From: Perkinsus olseni
Lineage: Eukaryota > Perkinsozoa > Perkinsida > Perkinsidae
Length of the DNA stretch: 64,000 nt
Direction of reading: 5' to 3'
Assembly (NCBI GenBank): GCA_013115135.1
Contig: JABANP010000124.1
Location: 1-64,000, forward strand
Every line of letters starts with the position of its first letter. Position 1 is the first letter of the stretch. Below the pieces are notes generated by a model. The model searched no databases, was not told the DNA's origin, and saw only the letters and a list, made by a program, of their open reading frames with translations. This document shows, piece after piece, positions 1-64,000 of this stretch. Position numbers and translations under genes: made by a program.

Positions 1-364
1 GCGCGCGTCCTTCTCCATCAACCTCCACAGGGCTCCCCAGTAGAATCAATTGGAATTTCCCTACACATCGGACTGTGCAAGCAACATTCACACCCGTTTT
101 CTCAGCGTAACGGCAAATTGCCGAAATCTACTCCGCGACCGCGCGCCACAAAAATACTTACCTGAAAATTTCTCCACCCCACCAATCTTCGAATATCTCC
201 CAGAGAAAACAAAGTCCAAAACGACCTGGCAATTTCCGGGCGCGTGACGAAAAACGGTAAAACAACCTGCAAGGACGGCGATTCGGCAACAAAAATTGCG
301 ATTGCAAAATTTTTACTTGCAACGTCAATTGCTTCATTCGGTCGGTCGCACTGAGTGGGCTCAG

Positions 365-820
365 GCGCCCGTTCCGTTTCTTCAACGACAAAGTTCTGAA
401 ATATCTGGACGAAAAATTCCTGGAAACAGATTTGGTCAATAACAGTACGACGATTTCTCAACGTTTCTCCACCGCAAATCAAGCGTGAGTGGTTATTTTC
501 ACAAAAACGATAACTCAACCGTAAAGTTTATGATGATACATGTACCGTAGGAGAAACCTATCACTATCGCGGAGGAAAATCCGCAGTACTGCTAATCCAG
601 TTTAAAAGCCAGTTTTCATCTGTCACTGTTATTGGTGAGAGAAGCTGGCTCTCTTTTGAGTAGGACGTGGCCTACTATTGCCCGAGCGGCCAGTGCTCCT
701 GCGTAACGACACTTCGAGAAGAATATCTTCGTGTATCAGTTCAATTCCACCCGCGACTACTACTCTTCCCCAATCGTCGCATCCTCTTCACAGCCGCTGC
801 AAGATACAACACCATTATAG
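365..820 (+). CDS. 3' exons of an unassigned gene
   Basis: Three phase-consistent exons can be read: 365-484, 601-634 and 794-820 (stop TAG). They are flanked by CTCAG / GTGAGT, CCAG / GTGAGA and CACAG signals. The deduced tail contains the segment RFFNDKVLKYLDEKF and ends LPLQDTTPL. I do not recognise the family. Upstream exons are not resolved in the first 360 bases, and the minus strand is also open here, so the strand call rests on splice phase only. Confidence 0.35.
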
Positions 821-1796
821 TCACTTAATCAGTCCAACGACCGCCGGTGAAAATTGGCGAAATTGGTACCTGGGAAAAATAACTAAGAGAAATCTCCCTG
901 ATTTTCCCTGAGGGGTGCGACTCCCGCGCCGATTTTTCCAGTCCTGGACCGTAAAACTTACGACCAGTCCACAAAAGTTCTCACGCTGAACGCTGCGCAA
1001 GAAGCACCTAATTCTGATGTGCCAGCGTGTCTTCATTCTTCTGTCTCTCTGAAGCTAACAAAAAGGTATCGCTCCTCTTCCCTTCCCTCTTAACCCAGTC
1101 GATCAGCCCTGCATGGTGATTCTGGAGGTACAACAACAATACGACCTTAACTGGCTGCTAGACCTCACGAGCTCAAATCGTAAATCCACGTGTAAGAAAA
1201 AGTATATTTTCGCGCTGAGAGAGATCAGACCCACCTGTCGCCTAGATCCAGCCCGAGCGGTGACCCGTCTCTGCCGGCATGCAGTCCTGCAGTAAGGACG
1301 ACAACTGCCCCTCTGCAACTTGCCGATTCTGATCGAGGTCTGTCTAATAAAATTACAAAAGTACCGGAATCGTCTGGTACGGAGTTCCTTTACCATATCG
1401 ACCGGAGAAATCCGGGAAAATATTCTCGCGCAGAGCGAGAAAAGTAAAATCAGCAGTTTTACGCCTTATCATCTTCTACCCGCAGTCCACATCAACTAGG
1501 GAAAATTCCTCTCCACCAACGTCTCTGGTCCACTTTGACAGTGACTTCTGCTGCGCCCTTCTATGCCAGGAAGAGAATGCTCAGAATTGCAGAGAAGAGC
1601 AGGCGGTAGGAGAAGGCAGAGAATTCCCATCTCAGTACTACTTCTTCGCTAGCTCGTCCAAGAGCACCAACGAACGGTCTCCTGAGCTGCTTTCAACGCT
1701 GAGGAGGCCATAGCAACGTCGAGGAAAGAACTAAACCTTATGAACTTCGGCAGGATACGGCGATGTCAACAGAGAAAACTGGAGCAGCTGGAAGCT
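821..1796. other. no resolved gene
   Basis: Only short open stretches are visible, for example around 1113-1295 on the plus strand. None has a recognisable motif or a convincing splice frame. Confidence 0.4.
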
Positions 1797-1895
1797 TCCC
1801 TTTATACAGCATGCTGTACATGAGGTACAATCGCCATGTCTCTCAGCACAAAGGTTACCGCCGGCTGTCACGACAATAATACACAATAGTGGCCT
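1797..1895 (-). repeat. dispersed ~100-bp repeat, copy 1
   Basis: It shares a core (GCTGAGAGACRTGGCGATTR, then a TGTACAGCxxGATGTA-like hairpin and the ACAGCCGGCGG block) with 47106-47205, 58565-58645 and, in the opposite direction, 60840-60945. A more diverged relative lies at about 1955-2030. Origin unknown. Confidence 0.7.
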
Positions 1896-2273
1896 TCAAA
1901 AACTTTCTCCAACTTTTGCCATCAGTGCTTTCCCCTCTCTATGCAATACCGATAAAACCCTCGTACTGTACAAGCTGCATTCGCCACTTCTCTCAGCGAG
2001 GATCGAGCCAGGCGCTACCGTGCAACTGCCCTTGAGAACAGATTCTTCCCCAACCTCAGCGCTCGGCCCCTCCCCCAACCATTGAACCAACCAAAGGCCC
2101 CTACGAAAATGAAACGACCATTGAACGCTCTCCACCGAGAAGCCGATGACAGTAGAATGCGGATAGACAATATTCGCTGAATCGAACATCTCCCCAGTGG
2201 ACTGGCTGGAGACAATCCCCGACTCACAACAGAGAAAAATTAGAACAAAATAAATATTTCCAAAATTTTTCAT
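1896..2273 (-). CDS. possible small secreted protein
   Basis: Single-exon reading frame of 125 residues. The start fits a signal peptide: MKNF, a hydrophobic run IYFVLIFLCC, then a small-residue cleavage region near SGIVSS. The rest is short and unrecognised. Part of the C-terminal half (AERSGECSLYSTR) coincides with a diverged copy of the dispersed repeat, so the frame may partly be repeat-derived. No neighbour explains its role. Confidence 0.35.
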   Translation of the reverse strand: MKNFGNIYFVLIFLCCESGIVSSQSTGEMFDSANIVYPHSTVIGFSVESVQWSFHFRRGLWLVQWLGEGPSAEVGEESVLKGSCTVAPGSILAERSGECSLYSTRVLSVLHREGKALMAKVGESF

Positions 2274-2357
2274 GAAAAAATACGAGACGAGAATTTTTCT
2301 GTCACTCTTTTCGATCGGATGAATAGCAACTTTTTCTGGAAAATTATAAAAGTTTAA

Positions 2358-5300
2358 TTATTTCCGTTGATAGTTTCTGTAGATGATAGCAGTGAGACTG
2401 ACGGGGTAGAGTAGCAGGGAGCACACGAACATAAAGGCGCTCCAGTACCTTGAAAAATGCAGTAAAATTACCCCTCCCAAGGATCGGAACCAGGGACCTC
2501 CGCTAACTTTGAAACGTGGCAACCGAAACACAAAAGTAAGAAATTTGTGTAGTTAATTTCATTCGAAACAAAAAACGAAAGCGGTACCGGAAAAATAAAA
2601 CGCCAAACCCGCAAATAGAGCAAAAATTTTTCCAGCGCGCATTAAAATGCCGAGAATATCCAAGCCAGGATAGAACCCACGACCTCCCGCTTCAAATATT
2701 ACCATCGTTTCCATCCCGCCATTGTGTGCCTGTCTGAATAGAAGACCTTGCAATACAGGTAGCTGGGCATCACAAAGCACAGCAGGTTGCCGCAGATCAG
2801 CCCCACAAACTCAAATACCGTGCCCAACGACGTAACGACGAATGAGAGTAGCACCACACATAGCAGCATAACCGTAGTCGTAATAAATCTGAAAATGCCG
2901 TCACCGGGGTTCGAACCAGGGACCTTTCGATTACTCACCTGAGTCTGCTCTCGGCCTTATCGCAAGTCGGAGGCTTCCCGTGGTAAATCAAAAGTTCGAC
3001 GCTTCGTCGGCTCGGATGAATCGTCAACGGCAGCGAGAAGCTCACCTGAAAAAGGAATCTTTTTACTCGCCACAAGCATGCTCAACCTAAGTCAAAAAGA
3101 TTCTTCTCTACAACCGGAAATATAATCACACGACCTCACTCAACAAGATTCCCCTAACGCACGCACAAGAATATCTTTTTCCTTCGCCAAACACGCGCTT
3201 CGACCTACCGAAAGCGCTGCCGCAACGTAAGCGATCTTTATCGGAACATCACTCACCGGCATCGACGTCAGGAAATTCGCTGAAAAATGACAACACCGCC
3301 ATTCAAAAAAGCGCGCGCCCTGATGATCGATTACCTCCAACATCCTCACCATACGTCATATAGGGCAGGATCATCGTCGGTAAGAATATAACCAAACCGG
3401 TGGTCACCGCGCTGACGCTCACAAAATTCAATTTCCGAATCGAAACTTTCGGCATTTCCTCGGCGACTTGGAAAAAATTGTGATGGCAGAGGAAAGCGAA
3501 CATGAAGACCGGGAATCTTGCAAGCATGCCCACCAAAGATACGGGCCATAGGGACGCAGAGTCTAGGGATGGCCGAGCGTAGAGGATTGCCAAGATTGCA
3601 AGATATCCAAGTGACACCAGACCGAAGGCGTTGGTGAACCTACGAATGAAATAAACGATGATTACGCTAGGGGAAAATTTTTCCGACTGGGTGAAATCGA
3701 AGAACAGTTCTGAATCAGAAAGACAAGAATAAAATTTCGATTCACAAAAAATCCGCCTCCATGTCGATTTTTTTCCGAAAAATCGTAAAATTTCCCGTAA
3801 ATTTCCCTTCTCACCTTGTTGTCGTCAAACGATGAGCATAAATAACAGGAGAGAGTATCACCACAACTGCGACGATGACCAGCCGTTTCAGAGTTTCAGG
3901 AGCCAACCCAGTAGGGTGGGTATCTTCGATAATCGCAGCGAATAGAGTACCGGCGATGAGAAGAAAACCGACTGATGCACCCAGGCCTTTAACAACCACC
4001 GATAAGTCCACCAACCTGAGAAACGGGAAATTGGATTTGAGAAAAATGTGTCGAAAGGTGATCGCAAAAGGCAATAGTCTCCAGCGGAGACTGTCCACGG
4101 ATAAATTTTCGTTTTCGAATCAAAAATGGAAAAATCATCCGATTGATAACTGTACCAAAATTTTCGGTTCAAGAATGCGATTTGGCGAATTTTGTTATGA
4201 GTTTTTGGCCAAAAAATATACTGATTCCGAAAGCTAAAGAAATTTTTCTTAAAAAATGTCCAGAAGAAACTTCCAGGCCGAAAATATGTTAACTTTCATG
4301 GGTACCACGGATATTCTCAGCCTGTCCGAATTTTCCATGAACAAAAAAATCCCGCAGAAAAAAAATCACGCGAAAGCCGATTTCCAATCCTGAGTCAGGA
4401 TTCCTGACCGTCGAACTCCGTTCAACACATATTCCTAGTGAATTCCAGCTCCGCGTATTTCTGTCAACCACAAGGCGTTGAGGAATTGCAAGAGAGCAAG
4501 TGAGCCAGCGAATCAGCCCTACCAGCGTATCCTGGGGTTGACCAGGCTGGTGACGTTGAAGAAGGACATCATACCGTATGTCTTCGAATCGTAACCTTGC
4601 GCGATGTAGGACATGAGGTAGAGGGAGAACCAACTGGCCACTCCCGCGAAGATACAAAAAACGGCGGCGAAAATTACACCTGAAAAAAGGGAAAATTCGG
4701 AAAAATTTTACGGTCGAATAAACTCACAGTGGTCGCGCCAGATTCGATGAGAAAAAAGGCCGGTGAAAGAGGTTGATTTTTGGGAAAATTTAAACCATTT
4801 CTCGAATTCCTCTCAAAAATGAGGTCGAACCGCGAGAAAAATCATGACGCCAAATTCTCCAAAAATCGCAAAAAAACTATCACCAATCGAACGAGCCCAT
4901 CCAATTCATTGAGAGATTAGGACTTTCCCTTGAAGAGGATAAAATTCCGTCAAACCCAAACTCACCGAATTGCGTAGCAGCAAAGGCCATACCCATCATT
5001 CCGCTGCCAACCAACGTCTTTGCCATAACCGAGTATCTGAAAAACGGTTCCGTGAGAATGAAAAACTGATAAAATGAAAAACATTTTCGCGTTGATCAAT
5101 TCTGCGAATAAGCGGCTCGGAAAATTTTACGAAAAATTTTCGAAAACTTGAATTTCTGGGAAAAATTGTCATGTATATTTCCGATGACTGCCGCACCCTA
5201 CACGATTCAACTTCACCATTTCTGTTTCCTCAGGGACCAATACCATCGAGTGACTAGAAAAAGGAAATTCTAAGGTTTTCACACCAAAAAATGAAAATTT

Positions 5301-5498
5301 CCGAAAAATTTCCGAGAATTTTCGGAAATTTTCGGAAATTTTCGGGAAAAAAGCCGAAACTTACGCTGGTCCAACGCCAGAGAAATCAGTCGGATCTTCG
5401 TGATGCTCCTTAGAGGTGATGGGCAGCAGTGACTCGGCGAGAGAGGCCCGAGTCGAAACCGAGGATTCCGGAGTGCCAACAGGGGTTGAGAGAATCAT
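2358..5498 (-). CDS. AAAP-family amino acid transporter
   Basis: Complete gene of nine exons (5365-5498, 4966-5036, 4523-4679, 3815-4015, 3350-3639, 3209-3279, 2939-3045, 2703-2888, 2358-2448), 435 residues, all junctions in phase. It is a polytopic permease moving amino acids across a cellular membrane, SLC38/AVT-like. Seen: a hydrophilic N-terminus, then KTLVGSGMMGMAFAATQFG (TM1 signature); NPRIRWLVDLSVVVKGLG (TM4 region); PVFMFAFLCHHNFFQVAEEM (TM6-7 signature); SFSLPLTIHPSR; GLICGNLLCFVMPSYLY; and a short C-terminal tail ending YQRK. About eleven hydrophobic segments and the length fit the family. The start is the first ATG of exon 1. Transport direction and substrate cannot be read from sequence. 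Introns 7 and 8 contain tRNA-like modules and intron 3 carries a palindromic triplication. Confidence 0.93.
2471..2503 (-). repeat. tRNA 3'-half-like module in transporter intron 8
   Basis: On the coding strand the sequence runs AGGTCCCTGGTTCCGATCC, then a pyrimidine tract and the acceptor. It resembles a T-arm and is located just upstream of exon 9. Confidence 0.55.
2651..2690 (-). repeat. tRNA 3'-half-like module at the start of transporter intron 8
   Basis: On the coding strand GAGGTCGTGGGTTCTATCC is followed by an acceptor-stem-like stretch, immediately after the donor. It forms the other end of the same intron as the module at 2471-2503. Confidence 0.5.
2889..2938 (-). repeat. 50-nt intron 7 built on a tRNA T-arm-like sequence
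   Basis: This transporter intron starts GTGAGT and ends TTTTCAG. Its middle reads GGTCCCTGGTTCGAACCCCG on the coding strand, which matches a T-stem-loop (B-box GGTTCGAACC) plus the acceptor 3' side. There is no anticodon arm, so it is not a tRNA gene. Confidence 0.75.
4387..4408. repeat. 22-nt inverted-triplication element, U=ATCCTGAC
   Basis: Exact: U(1-7), reverse complement of U, U(2-8). It lies in intron 3 of the amino acid transporter. Confidence 0.9.
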
Positions 5499-6438
5499 AA
5501 AAATTGTAAATATCCCTGAAAATCTCGGTGAATAATTCTGAAAAAAATCGATTCTGGAATTGATTTTTACCCGCGGAATTCGGCCCTAGAATGGATTTTT
5601 AGTTTCACGATCAGTTTATCGAACATTTCCTCAAGTTTTAGTTTTAGTTGATGGCAGAACGCAAGATATATGGAGAAAATACGAAAGAAAATTTACGGAA
5701 AATTCTGAAAATTCACGAAAAAATCTGAAAATTCCCGGGCAAGCACTCCCGTCTCCCGATACGTTTAACGATACGTGATTTCTCGACAAACTATTTCTGA
5801 CGACTTGAGGATACACAAAGCCACGGTGTAGTGTTGTTCGAAAGCACTAGCGTCGAAAAAACGTCACGCGCCACGAAATTATTGATTGTGACGCTGTTGT
5901 TGGACATCGATACCGCCGAGGAATCTTAGGTTGAAGGTGGGTCGATATGAGTATCAGCTGAGTTGAATCTTTTATTAATGATGCAAAGCGCTGGTCGAAA
6001 GTTCTTATACGGAGATGCTGCTCTTGGTAAGGTTTGGGGTATCTTAGGTCGACCCTAGTAAGTTTCAAATAAATTGATACTAGTTATTCATAATACATAA
6101 AATTCGATCAACAATCAGCCCCATCGTTAATTATAAACTCTGAGTATCTTTTATTTCGTGAACTCCTCGCGTAACCACCAGCTTGGATGTCCGCTGAATG
6201 AATGTTGAGCGACGAAACTCAGAAGACCAGTCAAGTTCGATAGCGTCGAAAATTCAACTCCGAAATTTCTTTTTTCAATTATTTTGCCGATCGTGAGGCA
6301 TAACTGAGGCACTCTCGGAGTACTCAAAGACACATTTTGCTTTCCAGATCGATCTTGGAATGTGGAAAGCGCTGAGCCAGCAACAGCGCGATTTTCGCGG
6401 TTTCCCCTCTCCGAAAAACGGCGCTTCACGTATCACGG
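5499..6438. other. intergenic, no resolved gene
   Basis: AT-rich spacer between divergent genes. It contains CGTCACGCGCCACGAAATTA at 5862-5881, also present inside a glutamate synthase intron at 63821-63840. A GGTATCTTAGGTCGACCC motif near 6038 recurs in altered form near 6902 and 14191. Confidence 0.5.
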
Positions 6439-8691
6439 ATGAAACTACAATGTACTGCGACAGAATTTCTTGAAGGCCAGAACTCTGGATCAATTCTCAG
6501 AATTGACTCTGGAGCCGCAGTTCCGTGTGAAAAATCGAGCTGTAGAAGGGCTTCTGATTGGCATAATTAATTTATTGAATGGGGATTTTCCATCGTCTGT
6601 GTACTTTTTTCAGCGAAGATTCCGTCACCGCGCCTCGAAATTAGACGCGTACCCTGTCTAAAGGACAACTATGGTTGGATTCTTCGCTGCCCTAAGGTAA
6701 TATCTTGCGAGTTTCGTGGAGTTTTTCGGAAGATTTACCTGGGAAATTTGCAAGATTTTTCCGCCGAAAATTTCTGTTTGTTCTTGCTCAGACCGGAACC
6801 ATCGGTTTGGTAGACACTCCTGAGGCCGGGCCGCTCCTGAGAGAACTGAAGGCGAATTATGATGGACGGTAGTGCATGGGTGGGATGATCTCTGATGGAA
6901 TTGGTATCTTAAGTCGATCCCTGCTAACGACGGGTAGAAAGATTCCAATTTGTGGTCGAGGCATCCTACGTGCAGTTTAGCCGTGATGGTGTCGAGGACC
7001 TCAACACCATCACGGTTAAACTCAACTTGAGGTTTTCGTTTTTCCTCATACCACATTTTCCCGAGTTTTCGGAACTGCTGCGTGCAACGTCTTAGTTCCG
7101 TTCAGCGCGGGTCGATAATCGTTTGCGGTTTATCTGTTCTTTTCGACTATTGCAAATATTACGTCTCCCAGAATTGCTGCAAGTTGATATCCGGGTGGCA
7201 GGGCACACGAGATGTGAGATTCGGGCGATTTATGGTATCTGTCTGATTAACCTCGGGCCATTCTCGGACGAATGTTCGACCTTGAAGGCTTCCGAGCCTC
7301 ACAGTTCGCGGGTGCGCTCGAAAATATATTTCCTTTTAGTGTTGACTTTATCCTCAACACTCACCACCATTGGGACCACACTGGTGGTAACAAGGAGATC
7401 AAAGCGGCGACTCATTGCAGAGTCATTGGACCCGGGCGTGATGGCCAAATAGATGGTGAGCCTGCTGGCGGCCGTGCGACCCGGGTTCGATCCACCCGTG
7501 AGGCGTTCAACCGGCGGACATTCCGAAGTTGGAATCTTCGTAGTTCTCTTTCGTGTAGTTCTCAAAGTTACAGCGTTTTTGTATACAGTCGGAGGTATCT
7601 TGTGGTTGAGTATGCTCGCCCTGGGTTAACCTCTGTGAGGCATGCATGTGAACAGGATTCTCACCTATAACCTTACGCATAGATTTCTTCTTCTCTCTCA
7701 GGACTGGATAAGGCGGTTGAGGGAGGCGACGAGTTCAAATTTGGAGATTTAACGGTGAAGGTATACGACCTGCCTGGCCATACCCGAGGCCATGTTGGTA
7801 GGGAGGGGCGCACCCTGACCTGTTCCGTATCTTACGAGAGTCAACCTCAGGATACCACTTCCCCGAGGCCAACGCCTTCTTTTGCGGAGATACCCTATTT
7901 GTGCTCGGCTGCGGCCGCATGTTTGAAGGTGATAATTCCTTTAATGGTTTTACCGCGCGCCACGAAATTGTATCCCGCAGGTACCAAAGGCCAGTTCTGG
8001 TCGACCTTGCAGAAGATACGCGGCTTGCCGAAGGATACCGTTATGTTCTGCGCTCATGAATATTCACAATCGAACGCGTAAGCTAGTTCGTCGTGTGTCG
8101 CCTCGGTGGTTTATTCCTATTCTTCAATCATCGTTGAAGGACCAGTGCTTGCTTGTCTCTGAAGATCAGTCGGGTCAACAGGTGGATGGCTCTGAGACTG
8201 CCTCACCAGGACTATTAACTTCTCACTTTCTGATAACTGCGATTGATCAGTAGATCAATAGCGAGAGGACGTCTGTTGATACTGACGGGTGTTTAGTACT
8301 TTTTTTCGGGAAAAATTTTCTTTCAGAAAATTTGCCCGTTATGTGGACCCCACCAATGAGTGTTTGAAGACGGCAAGTGATGTCATCACCGACTTGCGCA
8401 GTAGAGGAGAGGCTACGGTAATTCGGGAAGGGAGAGAGGGCTTCGTCACGAATGATTCCCATCGTCTACTACCAATGACGGAAGCTCGTGTCATCATAAC
8501 TTATGATGACGCTTACGAAGTTGGTTTTGCATCAGGTACCGTCTATGTTGGCTGACGAGCTGCTGTGTAACCCCTTCCTGAGGGTTGACGATGAAGCCAT
8601 TCAAAAGCGTGCTGCTGAGCTGACTAAAACTCAGGCAAACGACTTGAGTGATGTGTTTGCTCAAGTTAGGTTGCTGAAGGACAGCTTCTGA
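6439..8691 (+). CDS. HAGH: glyoxalase II (hydroxyacylglutathione hydrolase)
   Basis: Metallo-beta-lactamase-fold enzyme that hydrolyses S-D-lactoylglutathione to D-lactate and glutathione in methylglyoxal detoxification. Nine exons in phase: 6439-6526 (tentative), 6614-6696, 6792-6868, 7340-7455, 7702-7797, 7851-7928, 7981-8077, 8327-8417, 8536-8691; 293 residues. Seen: [11 protein letters not shown] (~40-50), the metal-binding THHHWDH (90-96), GHTRGH (147-152), [16 protein letters not shown] (165-180), AHEY (204-207) and the C-terminal NPFLRVDD. Length is normal for the family. Exon 1 is the weakest part; from the second exon on the assignment is firm. Introns hold a long hairpin (6974-7022) and a tRNA-like T-arm (7475-7505). 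Broken fragments of a second copy lie at 14.1-15.4 and 33.9-34.3 kb. Confidence 0.93.
6974..7022. repeat. near-perfect 24-bp palindrome with 1-nt centre
   Basis: The arms 6974-6997 and 6999-7022 match at 22 of 24 positions, and both mismatches allow G-T pairing. It sits in intron 3 of glyoxalase II. Confidence 0.85.
7475..7505 (+). repeat. tRNA T-arm-like module in glyoxalase II intron 4
   Basis: GCGACCCGGGTTCGATCC followed by a short stem-like stretch resembles a T-arm with B-box, in the sense direction of the intron. No matching D or anticodon arm is seen. Confidence 0.5.
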
Positions 8692-10027
8692 TCTGTTTAG
8701 TGAATTGATTCCTTTCGGATAATTATTTGCAAACGAGTTCGTTACATTAATCGGCGGGCCTAAGCAAGAATAGTAATTTTAGTTGGGAGAGTTGCTTGGA
8801 ACGAAATCACCACGCAGATTCTACAAGGTGTTCCAATTCGTTATGCAAATCGCGAAAATTGAGATTTCACTGCTGGTAGGAAGTATTTAGATATCAAACT
8901 TAGACAACATATGTATTTCGAAGAGACGTATAAACTCATGTATCGATCAACCGTTTCATCGCCCGTTTCTGTACGCGCCGGAAAGATTTTTTTGCGACAG
9001 TTCGCATGATGAACCTTTGTTTGATTCTGGGGATAACGAGTTGCCTGTTTAAGAACTGAAAAAAACAACCACGGTTGTTCTTCCTCGCGGCTTCCGAGAA
9101 TTTCTCAGTGAAAAGCCACGGTTGTGGTTTCGGCGGACGTAAGCTCATCGATTAGCCCGAGTCTCGCTGTATTCGGGAGGAGGAAACCGGAGGGCGCCCC
9201 ATGACTCCCCGTTCAGCTTCGTGAAAAGCTCTGATTCGATTACGGTTGAGTGTTGGATGGAATTTCCACATTTTTTCCGCCGTGGAAAAATGTTACTTCA
9301 AACTGCTGCTTGGTCGCCTTGCTAAGTCGCGCAATGGATAATCTGACATATTTGAGTATGACGCGAGACGAGCCGACGGATCAAAACTTCTCAGAACGAC
9401 TCAATTTATTGTTGTCTGTCTCGTATTTGGTTCACGGTGTCAAATTGGCGCGCCTCTCTGTTAGTGCTACAAGAATAGTGCATCAGGGTCCTCTTTTTCC
9501 GGCGGGACATGAGACCGTCGGATTCCTCGTCGCTCTGCGTCGCTTGCTGCGCAATAAGTGTCTTCATTCCCTATAATCTATTATACTCCGGTTCAACAAG
9601 AGTCACTTACAGGGGCCATTGAGTCATAGCTACAATAACAAGTTATTAGCAACATCAAAACGTAAGCAAGGCTAGCAAAAGGAAACACTTTCAACATGAA
9701 TCTTGAAGCCAGACAGCCAACTGTGTGCAAAATTTCGTGACAGCGGGCGATAGCGTATCGTCGATCTCAACTTACATAAGCTTGCGGTCTGCTAGGAAGG
9801 TGGTCTCTATCAGGAACTCTATTGAAGGTGGTCCCGATCAGGCTAGCTTTGTCTATGCCTCGCTAAAGAACTTGGTTCCGGCCAGAGCCTTGCAGAGTTT
9901 GGCCCATGACCATCTTGAGAAGGGCGTTCGAGTCTATCAAGACGCTGCCGGTGGCTGGTCTACTATGCCGGATAGCACCGACGGCTCGGATCAGTCCAAG
10001 ATTCTTCTTCAACAAGCCCAAGGTAAG

Positions 10028-10049
10028 GTCTCTAGTAGAGACTCTCTAC
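10028..10049. repeat. 22-nt inverted-triplication element, U=GTCTCTAC
   Basis: Exact U(1-7) / rcU / U(2-8). Confidence 0.9.
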
Positions 10050-10660
10050 GACCCGAAGTCGTCGACGCTCCGTTGCTCTACGTGGTTGTCAAGACCTTCC
10101 TCTAGATCCACAGCAAGGTAGTTCATCTAGCTCTTCTCGGTCCCCTCTCAAAGAAGGCGGTTCGGCTGCGGCCCACGAGGGTCCACAATTAGTCGAGGCT
10201 AACGCTCTTCCTACGGTTAGAAGTACGACTACCACCCGTTCATCAAGGGCATCTACGTCGTCCATGCTGATCCTAGGTGGCTCCTATTCCTCCTAAGGAG
10301 CTTCGTCCCGGTTGGTTTGTTGCTTGTCTCTACCGATGGTTCAACTTACCGAGGGTTGGCAGTTCTAGGCGACGAAGTCAGACTTCGGAAGTCTATGACA
10401 CTGACCTCTGTTAGTAGTAGCACCCGCACTGGTTGACTCAACAACACCTGGGATGGATATAGGATTGAGTATAATGGGAGTTCAAGCTTCCCCTTCCATC
10501 CATTTCAGCCGATGGGCTGCAACCGTTTCATGCAGCGAATAATGGGCGAGTGAGATTCGTGCGTACGCGCGCGAACAACCTCGTACCTCTACGACCGGTT
10601 TCCCTTCTGTCTGCCACCGGCGTGCTATCTACGTTGGACCCTGGGACTGTGTACTACGTC

Positions 10661-10682
10661 CCCAGGTGACCTGGGCCAGGTC
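10661..10682. repeat. 22-nt inverted-triplication element, U=CCCAGGTC
   Basis: Exact U(1-7) / rcU / U(2-8), in unassigned DNA. Confidence 0.9.
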
Positions 10683-12029
10683 ACATCTACTTTATGTTAC
10701 CTCTTCCACGAGACCGCTATCTCGCTCTCTATTAGAGCATACTCGTAATCTGCTCGAGCGTTTAGGCCTCTAACGATATCTCTCAGTGCGTCGTTTTCGT
10801 GCGACCCTGCGCGACACGATTTCTGTCTACGACGCGACTGTCTACTCCTCATGTGTATCTACCGAGTCGTTAGTCGTTAGTAACGACCCCCTCCATCTGC
10901 TGATGGCTCTTCCTACGTCTATTTCTGACGACTATGACAAGAAGGATCCAGTATGAAGACTACCTAACGATTAATGATAAAATCCCGGCCTACCGTCCGC
11001 GAACTCGCTTAACATTGGGAAGAAAGCTCGTGTCGCGAATCGAACAGCCGGGGAGAAGGCAGTTGATCTCGGTCTGGAATCGATCGTAACGTTGGGGGTG
11101 AGTCCTACGGTTAATACAAGAGTGCAGCTTGAATCAAACTCGAAGTATTATTCGAGAACTCCGTTTTCAAAACGCCCCGCAACTTCTCGCCGTACTTGTC
11201 GGCTCCCTTCAAGTTGAGCACCCAAGTCTCTGTACCACCAATATTACTTATATAGTCCTGGTCCCCGTTCATGACTAGAACCTGTTGCGACACCGTACGA
11301 CAGACTCGCACCCTGTATTTAAGTTGATGTCCCAAATACGGCAAGCTAACCAATGAGTACTTAGTCGTCATCTCTGCAAACTCTACAAAAAAATGGAGAC
11401 ACTGCTCAGTGGATGATTTCCCTTTGTCTACCTTCAATCCCTTGTCAAGGAGGCTGGTCACGAAATAAGTTGTATCGTAGGCCGTGTATTTGTTGTAGGC
11501 GTTATAGACCTACAAAAATAGCAAAACCAAGATCAACGTGGACTCTTTTTGGCACAGCTATAACCTCAGAATTAGTAGGTTGCCACTTCTTCGAGACTCC
11601 CAGCTCTTTTCTGGATTTTCTGGTCGTTCAGGAACTTATCGACCTAACAAAAAGGAGAAAAACTGTTGTCGAATTCGCCTCGCTGGAGTGCAGGGGGTGC
11701 TAATCACGAGGAGATGAACGAAACAACAAGCTAGCATCCACAATGGCTGCCATAATCGTAGGAGTTCTATTTGAACCGACAGTGCCACAGCTTACAGGCC
11801 GAGACTTCAGGACATACTTTGTCTTCTCTTGGCCACTTGGTACACGGACGTCGTAACTGATACAGTCCGGTTAAAAAAATGTCCACAGCTAATCCGCTCC
11901 ATCTGAAGTTTGAATATTTGAGCGAGACCGAACTGAAGAGCTTTCGAGTGATGTAAATTCCGCAGGAGGGCTTTCACAAAGTATCAAGAAAAATGGTCTT
12001 GGAGATTTTCCTTCCGCCATATGTTGACT

Positions 12030-12051
12030 GTATGGTCACCATACTATGGTG
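12030..12051. repeat. 22-nt inverted-triplication element, U=GTATGGTG
   Basis: Exact form, in non-coding DNA of copy A. Confidence 0.9.
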
Positions 12052-12234
12052 TCTCAGAACCTGTGTGGCAGACATACATGGGCCATGAACGAGGTAGCCT
12101 GTCTGCGAACATTGTTGAATCTAGTCGCCATCCCCCTCACTGGCTTATGCCCTTGTCCACCAACGGCAGGAGCGTCGCACGGTCGCAAGTATCCACGGCG
12201 CGTTTGCAGAAGGCTGAAAGGAAAAAGTCGTTCT

Positions 12235-12256
12235 TACGTCGCCGACGTAACGTCGG
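12235..12256. repeat. 22-nt inverted-triplication element, U=TACGTCGG
   Basis: Exact form, in an intron of copy A. Copies B-D differ at the same place and lack it. Confidence 0.88.
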
Positions 12257-12784
12257 CAAACAGGGAAGTTTCATGAGGTCGGCCTACCCGAAATTGGAGG
12301 TTTTCCTGGTCCATTTGAGTTGCACTGTCCAATCTGCGTATCACATTGTTGAAGGTCCGCAGTCATTTTCGATATCCTGAAACAAGCCAGTAGTTTCAGC
12401 ATAGAACGCTTCCAGAAAGCTCAACTCCTCTTTAGGGAGCAAGTTTCGGACATCGGCCATGTGCACAGCTCCACGGTAACTGAACAATCGATTGATGCTC
12501 GTATGCTGCTCCAAATTTTCTTCTTCGAATAAAGGTGCCGAAGATAAACGACGAGAAAAGAAGACTGAAAATAGTGTCGTTTGTCAGCGTGCGAGCTGCC
12601 GGCGCTGGGTTTAAAGTGCCATGCACTGCTCGACGTATGAAGGACACTCGCAATCGATGCTCATAGGATGATGACGAGGATACAGAATACTCACATGTCA
12701 ATCGGTGACACCACGCCAGATACCAGCATCACACCTACGATGTGAACCTGGGGTTGAGGCTTCGCGGCGAGTCGGGCTGCAAGC

Positions 12785-12806
12785 ATCGCCAGTGGCGATT
12801 CGCCAC
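12785..12806. repeat. 22-nt inverted-triplication element inside exon 5 of copy A, U=ATCGCCAC
   Basis: Exact form. Copies B, C and D carry the single octamer ATCGCCAC at the same exon position (about 18450, 23230 and 31480). The 14-nt gain shifts the reading frame of copy A. Confidence 0.95.
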
Positions 12807-13827
12807 GAAGGCGGCTGAAATGACCGAGCAATACCACGACAACAACGGCTTTGACCTCACCTGAGGATGAAGTTCCAACGAGGTGCACATTTCGATTGAA
12901 GGTTGGATTCTGCTGAATCATTCAGCCTCGAGGGTGGCATTCAGCCTGAATGAACTTGGTGACAACATCGACCCTGCAACACACGAAATCCGTAAACGCA
13001 GTAGGATCAGCTGGCGTAATGGGAACCCACATATCCAGTATGAAGTCCCTCGAAGCCTTGAGTGGCTGGCCCTACGCTGAAGCCTGTGGGAGCCGGCGCG
13101 TCGATCCACACACCGTTGGCTTGTCCCGTCCAGGAGTACCTTTTCAGACACTCTTATATATGCTCGATACAGGGACTTACTGATTCAATCTCAGATTTCC
13201 GGTGTCGTAGTCTCTTATACATGGTCCGTTCATCCGAAGTGCTGCAGTTAGGCTGCTGCCGCCGGGGCCACCCTCGAAATACATGAAAGTCGGTGCGGTC
13301 CCTGGATCCTTGTCCGCTTGAATAGCAGCATAAAAAGTACCTGCTCACCAACAGCATCTAAAACAGCGATGATTTGAGTGGGATCTACTTGGTGAGTGGG
13401 CTAACTTGTATGTATCCGAACTTCTGACTACCAGTGCTGTACGGGCATAAGGTGCGCTCACCGGCTAGCATGCGAGCCTGTCGGGCATCAGACAGTGCAC
13501 CTGAGCAATGCTTACATGTGACCTGCTGGCGAACACACCTCTGCTGTCACTGAGGTTGGCAATGCTCAGCGCCGTCGGTGGCAATGATAATAATATCCAT
13601 AGGGTGATCGCTTCGCGAATCGGAGCAGTTGTCATTGTGCAGAGCCTCACCCGAAGATATCCTGATGAAAGTGCGCTTACGGTGAACTCGAAGCCTGCCT
13701 TGTGGGTCCAAAATCGAGTCACCACCAGGAATACTCAACATTGGGAGACATGAAACTGGTGATGTGCAAGTCGACACTTGTAGTCGCTGTGGGGCAAAGA
13801 AAGAATAATTTCAAGAGTTTTGGCCTA

Positions 13828-13849
13828 CTGTACGGCGTACAGTATACGC
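13828..13849. repeat. 22-nt inverted-triplication element, U=CTGTACGC (one change)
   Basis: The third copy reads TATACGC instead of TGTACGC. Confidence 0.75.
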
Positions 13850-13901
13850 TTGAGCATAATCGATCGCGTTACGTGTTCGGGCCAACTCGCACGCATAAAG
13901 T

Positions 13902-13923
13902 GGTACGCGGCGTACCGTACGCC
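13902..13923. repeat. 22-nt inverted-triplication element, U=GGTACGCC
   Basis: Exact form. Confidence 0.9.
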
Positions 13924-14070
13924 TTCTGTGCGCCCCTAATTAGTAATTGGTCGTAATTGGCAATTACGACGAATGGACGATATTCACTGCCCTCGCCGGG
14001 TGGGCCAGAAAGAAAGACGGTGATAAACTGTGAGCCTAGTGCTGCAATTTGCCAATCACATTATGTACCG

Positions 14071-14551
14071 CTACAAGAAGAACATGTATAGAGAGAGCAT
14101 CAGGAGACAATGATGCAGACAACAGGCGTGACCCCCGTGCGGCGAGGCTAGTGGGAATCCCACTGTGGGATGATTTTTACCTCGGGGACCTGGTATCTTA
14201 GCTCGGTCCTTGTTAATGGCGGGTGAAACGATTCTGTGGTATGGGTTCTGCGAGAGCCAGCTTCCGCATACCGGCCCAGGTCCGATGATTCTGCAATGAG
14301 TTGCCGCTTTGATTTCCTCGTTGGCAATGAGTCGTTGCCACCAGTGTAGTCCCAATGATGGTCGGTGCTGAGAATCGAGTCATGCTGAGGAGAAATATAA
14401 TTTTCGACCGCACCAGCGAACTGCGGAGCCCTAAGGATGGGAAAACGTCCAACCTTCTGAGGCGAATATCATTAGCCCGAGTATGACCCGAGCTGAAAGA
14501 GACAGATACCACAGAAGAGTGATTCTGTGCGTGAGACGATTGTCGGGTCAT
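14071..14551 (-). pseudogene. glyoxalase II pseudogene fragment
   Basis: The minus strand repeats glyoxalase II intron 3 and exon 4, including a corrupted metal motif (DHHWDYTGGN) with a 14-nt insertion after GGN. It continues into an inverted piece of the intron 3 start (compare 6873-6912). Exon order is scrambled and there is no open frame. Confidence 0.75.
14150..14171. repeat. 22-nt inverted-triplication element, U=AGTGGGAT
   Basis: Exact form in the glyoxalase II pseudogene. The intact gene has GGTGGGAT once at the matching intron position, near 6876-6883. Confidence 0.92.
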
Positions 14552-14869
14552 GGCGTCGTACCTTGGGATGATCTAGCTGCCTAGGGCTACTTGTCACGGC
14601 GCCAGAGATGAAGGCGGGCGGAGAAAGTACTCTACCGCTCATTTCACGTTCGCGAAAGACTCATGGGTCTTTGGATCGTGCAACAAATCCCACATGAGAG
14701 TGAATGCCGAGAATGTGAAAAAGTGTACCCGATACATTAAATATTGTGCATATCAACACAGACTATTGGGCAGATGTATCAGCTGCCGGTTGGCTGTATA
14801 GTGTCACAGATTTTTTCCGAAGAGGCGCCGCGATTGTGGACCCCTTTGATCTCCCTACCTTGATCCACT

Positions 14870-15240
14870 GAGCCACTGGATCATGGATCACCGAAATATC
14901 TTAACGACGCCGAGAATTTCTCATGCGAGTGACACGGATCACGGATCACGAATTTGTCTCACAGATCAAAGATCGGAATCAAGAATCTGGTTCAGGCGTC
15001 ATCTGAATCACGAATCGCGCATCAGGATCGTGGATCAAGATTCCGGCTCTTGCATCAAGGTTCAGGATCAGGAATAACGGATCAGAATCGTTATTGCGGG
15101 ATATGGACCAGACTTTTCGACCTTTTGGTGTGGATCTTGGTTCACGGAGCCGGATCAATAGTGCTCCTGGATCATCGCGCAGATCCGTGGATCAGGATCC
15201 GCATACCTACCCTGGAAGTTACAGCGTGAGTATTAGGATC
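14870..15240. repeat. GATCA-rich degenerate minisatellite
   Basis: Dense, irregular repeats of GGATCA / GAATC / CGGATCA-type heptamers. No coding sense. Confidence 0.65.
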
Positions 15241-15246
15241 TGGTGT

Positions 15247-15283
15247 CTCGATAACACGTCACAAGCTGTAACGTGTTATCGAG
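15247..15283. repeat. 13-bp perfect hairpin
   Basis: CTCGATAACACGT and its exact reverse complement are separated by 11 nt. Confidence 0.8.
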
Positions 15284-15290
15284 GCCCGAT

Positions 15291-15365
15291 TCATGTTTGA
15301 AGACGACAAAGGGATGTCATTACCGACATGCGCAGTCTAGGAGAGGCTGTGGTAACTCGGGAAGC
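15291..15365 (+). pseudogene. glyoxalase II exon 8 fragment
   Basis: It resembles the end of glyoxalase II exon 8 and its donor (compare 8360-8430). An in-frame stop and small deletions are present and no other exons are attached. Confidence 0.65.
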
Positions 15366-15998
15366 AAGATACAACTCTTATCGCGAATGATTGACACGAG
15401 TGCATTGTGTAACATGCAACTAGCATGAGGATTTGATAGATGTTAGACGTTGATTTTCTCATCTGGTCTTGTCGATGAGGATTCTTTCGAATCCGCCTTG
15501 AGACTCAAGGCTATAGTGAAGAGCCGTTCCTGGAGTTAACTTTCATATGTGACTCAAACGGGAGTCCCGTTACGGAACTCGATGCATCAACGGTTTGGCC
15601 AGAGCGACGATTTTTGAGGTAGAGAGAAAGTTCTTGGAAAGAGAATCTGAAAAACCTCTCTTGATCACTACACAATGATCATGAAAACCTCCGTCGCGAG
15701 ATTATCAGAAGACTTCAAAATTCTTGTCATGTTCCCAACCCTTCTTTGAGTTGTGCTGAGCCATATAGTTAACACAAGAGTAGAGGTTGAATCAAACTCA
15801 AAGTACTCTCGATGAAAACGAATAAGTAATAAATAGAAGATAGCAATAGGACCTATCAAATAGGCCGGATACGCTCATTAACTCTTGTGAGTTTACTCTT
15901 TCTGGCTCGAATAGGAAATAAACTGGATTTTTAGAACTTGCTACTACTGAAAGCAATTCTAAGTCTCTGTCGCAGACTTCCCTGAGATGAGGAGAAGC

Positions 15999-18900
15999 TC
16001 AGTCGCTCTTCCACAGGTTTCCGGAGAGGTAGGCATAAAATCCCTGTTGCACCTCACGAGGCTTGTATAGCGGAATAATGTGACCGGCATTTGTTACCTA
16101 AACACAAGTCGACAGGATGGTGCCGACAACGGTTACACCGCGAACGCTATTGTAGTTCAGGTAGTGTAATACACTAAGTGTGTCGCAACTACACCATTTC
16201 CAGACCTACTTAGTATAACCCCAAAGTCTCGGGCCCAGAGCAAATCAGTGAAACCCCAGAGCAGTTTAATGAAGCCCAGAGCAAATTAGTAAAACCTCCA
16301 AGCAATTCAATGAAGCCCAGACCCAATTAGTAAAACCGCAGAGTCTGGGCCTTCACAGTAAAACCCCATTCTAAGACCTACTTAGTAAAACTTTTACCAA
16401 GTAGGTCTTGAAATGATGTGGACAGACACTGTCTGTCAGACAGAGCTTAGCTCTCAGAGCCACATACCTCGATGAAGGCGAGTCTCGCTTGATTCGGATA
16501 CTCGAGAGCTCTCATCTTTCCGAGCTCGACTCCTCCAAACTGAGACAGGAACGACTCATCACAATCATGGTGATCAGTGAGTGATCCGACCTTGACTGGG
16601 GTAGGGGGGACGCCTCGCAACTTCTCGCCGTACTTGTCGGCTCCCTTCAAGTTGAGCACCCAAGTTTCGGCACCAACAGAATTTGTTATATAGTCCTGGT
16701 CCCCGTTCATGACTAGTACCTAGTGCAGGACTATACCATACAATAACATTCTTCGGTCACAATGATGAGCTGCGTGGGAGGTATGCCTTTCACGAATCTA
16801 GACTACCAGATAATGGAGCAATGCTGAGTCGTCAACACTGCAGACCCCCCACCCGCTGGAATGAAGCCAGAGCTCAGCGGATGATTTCAAGACACCCTTC
16901 TCCCTACTTTAAACCCTTTGTCAAGGAGGCTGGTCACAAAATAAGTCGTATTATAGGCCGTATATTTGTTGTAGGCGTGAAAGACCTTATGAGGAAGGCA
17001 AGCTCGGCGTGGACCTTGTTGAACAGCCACAACCTCAGCATTAGAACGTTCCCATTTCTTCGAGACGCCGAGCTCCTGCTGGATTTCCTGGTCGTTGAGG
17101 AAAGTATCAACCTAACAGTACAGGAGAGCACAATAGTTTAATTCGTCGGGCTGGCGCGAGGGTGCTCAACGTGAAGAGCGGAACGGAAAAAGAAGCAAAC
17201 AGTCAGTACTGCAATAATAGGAGTTTCATTTGAAGTTCAAATTTTGAACCGACAATGCCACACTGTGGCAGCCACAGCTTACTGGCCAAAACTTGAGGAA
17301 GTACTTAGCCTTCTCTTGGCCATCTAGTACACGGACGTCGTAACTGAGGCGGGCCGGTCACAAAAAGTACCGCAGCTAATGCTATCCATTCAAAAAAATT
17401 GAATTTTGGAGCAAGACCGGACCCGAAAGATCAGAATTTGGCAGAACTTTCGAGCGGTGTGAGTATCGCGGAATAGCTCCCACTCCCCTTACGGAACAAT
17501 GGATTTTTAGTCATCGACCACTAAGAGTCAAATTCACACAGCGACCGAAGAACGGCACTGAGATTCCGGAGGAGCACGTGGAAAGTCTTCCTGGTGAGCG
17601 AAGAGCAGTTGATGACAGCTTCTGCGGTCGCTGATTTATCCCTGCCGCTGTTGGCCGTGTGAGCCTCTTCTGTGAATTCACAGAGTAAATTCTTTAGAAC
17701 TGTGTGGCGTATGCTGCCAATGGCAGCCTGTCATGAGTCGTGGACATTTACGCAGACATTCATGGACCATGTACGAGGTAGCTCGTCTCCGAGCAGAGTT
17801 AAGTCCAATCGCCAGGCCGCTCACTAGCTTCTTTTCTTCTTTTCCAACGGGTTGAGTGTCGCATCATCGCAGGTCTTCACAGCTCGGTTGCAGAAGGCTG
17901 AAAGGAAAATGTCGGCGGAAAGAGCCGTAAGTCGGGAGGTGAGGAACTCCAACTACCCGAAATTGGAGGTTTTCCTGGTCCATTTGAGTTGCACTGTCCA
18001 ATCTGCGTATCACATTGTTGAAGGTCCGCGGTCATTTTGGATACCCTGAAACGCGCCAGTAACTTCGCCATAAAACAATCATGAGAAGCTCAACTCCTCT
18101 TTAGGAAGCAAGTGTCGGGCATCGGCCATGCGCACAGCTCCACGGTAACTGAGCACCGACATCATATGGCATAACTCATTTTTTGGAACGAGGGTTGACG
18201 GCGGAAGAAGGCTAAGCACACTATTGTTCACTGGCTTCCAATTAGGGCGGCGCCCATTGAGCAGAAACACGTGACTTAATGTACCATGGACTGCTCGATG
18301 TGCGAGGGAACATTTCAGTCGATGCTCGCATGAAGATGACGGCGATACAGAATACTCACATGCCAATCGGTGACACCACACCAGATATCAGCATCACACC
18401 TACGATGTGAACCTGGGGTTGAGGCTTCGCGGCGAGTCGAGCTGCAAGCATCGCCACGAAGGCAGCTGAAATGGCCGGGCATTCCCGTGACTACAACGGC
18501 TCTCATCTCACCTGAGGATGAAGTACCGACGAGGTGCACGTTTCTATTGAAGGTTGGATTCTGCTGAGTGAACTTGGTGATAACATCGACCCCTGCAGGA
18601 TGAAGAGTCCATAAGCGAAGTATATCAGCTGGCGTCATTGTAGCTCACATATCCAGTATGAAGTCCTCCAAGCCTCGAGTGACTGGTCCTACACTGAAGC
18701 CTGTAGGAGCCGGCGCATCTATCCACACACCATTGGCTTGGGCCGTCCATGAGTAACTTTCGAGATACGTTTCACTCGGGACAGGGACTCAATGCCACAC
18801 AGGGACTCACAGATTGAGTCTCAGACGTCGAGTGACGAAATCTCTTATGCATGGTCCATTCAGTTGTAGTGCCGCGGCAACGCTGCTGCCGCCGGGTCCA

Positions 18901-19276
18901 CCCTCGAAGTACACAAATGTCGGCGCCGACGCTGGATCCTTGTCGGCTTCAATAGCAGCATAAAAGTACCTGCTCACGAGCAGCATCCGGCCAGCGATGA
19001 TGTGACAGAGTTCTACTTGGTGATTGGGCTAACTTGTATGTATCCGAACTTCTGACTACCAGAGCCATCGGGACACAACGTGCGCTTGCCGGTTAGCATG
19101 CGGGCCTGTATGGAATCTGACAGTGCACCGGAGCAATTCCTCAAGGTGTGTTGACCCACTCCCATGGGCAAAACCACACCTCTGCTGTCGCTGAGATCCG
19201 AAATGCTCAGCGCCGTCGGTGAGAATAATAGTAATATCCATAGCTTGATCGCTTCGCGAATCGCTGGAACTGTCAT
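15999..19276 (-). CDS. S10 serine carboxypeptidase, copy B (integrity doubtful)
   Basis: Secreted peptidase family S10, removing C-terminal residues from peptides in the secretory or vacuolar route or outside the cell. Exon 1 (19017-19276) encodes a signal peptide (LWILLLFSPTALSI) and GYIQVSPITK. Exon 2 (18811-18969) carries FEGGPGGSS; exon 3 (18649-18756) YSWTAQANGVWIDAPAPTGFS. The GTSSSG serine motif, the Asp motif NGDQDYITN and a last exon with NAGHIIPLYKP and stop follow. Against function: the exon 4 acceptor has one G more than copies A, C and D, which shifts frame if that AG is used, and the GTSSSG motif departs from GESYAG. Two 14-nt palindromic insertions lie side by side in an intron. 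It could be a recent pseudogene. Confidence 0.6.
16162..16183. repeat. 22-nt inverted-triplication element, U=TAGTGTAT (one change)
   Basis: The third copy has AGTGTG. Copy C keeps TAGTGTAT uninterrupted near 21558. Confidence 0.85.
16230..16411. repeat. short tandem-like block plus hairpin in copy B
   Basis: Imperfect repeats of GCCCAGAGCAAATTAGTAAAACC type run over 16230-16370. They are followed by a hairpin whose 11-bp arms contain AAGACCTACTT and its complement (16372-16411). Confidence 0.6.
17228..17249. repeat. 22-nt inverted-triplication element, U=ATTTGAAC
   Basis: Exact form in an intron of copy B. Copy A has ATTTGAAC once near 11769, and copy D has GTTTGAAC near 30290. Confidence 0.95.
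17256..17277. repeat. 22-nt inverted-triplication element, U=TGCCACAG
   Basis: Exact form, 6 nt from the previous element. Copies A and C have the octamer once (near 11783 and 22367). Confidence 0.95.
17713..17734. repeat. 22-nt inverted-triplication element, U=GCTGCCAT (one change)
   Basis: The third copy reads CTGTCAT. Confidence 0.75.
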
Positions 19277-19785
19277 TATGGAGAAGATCCCGAATATATC
19301 CTGATGAAGTTTCGCATGGGAGAACTTCGCCTATGTTCAACCCGTGGCCCTTGTAGCGTGCGCTGCGCAGGTGACACGCAAGTACACTCCATCGGTGTGA
19401 CACGAGAACCACGCTAAGGTTGCAGCCTGTCAATAGCAGGCTCTTCTCGAAACGCAAAACGCTCCTCATGCCTACCCCGAAGACCTTCAGCTTACACGAC
19501 TAGAACACCGGTACCACAGCGGGTTTAGAACGACCAGAGGCGGCGCTGCTTCTGCTGATGCTCGGCCTTAGCTGAGCTAGGTTAGCTCGGCGCTACTTGC
19601 CGCCATTTGCTGCGTATAATTTGCACTATAGCGACAACGTAGTGGCGACTTTACGTTATGTAACAGCTACAGACTTGCTCAGTACTACTCAGCTGTTAGG
19701 TTATCATCGCTGTACTGCGCACCATAGGTCTGAGAGCCACCTGGCACTTTGCACTCAATTGCATTGCAATTGCACGCGTGCATGA

Positions 19786-19807
19786 GTATACGACGTATAC
19801 TATACGC
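19786..19807. repeat. inverted-triplication element, hexamer TATACG
   Basis: The three hexamer blocks are exact; one spacer base departs from the rule. Confidence 0.75.
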
Positions 19808-20391
19808 GCCACACTAAACTCAGCTCACTAAGCCCGGCTTAGTGAGCTCTAGATTACATCATCACTTAAATCTCCTCGAAACATGTTTCACCTAAACAGC
19901 CGCTTCAATAGCCACGCTGTGCTCAGTGCAGTGTACTGAGTTATAGCGCATATTGTCGAAGGTACTCGCGCTGTCACTAAGCTTGCCTTGGTGTCGAGCA
20001 ACGAATGTATTAGCAGTCGCTACCCCCGTTGTGATTTCGCTGGAGCGTGAAACTCTGGTGTCGTTCCGATCACAGAGAACAACGCCCTTCCTGAACAGGA
20101 AAACTCTAGTCCGCGGATTGACAGGCAGGCTACTCCAAACCTCAGAGAGGCCAGCCAAACAGGCGTACCAGAGTCCAGAATCCAAGGTGCTCCTGAAAGG
20201 CCTACGCCAGGGTCCCGCGAGCAGCACTTTCTGTTTTCCTTCCCGTAATATCCGATAGTAATATATACTGTCAACGCCAGCTTGGATTGAACAGTATTCA
20301 GTCGATCCAGTGGACTGGGCCACGGTCAGTGTTACCATTAACCTACGCTGAACAAGTTAGTCTGTTCCCTGATCTGAAATTGACAACGCAG

Positions 20392-20413
20392 TACCCGACT
20401 CGGGTAACCCGAA
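20392..20413. repeat. inverted-triplication element, hexamer ACCCGA
   Basis: Hexamer blocks exact. The same, more decayed element is present in the paralogous flank at about 28388-28409, so this insertion predates the duplication. Confidence 0.8.
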
Positions 20414-21498
20414 GGATAATAGTTCGAAGGGTCATCACTCTGTGCTTCGCGGACCTCATGCTCTCTAAGTGAACCACCGGTAGAACCTGGGCAATTTCAC
20501 TGGAGCCTCGGCTCGGAAGAGTCGGTAGGGTCTGACCAAGTACAGCTCCGACATGTTTGCGCGAACACAACGCACAAGCGAGTAGCTGTCTCGGTAATAC
20601 CGAGTCGGCATTGACTTCCCAGCATCAAGGACTTCCGTCGAAATTCCGCAGATCCTCACTTTATCACTGCAAAATGATCTAAAAACTTCATTGGAGAGAA
20701 ATACGGCACGGTTTCTTGGAGGAGAAATCGATTTGCTGGGGATAGAACCCTGGCTTGTCGGTGAACCTGGTTGGATACCGGGCATGCGCTAAGTCGGATT
20801 CGGGCATGAATGGTGCGGAGGTAGGAATCCTTCGGAAGCTTCAGGCACGGCTTCGCAACAGGAGCTAATGGTGCCCTTCGGCACTGATTTTTTTCTTTCT
20901 CAAAATAATCCCTTGATGTTGGGGGACTAGAGATGAGATGACTGTGTGGTCAACACGCGAGTAGCTATCCCACTACAGTCACGCTCAACCTCTGGTCTGT
21001 ATTGCCAAACTCAGGCCCCGGTTTTCGGGCCTCGGGTTTGAGGTTTGGTCAATACCTCGCCCATCCCCAGCGTCTATGGGATTTCTCGTAGCGAGATTAT
21101 CACTATTCTTGTAAGGTTCCCAACCTCTCTTTGAGTTGTGCTGTGCCATATAGTTAACACAAGAGTAGAGGTTGAATCAAACTCAAAGTAATCTTGATGA
21201 AAACCAATAAGTAATGAATAGAATATAATAATAGGACCTATCAAATAGTTCGAACACTCTCGTTGACTCTTGTGAGTTTACTCTTTCTGGATCGAATAGA
21301 AAATAAACCAAACTTGCTACTACTGAAGGCATTTCTGAGTCTCCATCGCAGGCTTCCTAAAGTTAGGCAGATAAAGGTCAGTCGCTCTTCCAGAGGTCGC
21401 CGGAGAGGTAGGCATAAAATCCTTGTTGCAACTCGCGAGGCTTGTACAGCGGAATAATGTGACCGGCATTTGTTACCTGAACACAAACGGACAGGATG

Positions 21499-21520
21499 GT
21501 ACCGAGTCGGTACTACCGAC
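21499..21520. repeat. 22-nt inverted-triplication element, U=GTACCGAC
   Basis: Exact form. Copy B has GTGCCGAC once at the same place (near 16120). Confidence 0.93.
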
Positions 21521-21890
21521 AATGGTTAGTAGGCATTGGCTACCCCGTGTTGCTCGCGTAGTGTATCGCAACTAGACAGGCAAACCAACATACCTCGATT
21601 AAGGCGAGTCGTGCTTGATTTGAATACACGAGAGCTCTCATCATTCCGAGTTCGACTCCTCCATACTGAGACAGGAATTGCTAATCACAATCGTTGGGGC
21701 CGGGTAGTGATCTTACCTTGACGGGAACAGCGGGGACGCTGCGCAACTTCTCGCCGTACTTGTCGGCTCCCTTCAAGTTGAGCACCCAAGTCTCTGTACC
21801 ACCAAAATTACATACGTAATCCTGGTCCCCGTTCATGACTAGTACCTATTCTAACACCAGACAATAGTCTAGCACGCTGTATCGAAGTTA

Positions 21891-21931
21891 TGCGCCATAA
21901 TAACCAGAGAAGGCTTTTTTGGTTATTATGG
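21891..21931. repeat. 13-bp hairpin
   Basis: GCCATAATAACCA and its exact reverse complement flank a short T-rich loop. Confidence 0.8.
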
Positions 21932-23044
21932 CTTTTCTGAAGAGCGTTTTAATACTGAGTCGTCAATCCTGCCAGCCCAATTAAAATGGAACCATTGCTC
22001 AGTGAATGATTCCCCTTTTTTTACCTTGAATCCCTTGTCAAGAAGGCTGGCCACGAAATAAGTCGTATCGTAGGCCGCGTATTTGTTGTAGGCGTCAAAG
22101 ACCTTACAAAAAAGGAGACAACGTTCAACTTGGGATCTCTCCCACAGCAATAACCTCGTTATTAGAAGCTTCCCACTTTTTCGAGACGCCCAGCTCCTTC
22201 TGGGTTTCCTGGTCGTTGAGGAACGTGTCAATCTAACAAGACAGAGGAGCACTGTAGTCGAATTCGTCGCGCCGGCAAGAGAGTGCTCAACGCTAGGAGC
22301 GGAACGAGACAAGAAGCAAATATTTAGTACGAATGCTCTGATAGGAGTTCTATTCGGACCGACAGTGCCACAGCTTACTGTCCAAGACTTGAGGACATAC
22401 TTTGTATCCTCTTGGCCACTTGGCACACGGACGTCGTAACTGATACAGTCCGGCCAGAAAATATCCACACCTTCAATACTCGAGCTGGACCCGAAGCATC
22501 AGATCGGGAATTTGTAGAGCTTCCGAGCGGTGTGAGTTTCGCACAACAGCTCTCAATTCTCATTGACAAAAATGGCTTTAGAGATTATCGACGCATCTAA
22601 TCGCGAGATCGCTCACTAGCTTATGCTCTTCTTCATCAACGGGTCGAGCGTCGCAGTATCGCAAGTTCCCGCGGCTTGTTTGCAGAGTGCTGAAGTAAAA
22701 AAGTCGATCATATGCCGGCAGACTGGGCGGTTATTCGTGAGGTCGGCCTACCCGAAATTGGAGATTTTCCTGGACCATTCGAGTTGCACTGTCCAATCTG
22801 CGTTTCACATTGTTTAAGGTCTGCAGTCATTTTCGAAATCCTGAAACACGCTGGTAGTTTAACCGAAGAACGATCCTGTGAAGCTCAACTCCTCTTTAGG
22901 GAGCAAGTTTCGGACATCGGCCATGTGTACAGCTCCACGGTAACTGAATAATCGATTGATGCTTATTAATCCTGCTCTTTGTTTTTTGGAACGAAGATTG
23001 ACCTTGACAGAAGACATCGGGCGTGGCTGAACGTGCCATGGAGT

Positions 23045-23080
23045 GTTCGATCATCCGATGATCATCATCGAACTTCGATG
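23045..23080. repeat. nested inverted-triplication elements
   Basis: The inner element at 23049-23070 has U=GATCATCG and is exact. Removing its 14 extra bases leaves an exact outer element with U=GTTCGATG. Copies A, B and D have only a single TCGAYG-type site here, for example near 18295. Net gain is 28 nt. Confidence 0.92.
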
Positions 23081-24041
23081 CATAAAGAAACATTTTAATC
23101 GATGCACTCATGATGATAACTGCGATATAGAATACTCACATGTCAATCGGTGCCACCACACCAGACATCAGCATCACACCTACGATATGAACCTGGGGTT
23201 GAGGCTTCGCGGCGAGTCGGGCTGCAAGCATCGCCACGAAGGCGGCTGAAAATGGCCGAGCAATGTTACGACTACAACGGCTTTGATCAAACCTGAGGAT
23301 GAAGTCCCAACGAGGTGCAGGTCTCGATTGAAGGTTGGATTCTGCTGAGTGAACTTGGTGACGACATCGACCCTGCAACACGCGGAGCCGATAAAGTATA
23401 CTAGCTCGCGTACTCATAGCTCACATATCGAGTGTGTAGTCCTCCAGATTCCGAGTGACTGGCCCCACACTGAAGCCTGTCGGTGCCGGCGCGTCGAACC
23501 ACACACCGTTGGCTTGGCCCGTCCATGAGTAACTTTTGACACACTCCCATCAGCTCTCTAGCAATACTGTACAGGAACTCACAGATTCAGTCTCAGACGC
23601 CGGGTGTCGAAATCTCTTATGCATGGTCCGTTCTCCCGAAGTGCTGCGGTAAGGCTGCTGCCGCCAGGGCCACCTTCGAAATACATGAAAGTCGATGCGG
23701 TCCCTGGCTCCTTGTCCGCTTCGATAGCAGCATAGAAGTACCTGCTCACTAACAGCATCTAAACAGCCATGATTTGAGTGGGATCTACTTGTTGAGTGGG
23801 CTAACTTGTATGTATCCGAACTTCTGACTACCAGGGCTGTAGGGACACAAGGTGCGCTCGCCGGTTAGCATGCGAGCCTGTGTGGCATCAGACGGTGCGC
23901 CTGAACGCTGGATATACGCATGTTGACCTCTCTCAAGAGCAATACCACACCTCTGTTGTCGCTGAGGTCAGCAATGCTCAGCGCCGTCGGTGAGAATAGT
24001 GATGATATCCATAGCGCCTTAAGAATCCGTGGGGCCCTCAT

Positions 24042-25774
24042 ATATCCTGATAGGCTTTCGCCTTGCGGGAGAAGTACGCGTCTGTTTTACTCCTGACCCA
24101 CCTTCTAGCGTACGCTTGCGCTGCGCAGGAGACATGAAGGAGCGCCGCGTCGCTCCTGCAGACTCAGAGTGCTGCTAGTGACTAGCCCGAAGACCTCAGC
24201 TTAGAAGGAGGAAACAACGGAACCACAGCCGGTCTACTGCCTCAGCTAGGGCTCGGGCTCCGCTTGCCCAGCACTGCTAGCCAGGTACGTATTTCTGTGG
24301 TAGGAGTGTCTCTCGTCCATTTCACCCCGTTTGGCAAGGGTCTTACCTGGTACAGCGTCATCGGAGTTTGGCTATGTGTAAATCGACTTCCCGAGTTCGA
24401 GTTCTTTTGCATTCGTTTCCGTGATAACTTACGGTGATAAGTTATAACGATAAGTTATCAGTTTATCACGGAGCGTTATCACTCATAGCGTTATCACATC
24501 TTTCTTCTTTCTTCCTGTCCAAAAAGATAGTTAATGCGCGTGGTGACGGCTTGAACGCAGCTTATATGTCCGGGCGACAAGGCTCGATCTGAAAAAACAG
24601 ACTTCCGATATTCTCTGCGAGGAGGTATTGTCTTATGAGGATTTTCTAGGACTTCTTTTGAGAATTATAGACTATAATTCTCTATATAGACAACTATAAT
24701 TTATAGTTGTCTCCTGCCAAACCTTGGGGTCGCAGCTCCAGTAGTGTCGCATTTCTGCAGCGCAGATTCTGCACTATAGTGACAACATATCGACGGGTAT
24801 ACGCTTTTCAGCAGACGCCACCCGACTCAGTACTATTCAGCTGATAGACTATCAGCGCTGCAAGTTGCAGCGGTGCTAGTCGAGAGGGAGAAACCTAGTT
24901 AACGGTTTACAGGCACCGTTGTCCCTCGACCAGCCTGCAACTACCTTTACTGTTACTGCGCCTCATCAGTCTCCGATAATCGTCTGACCTAATTATGCGC
25001 CTTGCAGTGCAAGCCTCGCGCTCGCGAGCATGAGTCTCATACTCAGAGCATGCACTCTAGATTACGGTAAAGCATCTCATTATCGTTCGACTCTCGTCGA
25101 GTGCGGCTCCATCTTTCCTTGACCCCTGTCTCAAATAGCGACACTGTACTGAGTTCCAGTGCAGTAGTGAGACTGTTCGGTGGATCCTCCTGTTTTTCTG
25201 TTTTTTCACGGTTTTTTTTCTCTTGCCTTTTCCTGACTGTCGCCGGCGGTCCCGGGGAGTAAGATATTGGCCTTCATCCCCTTCAAAGAATGGTACACGA
25301 CAGGGACAGCGGAGACGGCAGCGCCGTGTCTACCCTCAGCAGTGCTGAGTCAGCACGTGCCTTCTGTTACGGGTCTGTCCTGCTCCTTCTTCCTGTACGG
25401 GCTTCTCTGCACGGTGAGCGCCTATCTGAACGCCTGATGCATCACTCTTCTCCAGTGGTTCATAAATTGTGGGAATTCTCGAAAGGAAGTATACGTGTGC
25501 GCGAGAAATAGACTGTGTCAACTTGACACTGTCAAGGGCAGTGGAGCATCGCAGCGTGGTTGAGCAGCTGAATAAGAGGTACATGCTCGTATGGGAACGG
25601 CCGTACAGTGACAGCGAGAATGTGAGTTGAATATTCCGTTCCTGGCTGGCTCCCGTTTCGGCTCCGGAGGGTGGTTTTGCATCGGCCCGATGTGGTACAA
25701 AAAGTGGTGCGGTCTAGAAACAACGGGGCATTCTTGCAGCTATTCTCGGGTCACTCGCCTTTTGAAAGGCTATG
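24042..25774. other. spacer with many AT-rich palindromes
   Basis: Two 10-11-bp palindromes with 1-nt centres occur near 24660-24712, and a cluster of TGATAA / TTATCA inverted words lies at 24420-24500. A T-rich run is found near 25195-25225. The open frame at 25290-25511 is unrecognised. Confidence 0.45.
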
Positions 25775-25796
25775 TATATAGCCTATATAATATAGG
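25775..25796. repeat. 22-nt inverted-triplication element, U=TATATAGG
   Basis: Exact form; first of three within 100 bases. Confidence 0.9.
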
Positions 25797-25800
25797 CCAG

Positions 25801-25822
25801 GCTACAAATTGTAGCCTACAAT
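25801..25822. repeat. 22-nt inverted-triplication element, U=GCTACAAT
   Basis: Exact form. Confidence 0.9.
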
Positions 25823-25844
25823 GCAACGGTCCATGATATTAATT

Positions 25845-25866
25845 GTGGTCAATGACCACTGGTCAT
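25845..25866. repeat. 22-nt inverted-triplication element, U=GTGGTCAT
   Basis: Exact form. Confidence 0.9.
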
Positions 25867-26169
25867 TATGGGATCAGGGATGGGAACGCTCATCTGATGC
25901 TCAACGGTCAAAGACCAGATCGGTCTCGCTTGCGGCATAGACGGAAGCGGAACTCTTGGGCGAATAATAGAGGATCACTTGTTATCCAGAGTTAAATACC
26001 CGAAACGCAGCGCGCGTAACAACACAACGCGGTATAAAGATTCTCCTGGCATCGCTCGCCTGGCAACGAAACTGCCGCGGTGGATTGCTGCTGCTATCCT
26101 CCACGGTCCACGTATTGTCTCCAGGACCAAAGTTATCTCATGCTATTTGAACGTCAGCTATCGGGGAGC

Positions 26170-26692
26170 ACGCTCTAGTCGAGTCTCTGCCCTCCTCCGT
26201 TGGCGCTTGCGGCTCGCCCGGCAGGCCGCTGACGGTGTGCATCACCCCTTCGTCTACCCGAATAAGGCATAGCGATGGGGTCGACCACACCGAAAGCGGT
26301 CTCTAGGGGAGGGCCCTGCTCACCCCTGTGGCTGTTACAGGGTGAACGCAGCGGTCTTCGGACCCAATTGCGGGGCAGCAATGGCTGCCAGAGCCTCCGG
26401 CCCAGACGCGAGGCGACCCTTGGCAAGGGAAGCAGCTGGTTTACGGGGGACAGTCCGACGGCTTGCCAGTTGACATTTGATTTCTTTCCGTGCGAAGAAA
26501 TGTCCGAAATGTCCGATGTCGGCAACGCCTCCGTCCACGACAATGCCAGCAACGCGGGAGACAAACGCCTCGATCAAGGTGGTCGGACCACCGTGGTCCG
26601 GGCTTCCCCCAGCCAGCCGAGTTCGCCGTACAGGGCGATGGCGGTGACCGTCCTGCGGCGGTCCAGGACGCAGCCCAGCAGCCTGCTGAGGC
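26170..26692. other. GC-rich segment abutting the copy E stub
   Basis: Clearly GC-richer than its surroundings, with overlapping long open frames on both strands (as GC-rich DNA often gives). No domain recognised. Confidence 0.45.
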
Positions 26693-26734
26693 GATCCATA
26701 GCTTGACCGCTTTGCGAATCGCTGGAACTGTCAC
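26693..26734 (-). pseudogene. S10 carboxypeptidase copy E, 5' stub
   Basis: Only the first 14 codons (MTVPAIRKAVKLWI) and the upstream flank are kept. At about 26692 the similarity stops and the GC-rich segment begins. The upstream flank (26.7-28.7 kb) matches that of copy B. Confidence 0.8.
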
Positions 26735-26791
26735 TATGGAGAAGAACCCGAAAATCTCCTGAAAGAACTTTGCAAGAACACTTCGCTTATA

Positions 26792-26813
26792 CTAAACCGG
26801 GTTTAGTAAACCC
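26792..26813. repeat. 22-nt inverted-triplication element, U=CTAAACCC
   Basis: Exact form. The flank of copy D has CTAAACCC once near 32373. Confidence 0.95.
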
Positions 26814-26845
26814 GTGGCTCACCTTGTTGCGTAGGTGTGTGCTGC

Positions 26846-26867
26846 ACACGAGTCTCCTGCCAGGAGA
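26846..26867. repeat. inverted-triplication element, U=GCAGGAGA (first copy decayed)
   Basis: The middle block TCTCCTGC and the third copy are exact. The copy D flank has GCAGGAGA once near 32415. Confidence 0.8.
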
Positions 26868-27216
26868 CACGCAGGTACAAAGTAGAGATGCACCCGTAAA
26901 GCTCATAAAACAGCTTTACGCGAAGTGTTTCACGCGTAAAACACGATGTGTTATGACAACACTGTTGTCTTATGTAACCACCTCGCGGTATAACGCGCGC
27001 GTTTAGTGTCATAACGCGTTTAACGGCAACGCCACGGCGCGGTATAACGCGTACTACGCGTTATCGCGGTACGAAAACGCGTTTAACACAATGCGGCGCG
27101 GCGGTTCGCACCTATTCTTCTACTGCCGAGTCCGTCATTCACTCGACCACAGCTAAGCGTACTCTTGTGTCTCAGAAACAGCACATACTTTCGATATTAT
27201 TTCGTACATCGATACC

Positions 27217-27238
27217 TTCCGGTAACCGGAACCCGGTT
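27217..27238. repeat. 22-nt inverted-triplication element, U=TTCCGGTT (one change)
   Basis: The third copy reads CCCGGTT. Confidence 0.75.
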
Positions 27239-27551
27239 GTATTTCATGTTCAGTGCTCAACATTGGGCTTGGCGTTATCATCACGCGTTAATAACGCAAC
27301 GTTATACATACCGCGTAATGAACCAATTTCGCGCTTTACGCGTTAAACTCTAAATTAATGCTCATAACGCGTTGTGGTTTTCGTAACGCGTGAAACACCC
27401 GCGTTATACACAACACGAATGCAACGCTAGTGTAACGTACTGTACGTTACACTAGCGTACGTTACGTACACTCCATCGGTGTGACAGTAGAACCACGCTA
27501 AGATGGCAGCCTGTCCGTAACAGACTCTTCTCGTAACGCAGAGTGCTCTTA

Positions 27552-27573
27552 GTGCCTAGTAGGCACTGCCTAC
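27552..27573. repeat. 22-nt inverted-triplication element, U=GTGCCTAC
   Basis: Exact form. The copy D flank has GTGCCTAC once near 32516, and the copy B flank has ATGCCTAC near 19468. Confidence 0.95.
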
Positions 27574-27813
27574 CCCAAAAACCTCCGGCTTACACGAATA
27601 GAACACCGGGACCACAGCGGGTTTAGGACGACCAGAGGTGGCGCTGCTTCTACTGATACTCGGGCTCAGCTTGGGTAAGTTAGCTCGGCGCTACTTGCCG
27701 CCATTTGCTGCGTCTAATTTGCAATATAGCGACAACGTAGTGGAGACTTTACGTTATGTAACAGCTACAGACTTGCTCAGTACTGGTTTCACCTCGATAG
27801 CCGCTTCAATAGC

Positions 27814-28067
27814 CACGCTGTACTCAGTACAGTGTACTGAGTTATAGTGCATATTACGATTGTATTAGCAGTCGCTGCCCCCGTTGTGGTTTCGCTGGAG
27901 CGTGAAACTCTGGTGTCGTTCCGATCACAGAGAACAACGCCACGCCGTACTCAGTACAGTGTACTGAGTTATAGTGCATATTACGATTATATTAGCAGTC
28001 GCTGCCCCCGTTGTGGTTTCGCTGGAGCGTGAAACTCTGGTGTCGTTCCGATCACAGAGAACAACGC
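27814..28067. repeat. 127-bp tandem duplication
   Basis: Two near-identical units start at 27814 and 27941, each with the palindrome ACTCAGTACAGTGTACTGAG and ending near the GAACAACGCC word. The copy B flank has a single related unit near 19912. Confidence 0.85.
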
Positions 28068-28162
28068 CCTTCCTGAGCAAGAAAACTCTAGTCCGCGGAT
28101 GAACAGGCAGGCTACTCCAAACCTCAGAGAGGCCAGCCAAACAAGCGTGCCAGAGTCCAGAA

Positions 28163-28184
28163 TCCAAGGACCTTGGACCAAGGT
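28163..28184. repeat. 22-nt inverted-triplication element, U=TCCAAGGT
   Basis: Exact form. The paralogous flank has TCCAAGGT once near 20181, between identical sequence on both sides. Confidence 0.96.
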
Positions 28185-28421
28185 GCTCCTGAGTGGCCTA
28201 CGCCAGGGTCCCGCGAGCAGCACTTCCTGTTTTCCTTCCCGTAATATCCGATAATAATATATACTGTCAACGCCAGCTCGGGTTGAACAGTATTCAGTCG
28301 ATCCAGTGGACTCGGGCCACGGTGGGTGTTACAATTAACCTACGCTTAACACGCAACTCTGTTCCCTGTTCTGGAATCCACAACGCAGTGCCCGACTCGG
28401 GTAACCCCAGGGAAAATAGTT

Positions 28422-28443
28422 CGAAGGACTCCTTCGGAAGGAG
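28422..28443. repeat. 22-nt inverted-triplication element, U=CGAAGGAG
   Basis: Exact form. The paralogous flank reads CGAAGGGT near 20425, without the insertion. Confidence 0.92.
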
Positions 28444-29280
28444 CATCACTCAGTACTTCGCTGACCTCATGCTCTCCAAGTGAACCACCGGTAGAACCTG
28501 GACAATTCTTGACTCGATACCATCAGGAAATTACGGAGCTGGATTCACTGGAGCCTCTGCTCGGAAGAGTCGGTGGGGTCTGACCAAGTACAGCTCCGAC
28601 ATGTTTGCTACGCTATGTTGTGTTACACAACGCACAAGCGGGTAGCTGTCTCGGTAATACCAAGTCGGCATTGATCCAGCTACAAGGTGCCTTCCAAAAC
28701 ATTCAACTCACATGTTGAGGATCTTGGTTGATGCTGGACAATGAACTGCGCAAGTTTCTCATCTGCTTTTGTCGATGAGGGCTATCGAACTCGCCTTCAG
28801 TGAAGAGCCATTCTTGAGCTCACTGCTTGGTGTAATCCGACGGGACCGGGGCACCAACAGTTAGGCACGATCGACGTGATTTTTTGAGGTAGACAGAAAG
28901 TTTTTGGAAAAAATTCCGCAGATGTTCTCTTTATCACTGCAAAATGATTCAAAAAACCTCCGTAGCAAGATCATCATAAGACTCTGAAATTCTTGTCAGG
29001 TTCCCAACCTTTCTTTGAGTTGTGCTGAGCCATATAGTTAACACAAGAGTAGAGGTTGAATCAAACTCAAAGTAATCTTGATGAAAACGAATAAGTAGAG
29101 AGAATGAATAGGAGATGATAATAGGACTTATCAAATAGGTTATCGAATCAAACGCTCATCTACTCAGTGAGTTTACTCTTTCTGGTTCGAAAAGGAAATG
29201 AATGGACTTTCAGAACTTGCTACCACTGAAGGCAATTCTGTGTCTCTATCGCAGACTTCCCCAAGTTAAGCAGATAAAGG

Positions 29281-32200
29281 TCAGTCGCTCTTCCACAGGT
29301 CGCCGGAGAGGTAGGCATAAAATCCTTGTTGCAACTCAAGAGGCTTGTATAGCGGAATAATGTGACCGGCATTCGTTACCTCGAAACAGGATGATGCCGA
29401 TAGTGGCTACCAGAAAGGGCACCACACATGGTAGCGCATCACGATCAGACAGACAGAGCTACATACCTCGATAAAAGCGAGTCTTGCTTGATTCGAATAC
29501 GCGAGAGCTCTCATCATTCCGAGCTCGACTCCCCCAAACTGAGACAGAAACGATTCATCGCGCCCGAGGTGATCAGTTAGCGATCCGACCTCGACAGGGG
29601 TACGGGGGACGCCTCGCAGCCTCTCGCCGTACTTGTCGGCCCCGTTCAAGTTGAGCACCCAAGTCTCGGCACCAACAGAATTAGTTATATAGTCCTGGTC
29701 CCCGTTCATGACTAGTACCTAGACTAGGTAACCTAGTGCAAAGCTAATCAAACAAAAGTCCTCCTCACTCACATTGTGACTTGCCATCATTGCTTGTGAC
29801 TGTCACAAACAATGATGACAAGCTCTGTTTAAGGAATGCCTCTGATTAATCAACATCACCAGCTAACGGATCAATTCTGAGTCGTCAATACTGCAGACTC
29901 CCCACCCGCCGAAATGAAGCAAGATTTCAGTTGGTGATTCCAAGATATCTTTCTCCCTACTTTCAATCCCTTTGTCAAGGAGGCTGGTCACGAAATAAGT
30001 CGTATTATAGGTCGTGTATTTGTTGTAGGCATTATAAACCTTTTAAGGAAGCAAATCAAGCTCAGCGTAGAGCTTGTCGAACAGCCATAACCTCATCGTT
30101 AGAAGCTTCCCATTTCTTGGAGACGCCGAGCTCCTGCTGGATTTCCTGGTCGTTGAGGAACGTATCGATCTAACAAGACAGGAGAGAACTATTGTTAAAC
30201 CCGCCGCGCTTCCGCGAGGGTGCCCAACGTGGAGAGTGGAACGAAACAAAGAGCAAACGATTCAGTACGACTGCTATTATAGTAGTTCTGTTTGAACCGA
30301 CAGTGCTACAGCTTACTGTCCAAGACTTTAAGGACATACTTTGTCTCCTCTTGTCCACTTGGTACACGGACGTCGTAACTGATACAGTCCGGTTGAAAAA
30401 TGTCCACAGCTGATTCTATTCATTCGAAATTTGAACATTGGAGCGGGACCAGGCTCGATAGATCAGAAATTTGCGGGGCTTTCGAGTGGTGTGAGGATTG
30501 CCGAACAGCTCTTACTCCTTATCAAGAAAAAAGGATTCAAGTGACGTTTCTTCCGCCAAAAGTCGATTTACACAGTCACCCACACACTGTGGGCCACAGT
30601 GACTTCTGGGTCAAGAAAGAAGGCATTGAGATCCAGAATGAGCACGTAGAAAGTCCTCCGGGTGAGCGAGCGGAAGTTGATGACAACTTTTGCGGCTGTG
30701 CGGCACTAACTATGCCGCTGCTTGCAGAAGCATATCACTGCAGCCGTTCGAACAAGCTCACAGCCCAAATCATTCAGAACTCTCTGCCAGACAGTGTCTG
30801 TTGTGTGCGCCCATGATTCGTTGACGTGTACACAGCATTCATGGACCATGAACGAGGGTTCTCGTCTGCGAGCAACGTTGAATCTCATCGCCGGACCGCT
30901 CACAGTGAGGATCACTCACTAGCTTAAGCTCTTCTCTTTCATCGGGTTGAGGGTCGCAGTATCGCAGGTTCCCACGGCTTGATTGCAGAAGGCTGAAAGA
31001 AACAGGTGGGCGGAGAGAGTCGATCGTAAGTCGGTAGATGAGGAACTCAGCCTACCTGAAATTGGAGGTTTTCCTGGTCCATTTGAGTTGCACTGTCCAA
31101 TCTGCGCATCACATTGTTGGAGGTCCGCGGTCATTTTCGATATCCTGAAACACCCCAGTAGTTTCAGCGTAGAACGCTTCCAGAAAGCTCAACTCCTCTT
31201 TAGGGAGCAAGTTTCGGACATCGGCCATGTGCACAGCTCCTCGGTAACTGAGGACTCATATCATATTGCTTTTGATCTTTTGGAGCGAAGATCAACCGCG
31301 GAGTAACGTGGCTAAATGTACCTTGCACTGCTCGGTGTACAAAGGAACATTTCAATCGGTGCTCTCATGATGATGACGACGAGACTCACATGTCAATCGG
31401 TGACACCACACCAGATATTAGCATCACGCCTACAATATGAACCTGGGGTTGAGGCTTCTCGGCGAGTCGAGCTGCAAGCATCGCCACGAAGGCGGCTGAA
31501 ATGGCCAGGCACTGCCACGACTACAACGGCCCTGACCACACCTGAGGATGAAGTTCCAACAAGGTGCAGGTCTCGATTGAAGATTGGATTCTGCTGAGTG
31601 AACTTGGTGATAACGTCGACCCTGCAACAAGCAAAGTTGGCGGACGCAGAATACCAGCTACTAGCTGGCAGCTAGTGTTATTGATACTCACATATCCAGT
31701 ATGAAGTCCTCTAAGCCTCGAGCGACTGGTCCCACACTAAAGCCTGTGGGAGCCGGTGCGTCGATCCACACACCGTTGGCTTGGGCCGACCATGAGTAAC
31801 TTCCAAGGTACGTTTCACTCGATAGCAATGCCCTGCAGTGACTCACAGGTTCAGTCTCAGACGTCGGGTGTCGTAGTCTCTTATGCATGGTCCGTTCTGT
31901 CGAAGGGTTGCAGTGAGGCTGCTGCCGCCGGGGCCACCTTCGAAATAGACGAAAGTCGGTGCGGTCCCTGGCTCCTTGTCCGCTTGAATAGCCGCATAAA
32001 AGTACCTGGTCGCGAGCGACATCTAGCCTACGATGATGTGACAGAGTTCTACTTGGTGAGTGGGCTAACTTGTATGTATCCGAACTTCTGACTACCAGTG
32101 CTGTAGGGACACAAAGTGCGCTCACCGGTAAGGATGCGGGTCTGTGCCGCGGCAGACGATGCGCCTGAGGAAAGCTTATACGTGTGTTGGCTCGCTCCCG

Positions 32201-32312
32201 AGAGCAAGAGCACACCTCTGCTACCGCTGAGATTGAATGTGCTCAGCGCCGTTGGTGAGAATGATAATAATATCCATAGCTTGGCCACTTTGCGAATCGC
32301 TGGGGCTGCCAT
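29281..32312 (-). CDS. S10 serine carboxypeptidase, copy D (best preserved)
   Basis: Secreted S10 carboxypeptidase. Resolved exons: 32053-32312, 31847-32005, 31692-31799, 31542-31621, 31390-31495, 31194-31247, 31056-31144, then an exon from about 30982, a middle part not fully resolved (30.4-30.9 kb), the Asp-motif exon near 29470-29709, and the last exon 29281-29379. All junctions checked are in phase. Seen: signal peptide (LWILLSFSPTALS), FEGGPGGSS (oxyanion loop, usually GGPGCSS), YSWSAQANGVWIDAPAPTGFS, GTSSSG in the place of GESYAG, a Cys-rich insert (QQCDAQIGQC, VGTCDTA), NGDQDYITN (Asp) and NAGHIIPLYKP (His), ending LWKSD. The triad residues are present although the serine motif is unusual. 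Start: the ATG before the signal peptide. Confidence 0.82.
29716..29737. repeat. 22-nt inverted-triplication element, U=TACCTAGT
   Basis: Exact form in an intron of copy D. Copy B has TACCTAGT once near 16718. Confidence 0.96.
30579..30600. repeat. 22-nt inverted-triplication element, U=CCCACAGT (one change)
   Basis: The first copy reads CCCACAC. It lies within copy D and is absent from copy B at 17.53 kb. Confidence 0.75.
31654..31675. repeat. 22-nt inverted-triplication element, U=CCAGCTAG
   Basis: Exact form in intron 3 of copy D. The other copies have only a CAGCTGG-like site there. Confidence 0.92.
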
Positions 32313-32855
32313 TATGCAGAGCCTTATCCGAAGCTATCCAAGATGGAACTCCGCGAGGGAGTACTTCGCTTATGCTAAACCCGCATCCCACCTTGAAGCG
32401 TAGGCGTGCGCTGCGCAGGAGACACGCAGGCACACCCCATTGGTGTGACACCAAAACCACGTTAAGGCGGCAACCTGTCAATATCAGGCTCTTCCTGAAA
32501 CCCAGAGTGCTCCTAGTGCCTACCCCGGAAACCTCGGCTTAGGGGAAGGGACACAGGAACCACAGCGAGCCTCTAACGAGGAGAGATGGCACTCCTTCTC
32601 CTAGTGCTCGGGCTTAGCTTGGCTAGCGCTGCTAGCCTTGTGTGTTCGAAGGACCTCGCGCCGTCACCAAGATTGCCGTACTGTATCGAGCGACGATTGT
32701 GTAAGCAGTCGCTGCCCTCGTTGAGGTTAAGCGGAGGAGTGAATCTCTGGCGCCGCTCCGATCACAGAGAAGTAACTTCCAGGAAAGTCTGAGGCCCTAC
32801 TTTCTGTGACTTCTGAGTCAGAAGCTACTGTAGTTGTTCTGGTGGGCAATTATGG

Positions 32856-32877
32856 AACCTAACTTAGGTTACCTAAG
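32856..32877. repeat. 22-nt inverted-triplication element, U=AACCTAAG
   Basis: Exact form. Confidence 0.9.
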
Positions 32878-33184
32878 CTTAGCTCAACACTAGTTGATGA
32901 CTTCATCAGTGTGTTTTTAGTGAAAGAATCTCAGGATTCAACTGAACCATTGACTTTGAGTACCCTGATGGCTAGCAGCTACGCTCTACTCGAGCATGAA
33001 AGCTCCCGCCCAATCTCACGATAGAGGTTGGATCAACGACTCGAGAGAGGTGGGCTATTGGCTGACTAAGCCGCAAGGAGAGGCACAGTGAGTCGAGCGT
33101 GACTGAAGAGTTTTCGGCGGAAGAAGCTGAGAATTTCGCGTTGCCCGCCATACTAGAAGAAAGCTATCCTTACGGTTCGTGAGT

Positions 33185-33206
33185 CACGGATGATCCGTGA
33201 CGGATC
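33185..33206. repeat. 22-nt inverted-triplication element, U=CACGGATC
   Basis: Exact form. Confidence 0.9.
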
Positions 33207-33895
33207 ACATTCGGCTTGTGCCGAGGAACTCAGAGTACTAGAACTCGGCACAGTATAGTTAGTTGAGGAAGGGGTCAAATAGGATGCGAGGGATTCGGGA
33301 AAAACGATTCCAACAGCGCTCCCAGTGGCACTGGGCCAGTGCTTGCCTTCTCTTATGGAATCCGAACCCGACCGCAGCTTTCCGAGCCGTCAAACGTACC
33401 ATCAAAGTAGTTGGTCATTTTTTACGTAACTTATGCAGCTCCCACGGAAGAGTAGATTGTTCCACTGCTCAAGTCTCTTCTGGGAAGAGGGCATTGCTCC
33501 AAGTCTCTTATCGGGGACTGGCCCTCTCGGGAGTGTTTCCCGAGTGCTCGATTCTGATTCCTTACTCACAATTGGGCTTGACCCTAGGAAGGGATGCCCT
33601 CCGAGTCGGAGGCTCCGACCGCTCGGACTTGGAAAAGGACGGACTTGAACAGGTCGAGGTCTTCGGCCCGAGCAGAAAACGTCTCTTACCATCGCAATCA
33701 ACGACGATGAGGCATACTATCACTCCTATTAGGCCTACCAGGCCTGTTAGGCCGAGCCGGCCAGGCCGGCCATCTAGACTCGTACGAGACCGTCGTCAAT
33801 CGGTACAGCGCCATCGACCACAGCAATGACACTCGTGCTTGAGTCTCGAGGACCGCACGGCACTATCACGACCGACATTTTGGGAGTATTCTCAG

Positions 33896-34258
33896 TCGAA
33901 CGCGTGAGCTAGTTCGTTGCGTGTCGTTTCAGTGACACTGAAACAGGGCGTGAAGCGTCGCAGCGTCCGCCCCGTCCCTATTAAGCTCTTCTATCACGCA
34001 TTTCCATTGCGGTTTTTGGCCGAGCTGGCTTCTACTTACAGATGATCTTCGTGCTGGGAGATAACTCGGATCAGATACCGTCGATGCTGGTTGATGAGCT
34101 GGTCTGCAATCCTGGTGAAGCCATTCAAAAGCGCGCTGCTGAGCTGACTTTTAGTCAGCCTCCTTGCAAAATCATGTGACTGGGTTTCAATCATCCTGCC
34201 TAAGACCCAGTCACATGATTTTGCAAGTGGTGTGTTTGTTCAAGTCAGGTTCCTGTGG
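33896..34258 (+). pseudogene. glyoxalase II 3' fragment (exon 7 end to exon 9)
   Basis: It resembles 8068-8110 and then exon 9 (compare 8536-8680): [24 protein letters not shown], then a break. NPFLRVDD has lost residues and a fold-back sequence (34163-34227) interrupts the exon. Exon 8 is missing here. Confidence 0.75.
34163..34227. repeat. 65-bp fold-back with 23-bp perfect arms
   Basis: The arms 34163-34185 and 34205-34227 are exact reverse complements around a 19-nt loop. It is inserted in or replaces part of the pseudogene exon. Confidence 0.9.
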
Positions 34259-35015
34259 GGGGGAGGTAGTCTTCGCAGAGAATGACGCTATCGAAAAGTT
34301 ACCAACTTAACTTACTCAAAGTTAGTGGAATTGGCTACCGGTGGCTTCCATAGGTTTAGCGCCTCATCGTGGCATCACGCCACTGGCGTGGGAGTGTGAA
34401 CACAAAGCTAACCCGAACCTACCGCACTCGACAATCACCCAGCGGGTGGTGACTGAGTGGCGGCAAAAATTCCCTCCCCCTCTTTTTCATCGATCCATGC
34501 CCCTTCTCGTCTCTTCGCTGTCGACTCGCCGGTACGATTACCACCGAGGCTGTGGTTCTGTCCGAGTTGTGCATAGGCTACATTCCTGCCCGACGGTGTT
34601 AGCTGACACTCATAGCCGTTTATACTGTAGTTGCGGATTAGTCGTTATTCTAGTTCGCTCCCGTCACCACTTTTCCTTTGTTTTCGCGTCTCAATCATGT
34701 TTCACCGTGTGTACTGCACCCTTTTGGGGTTGAGGGATGATGCTGCCACCGTTCACTGCCCGTGAGTGCGTTGGTCGTAGACTACGACTCGTAGTATGGG
34801 CGATACGCCTCAGGTGTGTAATCCCCCGGTAATGGGTGTTGCATTGCGTTGCTACAGGTGGCTGATGTAGTCGCACTTTCCCAACTTTTAGCGACGAGTA
34901 GCGCGAATGATGTTCATGCTGGACCTCGTTCTCGTGAAACTGCGTCCGAGGAGTATGAGTTCTTCGGTAGTCTCCATTAACGCTCACGCCGCCGAGATTC
35001 GGGTTCAATGAAAAG
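34259..35015. other. intergenic, nothing recognised
   Basis: The open frames 34341-34733 (plus) and 34691-35008 (minus) lack motifs or clear splice partners. Confidence 0.45.
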
Positions 35016-35088
35016 TGGAGAACCCGGGCATCGATCCCGGTGCCTCTCGCTTGCTAAGCGAGCGCTCTACCATTTGAGCTAGTCCCCC
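35016..35088 (-). tRNA. trnA-AGC: tRNA-Ala (anticodon AGC)
   Basis: A 73-nt cloverleaf on the minus strand. The acceptor stem GGGGGAC pairs with GTTCTCC (two G-T pairs), and the discriminator is A. The D-arm region TAGCTCAAATGG matches the A-box, and the anticodon loop CTTAGCAAG gives AGC. The T-arm region GGGATCGATGCCC matches the B-box. No intron. The 3' CCA is not encoded, as expected for a eukaryote. Confidence 0.95.
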
Positions 35089-35465
35089 TGGTGGCAGACA
35101 CCCTTCCCTAAACGACCCTGTCGGTTCATCATTTCTACCCTTTTCCAGTAACTTCCTTATCATGTGATGGTGTTCCTCTATCCAGCCGGGGAGATCTTGA
35201 AGGCAGCAACAGCCGTAGCGGGCAAGACCGGGCTGGGAGGTCCCTTCGAATACTTCACCAACGGCGAACAGTAACTACCCACGGCTCCTGACTCAACCGC
35301 TCAGTCCGGGAAATTGAGGACGGACAAAAGCGCGCTTATCGCAATCAGCGAGATCGAATTCCTCACGAAAATAGTTCGGCCTTCGGGAAAGGGGGGAAAT
35401 GGCTGTAGAAAGCGATGAGATTTTCCGTCTTGCCATAACCCTGACGTTGTATTCATCTCCTTTAG

Positions 35466-36524
35466 TCCGCATCTGACACCCCTACCACACTTGGCGCCAA
35501 GTACCGAGGAAATAATGCTGTCAGGAGCATGCGATTGGCAGAAAATTTCTCGACTAATGCACGCAGCAGAGAATGTGAAACAGGTGAAAATCAGAACCGG
35601 TGAAAAGAAGGAGGAAGGCTCTTCGTAAACTGCAAAGCCGTCACGATGTCAGGTTTGTAACCATTACGGTTTGGACAAGCTAGCAAACAGAATTGATCGA
35701 ATGCAAGGCGATTGGCTCGACGCGAGATTGATGCACAATCCTTTGAACAGTGCTGTGAAAACCTTCCTGCGTGATCACTGCGGCAACGACATGTGAGTAG
35801 ACTCCGCACGATGTGTCCAACAGGAGGAGCCAGGGTAGTTTCAGCGACGTTGATCTTCGAATGCGTTAATCTCCTTTAGGTACATAGCCAAGTTTCGAGG
35901 GCAAATTCATCAGTTCGCTAACTATGTTTTGAAGAACGCAGCCTTTCAGTACGCTCCCAGAGGAGGTACGATGGCGTCTTTTCCGCTCCCGAGAATGTCG
36001 AGTGTGTGCGAGTTTATAGTCCCAAGCCGGTCCGCCTTAGACTTCCACCAACGTGCTCAGTTCTCATGGAATGTCGAGCTTGCGAAGATATGCGACGCAT
36101 ATTATGCGTGTTGTTCATTGTGCTTGAGTTCACTGTCCAACGCCGGTTCCGGCGTAGTTAGACTCTCGTCGATGTGCTCAGTTAGAGGCTCTCTGTAGCG
36201 ATTGATACGCAGGGTGATCAGATGTTATGATGCGGTGATATCTTATTGGAGACCACACTTCAGGATGGTTCTGAAAATATCCGAAAGTATCCACTCTAAG
36301 GCTGGTCATGACACTGCCTTCGTCAGCAAAATCGTGCAATCGGCAAGGTACGGGAGAAGCTGAGCTCAAGCATCCATTCCCTGGAGCGCCGAGTGCCTTT
36401 CGATCTGCCATACTCGGGTTACCTCAACAACCATCCCGAGCCGATGCAGGACGTCTCGACCGATGACGCTTTGAACGATGTCTTGGATATCTATATACCC
36501 CGCCAACTGCACTACACCCTACCC
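35466..36524 (+). CDS. exons of an unassigned plus-strand gene
   Basis: Protein-like exons bounded by good splice signals: 35466-35583 (EEIMLSGACDWQKISRLMH), 35691-35792 (MQGDWLDARLMHNPLNSAVK), 35880-35965 (YIAKFRGQIHQFANYVLKN, joined to the previous one in phase) and about 36334-36524 (KVREKLSSSIHSLERRVPF and PYSGYLNNHPEPMQD). The first and last links could not be made in phase, so exons are missing or one is misplaced. No family recognised. A piece of another gene's exon (36133-36198, antisense) is embedded in one intron. A short in-frame tail GEILKAATAVAGKTGLG at about 35184-35275 may be a further exon or a fragment. Confidence 0.45.
36133..36198 (-). pseudogene. stray copy of a helical-repeat protein exon
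   Basis: About 66 nt match 45933-45998 with around nine differences. Both translate to an LRIxRxREx-LTEHIxxSLTTPE-like peptide on the minus strand. Confidence 0.7.
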
Positions 36525-37783
36525 GGTGAGGTCAATCGTTTAGCGATCAATTGGGAACGCAGGTGTATCTTTGTTGAGTACGTTGGATGGCGATTCTGTT
36601 TCTGACGGTCAGGGAAGCATCGTCTGTTAGCCCTGTCCTCTACCGCACCCCGTAGCCCTTGACAGTCATTTCCAAAGCATTCTCGTATCATATCGGCGCA
36701 CTACCTCATCGTAGGAGATGTTTTAGTTGAACACAACATAAGTACGTCAGGCTCATAGTGAGCAAGATAGAGCAGATAAGAAATGGAGTAGTTGAGAGAA
36801 TGGGTTGATGGTGCGAAGCTAGTATGAGCACAGCTCGATTGTGTTTAATAGACAGGGCTTCCTGCCAGGATTCTTCTCAGGCCTTGATCATCCCCTTCCG
36901 CCTCCCGTAATGCCAAAGGAAGTCTCGAGGCTCGTTGGTGATGCTCACGCCGTGTTGACGCCGCCCACTAGACAGTTGCTTTGCACGCATGCACATGAGA
37001 ACAAGTTCTTACACTCATCACTACCCCGGAAATTTCTGTATCATGTTGCCCTTGCGTTCGGATGACCTACTCGAGATTCTCAGCAATGGTTCAACGCATA
37101 CGACAGGGCAGCGATTAACAGTGAACGACAAAGCTAGCCAAGAAGTTGCTAAGGGCAGCCCAGTGAGGCACTTCTCAATCTAGGGCTATTTTGATCAACG
37201 CAATTGTACAGGTTGCGGAAGAAGGTTTTGAAAACTGAGAGCTGTCCGGCTCCCTGTCCGGAGGCACGAATCTACACAAATTGTGTCTGGAGCACAAGTA
37301 ACTATTAACTCTCTCACATGTTAGGAGTAATCCCATCGTGCTTCCTGAGCCTCCCAAGCGCTCTCTCGATCACCCACAATGCTGAAGGTTCTATCAAATC
37401 CGAGCTCGCCGACAGCAGATTGCGCGCGAATTCGACACTGCGGCACTGAGTTCGCTGAATTGAGGTCTCCCGCGGCCGAGAAGCGCCCCAATTGTCTTGG
37501 AACCAATCAAAGGAATAGTCTCGGTGGGAGCATAGAGATAACCTCGAACACTCTCGACAATTCTCACGAAGACAGTGGTTGCGCTTGAACAAGTTGACCA
37601 ATCCTCGGCAAGTGACCATGTCCGATAGGTCGATAGGACGATAGGGGACGATAGGTCCGTCGCCCGCAGCAAAAGCCGCAGACTCGCTTGAGGTGAAAAG
37701 ACGACACAACTGGACAAACTCAACGCACTTGAGAAAAAACAAAAAATGTGACACTTGTTGTTATATAACACTCACAAAAGCGT
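36525..37783. other. no resolved gene
   Basis: Several overlapping open frames on both strands (for example 37314-37754, minus) have no recognisable domain. Confidence 0.4.
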
Positions 37784-38340
37784 TTACGATGAATACTTGA
37801 GCATCGCTCCTGCTGCGGCAACGAGCAGGACGATGAGGGCGACAACAATCATTGGGGTCATACCTGATAAACACGGGCAAAATACAGGAAGAAAATCTCA
37901 ATTCGCGGGATGACGTTTGACTGAGCCGCGTATTAGACGACTGGAAATCAGTGGGGTGGTTCAATAGACCTCGGCTGGATTTCAGGACCGCTCCCAGGAT
38001 TGAATTTAACGTGTGAAAGACGATCCTGAGGGGCGTTCTTGAAACTCAGGGGAGATCTATTGAGCACGCGGAATGCTCTACGTGTCTCAGTAAGCCTAGT
38101 CTGAAAGTCGAAATCGATTCTGGAATCGACATTCACACGTAAAGACGTTTTCAGAACACCCTCAGAGCCGAGCAAAGAAGCCTTTTAAATGCGGATAAGA
38201 CGAAGATGCTCACCACTGCCATCATCCTTGAAGGAATTATTATGGATGTTATGCCTTGCCCTCAATTGACTTGCAGTCAGATCAGAGTCGGGTGCAGAGC
38301 CACCGGGGCCGTAGCGGCGTCGAAGCTCGCCGGCACTCAT
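37784..38340 (-). CDS. 68-residue tail-anchored membrane protein
   Basis: Two exons, 38214-38340 and 37784-37863, joined in phase by GTGAGC and TTTATCAG. The first encodes a hydrophilic, Arg-rich cytosolic part (MSAGELRRRYGPGG, SQLRARHNIHNN). The second is almost all one hydrophobic segment (MIVVALIVLLVAAAGAML) followed by KYSS. This is the layout of small ER tail-anchored proteins such as RAMP4/SERP or Sec61-beta, but no diagnostic residues allow a family call. It is divergent from RPS4 with about 0.7 kb between the starts. Confidence 0.72.
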
Positions 38341-38690
38341 GCTATCGTCCATTTTTTGATGAAAAAAACGTAAAAACTGAAATAGAGTCTAATGGGGAAT
38401 TCTCATTCTCATCGAAAATGGATGGCTTCCACATGAAAGACGCGAGTCAAATAAATGGGACAAAAGTCAAAAACATCTTAGCTGCCATGTATTGAAAGAT
38501 ACGTCGGCGAGATGCTGGCAGAAGACGGAAAGGGTCGGAAGATCTCCCTAGCAAGCTAGGCGGTGAGCGGGACAGCTCCGTGCACACAACGCCAACGGAC
38601 GGGCAGTCAAGGGAAAGTCAACTCGATCGTGACGGGCGGATTTAACGCCACTCTGTGATCGGTGTGAGTATACGACGAAGTTACATGTGA

Positions 38691-38712
38691 GGTACAGCCT
38701 GTACCGTACAGG
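38691..38712. repeat. 22-nt inverted-triplication element, U=GGTACAGG
   Basis: Exact form, about 0.35 kb upstream of the RPS4 start, in the divergent promoter region. Confidence 0.9.
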
Positions 38713-39064
38713 TGATGTGGTGTCGTGTCCAACGCTGTTTGATGTCGAAACCCGATGCTGGTTCGCTCAATTTTCGCGACAAACGGCTGTCGGGCCTGGA
38801 GGGAGGCAACCGACTTTGCAGGAGTAGTGAGCGAGAGCATCGACAACATCCACGCGACGTTGACGGGTTGAGGCTTGCTTGAATGTTCAGCATAAAGCCG
38901 ATCGCCGGCCAAAACCGATTTCGGCGCGATGGACGAATGCAACTTGCGCAATCTTGCATTTCTTACATTTCCTCAACGTAGCGTATCGCGCCAAAATCGA
39001 TCAACTTCTCCTCCTCCCTCATCGCCAGGGTTTTCGAAAGGTCTTTCCCGTTCTAAACAACAAC

Positions 39065-40385
39065 ATGGCTCGCGGTCCTAAGAAGCATTTGAAGCGCGTC
39101 TTCGCCCCCAAGCACTGGCTCCTCGACAAGCTCGCCGGCGTCTGGGCCCCCAGGCCTTCCACCGGCCCCCACAAGCTGCGTGAGTGCATGCCCCTTATCG
39201 TGCTTCTCCGCAACCGTCTGAAGTACGCTCTCACCTACAACGAGGTCAAGATGATCGTCATGCAGAGGCTCATCAAGGTCGACGGCAAGGTAGTTTTCGG
39301 GTCGTTGGGACTGTCTTCTTTTCGCTGAGGGATGTGGTTTACTTTGTGTTTGGCAGGTTCGCACTGACATGACTTACCCCGCCGGTTTCATGGATGTCAT
39401 CACCATCGAAAAGACCAAGGAGAACTTCAGGTGCCGCTCACGACACGATCTTCATAATTGCCAACAAGACCCTATGAAGCACCACCGTCTTCTCCCTTCT
39501 TTGTGGGTGGTTGACGGCCGTGTTTCATACGGCCCACTGTTGTGCAAGGGATAGGTCCGGGTATTTGGCTAGGGGACTAGCCGGGAGGTACTGCCACCAC
39601 CACAACTGGACCATCCCTCAGCGTCTCTTCCCTCTCTTATCGTCAGTCGTGTACGTTGTTTCTTCGATCAGATTGTTGTTCGACACTAAGGGTCGTTTCG
39701 CCATCCACAAGATCCACCCCGATGAGGCTGCCTACAAGCTCTGCAGGGTCAAGAAGGTCTACATGGGCTCCAAGGGTGTCCCGTACGCCAACACTCACGA
39801 TGGCCGTACCATCCGTTACCCTGATCCCGAGATCAAGGAGAACGACTCCGTCCGCATTGACATCCAGACCGGCAAGGTTCTCGACTTCCTCAAGTAAGAA
39901 TCGCTCGTTTCTTGGGGGACTTTGGGCCAGTAGAATGAGGGAAGTTTCGAATGATGATTGCGTAAATTGTACAACACTGCTTTACCAAGTCCATAAACGT
40001 GCGGACTATCCAGCAGATGGTCTGACGAAATTCTCCCTCATTCAGCTGTGCTTCGCTCCGCTAGGGTTTTTGCAACTTTTCCTCACCTTTGTGCCTCAGG
40101 TTCGAGATCGGTGCCACCGTCATGATGACCGGCGGTAATAACATTGGTCGTGTTGGTGTTATCACTCACCGTGAGCGTCACCCCGGTAACTTCGAGATCA
40201 TCCACGTCCGTGATGCCGCTGGCAACAACTTCGCCACCCGTCTCTCCAACGTCTTCGTCATCGGTCACGAGGGCAAGCCTTGGGTGTCTCTTCCTAAGGG
40301 CGATGGTATCCAGCTCTCCAACGTTGACGACCGTCACATGCGTATGAAGAAGAACCGCATCGCCGGTCAGCAGACTAGGAAGTAA
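39065..40385 (+). CDS. RPS4: 40S ribosomal protein S4
   Basis: Complete gene, exons 39065-39289, 39357-39430, 39672-39893 and 40100-40385; 268 residues, close to the family's usual 260-265. Small-subunit protein that binds 18S rRNA. Seen: the universal start [11 protein letters not shown], the S4 RNA-binding region around [36 protein letters not shown], and the C-terminal KOW region [20 protein letters not shown] (~184-203). All introns are GT-AG. A CATCGCCAG acceptor 16-43 nt before the ATG could serve a 5' UTR intron or spliced-leader trans-splicing. The first intron is only 67 nt. Confidence 0.97.
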
Positions 40386-42180
40386 ATATCGCTAAGTCAT
40401 TACTCGTTTAGCGGGAAAACAGCTTTCGAGACTGGACGTGTCGAACGGTTGAGTTTGTCAATTTTCTAGTGTCTGCAGTATACTCGTTTTGGCCCCTGCT
40501 CGCTGTGGAGGGGCCATTCCATAATACTGCCATACTGAGTTCGGAAATACGGTTAATCTGTGAGCTACTGTGCTCATGGCCTCGTATGGATGATGGACAG
40601 ACGTTAATGGATCATGAATCAGTGAACGGGTGAGTGGATCAGTGAATCCCTTCTAGTAGCGCTGCAGCTCAGCACGCGCGTTGCTGGCGAGCAGCTCGTT
40701 TCCGCTATGTTATCTTTTCTCGTTGCCACAGTCACAAGACGATCGCATGGTCGCTGAATCCGCTCATAAAGCCGCAATTTTCAAGGTTGAGATGCAGACT
40801 GTAGCGGTAGGTTCATTCGCTTTTCATGTAACCGCGATGACAACGCTATCAAATTATGGATGATGGATCTAGTAGTCTCGACGGTCACATGGTCAAGCCA
40901 CGCAGCAAGAGCGAACTCGTCAAGATTGGTCCCTCGACAGCGCAGGATCTCACCTACCCTCACGCTCACTTCTATCTGTGGTATTTCTACTTGGTCAGTG
41001 GGACCATTTTGGACCATGACCATTACGCGACTTGGTGGAAGGAACGAATTAGACAGCTCGCGGAGGAGAGTGCAGGAACGGTGAGAGAGGCATCGTGCCT
41101 GCTGGCTCTGCGAAATCATCCTGACGAATAGTCCTTGAGATGAAAGGCTAACGGTGCACTCGCCTATGGGTGGCTACCCACGTTAGGCCGTTCGCATTTT
41201 CGAAGCTCAGCGATGAGCGGAGACGGGGTTGGATGCTCACATGAGAATCTCCTCTGTAAGTTCAACTCGCAACCACGAAACCTTCAGGGTTTCAGTTCAG
41301 CGCGGATGAAAAAGCCGAAAAGCCGTTACGTAGGCGGGTGCGCTGCATTAAGCGCTCCTGTGCGAGGTATCGCTGCACGAGTGCTTCAATTAGCTCAATT
41401 GCTCTAGTTTCGTTGGAATTTTGACCCAACACACAACCGTATTGAAGGCTCGGTGGTGTCGCAGCCTGGTCTTGCCCTGACAGGCAACGCGTTTTGGCCC
41501 GTGGGTTCGTGGTACGCGGCTAGACTTGTCACTTTCTATCGGGCCTAGTCAACTCAGACTCGTTCGTCATTGTCTGATTGGTTCTCGGGTTTGAGTACGA
41601 AGTTGTTCGAGTTGATTCGGTCGTGTGAACAAACGTCATGCAGTGGCAATCAAAGCGGCTGTGAACTCGAAGCGACTCAGCATCGGAAACAGTAACATCG
41701 AAACAATCATGTCCAGAAGAGCTTCGGGTCCACCATGCAGGGAGTTGCTAGCGTCTCCAGGAGCTCACACACTTCGTTCCGGAGCTCCTCATGGCGTGAA
41801 ACTCGACCGTGCTGCCGTCTACTGGCCGTCGACAACCTGAATCAGAGCGACGCTCGTAAAAGAGTGATGAAGTTAAGTTTGAGCGCAGTGACTACGGTCG
41901 ATGGAGTGGCACAAAAATCGATAGTCCTAGGTTCGATGGAGTGGCACAAAAATCGATAGTCCTAGGTTCGGTGCCCTACTGTCGGCGTTGGTCTCAAAAC
42001 TCACACACAGTAGATCTGGTCTATTGAATAGTCGATACAGTAGACGGGCTCACACTCGGATCATCCGAGTCGGATGACACTGCCCCTTCTCGAACAGAAA
42101 AACTCCACCGAAAACAGCCCGGGGCGCTGCGGCTGGTAGCACTTCCTACAAGTCGAGGGCAGTCTGGAGATCATCACGGC
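40386..42180. other. spacer with one doubtful reading frame
   Basis: The plus-strand frame 40856-41131 (91 codons, containing HFYLWYFYLVSG) and an overlapping minus-strand frame are both unrecognised. The rest shows no gene. Confidence 0.4.
41899..41970. repeat. 35-bp tandem duplication
   Basis: The unit starting CGATGGAGTGGCACAAAAAT occurs twice head to tail (41899 and 41934), identical over the unit. Confidence 0.9.
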
Positions 42181-45100
42181 TCAGTGTGTCGCCGATCCGT
42201 GGATTGGTCCAAATGGATGGTAGCCAAGGCAGTTAATCAACTGAGATGACTCTACAGCAGTCAAGCCAGGGCGCAACGCCGACCGAAGGGAGCCGAGCAC
42301 TGAAGATGCGCCCAAGCAGGCCGCACAGTATCTGACAAGAGGCGATTCAGTCAGACTTCGAAGAGGAATCCTACACGGTGCGGACCGCATCAACCTCACA
42401 CAGGGCCGCTACGACTTTTTCCGTGACGCTATTGGAAGCTCTCCTCAAGTCGAGTTTCCACATACTGTGGATGATGCTGAGAATGAAGGGTGCGGTCTTG
42501 ATAGATATCGAATCGTTTATCATATTCGCCAGACACAGCTCGAGCGCCTCGGTTTCCGCCGGGCGGAGCTGCAGCCGGGCCAGTCCGGCCAAACCTACGA
42601 AGCGAACTCATTGGCAATGCCTAGCTGCGTATGCGATAAATGAACATTATGTGCTGAACGATACAAGCACGGTTACAGTACTAGCCGCAGCGGAATGACA
42701 GTACTAGTAAGCGATCGGGCGGAAAAGAACCGAAACATTCTCAGTCGATTCTGATGCGGATAACATGGAGCGGTCGTACATTGGCTCGACCGGTCAAGAT
42801 CTCTCGCAGTAAAGCGGGAGGCTGAACTGGCTCGAAGTAGACAGCTGACAATGGACTCCGCCACAGGCTCACAGAACCGACTGGGGAAGCATTATGGGGC
42901 TCCTGTCATCTGAGAAGGGCAAAAACTCATCCACAACGAGACGCCCATCCTCCGAACACAGAAAAAGATTCCACATTTTTGAAGTCACCAATATGATAGA
43001 GCATTAGGTCACAGTCTTGACCGAGGAGTAGCCTTATCCAGCCTTAGCCACTTCCCGATCAATTCCAATCACTGTCACTTCAGTTCCATAGATTTCAGGT
43101 GATCGACATTTCGACTTCCACCGAAATTTGTGAAGGGGAACTGACAATTTTTGAAATTGATCCGCAAATGGTGTAGGTGTGTGCGTACAGCATATTGCGC
43201 AGTAGTGATCTATCCTTCTGCAGCGTAGAGCAACTCTTGCACGCACATAAGGAGCCACTCTTACTCCAACCCTCAATAGCCAGTGGGCTACACGGCTACC
43301 CGAAACATCACAGTCATTAACTTCCTTAAAGTCGACTGCGAGGAGGAACTATCGAATGAAGCCGAGACAGGCTCCAACAATCCCACCTCCATCCGCCTCC
43401 ACGCCACTTGTTAACTTGACCAGTATCGAAGTAGCTGTCGCTGCATCAACCAGGTCCAGTCGATCTCCAGCGGCAACAACCGCCCTCATAACCCTTTCCA
43501 AAAGCTCCGAGACCTTCTCCCGCTTTGGCTTCATTTTCGCCAGAGCCAAGCAAACCGCAAAGATTCGCGAACTCGACTTAGTATCTTTCAGTGCGCACTT
43601 CGAAAGGTCGTCAACCAGATTCGAGTAGCTCTCCCAAAGCTCACTCGGGAGACGCGAGATCGACCTCAGGATTCTCGCAGCCTCGGCGGAATCAGAGCAT
43701 CGCAACCTCCCTATTCGGTCAAGAACTTGCCGAGCTGAGTCGATGTCTTTGCCACGTTCGCAAACGCCCAGAAGCATCGTTTGGAGGTTCAAGGGAAATC
43801 CGTCGGTGACTGGAAGGAGCTCTCGCAGTAAGCCTCGGTCCGGTTGAAAAAGCGACAACATGTGCAGCGAGAAGACCAGGGTTCGTGGCTCGTAGTCGGA
43901 GTAGTTTTGGCGAAGATGGTCGCAGCACTGGGTGATCATATTGTTCGTTCGTTCACTCGCAGGCTGCCCCGGCTTCAAGATCGACCCACATGCCCGGAGA
44001 ATACTGAAGCTCTAAGAGGGAAGAAAACTAGTCGTAAATTCTTTCCTTCTGGATCGGGTTGACTGTGGCCTACATCGATCGCTGCGAAGGGCTGCTCAGG
44101 ATCGATCCGACCAGCGAGATCTTCCAGCAGTTCCCGAGAGGCCTTCACGTCTGCATGGCGATCACCGCACGCGCCGGCTAGAATGTTGCTCACTGACCGA
44201 GGGGACAGTCGTAAAGTCGGAGGGGTTCGACCTGACAGCGAAGAGAAAATTACGGGTCCTTCCGTCCTTAGACGGGCATTTTGTACAAGTCCTTAGAGAT
44301 ACCAGGTTCTTAGAGAGAAATTAACACCAGAAACTACGCTGTGATGAATAGCAGTGAAGCGGTTCAGTGAGTTCGGGAGAGAAGGTGAACTAATGAGAAA
44401 CTTGCCAGTCCCCCTCGATGGTGTCTGGCAGTTGAGTTCTCTGTTCTGCGAGTGGGGAACTCACTCAGTCGCCGAGCCAACGCCGCAACAACATCTTCCT
44501 CTACACGTCCGGTCAGCTTCAGCAGAGGCAGTGAGATGCTCCCCAGGATGAGGCCTGGACGATACCGCTAACATCCCAAAGGTCCCCGGATCGAATCAGG
44601 CGGACGGCGTTTCTCCGCCTTACCTGTAACTTCTTGTGAATCATCCTCGAGGAGTCTAACAAACTCCGGGACGGCGGCTCGGGCGAGGTCCCGGGCTGGC
44701 GCCTCGCACTGGTGCAGTGTAGTGAGCAATGCTGACAGCTCGTTAAGACTAAACTCCCGCAGCCATACTGTCTGAACGGTCTCGCATACGACCGCCAGCA
44801 TCTTCGTAACCTGGTGAGGGAAATACTGCGCAGGTTCAATTCCTGGAGCCAGCACTTCTTCCTCCTTTTTCGCACCCTCTGCTGAGCTCAGCATCACGGC
44901 GAAGGCGTGTGTCAACACCGGGAACTGCTGAGTGTCCGTAAACTCTCGAATCTGCAATATGCCATTGGCATAATGCCAATGAAAAGAAGATTCCCGGAAG
45001 ATACCATACCTACATTCGTTCGAACAAACTTGGCCAACTTGGAGATCGTAGAAGATTCGACCTGACAGAAAAAGCAGTCCGATCGACGCAAGAGAGTCTT

Positions 45101-46233
45101 ACGCCATCAATAACTATTCCATAGCAGAAGACGTCATAATTAGGAGATTCTCACGGGGCTCCAAGAGCGTTCACTTGCTCTCTTGCATTTCCTCAACGCG
45201 TAAGGACATTGTTTCATCGAACCTCCGCACTGTTGCAGCGATACAGTCGCACCTTCAGTCCACGCTGAGCCATCCTGGCCAGGCAGTCGCATAAAGTGAT
45301 GAGCTGGAATGTGGTCATATCCGAAGTGCTCGGATCTAGGACCGTGTCTGAGTTCCTCTGGAGGCAGTCAAGCGCTTTGGCATCCCAAACGGGAGTGTCG
45401 GTCGAGCCTGAAGAGGGCATCCACCCTTGTTCAGCTCATCTCTGTATCATCGCAGAGACGATTGGACAGATCCGTGAGTCAGGTAGAGATCGTGACGCGC
45501 ACGTAATTTCTTCGATGAACTTCTAACTCTCAGCTGGAGGGTGTATTTTAAAGAAGACCTCCTAATGGCATTCTGTAACAGAATTTCTGTTCCACTAATT
45601 ACAGCGAATCAACGCAAAAACTGGATCTGATTCTCACCCCAGGCTTCGATTAGCGCAACCACATGTTGGGCTCCATGCCCTTCCTGAATGCAGCGCTCGC
45701 TCAGTCCTTGCATGATCGTATCTAAGGTTGAAGCTCGCGTGAGACAGATAAGGTCAGCACAGTCAGCACTGAACTCAGGCAAGGCTACCTGCAGCAGTCG
45801 GATGATGATTACGAATCCGATGGAGAGCGAAGAAAGGGCCTCCGCTGCGACTCCAGGAGCCATCATGGACCTAAACGAGAATCATGCCTTCCGAGTCCAA
45901 GCCAGAGAATCTCGATAAGGGTGCGTGTGCATTCCGGCGTGGTTAAACTCTTGCCGATGTGCTCAGTTAGGGACTCTCTGTGGCGATCGATACGCAGTGC
46001 AACCAGAAGGTTCATCAAGAAGCTTTTCAAGGGTACATTTCGGTCGAGAGTCAACCATCACCATTGGCAACTCTAGCTCGCTGTCGTTCCCTTTTCAGTG
46101 CCATATCTTACACGTTCCTGTTCAACTCGGAATCCTCAGCAATTCCCTGTAGCCAAAACGGCCACTCCGAGTGCTCAGGGCCGAACGTCTCCAGCAGTCT
46201 CCGTATCGCTACGATTCTCATGCGACCCGGCAT
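42181..46233 (-). CDS. alpha-helical repeat protein, probably organellar
   Basis: Multi-exon gene. A likely first exon is 46114-46233 (MPGRMRIVAIRRLLETFG). Further exon-sized segments are about 45869-46050 (LKSFLMNLLVALRIDRHRES), 45612-45866, 45220-45420, 44610-44950, the large exon around 43349-43978 and 42400-42592. The end is at 42181 (LRSALRPGLTAVESSQLINC). The product is rich in Leu/Ala helices spaced about 35-40 residues apart, such as AEAARILRSISRLPSELWES. It resembles the helical-repeat RNA-binding proteins (FASTK/RAP- or OPR-like) common in alveolate organelles. No RAP motif was found, so this is inference, and exon joins are only partly resolved. Confidence 0.55.
44958..44979. repeat. 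22-nt inverted-triplication element, U=TATGCCAA
   Basis: Exact form, in or next to an intron of the helical-repeat gene. Confidence 0.9.
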
Positions 46234-46985
46234 CACAGCAGCCACCGTTTTGAGAGAGCTAGCCGACGTTTTTTGCATGTTAATTATAAGCTGGTCATAA
46301 AACTACTTCTCCGAGTGGCACGAGCTTCAGCCTTCTGGCGAGAAGTTCTGAATTTTCTGAATAGTCAGAAATGCTCGAAATTCATTCCAATGAATTTCAA
46401 ATCTTCTCGTGCGACATCAGATGAGCGAAATGGCCGATCAATCGGCTAATATCAATACACTTCCAAATCGCACTCGAAATTCAGACTGAAACACTCGGTA
46501 AGGCAGAGATAATCCAAATTCAGGGATTTGCGTACAATTGTATCGAATTGAGCCACCCAATCCGTCCACTGAACGCAATCCACTCAAGTAGATCACAAAC
46601 CCGAGGATATCTCTTGAAAACGAGAGTGGCCAGTGAGAGAAGAATGCTCGATAGCTCCATGCTGACCGATGACCAGGGCAAAACATTCTTGACACTGCAG
46701 CGTGAATCCGCCTAGGTCTGTGTACCTGAGATTCTCAGGCTGAGAAGAGCTGTTCTAATTGAATAACGGAGAAATTATTCTACTGAAATGATGTAATTTG
46801 CATGCCAAACTAGCACATACAGTAGAACGAAAAGAATAAATACACAAAACATTCCGGCCATGTTCGCAATCGAAAAGGAGTTTCGTTTTGATTGCACTCG
46901 TTCAAAGTGTTAGCTCATTTGCCGATCTTTCTCGGTGGATAAACAGGCATTCCAATTCGAGAGTTCACTAGCCTTGACGGGGGAA

Positions 46986-49900
46986 TCATTTGACTGTTGG
47001 GTCAAACTCCGGATCCGAGCTGAAAAGGCTGCTTATTTGGTTCGAAAGTGAGCGGCAAGTGAATGAAGTGAAAGCAAAATCCTTTCTCAAAGTAGACGGT
47101 CGATTGAAGCTTTCCTTGTACATCGAGCTGTACATGGTACAATCGCCACGTCTCTCAGCACAAAGGCCGCCGGCTGTCACGCCAATAATACACAATAGTG
47201 GCCTTCGAAAGAAAAGGCGTTGGACTAGCGCTAACTCACTGTCTGTTTCTCCGGAGATCATCCGCAACCCTCTTAGCCGCGCTCGCTACTCTCAAATCGC
47301 CACTCGAGAAGACCGATACTCTGCTGCCATCGACCAAGCTACGGGAGGCAATGTAGTCGTAATGAGTGTCTGAAAAGAAAGGTGGCGATGATTCGACGCT
47401 CGCTGTTCGCTATTTCATGGGAGCAACAAGAGGCGGCTATTGGGCCCACGTCGCCGTGCCGCTTCCTAGTACTCAGAAGGAGAAGAAGATTCGACGCTCG
47501 AAGGCCTCACCGTCATGCAGCAGATAGACGCACGGGGTGTCCTGGGGGACTTCTTGTGGGTATCTGAGATGAAGAGTATCATGAGAACAACAAGCGATTC
47601 AAGGATCGATATAGAAGGCTCAAAACGAATGCAAGTATCGGTGTAGGGGGCCTCAAGCGAGAAGGATCGAAGTACAGTGCTCATGGCCCGTCACGGTTTT
47701 TCAGAGGTTGTACTCAGATCGTGTGTTCGTAGATCAGGTCGAAGCTCTCGGTAGCTACGGCAAATCTATTTTTTGACGTATATTCGTAATAAATTTGGAG
47801 CACTGAAGAAGACTTCAAGCGATGTGAGGACGGAACCACCAGAATTCTGAACGAGTGCTCGCAGTACTTTCCACTTGAGTTTCCAATATCAAGTGTCACT
47901 TACCTATAAAAATGGCCGGTCATGATCTCCACTGTGTTGATTTGGACACCAAAATGAGGAGCTAGTATGCTCAGCTCGATGTACCCACCCCAGGAGGAAT
48001 CCTGACAGATCCACCTCACGTACCTGAGGATAATCTGCACCGTGACGAGCCCGATTTTTTTTCTATTTTCTTTCAAGGAAAAAATCGCCGAAAATTCATT
48101 TTTTTTGTCGAGCCAGTTCGAAGTCGTCACAAAACTAAAGAATTTTGTCGAGCTCGGTCCATCCCCCATCAGTCAGTTTATAAGCCAGAAGTGTAAACCA
48201 AGGTTGGTCCTAGTACTTCACAGAAGTACAAGATACTCCGCTTGGAGTGCCGCTGAGCTGTAGCGATATTCTTGTGTAACAGAGAATGGTAACATCGGAG
48301 CTAAATTTACAAAACCTTGGTGTCAGAGAGGCACAGAAATCAATCAGTGACATGCTCGATCATTTCTTATGAAACTCCAGTGGCCACGATGGTCAGGGAA
48401 GGTCATGCCTGCGCATACAAGGTTGAAGACAAGACAACACCGAATTCTCTCTCAACCTCCACCACTCCCTTTTTCTCACTTTTTCGGTGGTTTGTCGAGC
48501 ACGGCCTCGGTGTATCGATTTGGGTTAGCTTCGATCGTCCGCGCCACAATACCCCGAAGATCTCGAGTGGTGATGCCCTTCAGTTGCAGTGAGCGAATAA
48601 CCGCTGTAAACATGCACGAATTGTCACCCGGAACAGGCTCCCTGTGAAATCCGCCAAGATCAACCTAAGACACGGATCGTTCATTACTCGAATACCAAAA
48701 ATCCCCCAACTCACCAGCTCGGGGTCGAGTATGGGAAAACGTGTTCTCGCCAAGTCGACAGGTCGAGCTTCGACCGGCCGAGACGCAACGGTAGAGGTAC
48801 TACTAGCGCTCTCAGAGGACCCTGCATAGAACGAAAGTCTGTGACAATCACCAGTGCCACACTGTATAATTGCGAGGCGGGTGGAAAAGCAAGTTCATTA
48901 ACGGGCAAGCAGGATGGCGGCCGGCCAACGGTGACTATCATCGGGCTCTGATGCAGCCTACCATCGGTTGCACTTCGCTCCCCGGAGGACCTTATACCGT
49001 GAATTTCGAGAAAACCGGCCGTTCGAAATTTCGAAGCACTCCCGAATTTTGTTCCGGTCGACTGCCAAGGCTCTATAGCTCCGAAAAAATATCGAAATTG
49101 AATACATTATCGTCAGAAATCATGTCGATTATGTAAAAAATGAGCAGAAAAGGGGGCGTCCATTTTCATTCTCAGAAGGGGACTAGCTCGATTCAACTAG
49201 CAAGCGGCGAGAAATGCCGTGCGGAAAGGACCCAGAACGAGCGATAACCCCGAACTTACTGGCTTCTCTATGGCCACAACGGAAGATATCCAGAAATCGA
49301 TTATGTGATCGATTTGGCGTATCCTTACCTCCGGTGGCCGAGAGTGATAATATATCATCCTTGCCGATCTTCAACGCTGACAGTGGGGCGTTTGGCTCAG
49401 CCAAGAGCAGCCGTTGTTGCGGGAATCCGACCGACACAACCTGCCAAAAATAAGTGGTTCAAGGAATCCTCGTTGGCCTCCACAATGTGAGGCCCACATC
49501 ACTCGAATTAAGGCAGCTTCCTTCTATTCATGTGATGATAAATATCAGCTCACACTGAGATCCTCGAATTTGCAGCTTACATTGCAGCAATTCAACGGCT
49601 TTGAGTATCACGCGGCGCAGTGAACGGCCACTAGTGAAGCGCCCGATGCACGCTCGGGAAGAGCCCGATAGGAGCCCGAAACGGGCTTGCCGGAACCGCT
49701 AGGATAACTAGCCGAAATTCCAGATCACGTATGCCATGCGAGAAAATGCTGATAATTTCTCGCACAAATGTTTTACAACTACCAAAATATCCACATGTCA
49801 ACCCTCGGATTCTGCGGTAGCCTCCCCTCGCCACCAAAGTTGTCAGCGCCTTTCTCACCTGTTTATCGATCGGCAAACCCGTGGCCTCGAAAAGCTTCTC

Positions 49901-49987
49901 CTGAAGTTGACGGAAGTTTGCTCCATCGGGGACTTGGACAGATACATGTTTCTCCCCATACCGAACTTGGAGTGTTAAAACGGGCAT
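46986..49987 (-). CDS. OTU1: OTU1/YOD1-type deubiquitinase
   Basis: Complete, eight exons in phase (49859-49987, 49329-49440, 48715-48821, 48480-48664, 47904-48023, 47511-47563, 47240-47369, 46986-47019), 289 residues. Cysteine protease that trims ubiquitin chains, in the family's known role with p97/Cdc48 in ER-associated degradation. Residues 1-80 form a UBX-like domain (LPIDKQ, VGFPQQRLLL, LKIGKDDILSL), followed by a Ser-rich linker. The OTU domain has PGDNSCMF with Asp130 and Cys133, WICQDSSWGGYIELSIL, and LLHDDTHYDYIA with His238. Unlike yeast and animal OTU1 there is no C-terminal C2H2 zinc finger; the protein ends SDPEFDPTVK. Intron 7 contains a copy of the ~100-bp dispersed repeat. 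Confidence 0.93.
47106..47205 (-). repeat. dispersed ~100-bp repeat in OTU1 intron 7
   Basis: Same core as the copies at 1797, 58565 and 60840, in the sense direction of the intron. Confidence 0.8.
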
Positions 49988-50541
49988 AGTAGTGAAAACC
50001 TCACTAAGTCACTCAACCTCTCCCAATTCAGTCAGCACCACTAACCGCTGCTGCACCCATAGTAATAATGATAGTCTCATAAAATTATTCAACCTCTGCC
50101 AATTTCATCAACCCAACACGTCGGTACTGCACGAAATTGACATCAACCATGACGACCTCGCAGGCCCGGGGCGTCAGCAAGCCATGAATTCCCGTGTGCT
50201 TTCAACTCGCCTGCGATCAGCGAATTCCGCTTATCGTAATCGGCACGAGTGTAACCTGAAAATGGCACGAGAGCTGAACCTAGTCCGTTGCCGTTGCCAG
50301 CTTGGCCGTCCCTCGGTGATGAGCACGAAGTGATTTTCTCTCGCGGATTCGATCACTTTCACCTCGTCACCCGGAGCAGTCAGGAGCGTTTCAGGGCTAC
50401 TACTGTACCGCCTTCTACAAGCTACTTGCTTTCTCACAGCTGTTCTGGCCGTGGTGACCTTTTCGTCAAGCCCACCCTCCAGTGATGTTATTGCACTAGT
50501 TGTAACGCAGGAATCACTCTAAACGACTCTCGTTGAGTTAT
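49988..50541. other. upstream region of OTU1
   Basis: The minus-strand frame 50231-50437 (VKVIESARENHFVLITEGRPS) looks protein-like but could not be joined to a neighbour. Otherwise no gene. Confidence 0.35.
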
Positions 50542-53500
50542 CTACTCTAACATTCGTCTTATCCGGCCTAGGGTGAGTAGGCCGCTATGCCAACTCTGGA
50601 GGATGTCACAATAGGGAGCAAAGACAGCAATATGGCGATAGGGTCGATATAGGGACATCCATCCAACTGGCGAAGTTCGCCAGTTGGGTGAGGCCGCTAT
50701 ACCAGCGTTTCGTTGTCCATGAGGAACAACAGAGAGGCCCTGCCCACCACGTATCTTCCTCTCAAGCCAGCCCACAGTCCCAGGATCCTGGAACCATTCC
50801 GCAATGTAAAGACCCCGGCCAGCAATGGTGTCCTCGATAATCCGGCTCATCTCAGTTCGAAAGTCTTTCCTCGTTGACCAGCCTGAGAGCGATAGCGCAA
50901 GTTCTGCAGACATCAGGGCGTTACCGCCCTGAATGACGGAGAGTCGCTATTTCCCGAGTCTCGCTAACCGGAAAGATCCCTTCTGTTGGCTCCAGGCACC
51001 ATGCTCACAGATTGACCCAAGTCCGTGACTCACGGACCGTCAGCGGTGAATAATCCGCGTCTTATCTTAGATGAGACCTAAACTAGACTGCTGAAGACGA
51101 GAAAGCACTACGGTGTACGCGAAGCCACAGTATTGGTGGTGATAGTAGTTCGTTATGACCTAGTACAGCCCCGCTTGAGTAGTGAATTTTTACGATATTT
51201 TCATCAGAAAACACAACCCTCCCAGCGAGAGCGCCAGGCAGGCCTCCTGCACCCAACTCACCCAATACCGCCTTCGCCTTGCACGTGTCCGCCAGAGTGC
51301 CCCTCAAGTCGTTTTTCCTTGCAGGCAGTCGCTTCTGATTCGGCGATACCAAGTCCGCAAGCTCCTGCGAATCCACGATCGTCCCAGGGACGTGGGACCA
51401 TCCGAACTTCACTACGGCTACGGCGTATCACAGAAGGACTAATGAGGCGAGCGACAGCGGAGTTCCCCTTTCTTCTGCACACCCAAGATTCCGCGGTACT
51501 AAATAATCGCCCTTCAAGTTCAGCCCATTCAGGATAATATTCGGACGCCAACTTCGTGACCACGACACTTTGATGACGAGTTGAGGTTCCGAGCGTAACG
51601 GCTCAGCTCACCTGCACAGTATGAGCTTCCCCGCTGCCGAGGTTTATCGGCTGACCGCCTCTGACTCTATCACTCTGATAGGCCAGTGTGATTCCGCGAG
51701 CTATGTCCTTCACGTGGACGAAGTCCCGAAATTGAAGGCCGTCTCCTACAGAAATAGCACGCTGATGCTCCGCCAGCATCCAGAGACGCGTTGCTGGAAT
51801 GTCTTTCTGGAAAATTTCAAAATTTTCCTGTGGGCGAAACGGGGATACACCACCTAGCAGGCAACACCCATTCTAGCTCACCTTCAATCGTCAATGGCTC
51901 GCCCCTTTCCCTCTGACCAGCAAACACGCCAGTGACGATGGCGTACGCACCACTACGAGGCTGCCTCGGACCGTAAACCATGAAGAAGCGTAGGGATACA
52001 GTGGCGAGATTATATACCCTAACATACGAGCAGTGCACGTTCCTCCAGTCGACTGGCGTTGAGAAAAATCAAGGATTTCCCGTCGAAGTCCAACAGTCAC
52101 TAGTGGCGGGAGGCGGGCTAAGCCGAGGAGAACTGCAGTGCCATACACGAGACTAACAGGGTGGGCTTAACACGCGTTCCGGTACGCCTCCTCCCCACCT
52201 ACTTATCAAATGTCTGCATTTGTAGTTCTCCCATGGCTTTGCTGGCGCTGTAAGGACTCGAAGGCTGAATAGAAAAGAAGCGATACACGACCGTCTCACT
52301 GTGGCGCCGCGGCCATCAACAGATGTATACAAAATTTAAAATAGAATAGTAACATCGAGAATACGGGAGAGCCTTCCCTCACTGGGAGCGAGCTTCGAAC
52401 GCAAAGAAGCCATGAGAAGGAAACTCAGTAGTGAGGGAGGTATCGTCGCCAGGGCAGCACAGCAGAGCCAGAGGAACTCCTTTCCCTATCACAGTCCGCC
52501 ACCAAGATAATTTTCAAAACGTATCAATAGCTATTCGGTAATCTTGTACAAAAGGACGTGGCAAATATGGTGTTGCACTCTTCTTCCCAAGTCCACCAGA
52601 GTGTAGAGAATCTCGGGTACGGGTTTCCAGCGTCACCACAAGCCGTAACTCCCTGCTCTTCGTACCATCGCCTCCAACAACGGTGTACGTAACGGATGGC
52701 GTGAGTAGTACAAGGGCCCGGCTCTACTGCGGAGGACATTTGACAGAGTTTACGGACAATGAATGGCAATGCACGCCAAAGCTGTTGCGTTAGTTTCTCG
52801 GGCCAGCGTCGGTCGTACTTTAGTCTGAACACACGTAGCAAAATCCGACAGTCCCGTCACCAAAGTCATCCTTTGAAGCGTACTCGTCCCAGCTCTCGTA
52901 GAAATCGTCGGACAAATACATGCCCAGCCGCACAGTTTGCAGCGCTAACAATCTCTCCTAGCCGAAATAATGCCTCCTAATCGGTGTAGGCTCTCACAAC
53001 AAGAACCCCAGGAAAGTGCGCTTCCTGAGTATAGCGCCACGACTTACCGTGCGCGCGGACCAGCGCGACCAGCTTCCTCTCGGTCCGCATCATCCCATCG
53101 CTGGTAGCTACGCCGACGTTGGTTAACAACTACGCGGCCGGACCTACGCTGGGGCTTAGCCTCGGCCTAAGGCCGGGTGTGTCTCTCCTGGGCTAGCCCC
53201 CACCCAGCCGGTCTACACAGTGTGTAGTACACACTCCACTCTACTGGTCTTAGCCATCAACCAGCGGGTGCCTTCCTATATACACCATCAGCCATCCACG
53301 TCGATAGCGTGCGCCAGAGTTTTGTCATCATGAAAGACGGCACCTGGCTCCTCCGCGGGACGCAGCGAAAAGGGGCCAGCAGCAGAACGTATCACCAATG
53401 GTGATTCACCATCCGTCAATCTTCACGATTCGAAGTTGGTCAAGCCGCACCGGACAGCAACATTTGCTCAGCAAATCGCTCTCGGCCTGTCGTACCCAAA

Positions 53501-54843
53501 ACGGATCCGTAGCGGGTAACGTTTCGTTCTGCTCGTTCTATAAGACCTCGCCGTATATGAAGGTGCCTTGGCATTAGGCGCTCATGGACGACGAGTCTCG
53601 TCGGACGAGATTTCTCGAGGTCATGCGCGAAATAACTCCATCAGCATGATTTACTCGATACAATATACAATGTGGGATATACTCTATCCCTCACACGATT
53701 CCGAAAAACGCGCCGCAAATTAGACAACACGGAGAAGACGCTCGAAGCTACGCAACCTGTATTACCGAGAAGTGATCCGTTTCCCTATACGGCAAGTCCT
53801 GGTTCCCGTAGAAAGTACTACTCGCTGCAAATATCACTTTCCGAACCTGAAGAGACCTGGAACTCACGTAGCCGAAAAGAGCTGAGCATGATACGGCGAG
53901 CGCAGATCCTTCATTGGAACGGCATCTTAGACTCAGACACGGCCTGCGGTTCCGCAGCGGAGATTCTCTCACGAAGATCATAAGCACACAGAACTGCGCC
54001 CTCCAGCTCACCGTTCCACCTTGCTGCGCTACTTCAAGTACGTTAGCCGTACCAACCGAGTTCACATTAACATTGAAAGTCGCCATAGTAGAGTTCTTCA
54101 AGCTCGGTAGCACCTAGAGGAACGAATCGTATATGATAGAGCCGACGCCAAGATGGAAAAGGCTTCTCCCGCGATTCGACACCTTGGACACAATTCGCGC
54201 TGATACTGTAAGCAAAGTCATTAGTAATGACTCATTACCAGCGGTCGCGTCGAAGCAAAAACCGTCTGCGAGAAGCGAGTACCAAACGACCCTCCACAAA
54301 AGGGGCGTACGTATCGTACGGTACGATAAGAAATTACGTTGAGAAGTGAGAATGTATGTGCGCACAATAAGAAGAAAGGATGTAAAATCTCCTCAGAATA
54401 TATCCCTCGTAAACTAAGGCTCGTGTGATTGTAACGACTGATTCATTATACTACCTTGCTTGCAGCTGCCAGGTGAATCACGCCAGTGACGCCTTCCATC
54501 GCTGCCCGTAGAGCCTCCATGTCCATGATATCACCGTATCGAAATTCCAGCCGAGGGTGGTCCAGCGGCAGATACTGGATGTTACCTATCGCTTGGGCCA
54601 CTGATCGAGTTCTCTGTAGCTCTCACGTGAAGAACAACGGACGTGAGCCCTACAGCAAATGCGAGCGAAGCTAACGCGTTGAACGAAGCAAGAACAAAAC
54701 GTAGTATTCCTCATTGGTGGGTGAAGTGCTAGACTCGCTTCCCCCCGTCCAAAAATACCTGTTACGAGATTATCGAACACTCGCACTTGGTAGCCCAAGT
54801 CCAGCAGATCCTCCACCAGGTTTGAGCCGATGAATCCCGAGCC
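50542..54843 (-). CDS. NAD-dependent sugar-nucleotide epimerase/dehydratase (extended SDR)
   Basis: Exons 54759-54843, 54455-54585, 54012-54113, 53766-53846, 52203-52264, 51882-52018, 51612-51745, 51262-51364 and a probable last exon from 50903 to about 50542, all in phase. The first exon with the extreme N-terminus was not found. Seen: GSGFIGSNLVEDLL (Rossmann GxxGxxG partly on the missing exon), VFDNLVTG, GDIMDMEALRAAMEGV, VIHLAAASK, FAASSTFYG with the catalytic Ser/Thr, SPYSASKAMGEL with the YxxxK pair, LRFFMVYGPRQ, RDFVHVKDIARGI, INLGSGE and TLADTCKAKAVL. This is the UDP-glucose 4-epimerase type; the exact substrate is undetermined. Probable role: making activated sugars for glycans. Palindromic triplications sit in its introns. 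Confidence 0.88.
50663..50687. repeat. 12-bp perfect palindrome with 1-nt centre
   Basis: CCAACTGGCGAA, G, and its exact reverse complement. It lies near the 3' end of the epimerase. Confidence 0.85.
51022..51043. repeat. 22-nt inverted-triplication element, U=TCCGTGAG (one change)
   Basis: The third copy reads CCGTCAG. In the last epimerase intron. Confidence 0.8.
53213..53234. repeat. 22-nt inverted-triplication element, U=CTACACAC
   Basis: Exact form in a long epimerase intron. Confidence 0.9.
53391..53412. repeat. 22-nt inverted-triplication element, U=ATCACCAT
   Basis: Exact form in the same epimerase intron. Confidence 0.9.
53455..53476. repeat. inverted-triplication element, hexamer AGCAAA (imperfect)
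   Basis: The first block is AGCAAC and one spacer base departs from the rule. Confidence 0.6.
53589..53610. repeat. 22-nt inverted-triplication element, U=CGACGAGA
   Basis: Exact form in the same epimerase intron. Confidence 0.9.
54217..54238. repeat. 22-nt inverted-triplication element, U=GTCATTAC
   Basis: Exact form in an epimerase intron. Confidence 0.9.
54306..54327. repeat. 22-nt inverted-triplication element, U=CGTACGAT (one change)
   Basis: The first copy reads CGTACGT. Confidence 0.75.
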
Positions 54844-55715
54844 CTGGAAGGTGACTCTCATCAGGCGATAGCTGTCCCACTCCCAAGCACGGACCAACCG
54901 GTAAGCGACCCTATATCAACCCAGACCGATGCATAGGTGCGCAAGTTGATAGTCTAACCAGTGTGGCCGACAGGATGAAAAATTTCATCTTTCTGGTCGG
55001 AATTTTTAAAAAATTTCAAAGATGTTCAAGAGAAAATCGTTCCACATATTTTCTGTCCGCCAGCCACACTGAGTTCAACGCCAGTTCTGATGCGTGAACG
55101 CGACGCTAAAGAACAACGCTCTATTGTCTAGGATAATATTCTCTGTTGTCGAGGGACGGAGTCCTGCTCTGCGAATCAGCCCCTCCCTCCACATGACACA
55201 CTACTACCCCAGTCACTAGCAGCATTTCTTCAAGTCCAGCCGCGACCACTTCCGTCTCTCGGAAGGGCGCACCAGAGCACGGGTCAACTGACGAGGAAGT
55301 GCGCGAATGCCCAGGTGGAAGAAGGTCAATGGGAAGTGTCCACCCACGGGAGAATCGTCAATACAACATACAAAAAATAGCTGATTACATCTAGACTATT
55401 GCGGTTCGACCATCTATTCCAATTCTCTTTTTCCGGATGATGCGCAACGGAAAATCAAGATGGGCCATGCCCGCCTACTACCTCCAAGCTTCATTCCACT
55501 ACTGCTACTATCAGTACCAAGCCACACCCCCAGACCAGCCAATGCTGACATGAATACCTACACCGATCATGATGATGATGATGTGGGGCGAAGCGGAAGG
55601 GTCTGCTAGGAGAGCCCCCCAGAAGGCACTGCAGTGCTTCAGGAGAATCGAACCATCCACTTCGAGCCATCCAAAGCATTTCGAAGCAGCACCCATCGCT
55701 GGACATTCGAACAGT
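54844..55715. other. epimerase upstream region, no resolved gene
   Basis: The missing first epimerase exon should lie here or beyond. A tRNA-like T-arm (GGTTCGATTCTCC, minus strand) occurs at about 55640-55652. Confidence 0.4.
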
Positions 55716-56336
55716 TCAATTGCCCATGCAACTAATGAAAACTACAAGTAGTACTCCTACTAGCTGCAGCCTGCAGATACGAGCTAGACTAGTCATTGTA
55801 ACTACACCGACACTAAGAGCCTCCGTCACTACCATCATCACGGCGCCAGCTTTGACGATGCCAAGACGTTTAAAGTAGTGACGACACTCATACGGGAAGA
55901 GGGATGCGATAAATCTCCAGAACATGATAAAGCTGAATAAAGCCTTGATCTTTAGGATACAAAATCCACGCCAGCTCTTCGAAAAATTTGAGGGAAATTG
56001 CAGACAGCAGACTTAGAAGACCACCGGCGGCAATATCGCGGAGGGCTATGGGCAATCCCTCCTCTATCAAGCATACGCCAGTCCTATTTACAAGAGGAAT
56101 CTATTACCCCTCGACAGCGGTGCTGCAAGGTGCAGCCTGCTACAAAACACGGCTTCGACCCCAATTGTGCGCTCTAGCGTCCCGAACAGATGCGTTCTTT
56201 CGACCTGAAAAATCGCGGTCTCCGTAAGGAAATAGCCTCGAACCACTCGTTCGAAACTAGTCGCCCATGGACTAACGCAACACGGCCCTTCAGGCATGCA
56301 ACGTGTTGATGATGATGAGCAAGTGAGGCCTAGCAA
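55716..56336 (-). CDS. possible membrane protein, exons unresolved
   Basis: Minus-strand frames with hydrophobic stretches (GGLLSLLSAISLKFF; VKAGAVMMVVTEALSVGVV) overlap without a clear intron between them. No family recognised. It may be a real but poorly resolved gene or a decayed one. Confidence 0.25.
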
Positions 56337-56579
56337 TTACTAGCCAGTTGCAGCACTACTCGAATACACATGCGAGCAAATTCATGCAAATGAACTTCCG
56401 GCGATTCCCCTGCCGGTTGGCTTCATGATGGTTTTAAGGATACTCCCTTTAACGTAAATAGTAAAAATGAAGCCAAAAATTGAGGCATCCAACGGCTAGA
56501 TCAGTAGTCAATTTCAGAATCAATGACGCTAGGGGAATCGCGTCGGCCAAATCAGTACCAAAAAGGGAGTAGTTTCCCC

Positions 56580-57714
56580 TCACGCTGACTGCCCGACCAA
56601 CAGACTTCCCTGTCGATTACGCAATGCCGCTCCTATTAGTACTTTCCCCACATCGGGAGCCTTCCACTGCATCCCAGCCCGCAAAGACGTAGCTTTCCGC
56701 AGTTGGATTTTCTTCCAAAATATTCTACCACCGAACGGCGAAGCCCGCTCATGCAAGTAGACCCTCTCACCAACCACACGGAAGCTGTTAATACCAACCT
56801 TTAGATCGACCACATGTGTGACACAAGCTGCGTCCAAGTCGAACAGCACCATGCAGAGCGTTGCTGAGCCCATGCCAACGCCTATGAGTAGAGCTGAGTC
56901 CGCCACCACTTCGATGTCCTTGCGGGTGTTTCTGACCCAGTCAGCGCGGACGAGAATTCTCCTGAACCACGTATCGCTCGAGGGCTCATCGGCGGCCATT
57001 TCAATCGACTTTAGCTCTTCTCCCGTCGTCCAAACGACATGAAGCTTCTCCGCCCGCTCGAACGCCGTCCACACATTGAGACGATCAGCCACGCTCAGAG
57101 TTAACGGCGGTTGAGAAATTCGACCACCCGGTCTGTCCAGCGTGAGTATCGTTATGAGTGCGCCCGACTCGGCACCTCCTCCGCAAAGGACATGACGGCC
57201 AGCCACGCGAATTTCCCTGTGGAAGATGTTCAATCCATCGTGAATGAGCTCGAACCCCTGAGGGCTGCCTCTCCTCCAACGCATCAAACCGATTCTGTCA
57301 ATACCATAAAAATCGCCACTCGTCCGACATACTGTGGTGCCGTACTCTGGTGATTCCACTTCAATGCCCCCAGCTGTGACGGGAGCCAAGCCGAAGGGCT
57401 CCATTCGGGCTTCGTACAGCATAGTGCTACTCATCAACATTACCATCAGCCTCCCCTCCCCCGCACGATTTGGTGGAAAGTTGGTATTAGGCTCCACGAA
57501 GAACTCCACCACAGGCTCGAAGAATCTGCTGTATGCGAAGACTTCGTGTTGCTTTCGAGTGATCTCCGCGGAAACACACAAGTCAGGGGCCCCGCGCGTA
57601 GCGCCAAATTCTGTCCAACAGCTCCAATGGTAAGTCGGCCGCACCGGGATGGACGGCCAGCGTGTTTAGAGCTAGGAGACCATAGCCCGCTACCCTTCGA
57701 TGCGGCTTTGACAT
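56580..57714 (-). CDS. unassigned protein, possible F-box-like start with frameshift
   Basis: The continuous frame 56580-57644 (354 codons) is by far the longest in the window. It is rich in short beta-like hydrophobic runs and ends SLLVGQSA. Immediately upstream, in another frame, an ATG at 57714 opens MSKPHRRVAGYGLLALN and continues to DLPLELLDRIWRYA, which looks like the helix-1 motif of an F-box. It runs out of frame near 57600, exactly where the long frame becomes protein-like (APDLCVSAEITRKQ). Either one base is missing or extra, or the true start differs. Function unknown. Confidence 0.6.
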
Positions 57715-57958
57715 GAAGCACCAGCTAAACTAACCTCATTCGTATCTTACAGGCGCGACCTATAAATTCCTCCATGCTCTATGCGGGCTCAAGCTAGGGT
57801 GAGGAAGACCGTAAGTCTCACGGCTTAAGAATAGGTCAGTCAATTGAGTCACTGCAAACCAAATATTTCTTCACAGAAAGAGCAAGAAAACAGACAGGAA
57901 ATATATCAGAGTTCTGCCGGGCCAGGATTCTGAAAGCGCACGGAGAGCACAATCGCTC

Positions 57959-58330
57959 CTACGACTTCTGCCCAACAAATCGCTCGGCCGCAATGAACCA
58001 TCTATCGCGATCGTGCACGACGTTTATGCTTTGTGCACCATCGCGAGTCACAAACGGGAATGTAGCGGTCGACGGCCCACATTCGGTACAGCGCAGGATG
58101 TCCCGCTGTGCGTCTGCGTGCCAGTGTACGCAGACACAAAAGCAGGAACTAGGATCCTTCCAAATCCTCATGTAATGTTGAACAGGCGATCCATCAGCGA
58201 GAGAGAGACCAGTGATGATGAGCGAATAAACCGGTACGGCGCAGGCAGACCCTGACAATAGTGAAACGGCACGGCGCCCTTCCGTGAAGTTTCTCACGTA
58301 CATTCCTTCACCTACCAGAAGAGTTCGCAC
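57959..58330 (-). CDS. unassigned frame, possibly related to the preceding gene
   Basis: The 123-codon frame contains LLVGEGMYVRN and ends FVGQKS, loosely echoing VVGERVYLHE and the LVGQSA end of the 56580-57644 frame. It may be the C-terminal exon of a paralogue. No upstream exon resolved. Confidence 0.3.
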   Translation of the reverse strand: MRTLLVGEGMYVRNFTEGRRAVSLLSGSACAVPVYSLIITGLSLADGSPVQHYMRIWKDPSSCFCVCVHWHADAQRDILRCTECGPSTATFPFVTRDGAQSINVVHDRDRWFIAAERFVGQKS

Positions 58331-59206
58331 GTAGTCATCGAGCCCGCGAGCCTCAGAATGCTAGCCGACCCGACTAGAATCTCAGGGTTGTCGGCCTCTC
58401 ACCCCATCTCTGAGAGGAACGGCGCCTCCAGACGAGAAGGGGGCACAGAAGGAGTAAAGGGAAAGAGGGAATCTCCACCGTTCCTCAGTCACCACCCGTT
58501 GGGTGATTGTCGAGCACGGTAATTTCGGTGTAGCTTTGCGTTAACACTTCCACGCCACCGATCGAATTCCTTATACATCGTGCTGTACATGGTATAATCG
58601 CCACGTCTCTCAGCACAGAGGGCGCCGCCGCCGGCTGTCACGTCACGAGGAGGCGCTAAAGCTATGGGAGAGTGGCCCGCACGATAACCCAGATGATTCC
58701 GCGCTCAAGCAATGCATCTCGACACGCCCGCTGCGCCCGATGAGACGAGCGACATCTTTTCTTCCTCTGTGCAGTTGCTGATTTCCGGCTTCCCCCCCAT
58801 TCTTCAACGCAGTCCAGCCGAGAGCTTCTGGTGGAATGCGGGTTAGGACGCTAGGAGGAGTTGCCTCAGACGGCTTTATCCATAAGTTCGACTGTCCAAT
58901 CTTTTATATGATAATTACTTCAACCATGATAGTACTGACGTTTCATAGAACTCTCTATATAGTAGTATCACAATAAATCATAATCACTTAGATTCAATAC
59001 TGTCATTCATATTGACGCACTCACAGATTGCTATATGCTGTATGTGCTGAGCTCACATGTGCTATTATAAACATTATTGATAAGAGGTCGTCGATGGTCT
59101 CTCGTGGTGAGCAGCACAACTGATACTGAGGAGCGCGCGGGGAAGGGAAAGACGCGCATCACAGAGTGACTGCTTTCTTCATACAGTATTCAAGTTGATC
59201 ACTCTC
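58331..59206. other. intergenic
   Basis: Contains one dispersed-repeat copy and an AT-rich stretch at 58900-59090. No gene seen. Confidence 0.5.
58565..58645 (-). repeat. dispersed ~100-bp repeat, copy 3
   Basis: Core identical in order to the copies at 1797 and 47106, with an extra GCC-GCC stretch as in 60840. Confidence 0.8.
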
Positions 59207-60065
59207 ATGTTGCCAAAACGCTCCGCCATCAGAGCTGCGACCACTGCCGTATTGGCCTCCTACAACGCCATCGGTGCTGCAGTTTCCCCTTACGCCTCTG
59301 CAAAGAATGCAAGAACGTCCATCCCAGTGAGTGTTATTGGTCAGGCCAGTAGAAGGAAGAGCCGCCCGATCTTCGCTCGTCTGCTTCTCCGTCAAGCGTT
59401 TTGTCACGTTTTCTGTACTCAGAGTTACGGAGAGCTGAATGGAGGCTCGCACTTCGACGCTATGAAGAACGAAACTTACTGTTCATACGGCGACGCAGCT
59501 GCGCATGCCCAGTTGAGTTTCTATGTCGGACCCGATTACGTGAGCACTTGGGACATGGACTGCCCTAAGGATGGTAAAGAGCCTGCATTCCGAGCCTAGT
59601 AAGTTACGACCCGTGTGCTTAGTTTCCTTGCTCGCTCGGTCTCACAGTTACACGTCCATCCACCGTCTATGGCAATACGTAGAATCCCGAGGCGACGTTA
59701 AAACAGTCCACCGCTTCGAAGACAAGTTCCCTCCTGAAAACACCGGCTGGGATCTTCTTTACGAGATGGATGAATCGCCTTTCAATGCTGATAGAAACGC
59801 ACTGTACGCAGCCGCCAGGCAATTTACATACCCGAGGGGAAAGCACATGCTGTGGGCGAGTGATAAGCGTCAACTCGGGCAAAAGAGAATCATCACCGAG
59901 AAATTCAGAGGAGTTTGCTCGGCTGTGATCAAGGCTGTTGAGAGTAACTTCGGTCCGCTCAAAGATTTATGCGCCGAAGTTCGCAAAGTTTACAAGGAAA
60001 CTCGCAGCGTTGCCAAGAGCCAAGGATGGGTTACCAAAGAGGACCCGCATGAGGAGATGAGCTGA
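59207..60065 (+). CDS. unassigned 237-residue protein
   Basis: Three exons in phase: 59207-59326, 59423-59598 and 59648-60065. Donors GTGAGTG and GTAAGTT, acceptors TACTCAG and CTCACAG. The N-terminus (MLPKRSAIRAATTAVLASYN) is basic, Ala-rich and could be a mitochondrial presequence or a signal anchor. The body is hydrophilic with an acidic middle (HFDAMKNETYC, YVESRGDVKTVHRFEDKF, GWDLLYEMDES) and a Lys-rich C-terminal helical part ending DPHEEMS. Codon reading is clean with no internal stops. No family recognised. Confidence 0.75.
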
Positions 60066-60307
60066 TGGCACTCACGGTAGTTTAGCCTGCCGTTTCATAG
60101 TTTATCAATTTATTCCTGTCTTGTGAGTCATGGAAGCCTGAATATGATCTTGATGATGTCGTTGTGTGAAGCTACTCAGTCTTTGTGTTCAGTTTCGAGC
60201 CAACGGGTTACAGCGCACGTAGGACGCACCTCGTGGCAGCCGCCGTCGAAATAGACCGTCCATAAAAACGAGACATGATACACCTTGCCATGTAGCGATG
60301 GATTAGG

Positions 60308-60329
60308 CTCACCAATGGTAAGTTACCAT
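60308..60329. repeat. 22-nt inverted-triplication element, U=CTTACCAT (one change)
   Basis: The first copy reads CTCACCA. Confidence 0.75.
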
Positions 60330-60839
60330 ACCACACCTCCAGATGAACCCGGCGAGCCGCGGACTAGCACGACAGTCGGAAATGGCCCCAGACGATTAAA
60401 CATGAATGTTGTGTTCTCAATCAGGCGCTCCCTTAACACTTGCGAATGAATAAGACTATTCTTAGTTTAATCAATTCCTGAAAAATCAGATCGGCACCAA
60501 ACTAACTAAGCCGTACCTGGTCTAACTTAGCCGTACTGTCGGCGTTGGATTTTGAGCTCACTCATAACCATTCCAAATCTACTAGATGCAAGCCAAGAAA
60601 CGTCTACTGATAGCATGCTTATGATACAGGAAACGTCATATGATCCCAAGAGCTTGATAGAGCCAAGACCGAGAAACTCCAGAACAGTGAGGGAGCCGGA
60701 ATTAAACTAGCCTGGAAATGCCGCGGCGATTCACAATCTAGATGAACTCGAGAGGGCGACAACTCACCTGTTGGACAACGGCGTCAATTTTGCTTCCCGA
60801 CGAAGACTGCAGCAGCTAGCCACGGAGGAGTTCTAAAGA

Positions 60840-60945
60840 CCACTATTGTGTAAAATTGGCGCGACAGCCGGCGGCGGCGCCCTTTGTGCTGAGAGACGTG
60901 GAGATTATACCATGTACAGCACGATGTATAAGGAAAGCTTGAATC
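60840..60945 (+). repeat. dispersed ~100-bp repeat, copy 4 (opposite strand)
   Basis: Same core as the copies at 1797, 47106 and 58565, in the other orientation. Confidence 0.8.
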
Positions 60946-61383
60946 GGATCGACAGCGGTGGCCCCCGCTATAGCATCGTCGTCAAACGGCATCACTGGTA
61001 GCCAACTTGCTCTCGGAAGGCGAGGGGGAGTCGATCTCAGCAGCAGGGAGTAAGAGAATGTACCATGAACTCGAGGAGCCCACTGTATTTGAATACACCC
61101 CTCTCCAGCACCAGGTCTGCTGATCCAGTGTCGAATCGGCTCTACCTTGAAAGATGAAAGAGAGGAACCCACCTGACCCACTCTGTATCTTGCGCGCTCA
61201 ACCTTAAGATTCCCCATGAACCTCACGAACACAAAGCAGGAGTTTAGGTGAAAAGGTTCGTGAAAATGAGCCCTTTGATTGGATCTACTGCAAGCCAAGC
61301 CTGCCGCTCTAACATAGGCATTGAAAGAAGTATTAAGAAAAGTCAATCGTCTGCCGAACAGCGTCGGCAATACAACAAATCTT

Positions 61384-61416
61384 CGAGACCCGGGTTCAAT
61401 TCCCCCCAGAGACATT
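61384..61416 (+). repeat. tRNA T-arm-like sequence
   Basis: GAGACCCGGGTTCAATTCCC followed by a stem-like tail. It resembles a tRNA 3' half and lies just past or within the glutamate synthase 3' end, antisense to it. Confidence 0.45.
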
Positions 61417-61422
61417 TCTCAG

Positions 61423-64000
61423 TCATTTATTGATAGATCCCGCACGCCTCAACGATGATATTGGTCTCTTGCTATGCGCCACCGACGGCCTAGTTTTAGC
61501 GGAGTGGAAGTTCGACCAGTTCGGGCCACGGTACAGCGCGGGGTTGGCCGACAGGGGTACGCAACGAGGCAAGACTGACGAAAAGCCTTGATGAGATGCT
61601 GACGTCAGGTAACTGAAATAAGAGAGAACTGCGGGAGGCGGTCTCGTTAAAGTATTGTGCGTATGATTCTCTAGAGTTGTCTCCGTGGCTACTATCCAAA
61701 GTTAAAGTCAAAATAATTGTTGATTCCCTCGATCGGTTACCACTAGTTGGTGAATGGGTTATTGCGTTCTTACTCGATTACTGGCCGCAGGCTAGCACGC
61801 AACCAAGAAGACTAACCTGTCGATCACTGCAGCTACGTCTCTTCCCTCCGCCAAGGCAGTGACTATGAGACTTGCTCCCCTTCTGCAGTCCCCAGCCGCG
61901 AATATCGGAGCCTCGGTGACCGCTCCTGTAGCACTCGTGCCATTCACTGTGTACCTGAACGAGGTGGACACATCTATCAACTAAGAAAATCGATCAAACG
62001 GGCGCGCGCTAAATGCTCTATTACGTTCCGTAATCGGCATCGAAACATCCTTCCTTGCGTGGAAGTGCTCCCTGGTCAACATTCTGATCTGGGCCAGTGA
62101 ACCCCATAGCCAGAAGTGCAAGGTCGCACGGGTAGGTGTGTTCCGATCCTGACACAGACCGAGTAATCGATAGAGCTTTGCGACTGATGATGATCTGCAC
62201 TGTCTACACAACACAATGGAGCTGCGCTCATACTATTCATTCTATAATAGAATTTCTTTCAACTATCCCACCTTCTTCCTGCTCTATCTCGTTTGCTGCA
62301 TTACTTGTTTACTCCCGAATTAATTTGGCAAATTTCGCGCCAGTGAAATTTTCGCTCGCCCATATATCAGTTTGTAGGCATGAAACGGTCACAGTTCTCA
62401 AAGAGTGTATTCATATCGTCGTGACGAATGGCATGTTGACAAATCGAATTCAATCTCTCAGTAGTTGAGGCGACATTAGGTTTTTAGACTATATTCCAAA
62501 TTAATTTGGAGCGCTGCACGAGTCAAATCTACTTGTGTTGTATCCCACAACGAGATGGTGCAGGTAATAGCAAGTTGTGGCTGAGATTCGCGACCAGCCT
62601 CAGGCATTCGAAAGCGTTGCGAGCAGCAATGGTTGAAACCACAGCAAAAAGAACCTTTTGCTAACACCTCGTCAAGCACTACAATTGCTAATAATTCGTC
62701 GCGTGCTATGAGGCCAGTTTTTGTAAACGGGAGTGTTGGGACGGAGGGAAAAGCTGAAACTCACTCACACGTACTGTATCCATTACTCGTACGATATACT
62801 GGAAGCCCGAATCCGAACACTGCGTACAAAAAGGCAATCCCAAAAATTCGTTGATACTAAGAATGTTGCAATAAGATCTCTTAGCGTTCTCATCAAAAGG
62901 CTCGCGGGGCGACCAATACGGCTACTCACCTTCGATCGGTTTGGTAGTCCTAGTAACTGGGTCGAAAGAGACCTGCACCGTTTCGATGCCCTTTAGCACG
63001 CCATCCTCACCAACGAACGCTCTGGATTGGACTTCATACTCACGAGGGTCCCTTGAATTCACGGCTTGAACCTAAAGTTGGAGAAGTGCCCCGACCGGGA
63101 TTCGAACCGGGGGCCTCACTTCTTCATGAGCATACTCAACCCTATAGACATCCTCATCCCAGTAGGGCCATCTGCTCTTAGGTTTCGATCCGGCCTGGCA
63201 AACGGACACTTCGATGGGTGTGTGCCAGTTTAAAGTCCAACGCATGACGTGCTCAAGCGAAGGAGCTTCGCGACCAGACCGATAAACGATAATACTTTGC
63301 CGAAGGGTTGTCATAAGTATATCCCGCTGACCCTATCTTGCTCCGATCAGAAGCTACGCTGGAGCTAAGCTAAGTGGCGGATGGCAAAAACCTGGTGTCG
63401 TGATCTCAATCGGGCGATCTCGAACAAGTCCAATTTACATCTGCGGTTGAGATCCTCACCCGAGTGTATCAGGATATATAGTGAGTCGCGAGACTCGGTG
63501 AGAATTTCACGAGGAACTGGTTTCTTGAATTTTTTCGCGTTCAGCCTTTAAAATGAAAGCCACAACCCACGCGGAAGTTCAAGCAAGATAATATTATGCA
63601 AATATAATTCTAGCGGCATTCCGATACCACAACTTCCGGAACTCCCGAGAGATTCGAATCGATGCTGAAATACAGAAGAAGACTTACTGGCCTTCGAGAA
63701 AACTGAAGCACGCTCTCTGCGCCCAGACGAATGGCCGTGGCAACACAATCAACGGCAGTGTCGCCGCCTCCGATAACCACCACCTTGCGGCCGGCGCAAT
63801 CGATGAACCTGATCGAACGATCGTCACGCGCCACGAAATTACGGACTAAGCTCACTTCTCATCGTCATGTTCCGAGTCGAGCCAGCTCTTCTGGGATAGG
63901 GAAAGGAATTCCATAGCCTGAAAACTCAGACTGCAGCGCCGTTGAGGTGTGAAAAATCGTGGAGAGCTCCCAACTTCACGATTGCGTTGCTCGTAATAAG
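61423..64000 (-). CDS. glutamate synthase, GltD-type domain (3' part)
   Basis: Partial; the 5' part lies beyond the right edge. Exons: 63856-63917, 63688-63808, 63120-63194, 62930-63071, 62025-62148, 61817-61954 and a likely last exon 61423-61612, in phase. It is the NAD(P)H-binding, electron-transferring part of glutamate synthase, which makes glutamate from glutamine and 2-oxoglutarate. Seen: AMEFLSLSQKSWL, VVVIGGGDTAVDCVATAIRLG (dinucleotide fold), WPYWDEDVYRVEYAHEE, DPREYEV, FVGEDGVLKGI, DLALLAMGFTGP (second nucleotide-binding region) and IFAAGDCRRGASLIVTALAEGR (FAD-binding). The tail after VAAVID is less typical. Whether it is fused to the large GltB part, as in most eukaryotes, cannot be seen. 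Confidence 0.92.
62239..62260. repeat. inverted-triplication element, hexamer TTCTAT (imperfect)
   Basis: The third block is TTCTTT. In a glutamate synthase intron. Confidence 0.55.
63072..63119 (-). repeat. 48-nt intron made of a tRNA 3'-half-like sequence
   Basis: Glutamate synthase intron starting GTGAGG and ending CTTTAG. Its body on the coding strand reads GGCCCCCGGTTCGAATCCCG and then CGGGGCA, matching T-arm plus 3' acceptor side. Confidence 0.8.
63809..63855 (-). repeat. 47-nt intron sharing a 20-mer with 5.9 kb
   Basis: Contains the complement of CGTCACGCGCCACGAAATTA. A 14-nt part (CGCGCCACGAAATT) also lies, in the opposite sense, in glyoxalase II intron 7 (7959-7972). Confidence 0.7.

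What the first reader, a model, noticed from the sequence alone, without database searches (positions are those of the whole stretch)
4387..60329. A family of 22-nt inverted-triplication insertions with an exact rule
Seen by eye at about 30 sites exactly: octamer U becomes U(1-7) + reverse complement of U + U(2-8), a net gain of 14 nt. About ten more sites have one or two changes. The octamers share no consensus, so the insert is templated by its own target rather than being a copied element. The chance expectation for exact matches is about 64000 x 4^-14, near 0.0002. Sites lie in introns, intergenic DNA and pseudogenes, and not in exons of intact genes. I know of no described element with this structure. 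Possible causes are a double template switch between nascent strands, or repair of a staggered break with 6-nt overhangs. A defined enzyme would explain the fixed 8-nt size.
Basis: partly seen in the sequence, partly recalled or inferred. Interest (0 to 1): 0.95.

Follow-up and report, generated by a model that had tools for sequence, protein, structure and literature searches.

The report
Scars of excised hAT jumping genes
The odd 22-letter sequences are scars left where hAT transposons (cut-and-paste jumping genes) once sat and were cut out; the kind of scar is known, but in this protist one exact form of it dominates and it is very common.

Summary
The window holds 42 exact copies of U(1-7).rc(U).U(2-8), all at unit length 8; lengths 6, 7 and 9-15 gave 0, and shuffles gave 0 at length 8. 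200 kb from elsewhere in the same genome gave 48 more. Copies of the same DNA at 95-100% flank identity lack the insert and carry plain U.

The interpretation changes. These are best read as excision footprints of hAT transposons. An 8-bp target duplication with flank hairpins closing one base inside it predicts this product when the opened hairpins anneal through the duplicated 8 bp.

Support: octamers prefer the Ac/Hermes target pattern nTnnnnAn; hAT transposase domains, 12-nt TIRs and 8-bp TSDs are present. At the window scar 10373-10394 a sister contig carries a dispersed hAT-type MITE between one-base-centred palindromes, and two further MITE copies have such flanks.

The source is probably Perkinsus olseni (one protein). 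The class is known. What is unusual is one dominant 22-nt product and a density that extrapolates, roughly, to ten thousand sites per genome.

The parts
4387..4408 (.). exact footprint, U=ATCCTGAC
10028..10049 (.). exact footprint, U=GTCTCTAC
10373..10394 (.). exact footprint, U=CGAAGTCT; sister contig C500 carries a 584-bp hAT-type MITE at this site
10661..10682 (.). exact footprint, U=CCCAGGTC
12030..12051 (.). exact footprint, U=GTATGGTG
12235..12256 (.). exact footprint, U=TACGTCGG; homologues without the insert at 81-84% identity, U changed there
12785..12806 (.). exact footprint, U=ATCGCCAC; empty paralogues at window 18370-18537 and 23150-23318
13902..13923 (.). exact footprint, U=GGTACGCC
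14150..14171 (.). exact footprint, U=AGTGGGAT
16422..16443 (.). exact footprint, U=ACAGACAG
17228..17249 (.). exact footprint, U=ATTTGAAC; empty paralogue near 11766 read by eye
17256..17277 (.). exact footprint, U=TGCCACAG; empty paralogue at 11770-11860
21499..21520 (.). exact footprint, U=GTACCGAC
23049..23070 (.). exact footprint, U=GATCATCG, inside a 28-nt insertion relative to L028
25335..25356 (.). exact footprint, U=CTCAGCAC
25515..25536 (.). exact footprint, U=GTGTCAAG
25775..25796 (.). exact footprint, U=TATATAGG
25801..25822 (.). exact footprint, U=GCTACAAT
25845..25866 (.). exact footprint, U=GTGGTCAT; absent from the 99.4% identical copy L028, which carries plain U
26578..26599 (.). 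exact footprint, U=GGTGGTCC
26792..26813 (.). exact footprint, U=CTAAACCC; paralogue with plain U at 32290-32421 (73% identity)
27552..27573 (.). exact footprint, U=GTGCCTAC; shared with L028; homologue without insert at 19388-19553 (one base of U differs)
27818..27839 (.). exact footprint, U=CTGTACTG, in a tandem 127-bp duplication
28163..28184 (.). exact footprint, U=TCCAAGGT; homologue without insert in L028 at 95.8% (one base of U differs)
28422..28443 (.). exact footprint, U=CGAAGGAG; homologue with plain U in L004 (78% identity)
29716..29737 (.). exact footprint, U=TACCTAGT
31654..31675 (.). exact footprint, U=CCAGCTAG
32856..32877 (.). exact footprint, U=AACCTAAG
33185..33206 (.). exact footprint, U=CACGGATC
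33321..33342 (.). exact footprint, U=CCCAGTGC
33598..33619 (.). exact footprint, U=CCTCCGAC
34774..34795 (.). exact footprint, U=GTCGTAGT
36088..36109 (.). exact footprint, U=ATATGCGT
38691..38712 (.). exact footprint, U=GGTACAGG
42055..42076 (.). exact footprint, U=CTCGGATG
44958..44979 (.). exact footprint, U=TATGCCAA
45570..45591 (.). exact footprint, U=ATTCTGTT
46725..46746 (.). exact footprint, U=CCTGAGAA
53213..53234 (.). exact footprint, U=CTACACAC
53391..53412 (.). exact footprint, U=ATCACCAT
53589..53610 (.). exact footprint, U=CGACGAGA
54217..54238 (.). exact footprint, U=GTCATTAC
13828..13849 (.). footprint with 1 mismatch
15557..15578 (.). footprint with 1 mismatch
16162..16183 (.). 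footprint with 1 mismatch
17713..17734 (.). footprint with 1 mismatch
19786..19807 (.). footprint with 1 mismatch
20392..20413 (.). footprint with 1 mismatch
20590..20611 (.). footprint with 1 mismatch
26948..26969 (.). footprint with 1 mismatch
27217..27238 (.). footprint with 1 mismatch
27945..27966 (.). footprint with 1 mismatch; second copy of the 27818 site in the 127-bp tandem duplication
30579..30600 (.). footprint with 1 mismatch
32433..32454 (.). footprint with 1 mismatch
34369..34390 (.). footprint with 1 mismatch
51022..51043 (.). footprint with 1 mismatch
54306..54327 (.). footprint with 1 mismatch
27424..27458 (.). 35-nt odd palindrome, arms 17 around one T (centre 27441): candidate scar of a deeper-opened hairpin
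50663..50687 (.). 25-nt odd palindrome, arms 12 around one G: candidate deeper-opened hairpin scar
24688..24712 (.). 25-nt odd palindrome, arms 12 around one T: candidate deeper-opened hairpin scar

Best explanation
Each 22-nt site is the scar of one excision of a hAT-superfamily transposon, perhaps often a short non-autonomous MITE. Step 1: the element inserts with an 8-bp target-site duplication U (shown for two MITE copies and one transposase-bearing copy). Step 2: on excision the transposase cuts one base inside the flank on one strand, and each flank closes as a hairpin whose tip is one unpaired base, the complement of U8 on the left and of U1 on the right (chemistry recalled from work on Hermes and Ac; palindromic flanks of this kind are seen here at three MITE-bearing sites). 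Step 3: the hairpins are opened several bases from the tip, giving single strands that read rc(U) on the left end and U on the right end. These are complementary because both come from the same duplicated octamer (inferred). Step 4: they anneal, gaps are filled or flaps trimmed, and ligation gives U(1-7).rc(U).U(2-8) whatever the exact opening points, as long as the two openings overlap (inferred). This explains the fixed 8, the one-base offsets, the absence of other lengths and the self-templating. A microhomology end-joining route is the likeliest for step 4 (inferred).
For: Unit length 8 only. T2/A7 target pattern: both in 21 of 84 distinct sites against 5.0 expected, p 1.5e-8; the Hermes pattern nTnnnnAn is in passages of PMC10368747 and PMC2803484. 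Exact empty sites with U unchanged, e.g. window 25845 against L028 (99.4% identity), L044 against L041 (100%), L041 against L044 (98.2%), L045 and L047 against each other, L029 against L043. In 11 alignments of near-identical copies (21.7 kb aligned), the indel length spectrum peaks sharply at 14 nt: 16 events, against 0-5 for any other single length above 4 nt. All 16 fit the rule with at most 2 mismatches, 9 exactly. hAT dimerisation domain PF05699 at 21 places, all over the cut-off, found again in 2 of 2 proteins re-scanned. Sister contig C500 at the 10373 site holds a dispersed 584-bp element between odd palindromes of arm 31 around A and arm 20 around G, the G lying exactly on the complement of U1. 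Other copies of that element have TIR CAGACCTGCGCA (or one base different) and 8-bp TSDs GAAAATAG and GCATCGGG; one has ATTGAGG[A]CCTCAAT beside a truncated end with intact ATTGAGGT on the other side; one has CAGTTGTTG[G]CAACAACTG and GGCAACAA[C]TTGTTGCC, both consistent with U=GTTGTTGC. One-base-centred palindromes with arms of 10 or more: 10 in the window (7 outside footprints), against 0 for loop 0 and 1 for loop 2.
Against: Only one of 42 exact window sites was linked to a resident element. Experimental hAT footprints elsewhere are heterogeneous (28 types in 128 Candida clones, longest P insert 3 nt, PMC5873905 passages), whereas here one type dominates; no other spacer length is enriched in the strict footprint scan. 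In C500 the left palindrome lacks four central bases of the simplest prediction and the element's ends are not intact. Of the 6 other MITE copies whose ends were read, only 2 have clean TSDs; 2 are hairpin-altered, and 2 are one right-truncated copy present twice. The cognate autonomous element was not delimited: a matching TIR lies downstream of a transposase domain in C325, but no second TIR was found. Of 33 distinct insertions of 8 nt or more, 17 are not 14 nt long, and 12 of those 17 do not beat their shuffled controls in a hairpin-model check; the same check failed for 2 of the 16 of 14 nt (CAATCGAT, AACGGAGA), although both fit the rule exactly (I put this down to gap placement, untested). 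The 80 indels shorter than 8 nt were not put through that check, so short footprints may be missed.
Confidence: 0.94

Rival explanations
1. Replication-associated double template switching between nascent strands makes local inverted triplications; no transposon is involved.
For: The product is formally a forward-reverse-forward copy of 8 nt.
Against: Template switches should give a spread of lengths; only 8 is seen. It does not predict nTnnnnAn, nor an element sitting at the same site with palindromic flanks.
Confidence: 0.02
2. Another 8-bp-TSD transposon class (Mutator-like, P-like) makes the scars by a different route.
For: Muta1 of Aedes makes 8- or 9-bp TSDs (PMC5225508 passages).
Against: Muta1 excision with TSDs is mostly precise (same passages); hAT domains, hAT-type TIRs and the hAT target pattern are present here. 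Other transposon classes were not searched for in this genome.
Confidence: 0.03
3. Assembly or whole-genome-amplification artefact.
For: Chimeric palindromes are a known artefact of amplification (titles and abstracts in listing); raw reads were not available.
Against: Fixed length 8, target preference, a gradient of decayed copies (42, 16 and 13 sites with 0, 1, 2 mismatches against 0, 0, 0.05 in shuffles), the same scar shared by two sister contigs and by both units of a tandem duplication.
Confidence: 0.01
4. The 22-nt sequence is itself a mobile or functional element, inserted by a dedicated enzyme.
For: Exact repeated architecture.
Against: 84 distinct sites carry 82 distinct octamers, so nothing is copied between sites; every base is given by the target octamer.
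Confidence: 0.01

Closest known systems
Ac/Ds (hAT) excision footprints in plants, yeast and Candida albicans (P-nucleotide palindromes)
   Same: Inverted repeats centred on the complement of the bases bordering the transposon, explained by hairpin resolution; microhomology at the joins in 85-100% (Arabidopsis) and 88-89% (yeast) of footprints, as quoted in PMC5873905 passages.
   Different: There: many footprint types per experiment, P inserts of at most 3 nt in Candida, arms up to 20 nt in yeast as quoted there. Here: one full-TSD 22-nt product dominates and lies at high density in a natural genome.
Hermes (hAT)
   Same: 8-bp TSD with preference nTnnnnAn (PMC10368747 and PMC2803484 passages).
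   Different: The elements here lie in a protist and were not compared with Hermes by sequence; their chemistry was not tested.
TcBuster (hAT)
   Same: Hairpin-type footprints (PMC3499496 passages).
   Different: Its target pattern nnnTAnnn is not seen: 1 of 84 against 5.0 expected.
Introner elements of Amoebophrya
   Same: Short DNA-transposon-like elements with inverted and direct repeats in a parasitic dinoflagellate (PMC7789003 passages).
   Different: Direct repeats of 3-5 nt and whole elements retained as introns; no 8-nt self-templated scars in the passages seen.

Membership tests
hAT excision footprint | Palindromes centred on one base, the complement of the base that bordered the element | tested here: met
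   All 42 exact sites by construction of the rule; one-base-centred palindromes far exceed loop 0 and loop 2; three MITE-bearing sites show them beside the element, one of them with four bases missing on the left
hAT excision footprint | 8-bp target-site duplication | tested here: met
   GAAAATAG and GCATCGGG on both sides of two MITE copies; GTCCGGAG beside TIR TAGAGATGGGCA in L032
hAT excision footprint | Hermes-type target pattern nTnnnnAn | tested here: met
   T2 39/84, A7 40/84, both 21/84 against 5.0 expected; a preference, not a strict rule
hAT excision footprint | An element occupies the same site in another copy | tested here: met
   One site, 10373, against C500; not shown for the other 41
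hAT excision footprint | Element-free copies carry U once | tested here: met
   27 of 121 sites had a homologue without the insert; in 12 of these 27 at least one of the up to three homologues printed has U unchanged, in the rest U is mutated or gapped; some rows are one event seen on two contigs
hAT superfamily (genome content) | Transposase with C-terminal hAT dimerisation region | tested here: met
   PF05699 at 21 places; 2 of 2 proteins re-scanned
hAT superfamily (responsible element) | Autonomous copy sharing TIRs with the MITE | tested here: inconclusive
   TIR 0.86 kb beyond a hAT domain in C325, other TIR not found
hAT excision footprint | Hairpin intermediate | not testable with these tools
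   Inferred from products
Ac/Ds-like footprint spectrum (typical, not defining) | Heterogeneous products | tested here: not met
   Strict scan: only the 6-nt spacer class is enriched, 110 against 2-12 for the other 30 spacers; indel spectrum peaks at 14 nt. Footprints shorter than 8 nt were not tested
Template-switch mutation | Variable unit length | tested here: not met
   Only 8

The most novel reading that the evidence does not exclude
This protist heals hAT excision breaks by a near-deterministic route, far more uniform than reported for plants, yeast or Candida: hairpins are opened well away from the tip and the ends are joined by annealing the 8-bp target duplication. Excision is so frequent that these scars are among the commonest short insertions in its genome. 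Past insertions could then be read to the base, and excision might even be part of a regulated programme.
Probability: 0.27. Interest if true: 0.75.

Novelty: new variant of a known kind. Interest (0 to 1): 0.55.

Why it matters
If right, a 22-nt pattern scan gives a base-precise record of past hAT visits in a genome, including elements long gone, with an age signal from decay. It makes the open question of how hairpin ends from hAT transposons (and, by analogy, V(D)J coding ends) are opened and joined testable by genome reading: product uniformity reports on the opening distance and on annealing-based joining. It also accounts for a recurrent 14-nt, frame-shifting insertion type in this genome.

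Tried and rejected
Template switching, a self-mobile 22-nt element, an amplification artefact and other transposon classes were considered (see rivals). I began with a vague memory of palindromic 'Star elements' in Perkinsus; searches (listings only) showed nothing of that kind and I dropped it. A search for other strict footprint spacers (0 to 30) found enrichment only at 6. A scan of the loci then held for 8-bp TSD plus TIR gave 11 rows, several of them chance or repeats; the clearest was L032, with L020 6361-6787 (TSD CTGCGGCC, TIR CAGCATGTGCC) a further candidate not followed up. Pfam scans of 20 window open frames gave matches at E 0.01 in 5, of which 4 have a match above the family cut-off; too few to test exon avoidance. 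DNA-repair context: DRMBL (SNM1/Artemis/Pso2 group) one match at 64 bits, Ku one weak match at 28 bits, DNA_pol_A 9 matches, one in a 1441-aa open frame; none of these identifies the pathway. Papers: PMC5873905, PMC4763223, PMC3499496, PMC5225508, PMC10368747, PMC2803484 and PMC7789003 were seen as passages only; others as search listings. The primary hairpin papers (Zhou 2004; Coen; Yu 2004; Lazarow 2012) are recalled or quoted through PMC5873905, not read. Not having found this product described for Perkinsus rests on the listings of searches of an open-licence library; it may be in print elsewhere. On re-checking I lowered the probability of the novel case from 0.30 to 0.27, because PMC5873905 reports that microhomology joins are already common in yeast and Arabidopsis.


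Full report
What is there. A scan of the 64-kb window for U(1..k-1).rc(U).U(2..k) finds 42 exact sites at k=8, 25 at k=4, 1 at k=5 and none at k=6, 7 or 9-15. Shuffled windows explain the k=4 and k=5 counts (15.2 and 1.0 on average) and give none at k=8. Allowing mismatches at k=8 the window has 16, 13 and 29 sites with one, two and three, against 0, 0.05 and 2.5 in shuffles, so there is a tail of decayed copies. 20 further 10-kb stretches of the same 61.5-Mb, 968-contig assembly hold 48 exact sites, again none at 7 or 9-15 (one at 6). Leaving out one stretch chosen for homology to the window, it is 35 in 190 kb, in 12 of 19 stretches. Scaled to the genome that is about ten thousand, a rough figure because the stretches were not a random sample. 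E. coli, 50 kb, gives none.

They are insertions. In the window, 12785 ATCGCCAGTGGCGATTCGCCAC faces plain ATCGCCAC in paralogues at 18370-18537 and 23150-23318, and 17256 faces plain TGCCACAG at 11770-11860. Across the loci then held (sites too near a locus end left out), 27 of 121 sites had a homologous stretch without the insert; in 12 of the 27 at least one of the up to three homologues printed has U unchanged, in the others U is mutated or gapped, and some flank identities are as low as 70-80%. The cleanest are nearly identical copies: window 25845 against L028 at 99.4%, and pairs among transposon loci at 90.6-100%. In 11 alignments of such copies (21.7 kb of aligned bases, 95-100% identity) the indel length spectrum is 46 of one base, falling to 11 of four, at most 5 for any length from 5 to 13, then 16 of exactly 14 nt, and 1-2 for any greater length seen. 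All 16 fit the rule with at most two mismatches, 9 exactly. There are 33 distinct insertions of 8 nt or more (one 22-nt row appears twice and is counted once). A separate check of each against a general hairpin model beat its shuffled controls for 14 of the 16 and for 5 of the other 17; it failed for two 14-nt insertions that fit the rule exactly, which I put down to gap placement. One 24-nt insertion fits the same scheme with longer inverted copies, 11 and 9 nt, joined at two shared bases (U=TGGACTGG). The 80 indels under 8 nt were not tested this way.

What it is. Written as U1-7, u8', u7'..u2', u1', U2-8, the structure is two overlapping palindromes, each centred on one unpaired base: the complement of U8, then the complement of U1. 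That is the published description of hAT excision footprints: inverted repeats centred on the complementary bases of the nucleotides bordering the transposon, from hairpin resolution (PMC5873905 passages). hAT elements duplicate 8 bp on insertion (PMC4763223 passage). So the element leaves two hairpins that both end in the same octamer, and once opened their single strands are complementary over that octamer. Annealing plus filling or trimming gives the 22-nt product from any overlapping pair of openings, which accounts for the exact length. The step from hairpins to this single product is my inference.

Independent tests. (i) Target preference: among 84 distinct sites, T at position 2 in 39 and A at position 7 in 40, both in 21 against 5.0 expected (p 1.5e-8); T is scarce at position 1 and A at position 8; the Buster pattern nnnTAnnn occurs once against 5.0 expected. 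nTnnnnAn is the Hermes pattern. (ii) hAT transposases: PF05699 at 21 places, all above the cut-off (the 14 control genomes had none, but those named in other searches are all bacteria, so this control says little); L035 has a 581-aa frame with DUF4371 and the hAT dimerisation region. (iii) Elements: L032 has TIR TAGAGATGGGCA on both sides with 8-bp TSD GTCCGGAG; that TIR 12-mer occurs 35 times in the genome against 5 for the reversed control. (iv) Deeper palindromes: in the window one-base-centred palindromes with arms of 10 or more number 10 (7 outside footprints), against none with loop 0 and one with loop 2 (the 7 are listed).

The occupied site. In a search with window 10000-14400, contig C500 matched up to query 378 and from 381 on, with about 630 extra bases between, at the scar 10373-10394. 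The fetched stretch shows left flank, an odd palindrome of arm 31 around A, 584 bases, an odd palindrome of arm 20 around G, right flank. The G is the complement of U1 with U2-8 after it, as predicted. The left palindrome is centred on A but lacks four bases of the simplest prediction (CGAAG[A]CTTCG rather than CGAAGTC[A]GACTTCG). The 584 bases are a dispersed repeat: 22 matches including itself, 6 other copies covering nearly its full length at 75-89%. The ends of those 6 copies were read; compared with them, the C500 copy has lost a few bases at both termini. Two have perfect 8-bp TSDs and 12-nt TIRs (CAGACCTGCGCA or CAGGCCTGCGCA at the left, TGCGCAGGTCTG at the right). One has ATTGAGGT on the right but ATTGAGG[A]CCTCAAT beside a truncated left end. 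One has one-base-centred palindromes on both sides that agree on U=GTTGTTGC. Two are one copy, truncated at the right, present twice. The 12-mer CAGACCTGCGCA occurs 28 times in the genome against 2 for the reversed control. I read the altered copies as excision intermediates into which the element was joined back; this fits but is inferred.

Source. The L035 transposase is 95% identical over 74% of its length to a Perkinsus olseni protein and 69% over 73% to one of P. chesapeaki. The genome is therefore probably P. olseni or a close relative, an identification resting on that one protein. Long matches to contigs C485, C500 and C579 at 88-99% identity suggest haplotypes or recent duplicates.

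What stays open. Which hAT families made the scars; why one product dominates when Candida gave 28 types in 128 clones; whether the host opens hairpins far from the tip. Microhomology at such joins is already reported for yeast and Arabidopsis (quoted), so what stands out here is the uniformity. A single SNM1-group match, a weak Ku match and several polymerase-A matches are compatible with microhomology joining but do not show it. Exon avoidance is not established.

Verdict. Its unusual uniformity and abundance make it a new variant of that class.

Noticed in passing
window 27812-28068: Tandem duplication of 127 bp, 98% identical; one unit carries an exact scar and the other the same scar with one base changed.
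   Followed up: partly
window 10410-10576: Probable solo LTR (TGTTAG...GAACA, 5-bp repeat ACCTC read by eye); a repeat of about 170 bp matching many places at 82-95%.
   Followed up: no
window about 10000-34000: Array of diverged copies of a gene-like unit, also on C485, C500, C579, C330 and C646; the part of the window richest in scars.
   Followed up: partly
L020 6361-6787: Candidate second MITE family: TIR CAGCATGTGCC, 8-bp TSD CTGCGGCC, 411 bp.
   Followed up: no
window 38864-39894: Ribosomal protein S4e gene in at least two open stretches (Pfam RS4NT, Ribosomal_S4e), which hold no scars.
   Followed up: no
window 56583-57665, minus strand: 361-aa open frame without a Pfam match.
   Followed up: no
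window 19955-20000: 46-bp stretch that splits a repeat relative to the 127-bp unit (read); no TSD or TIR recognised by eye.
   Followed up: no
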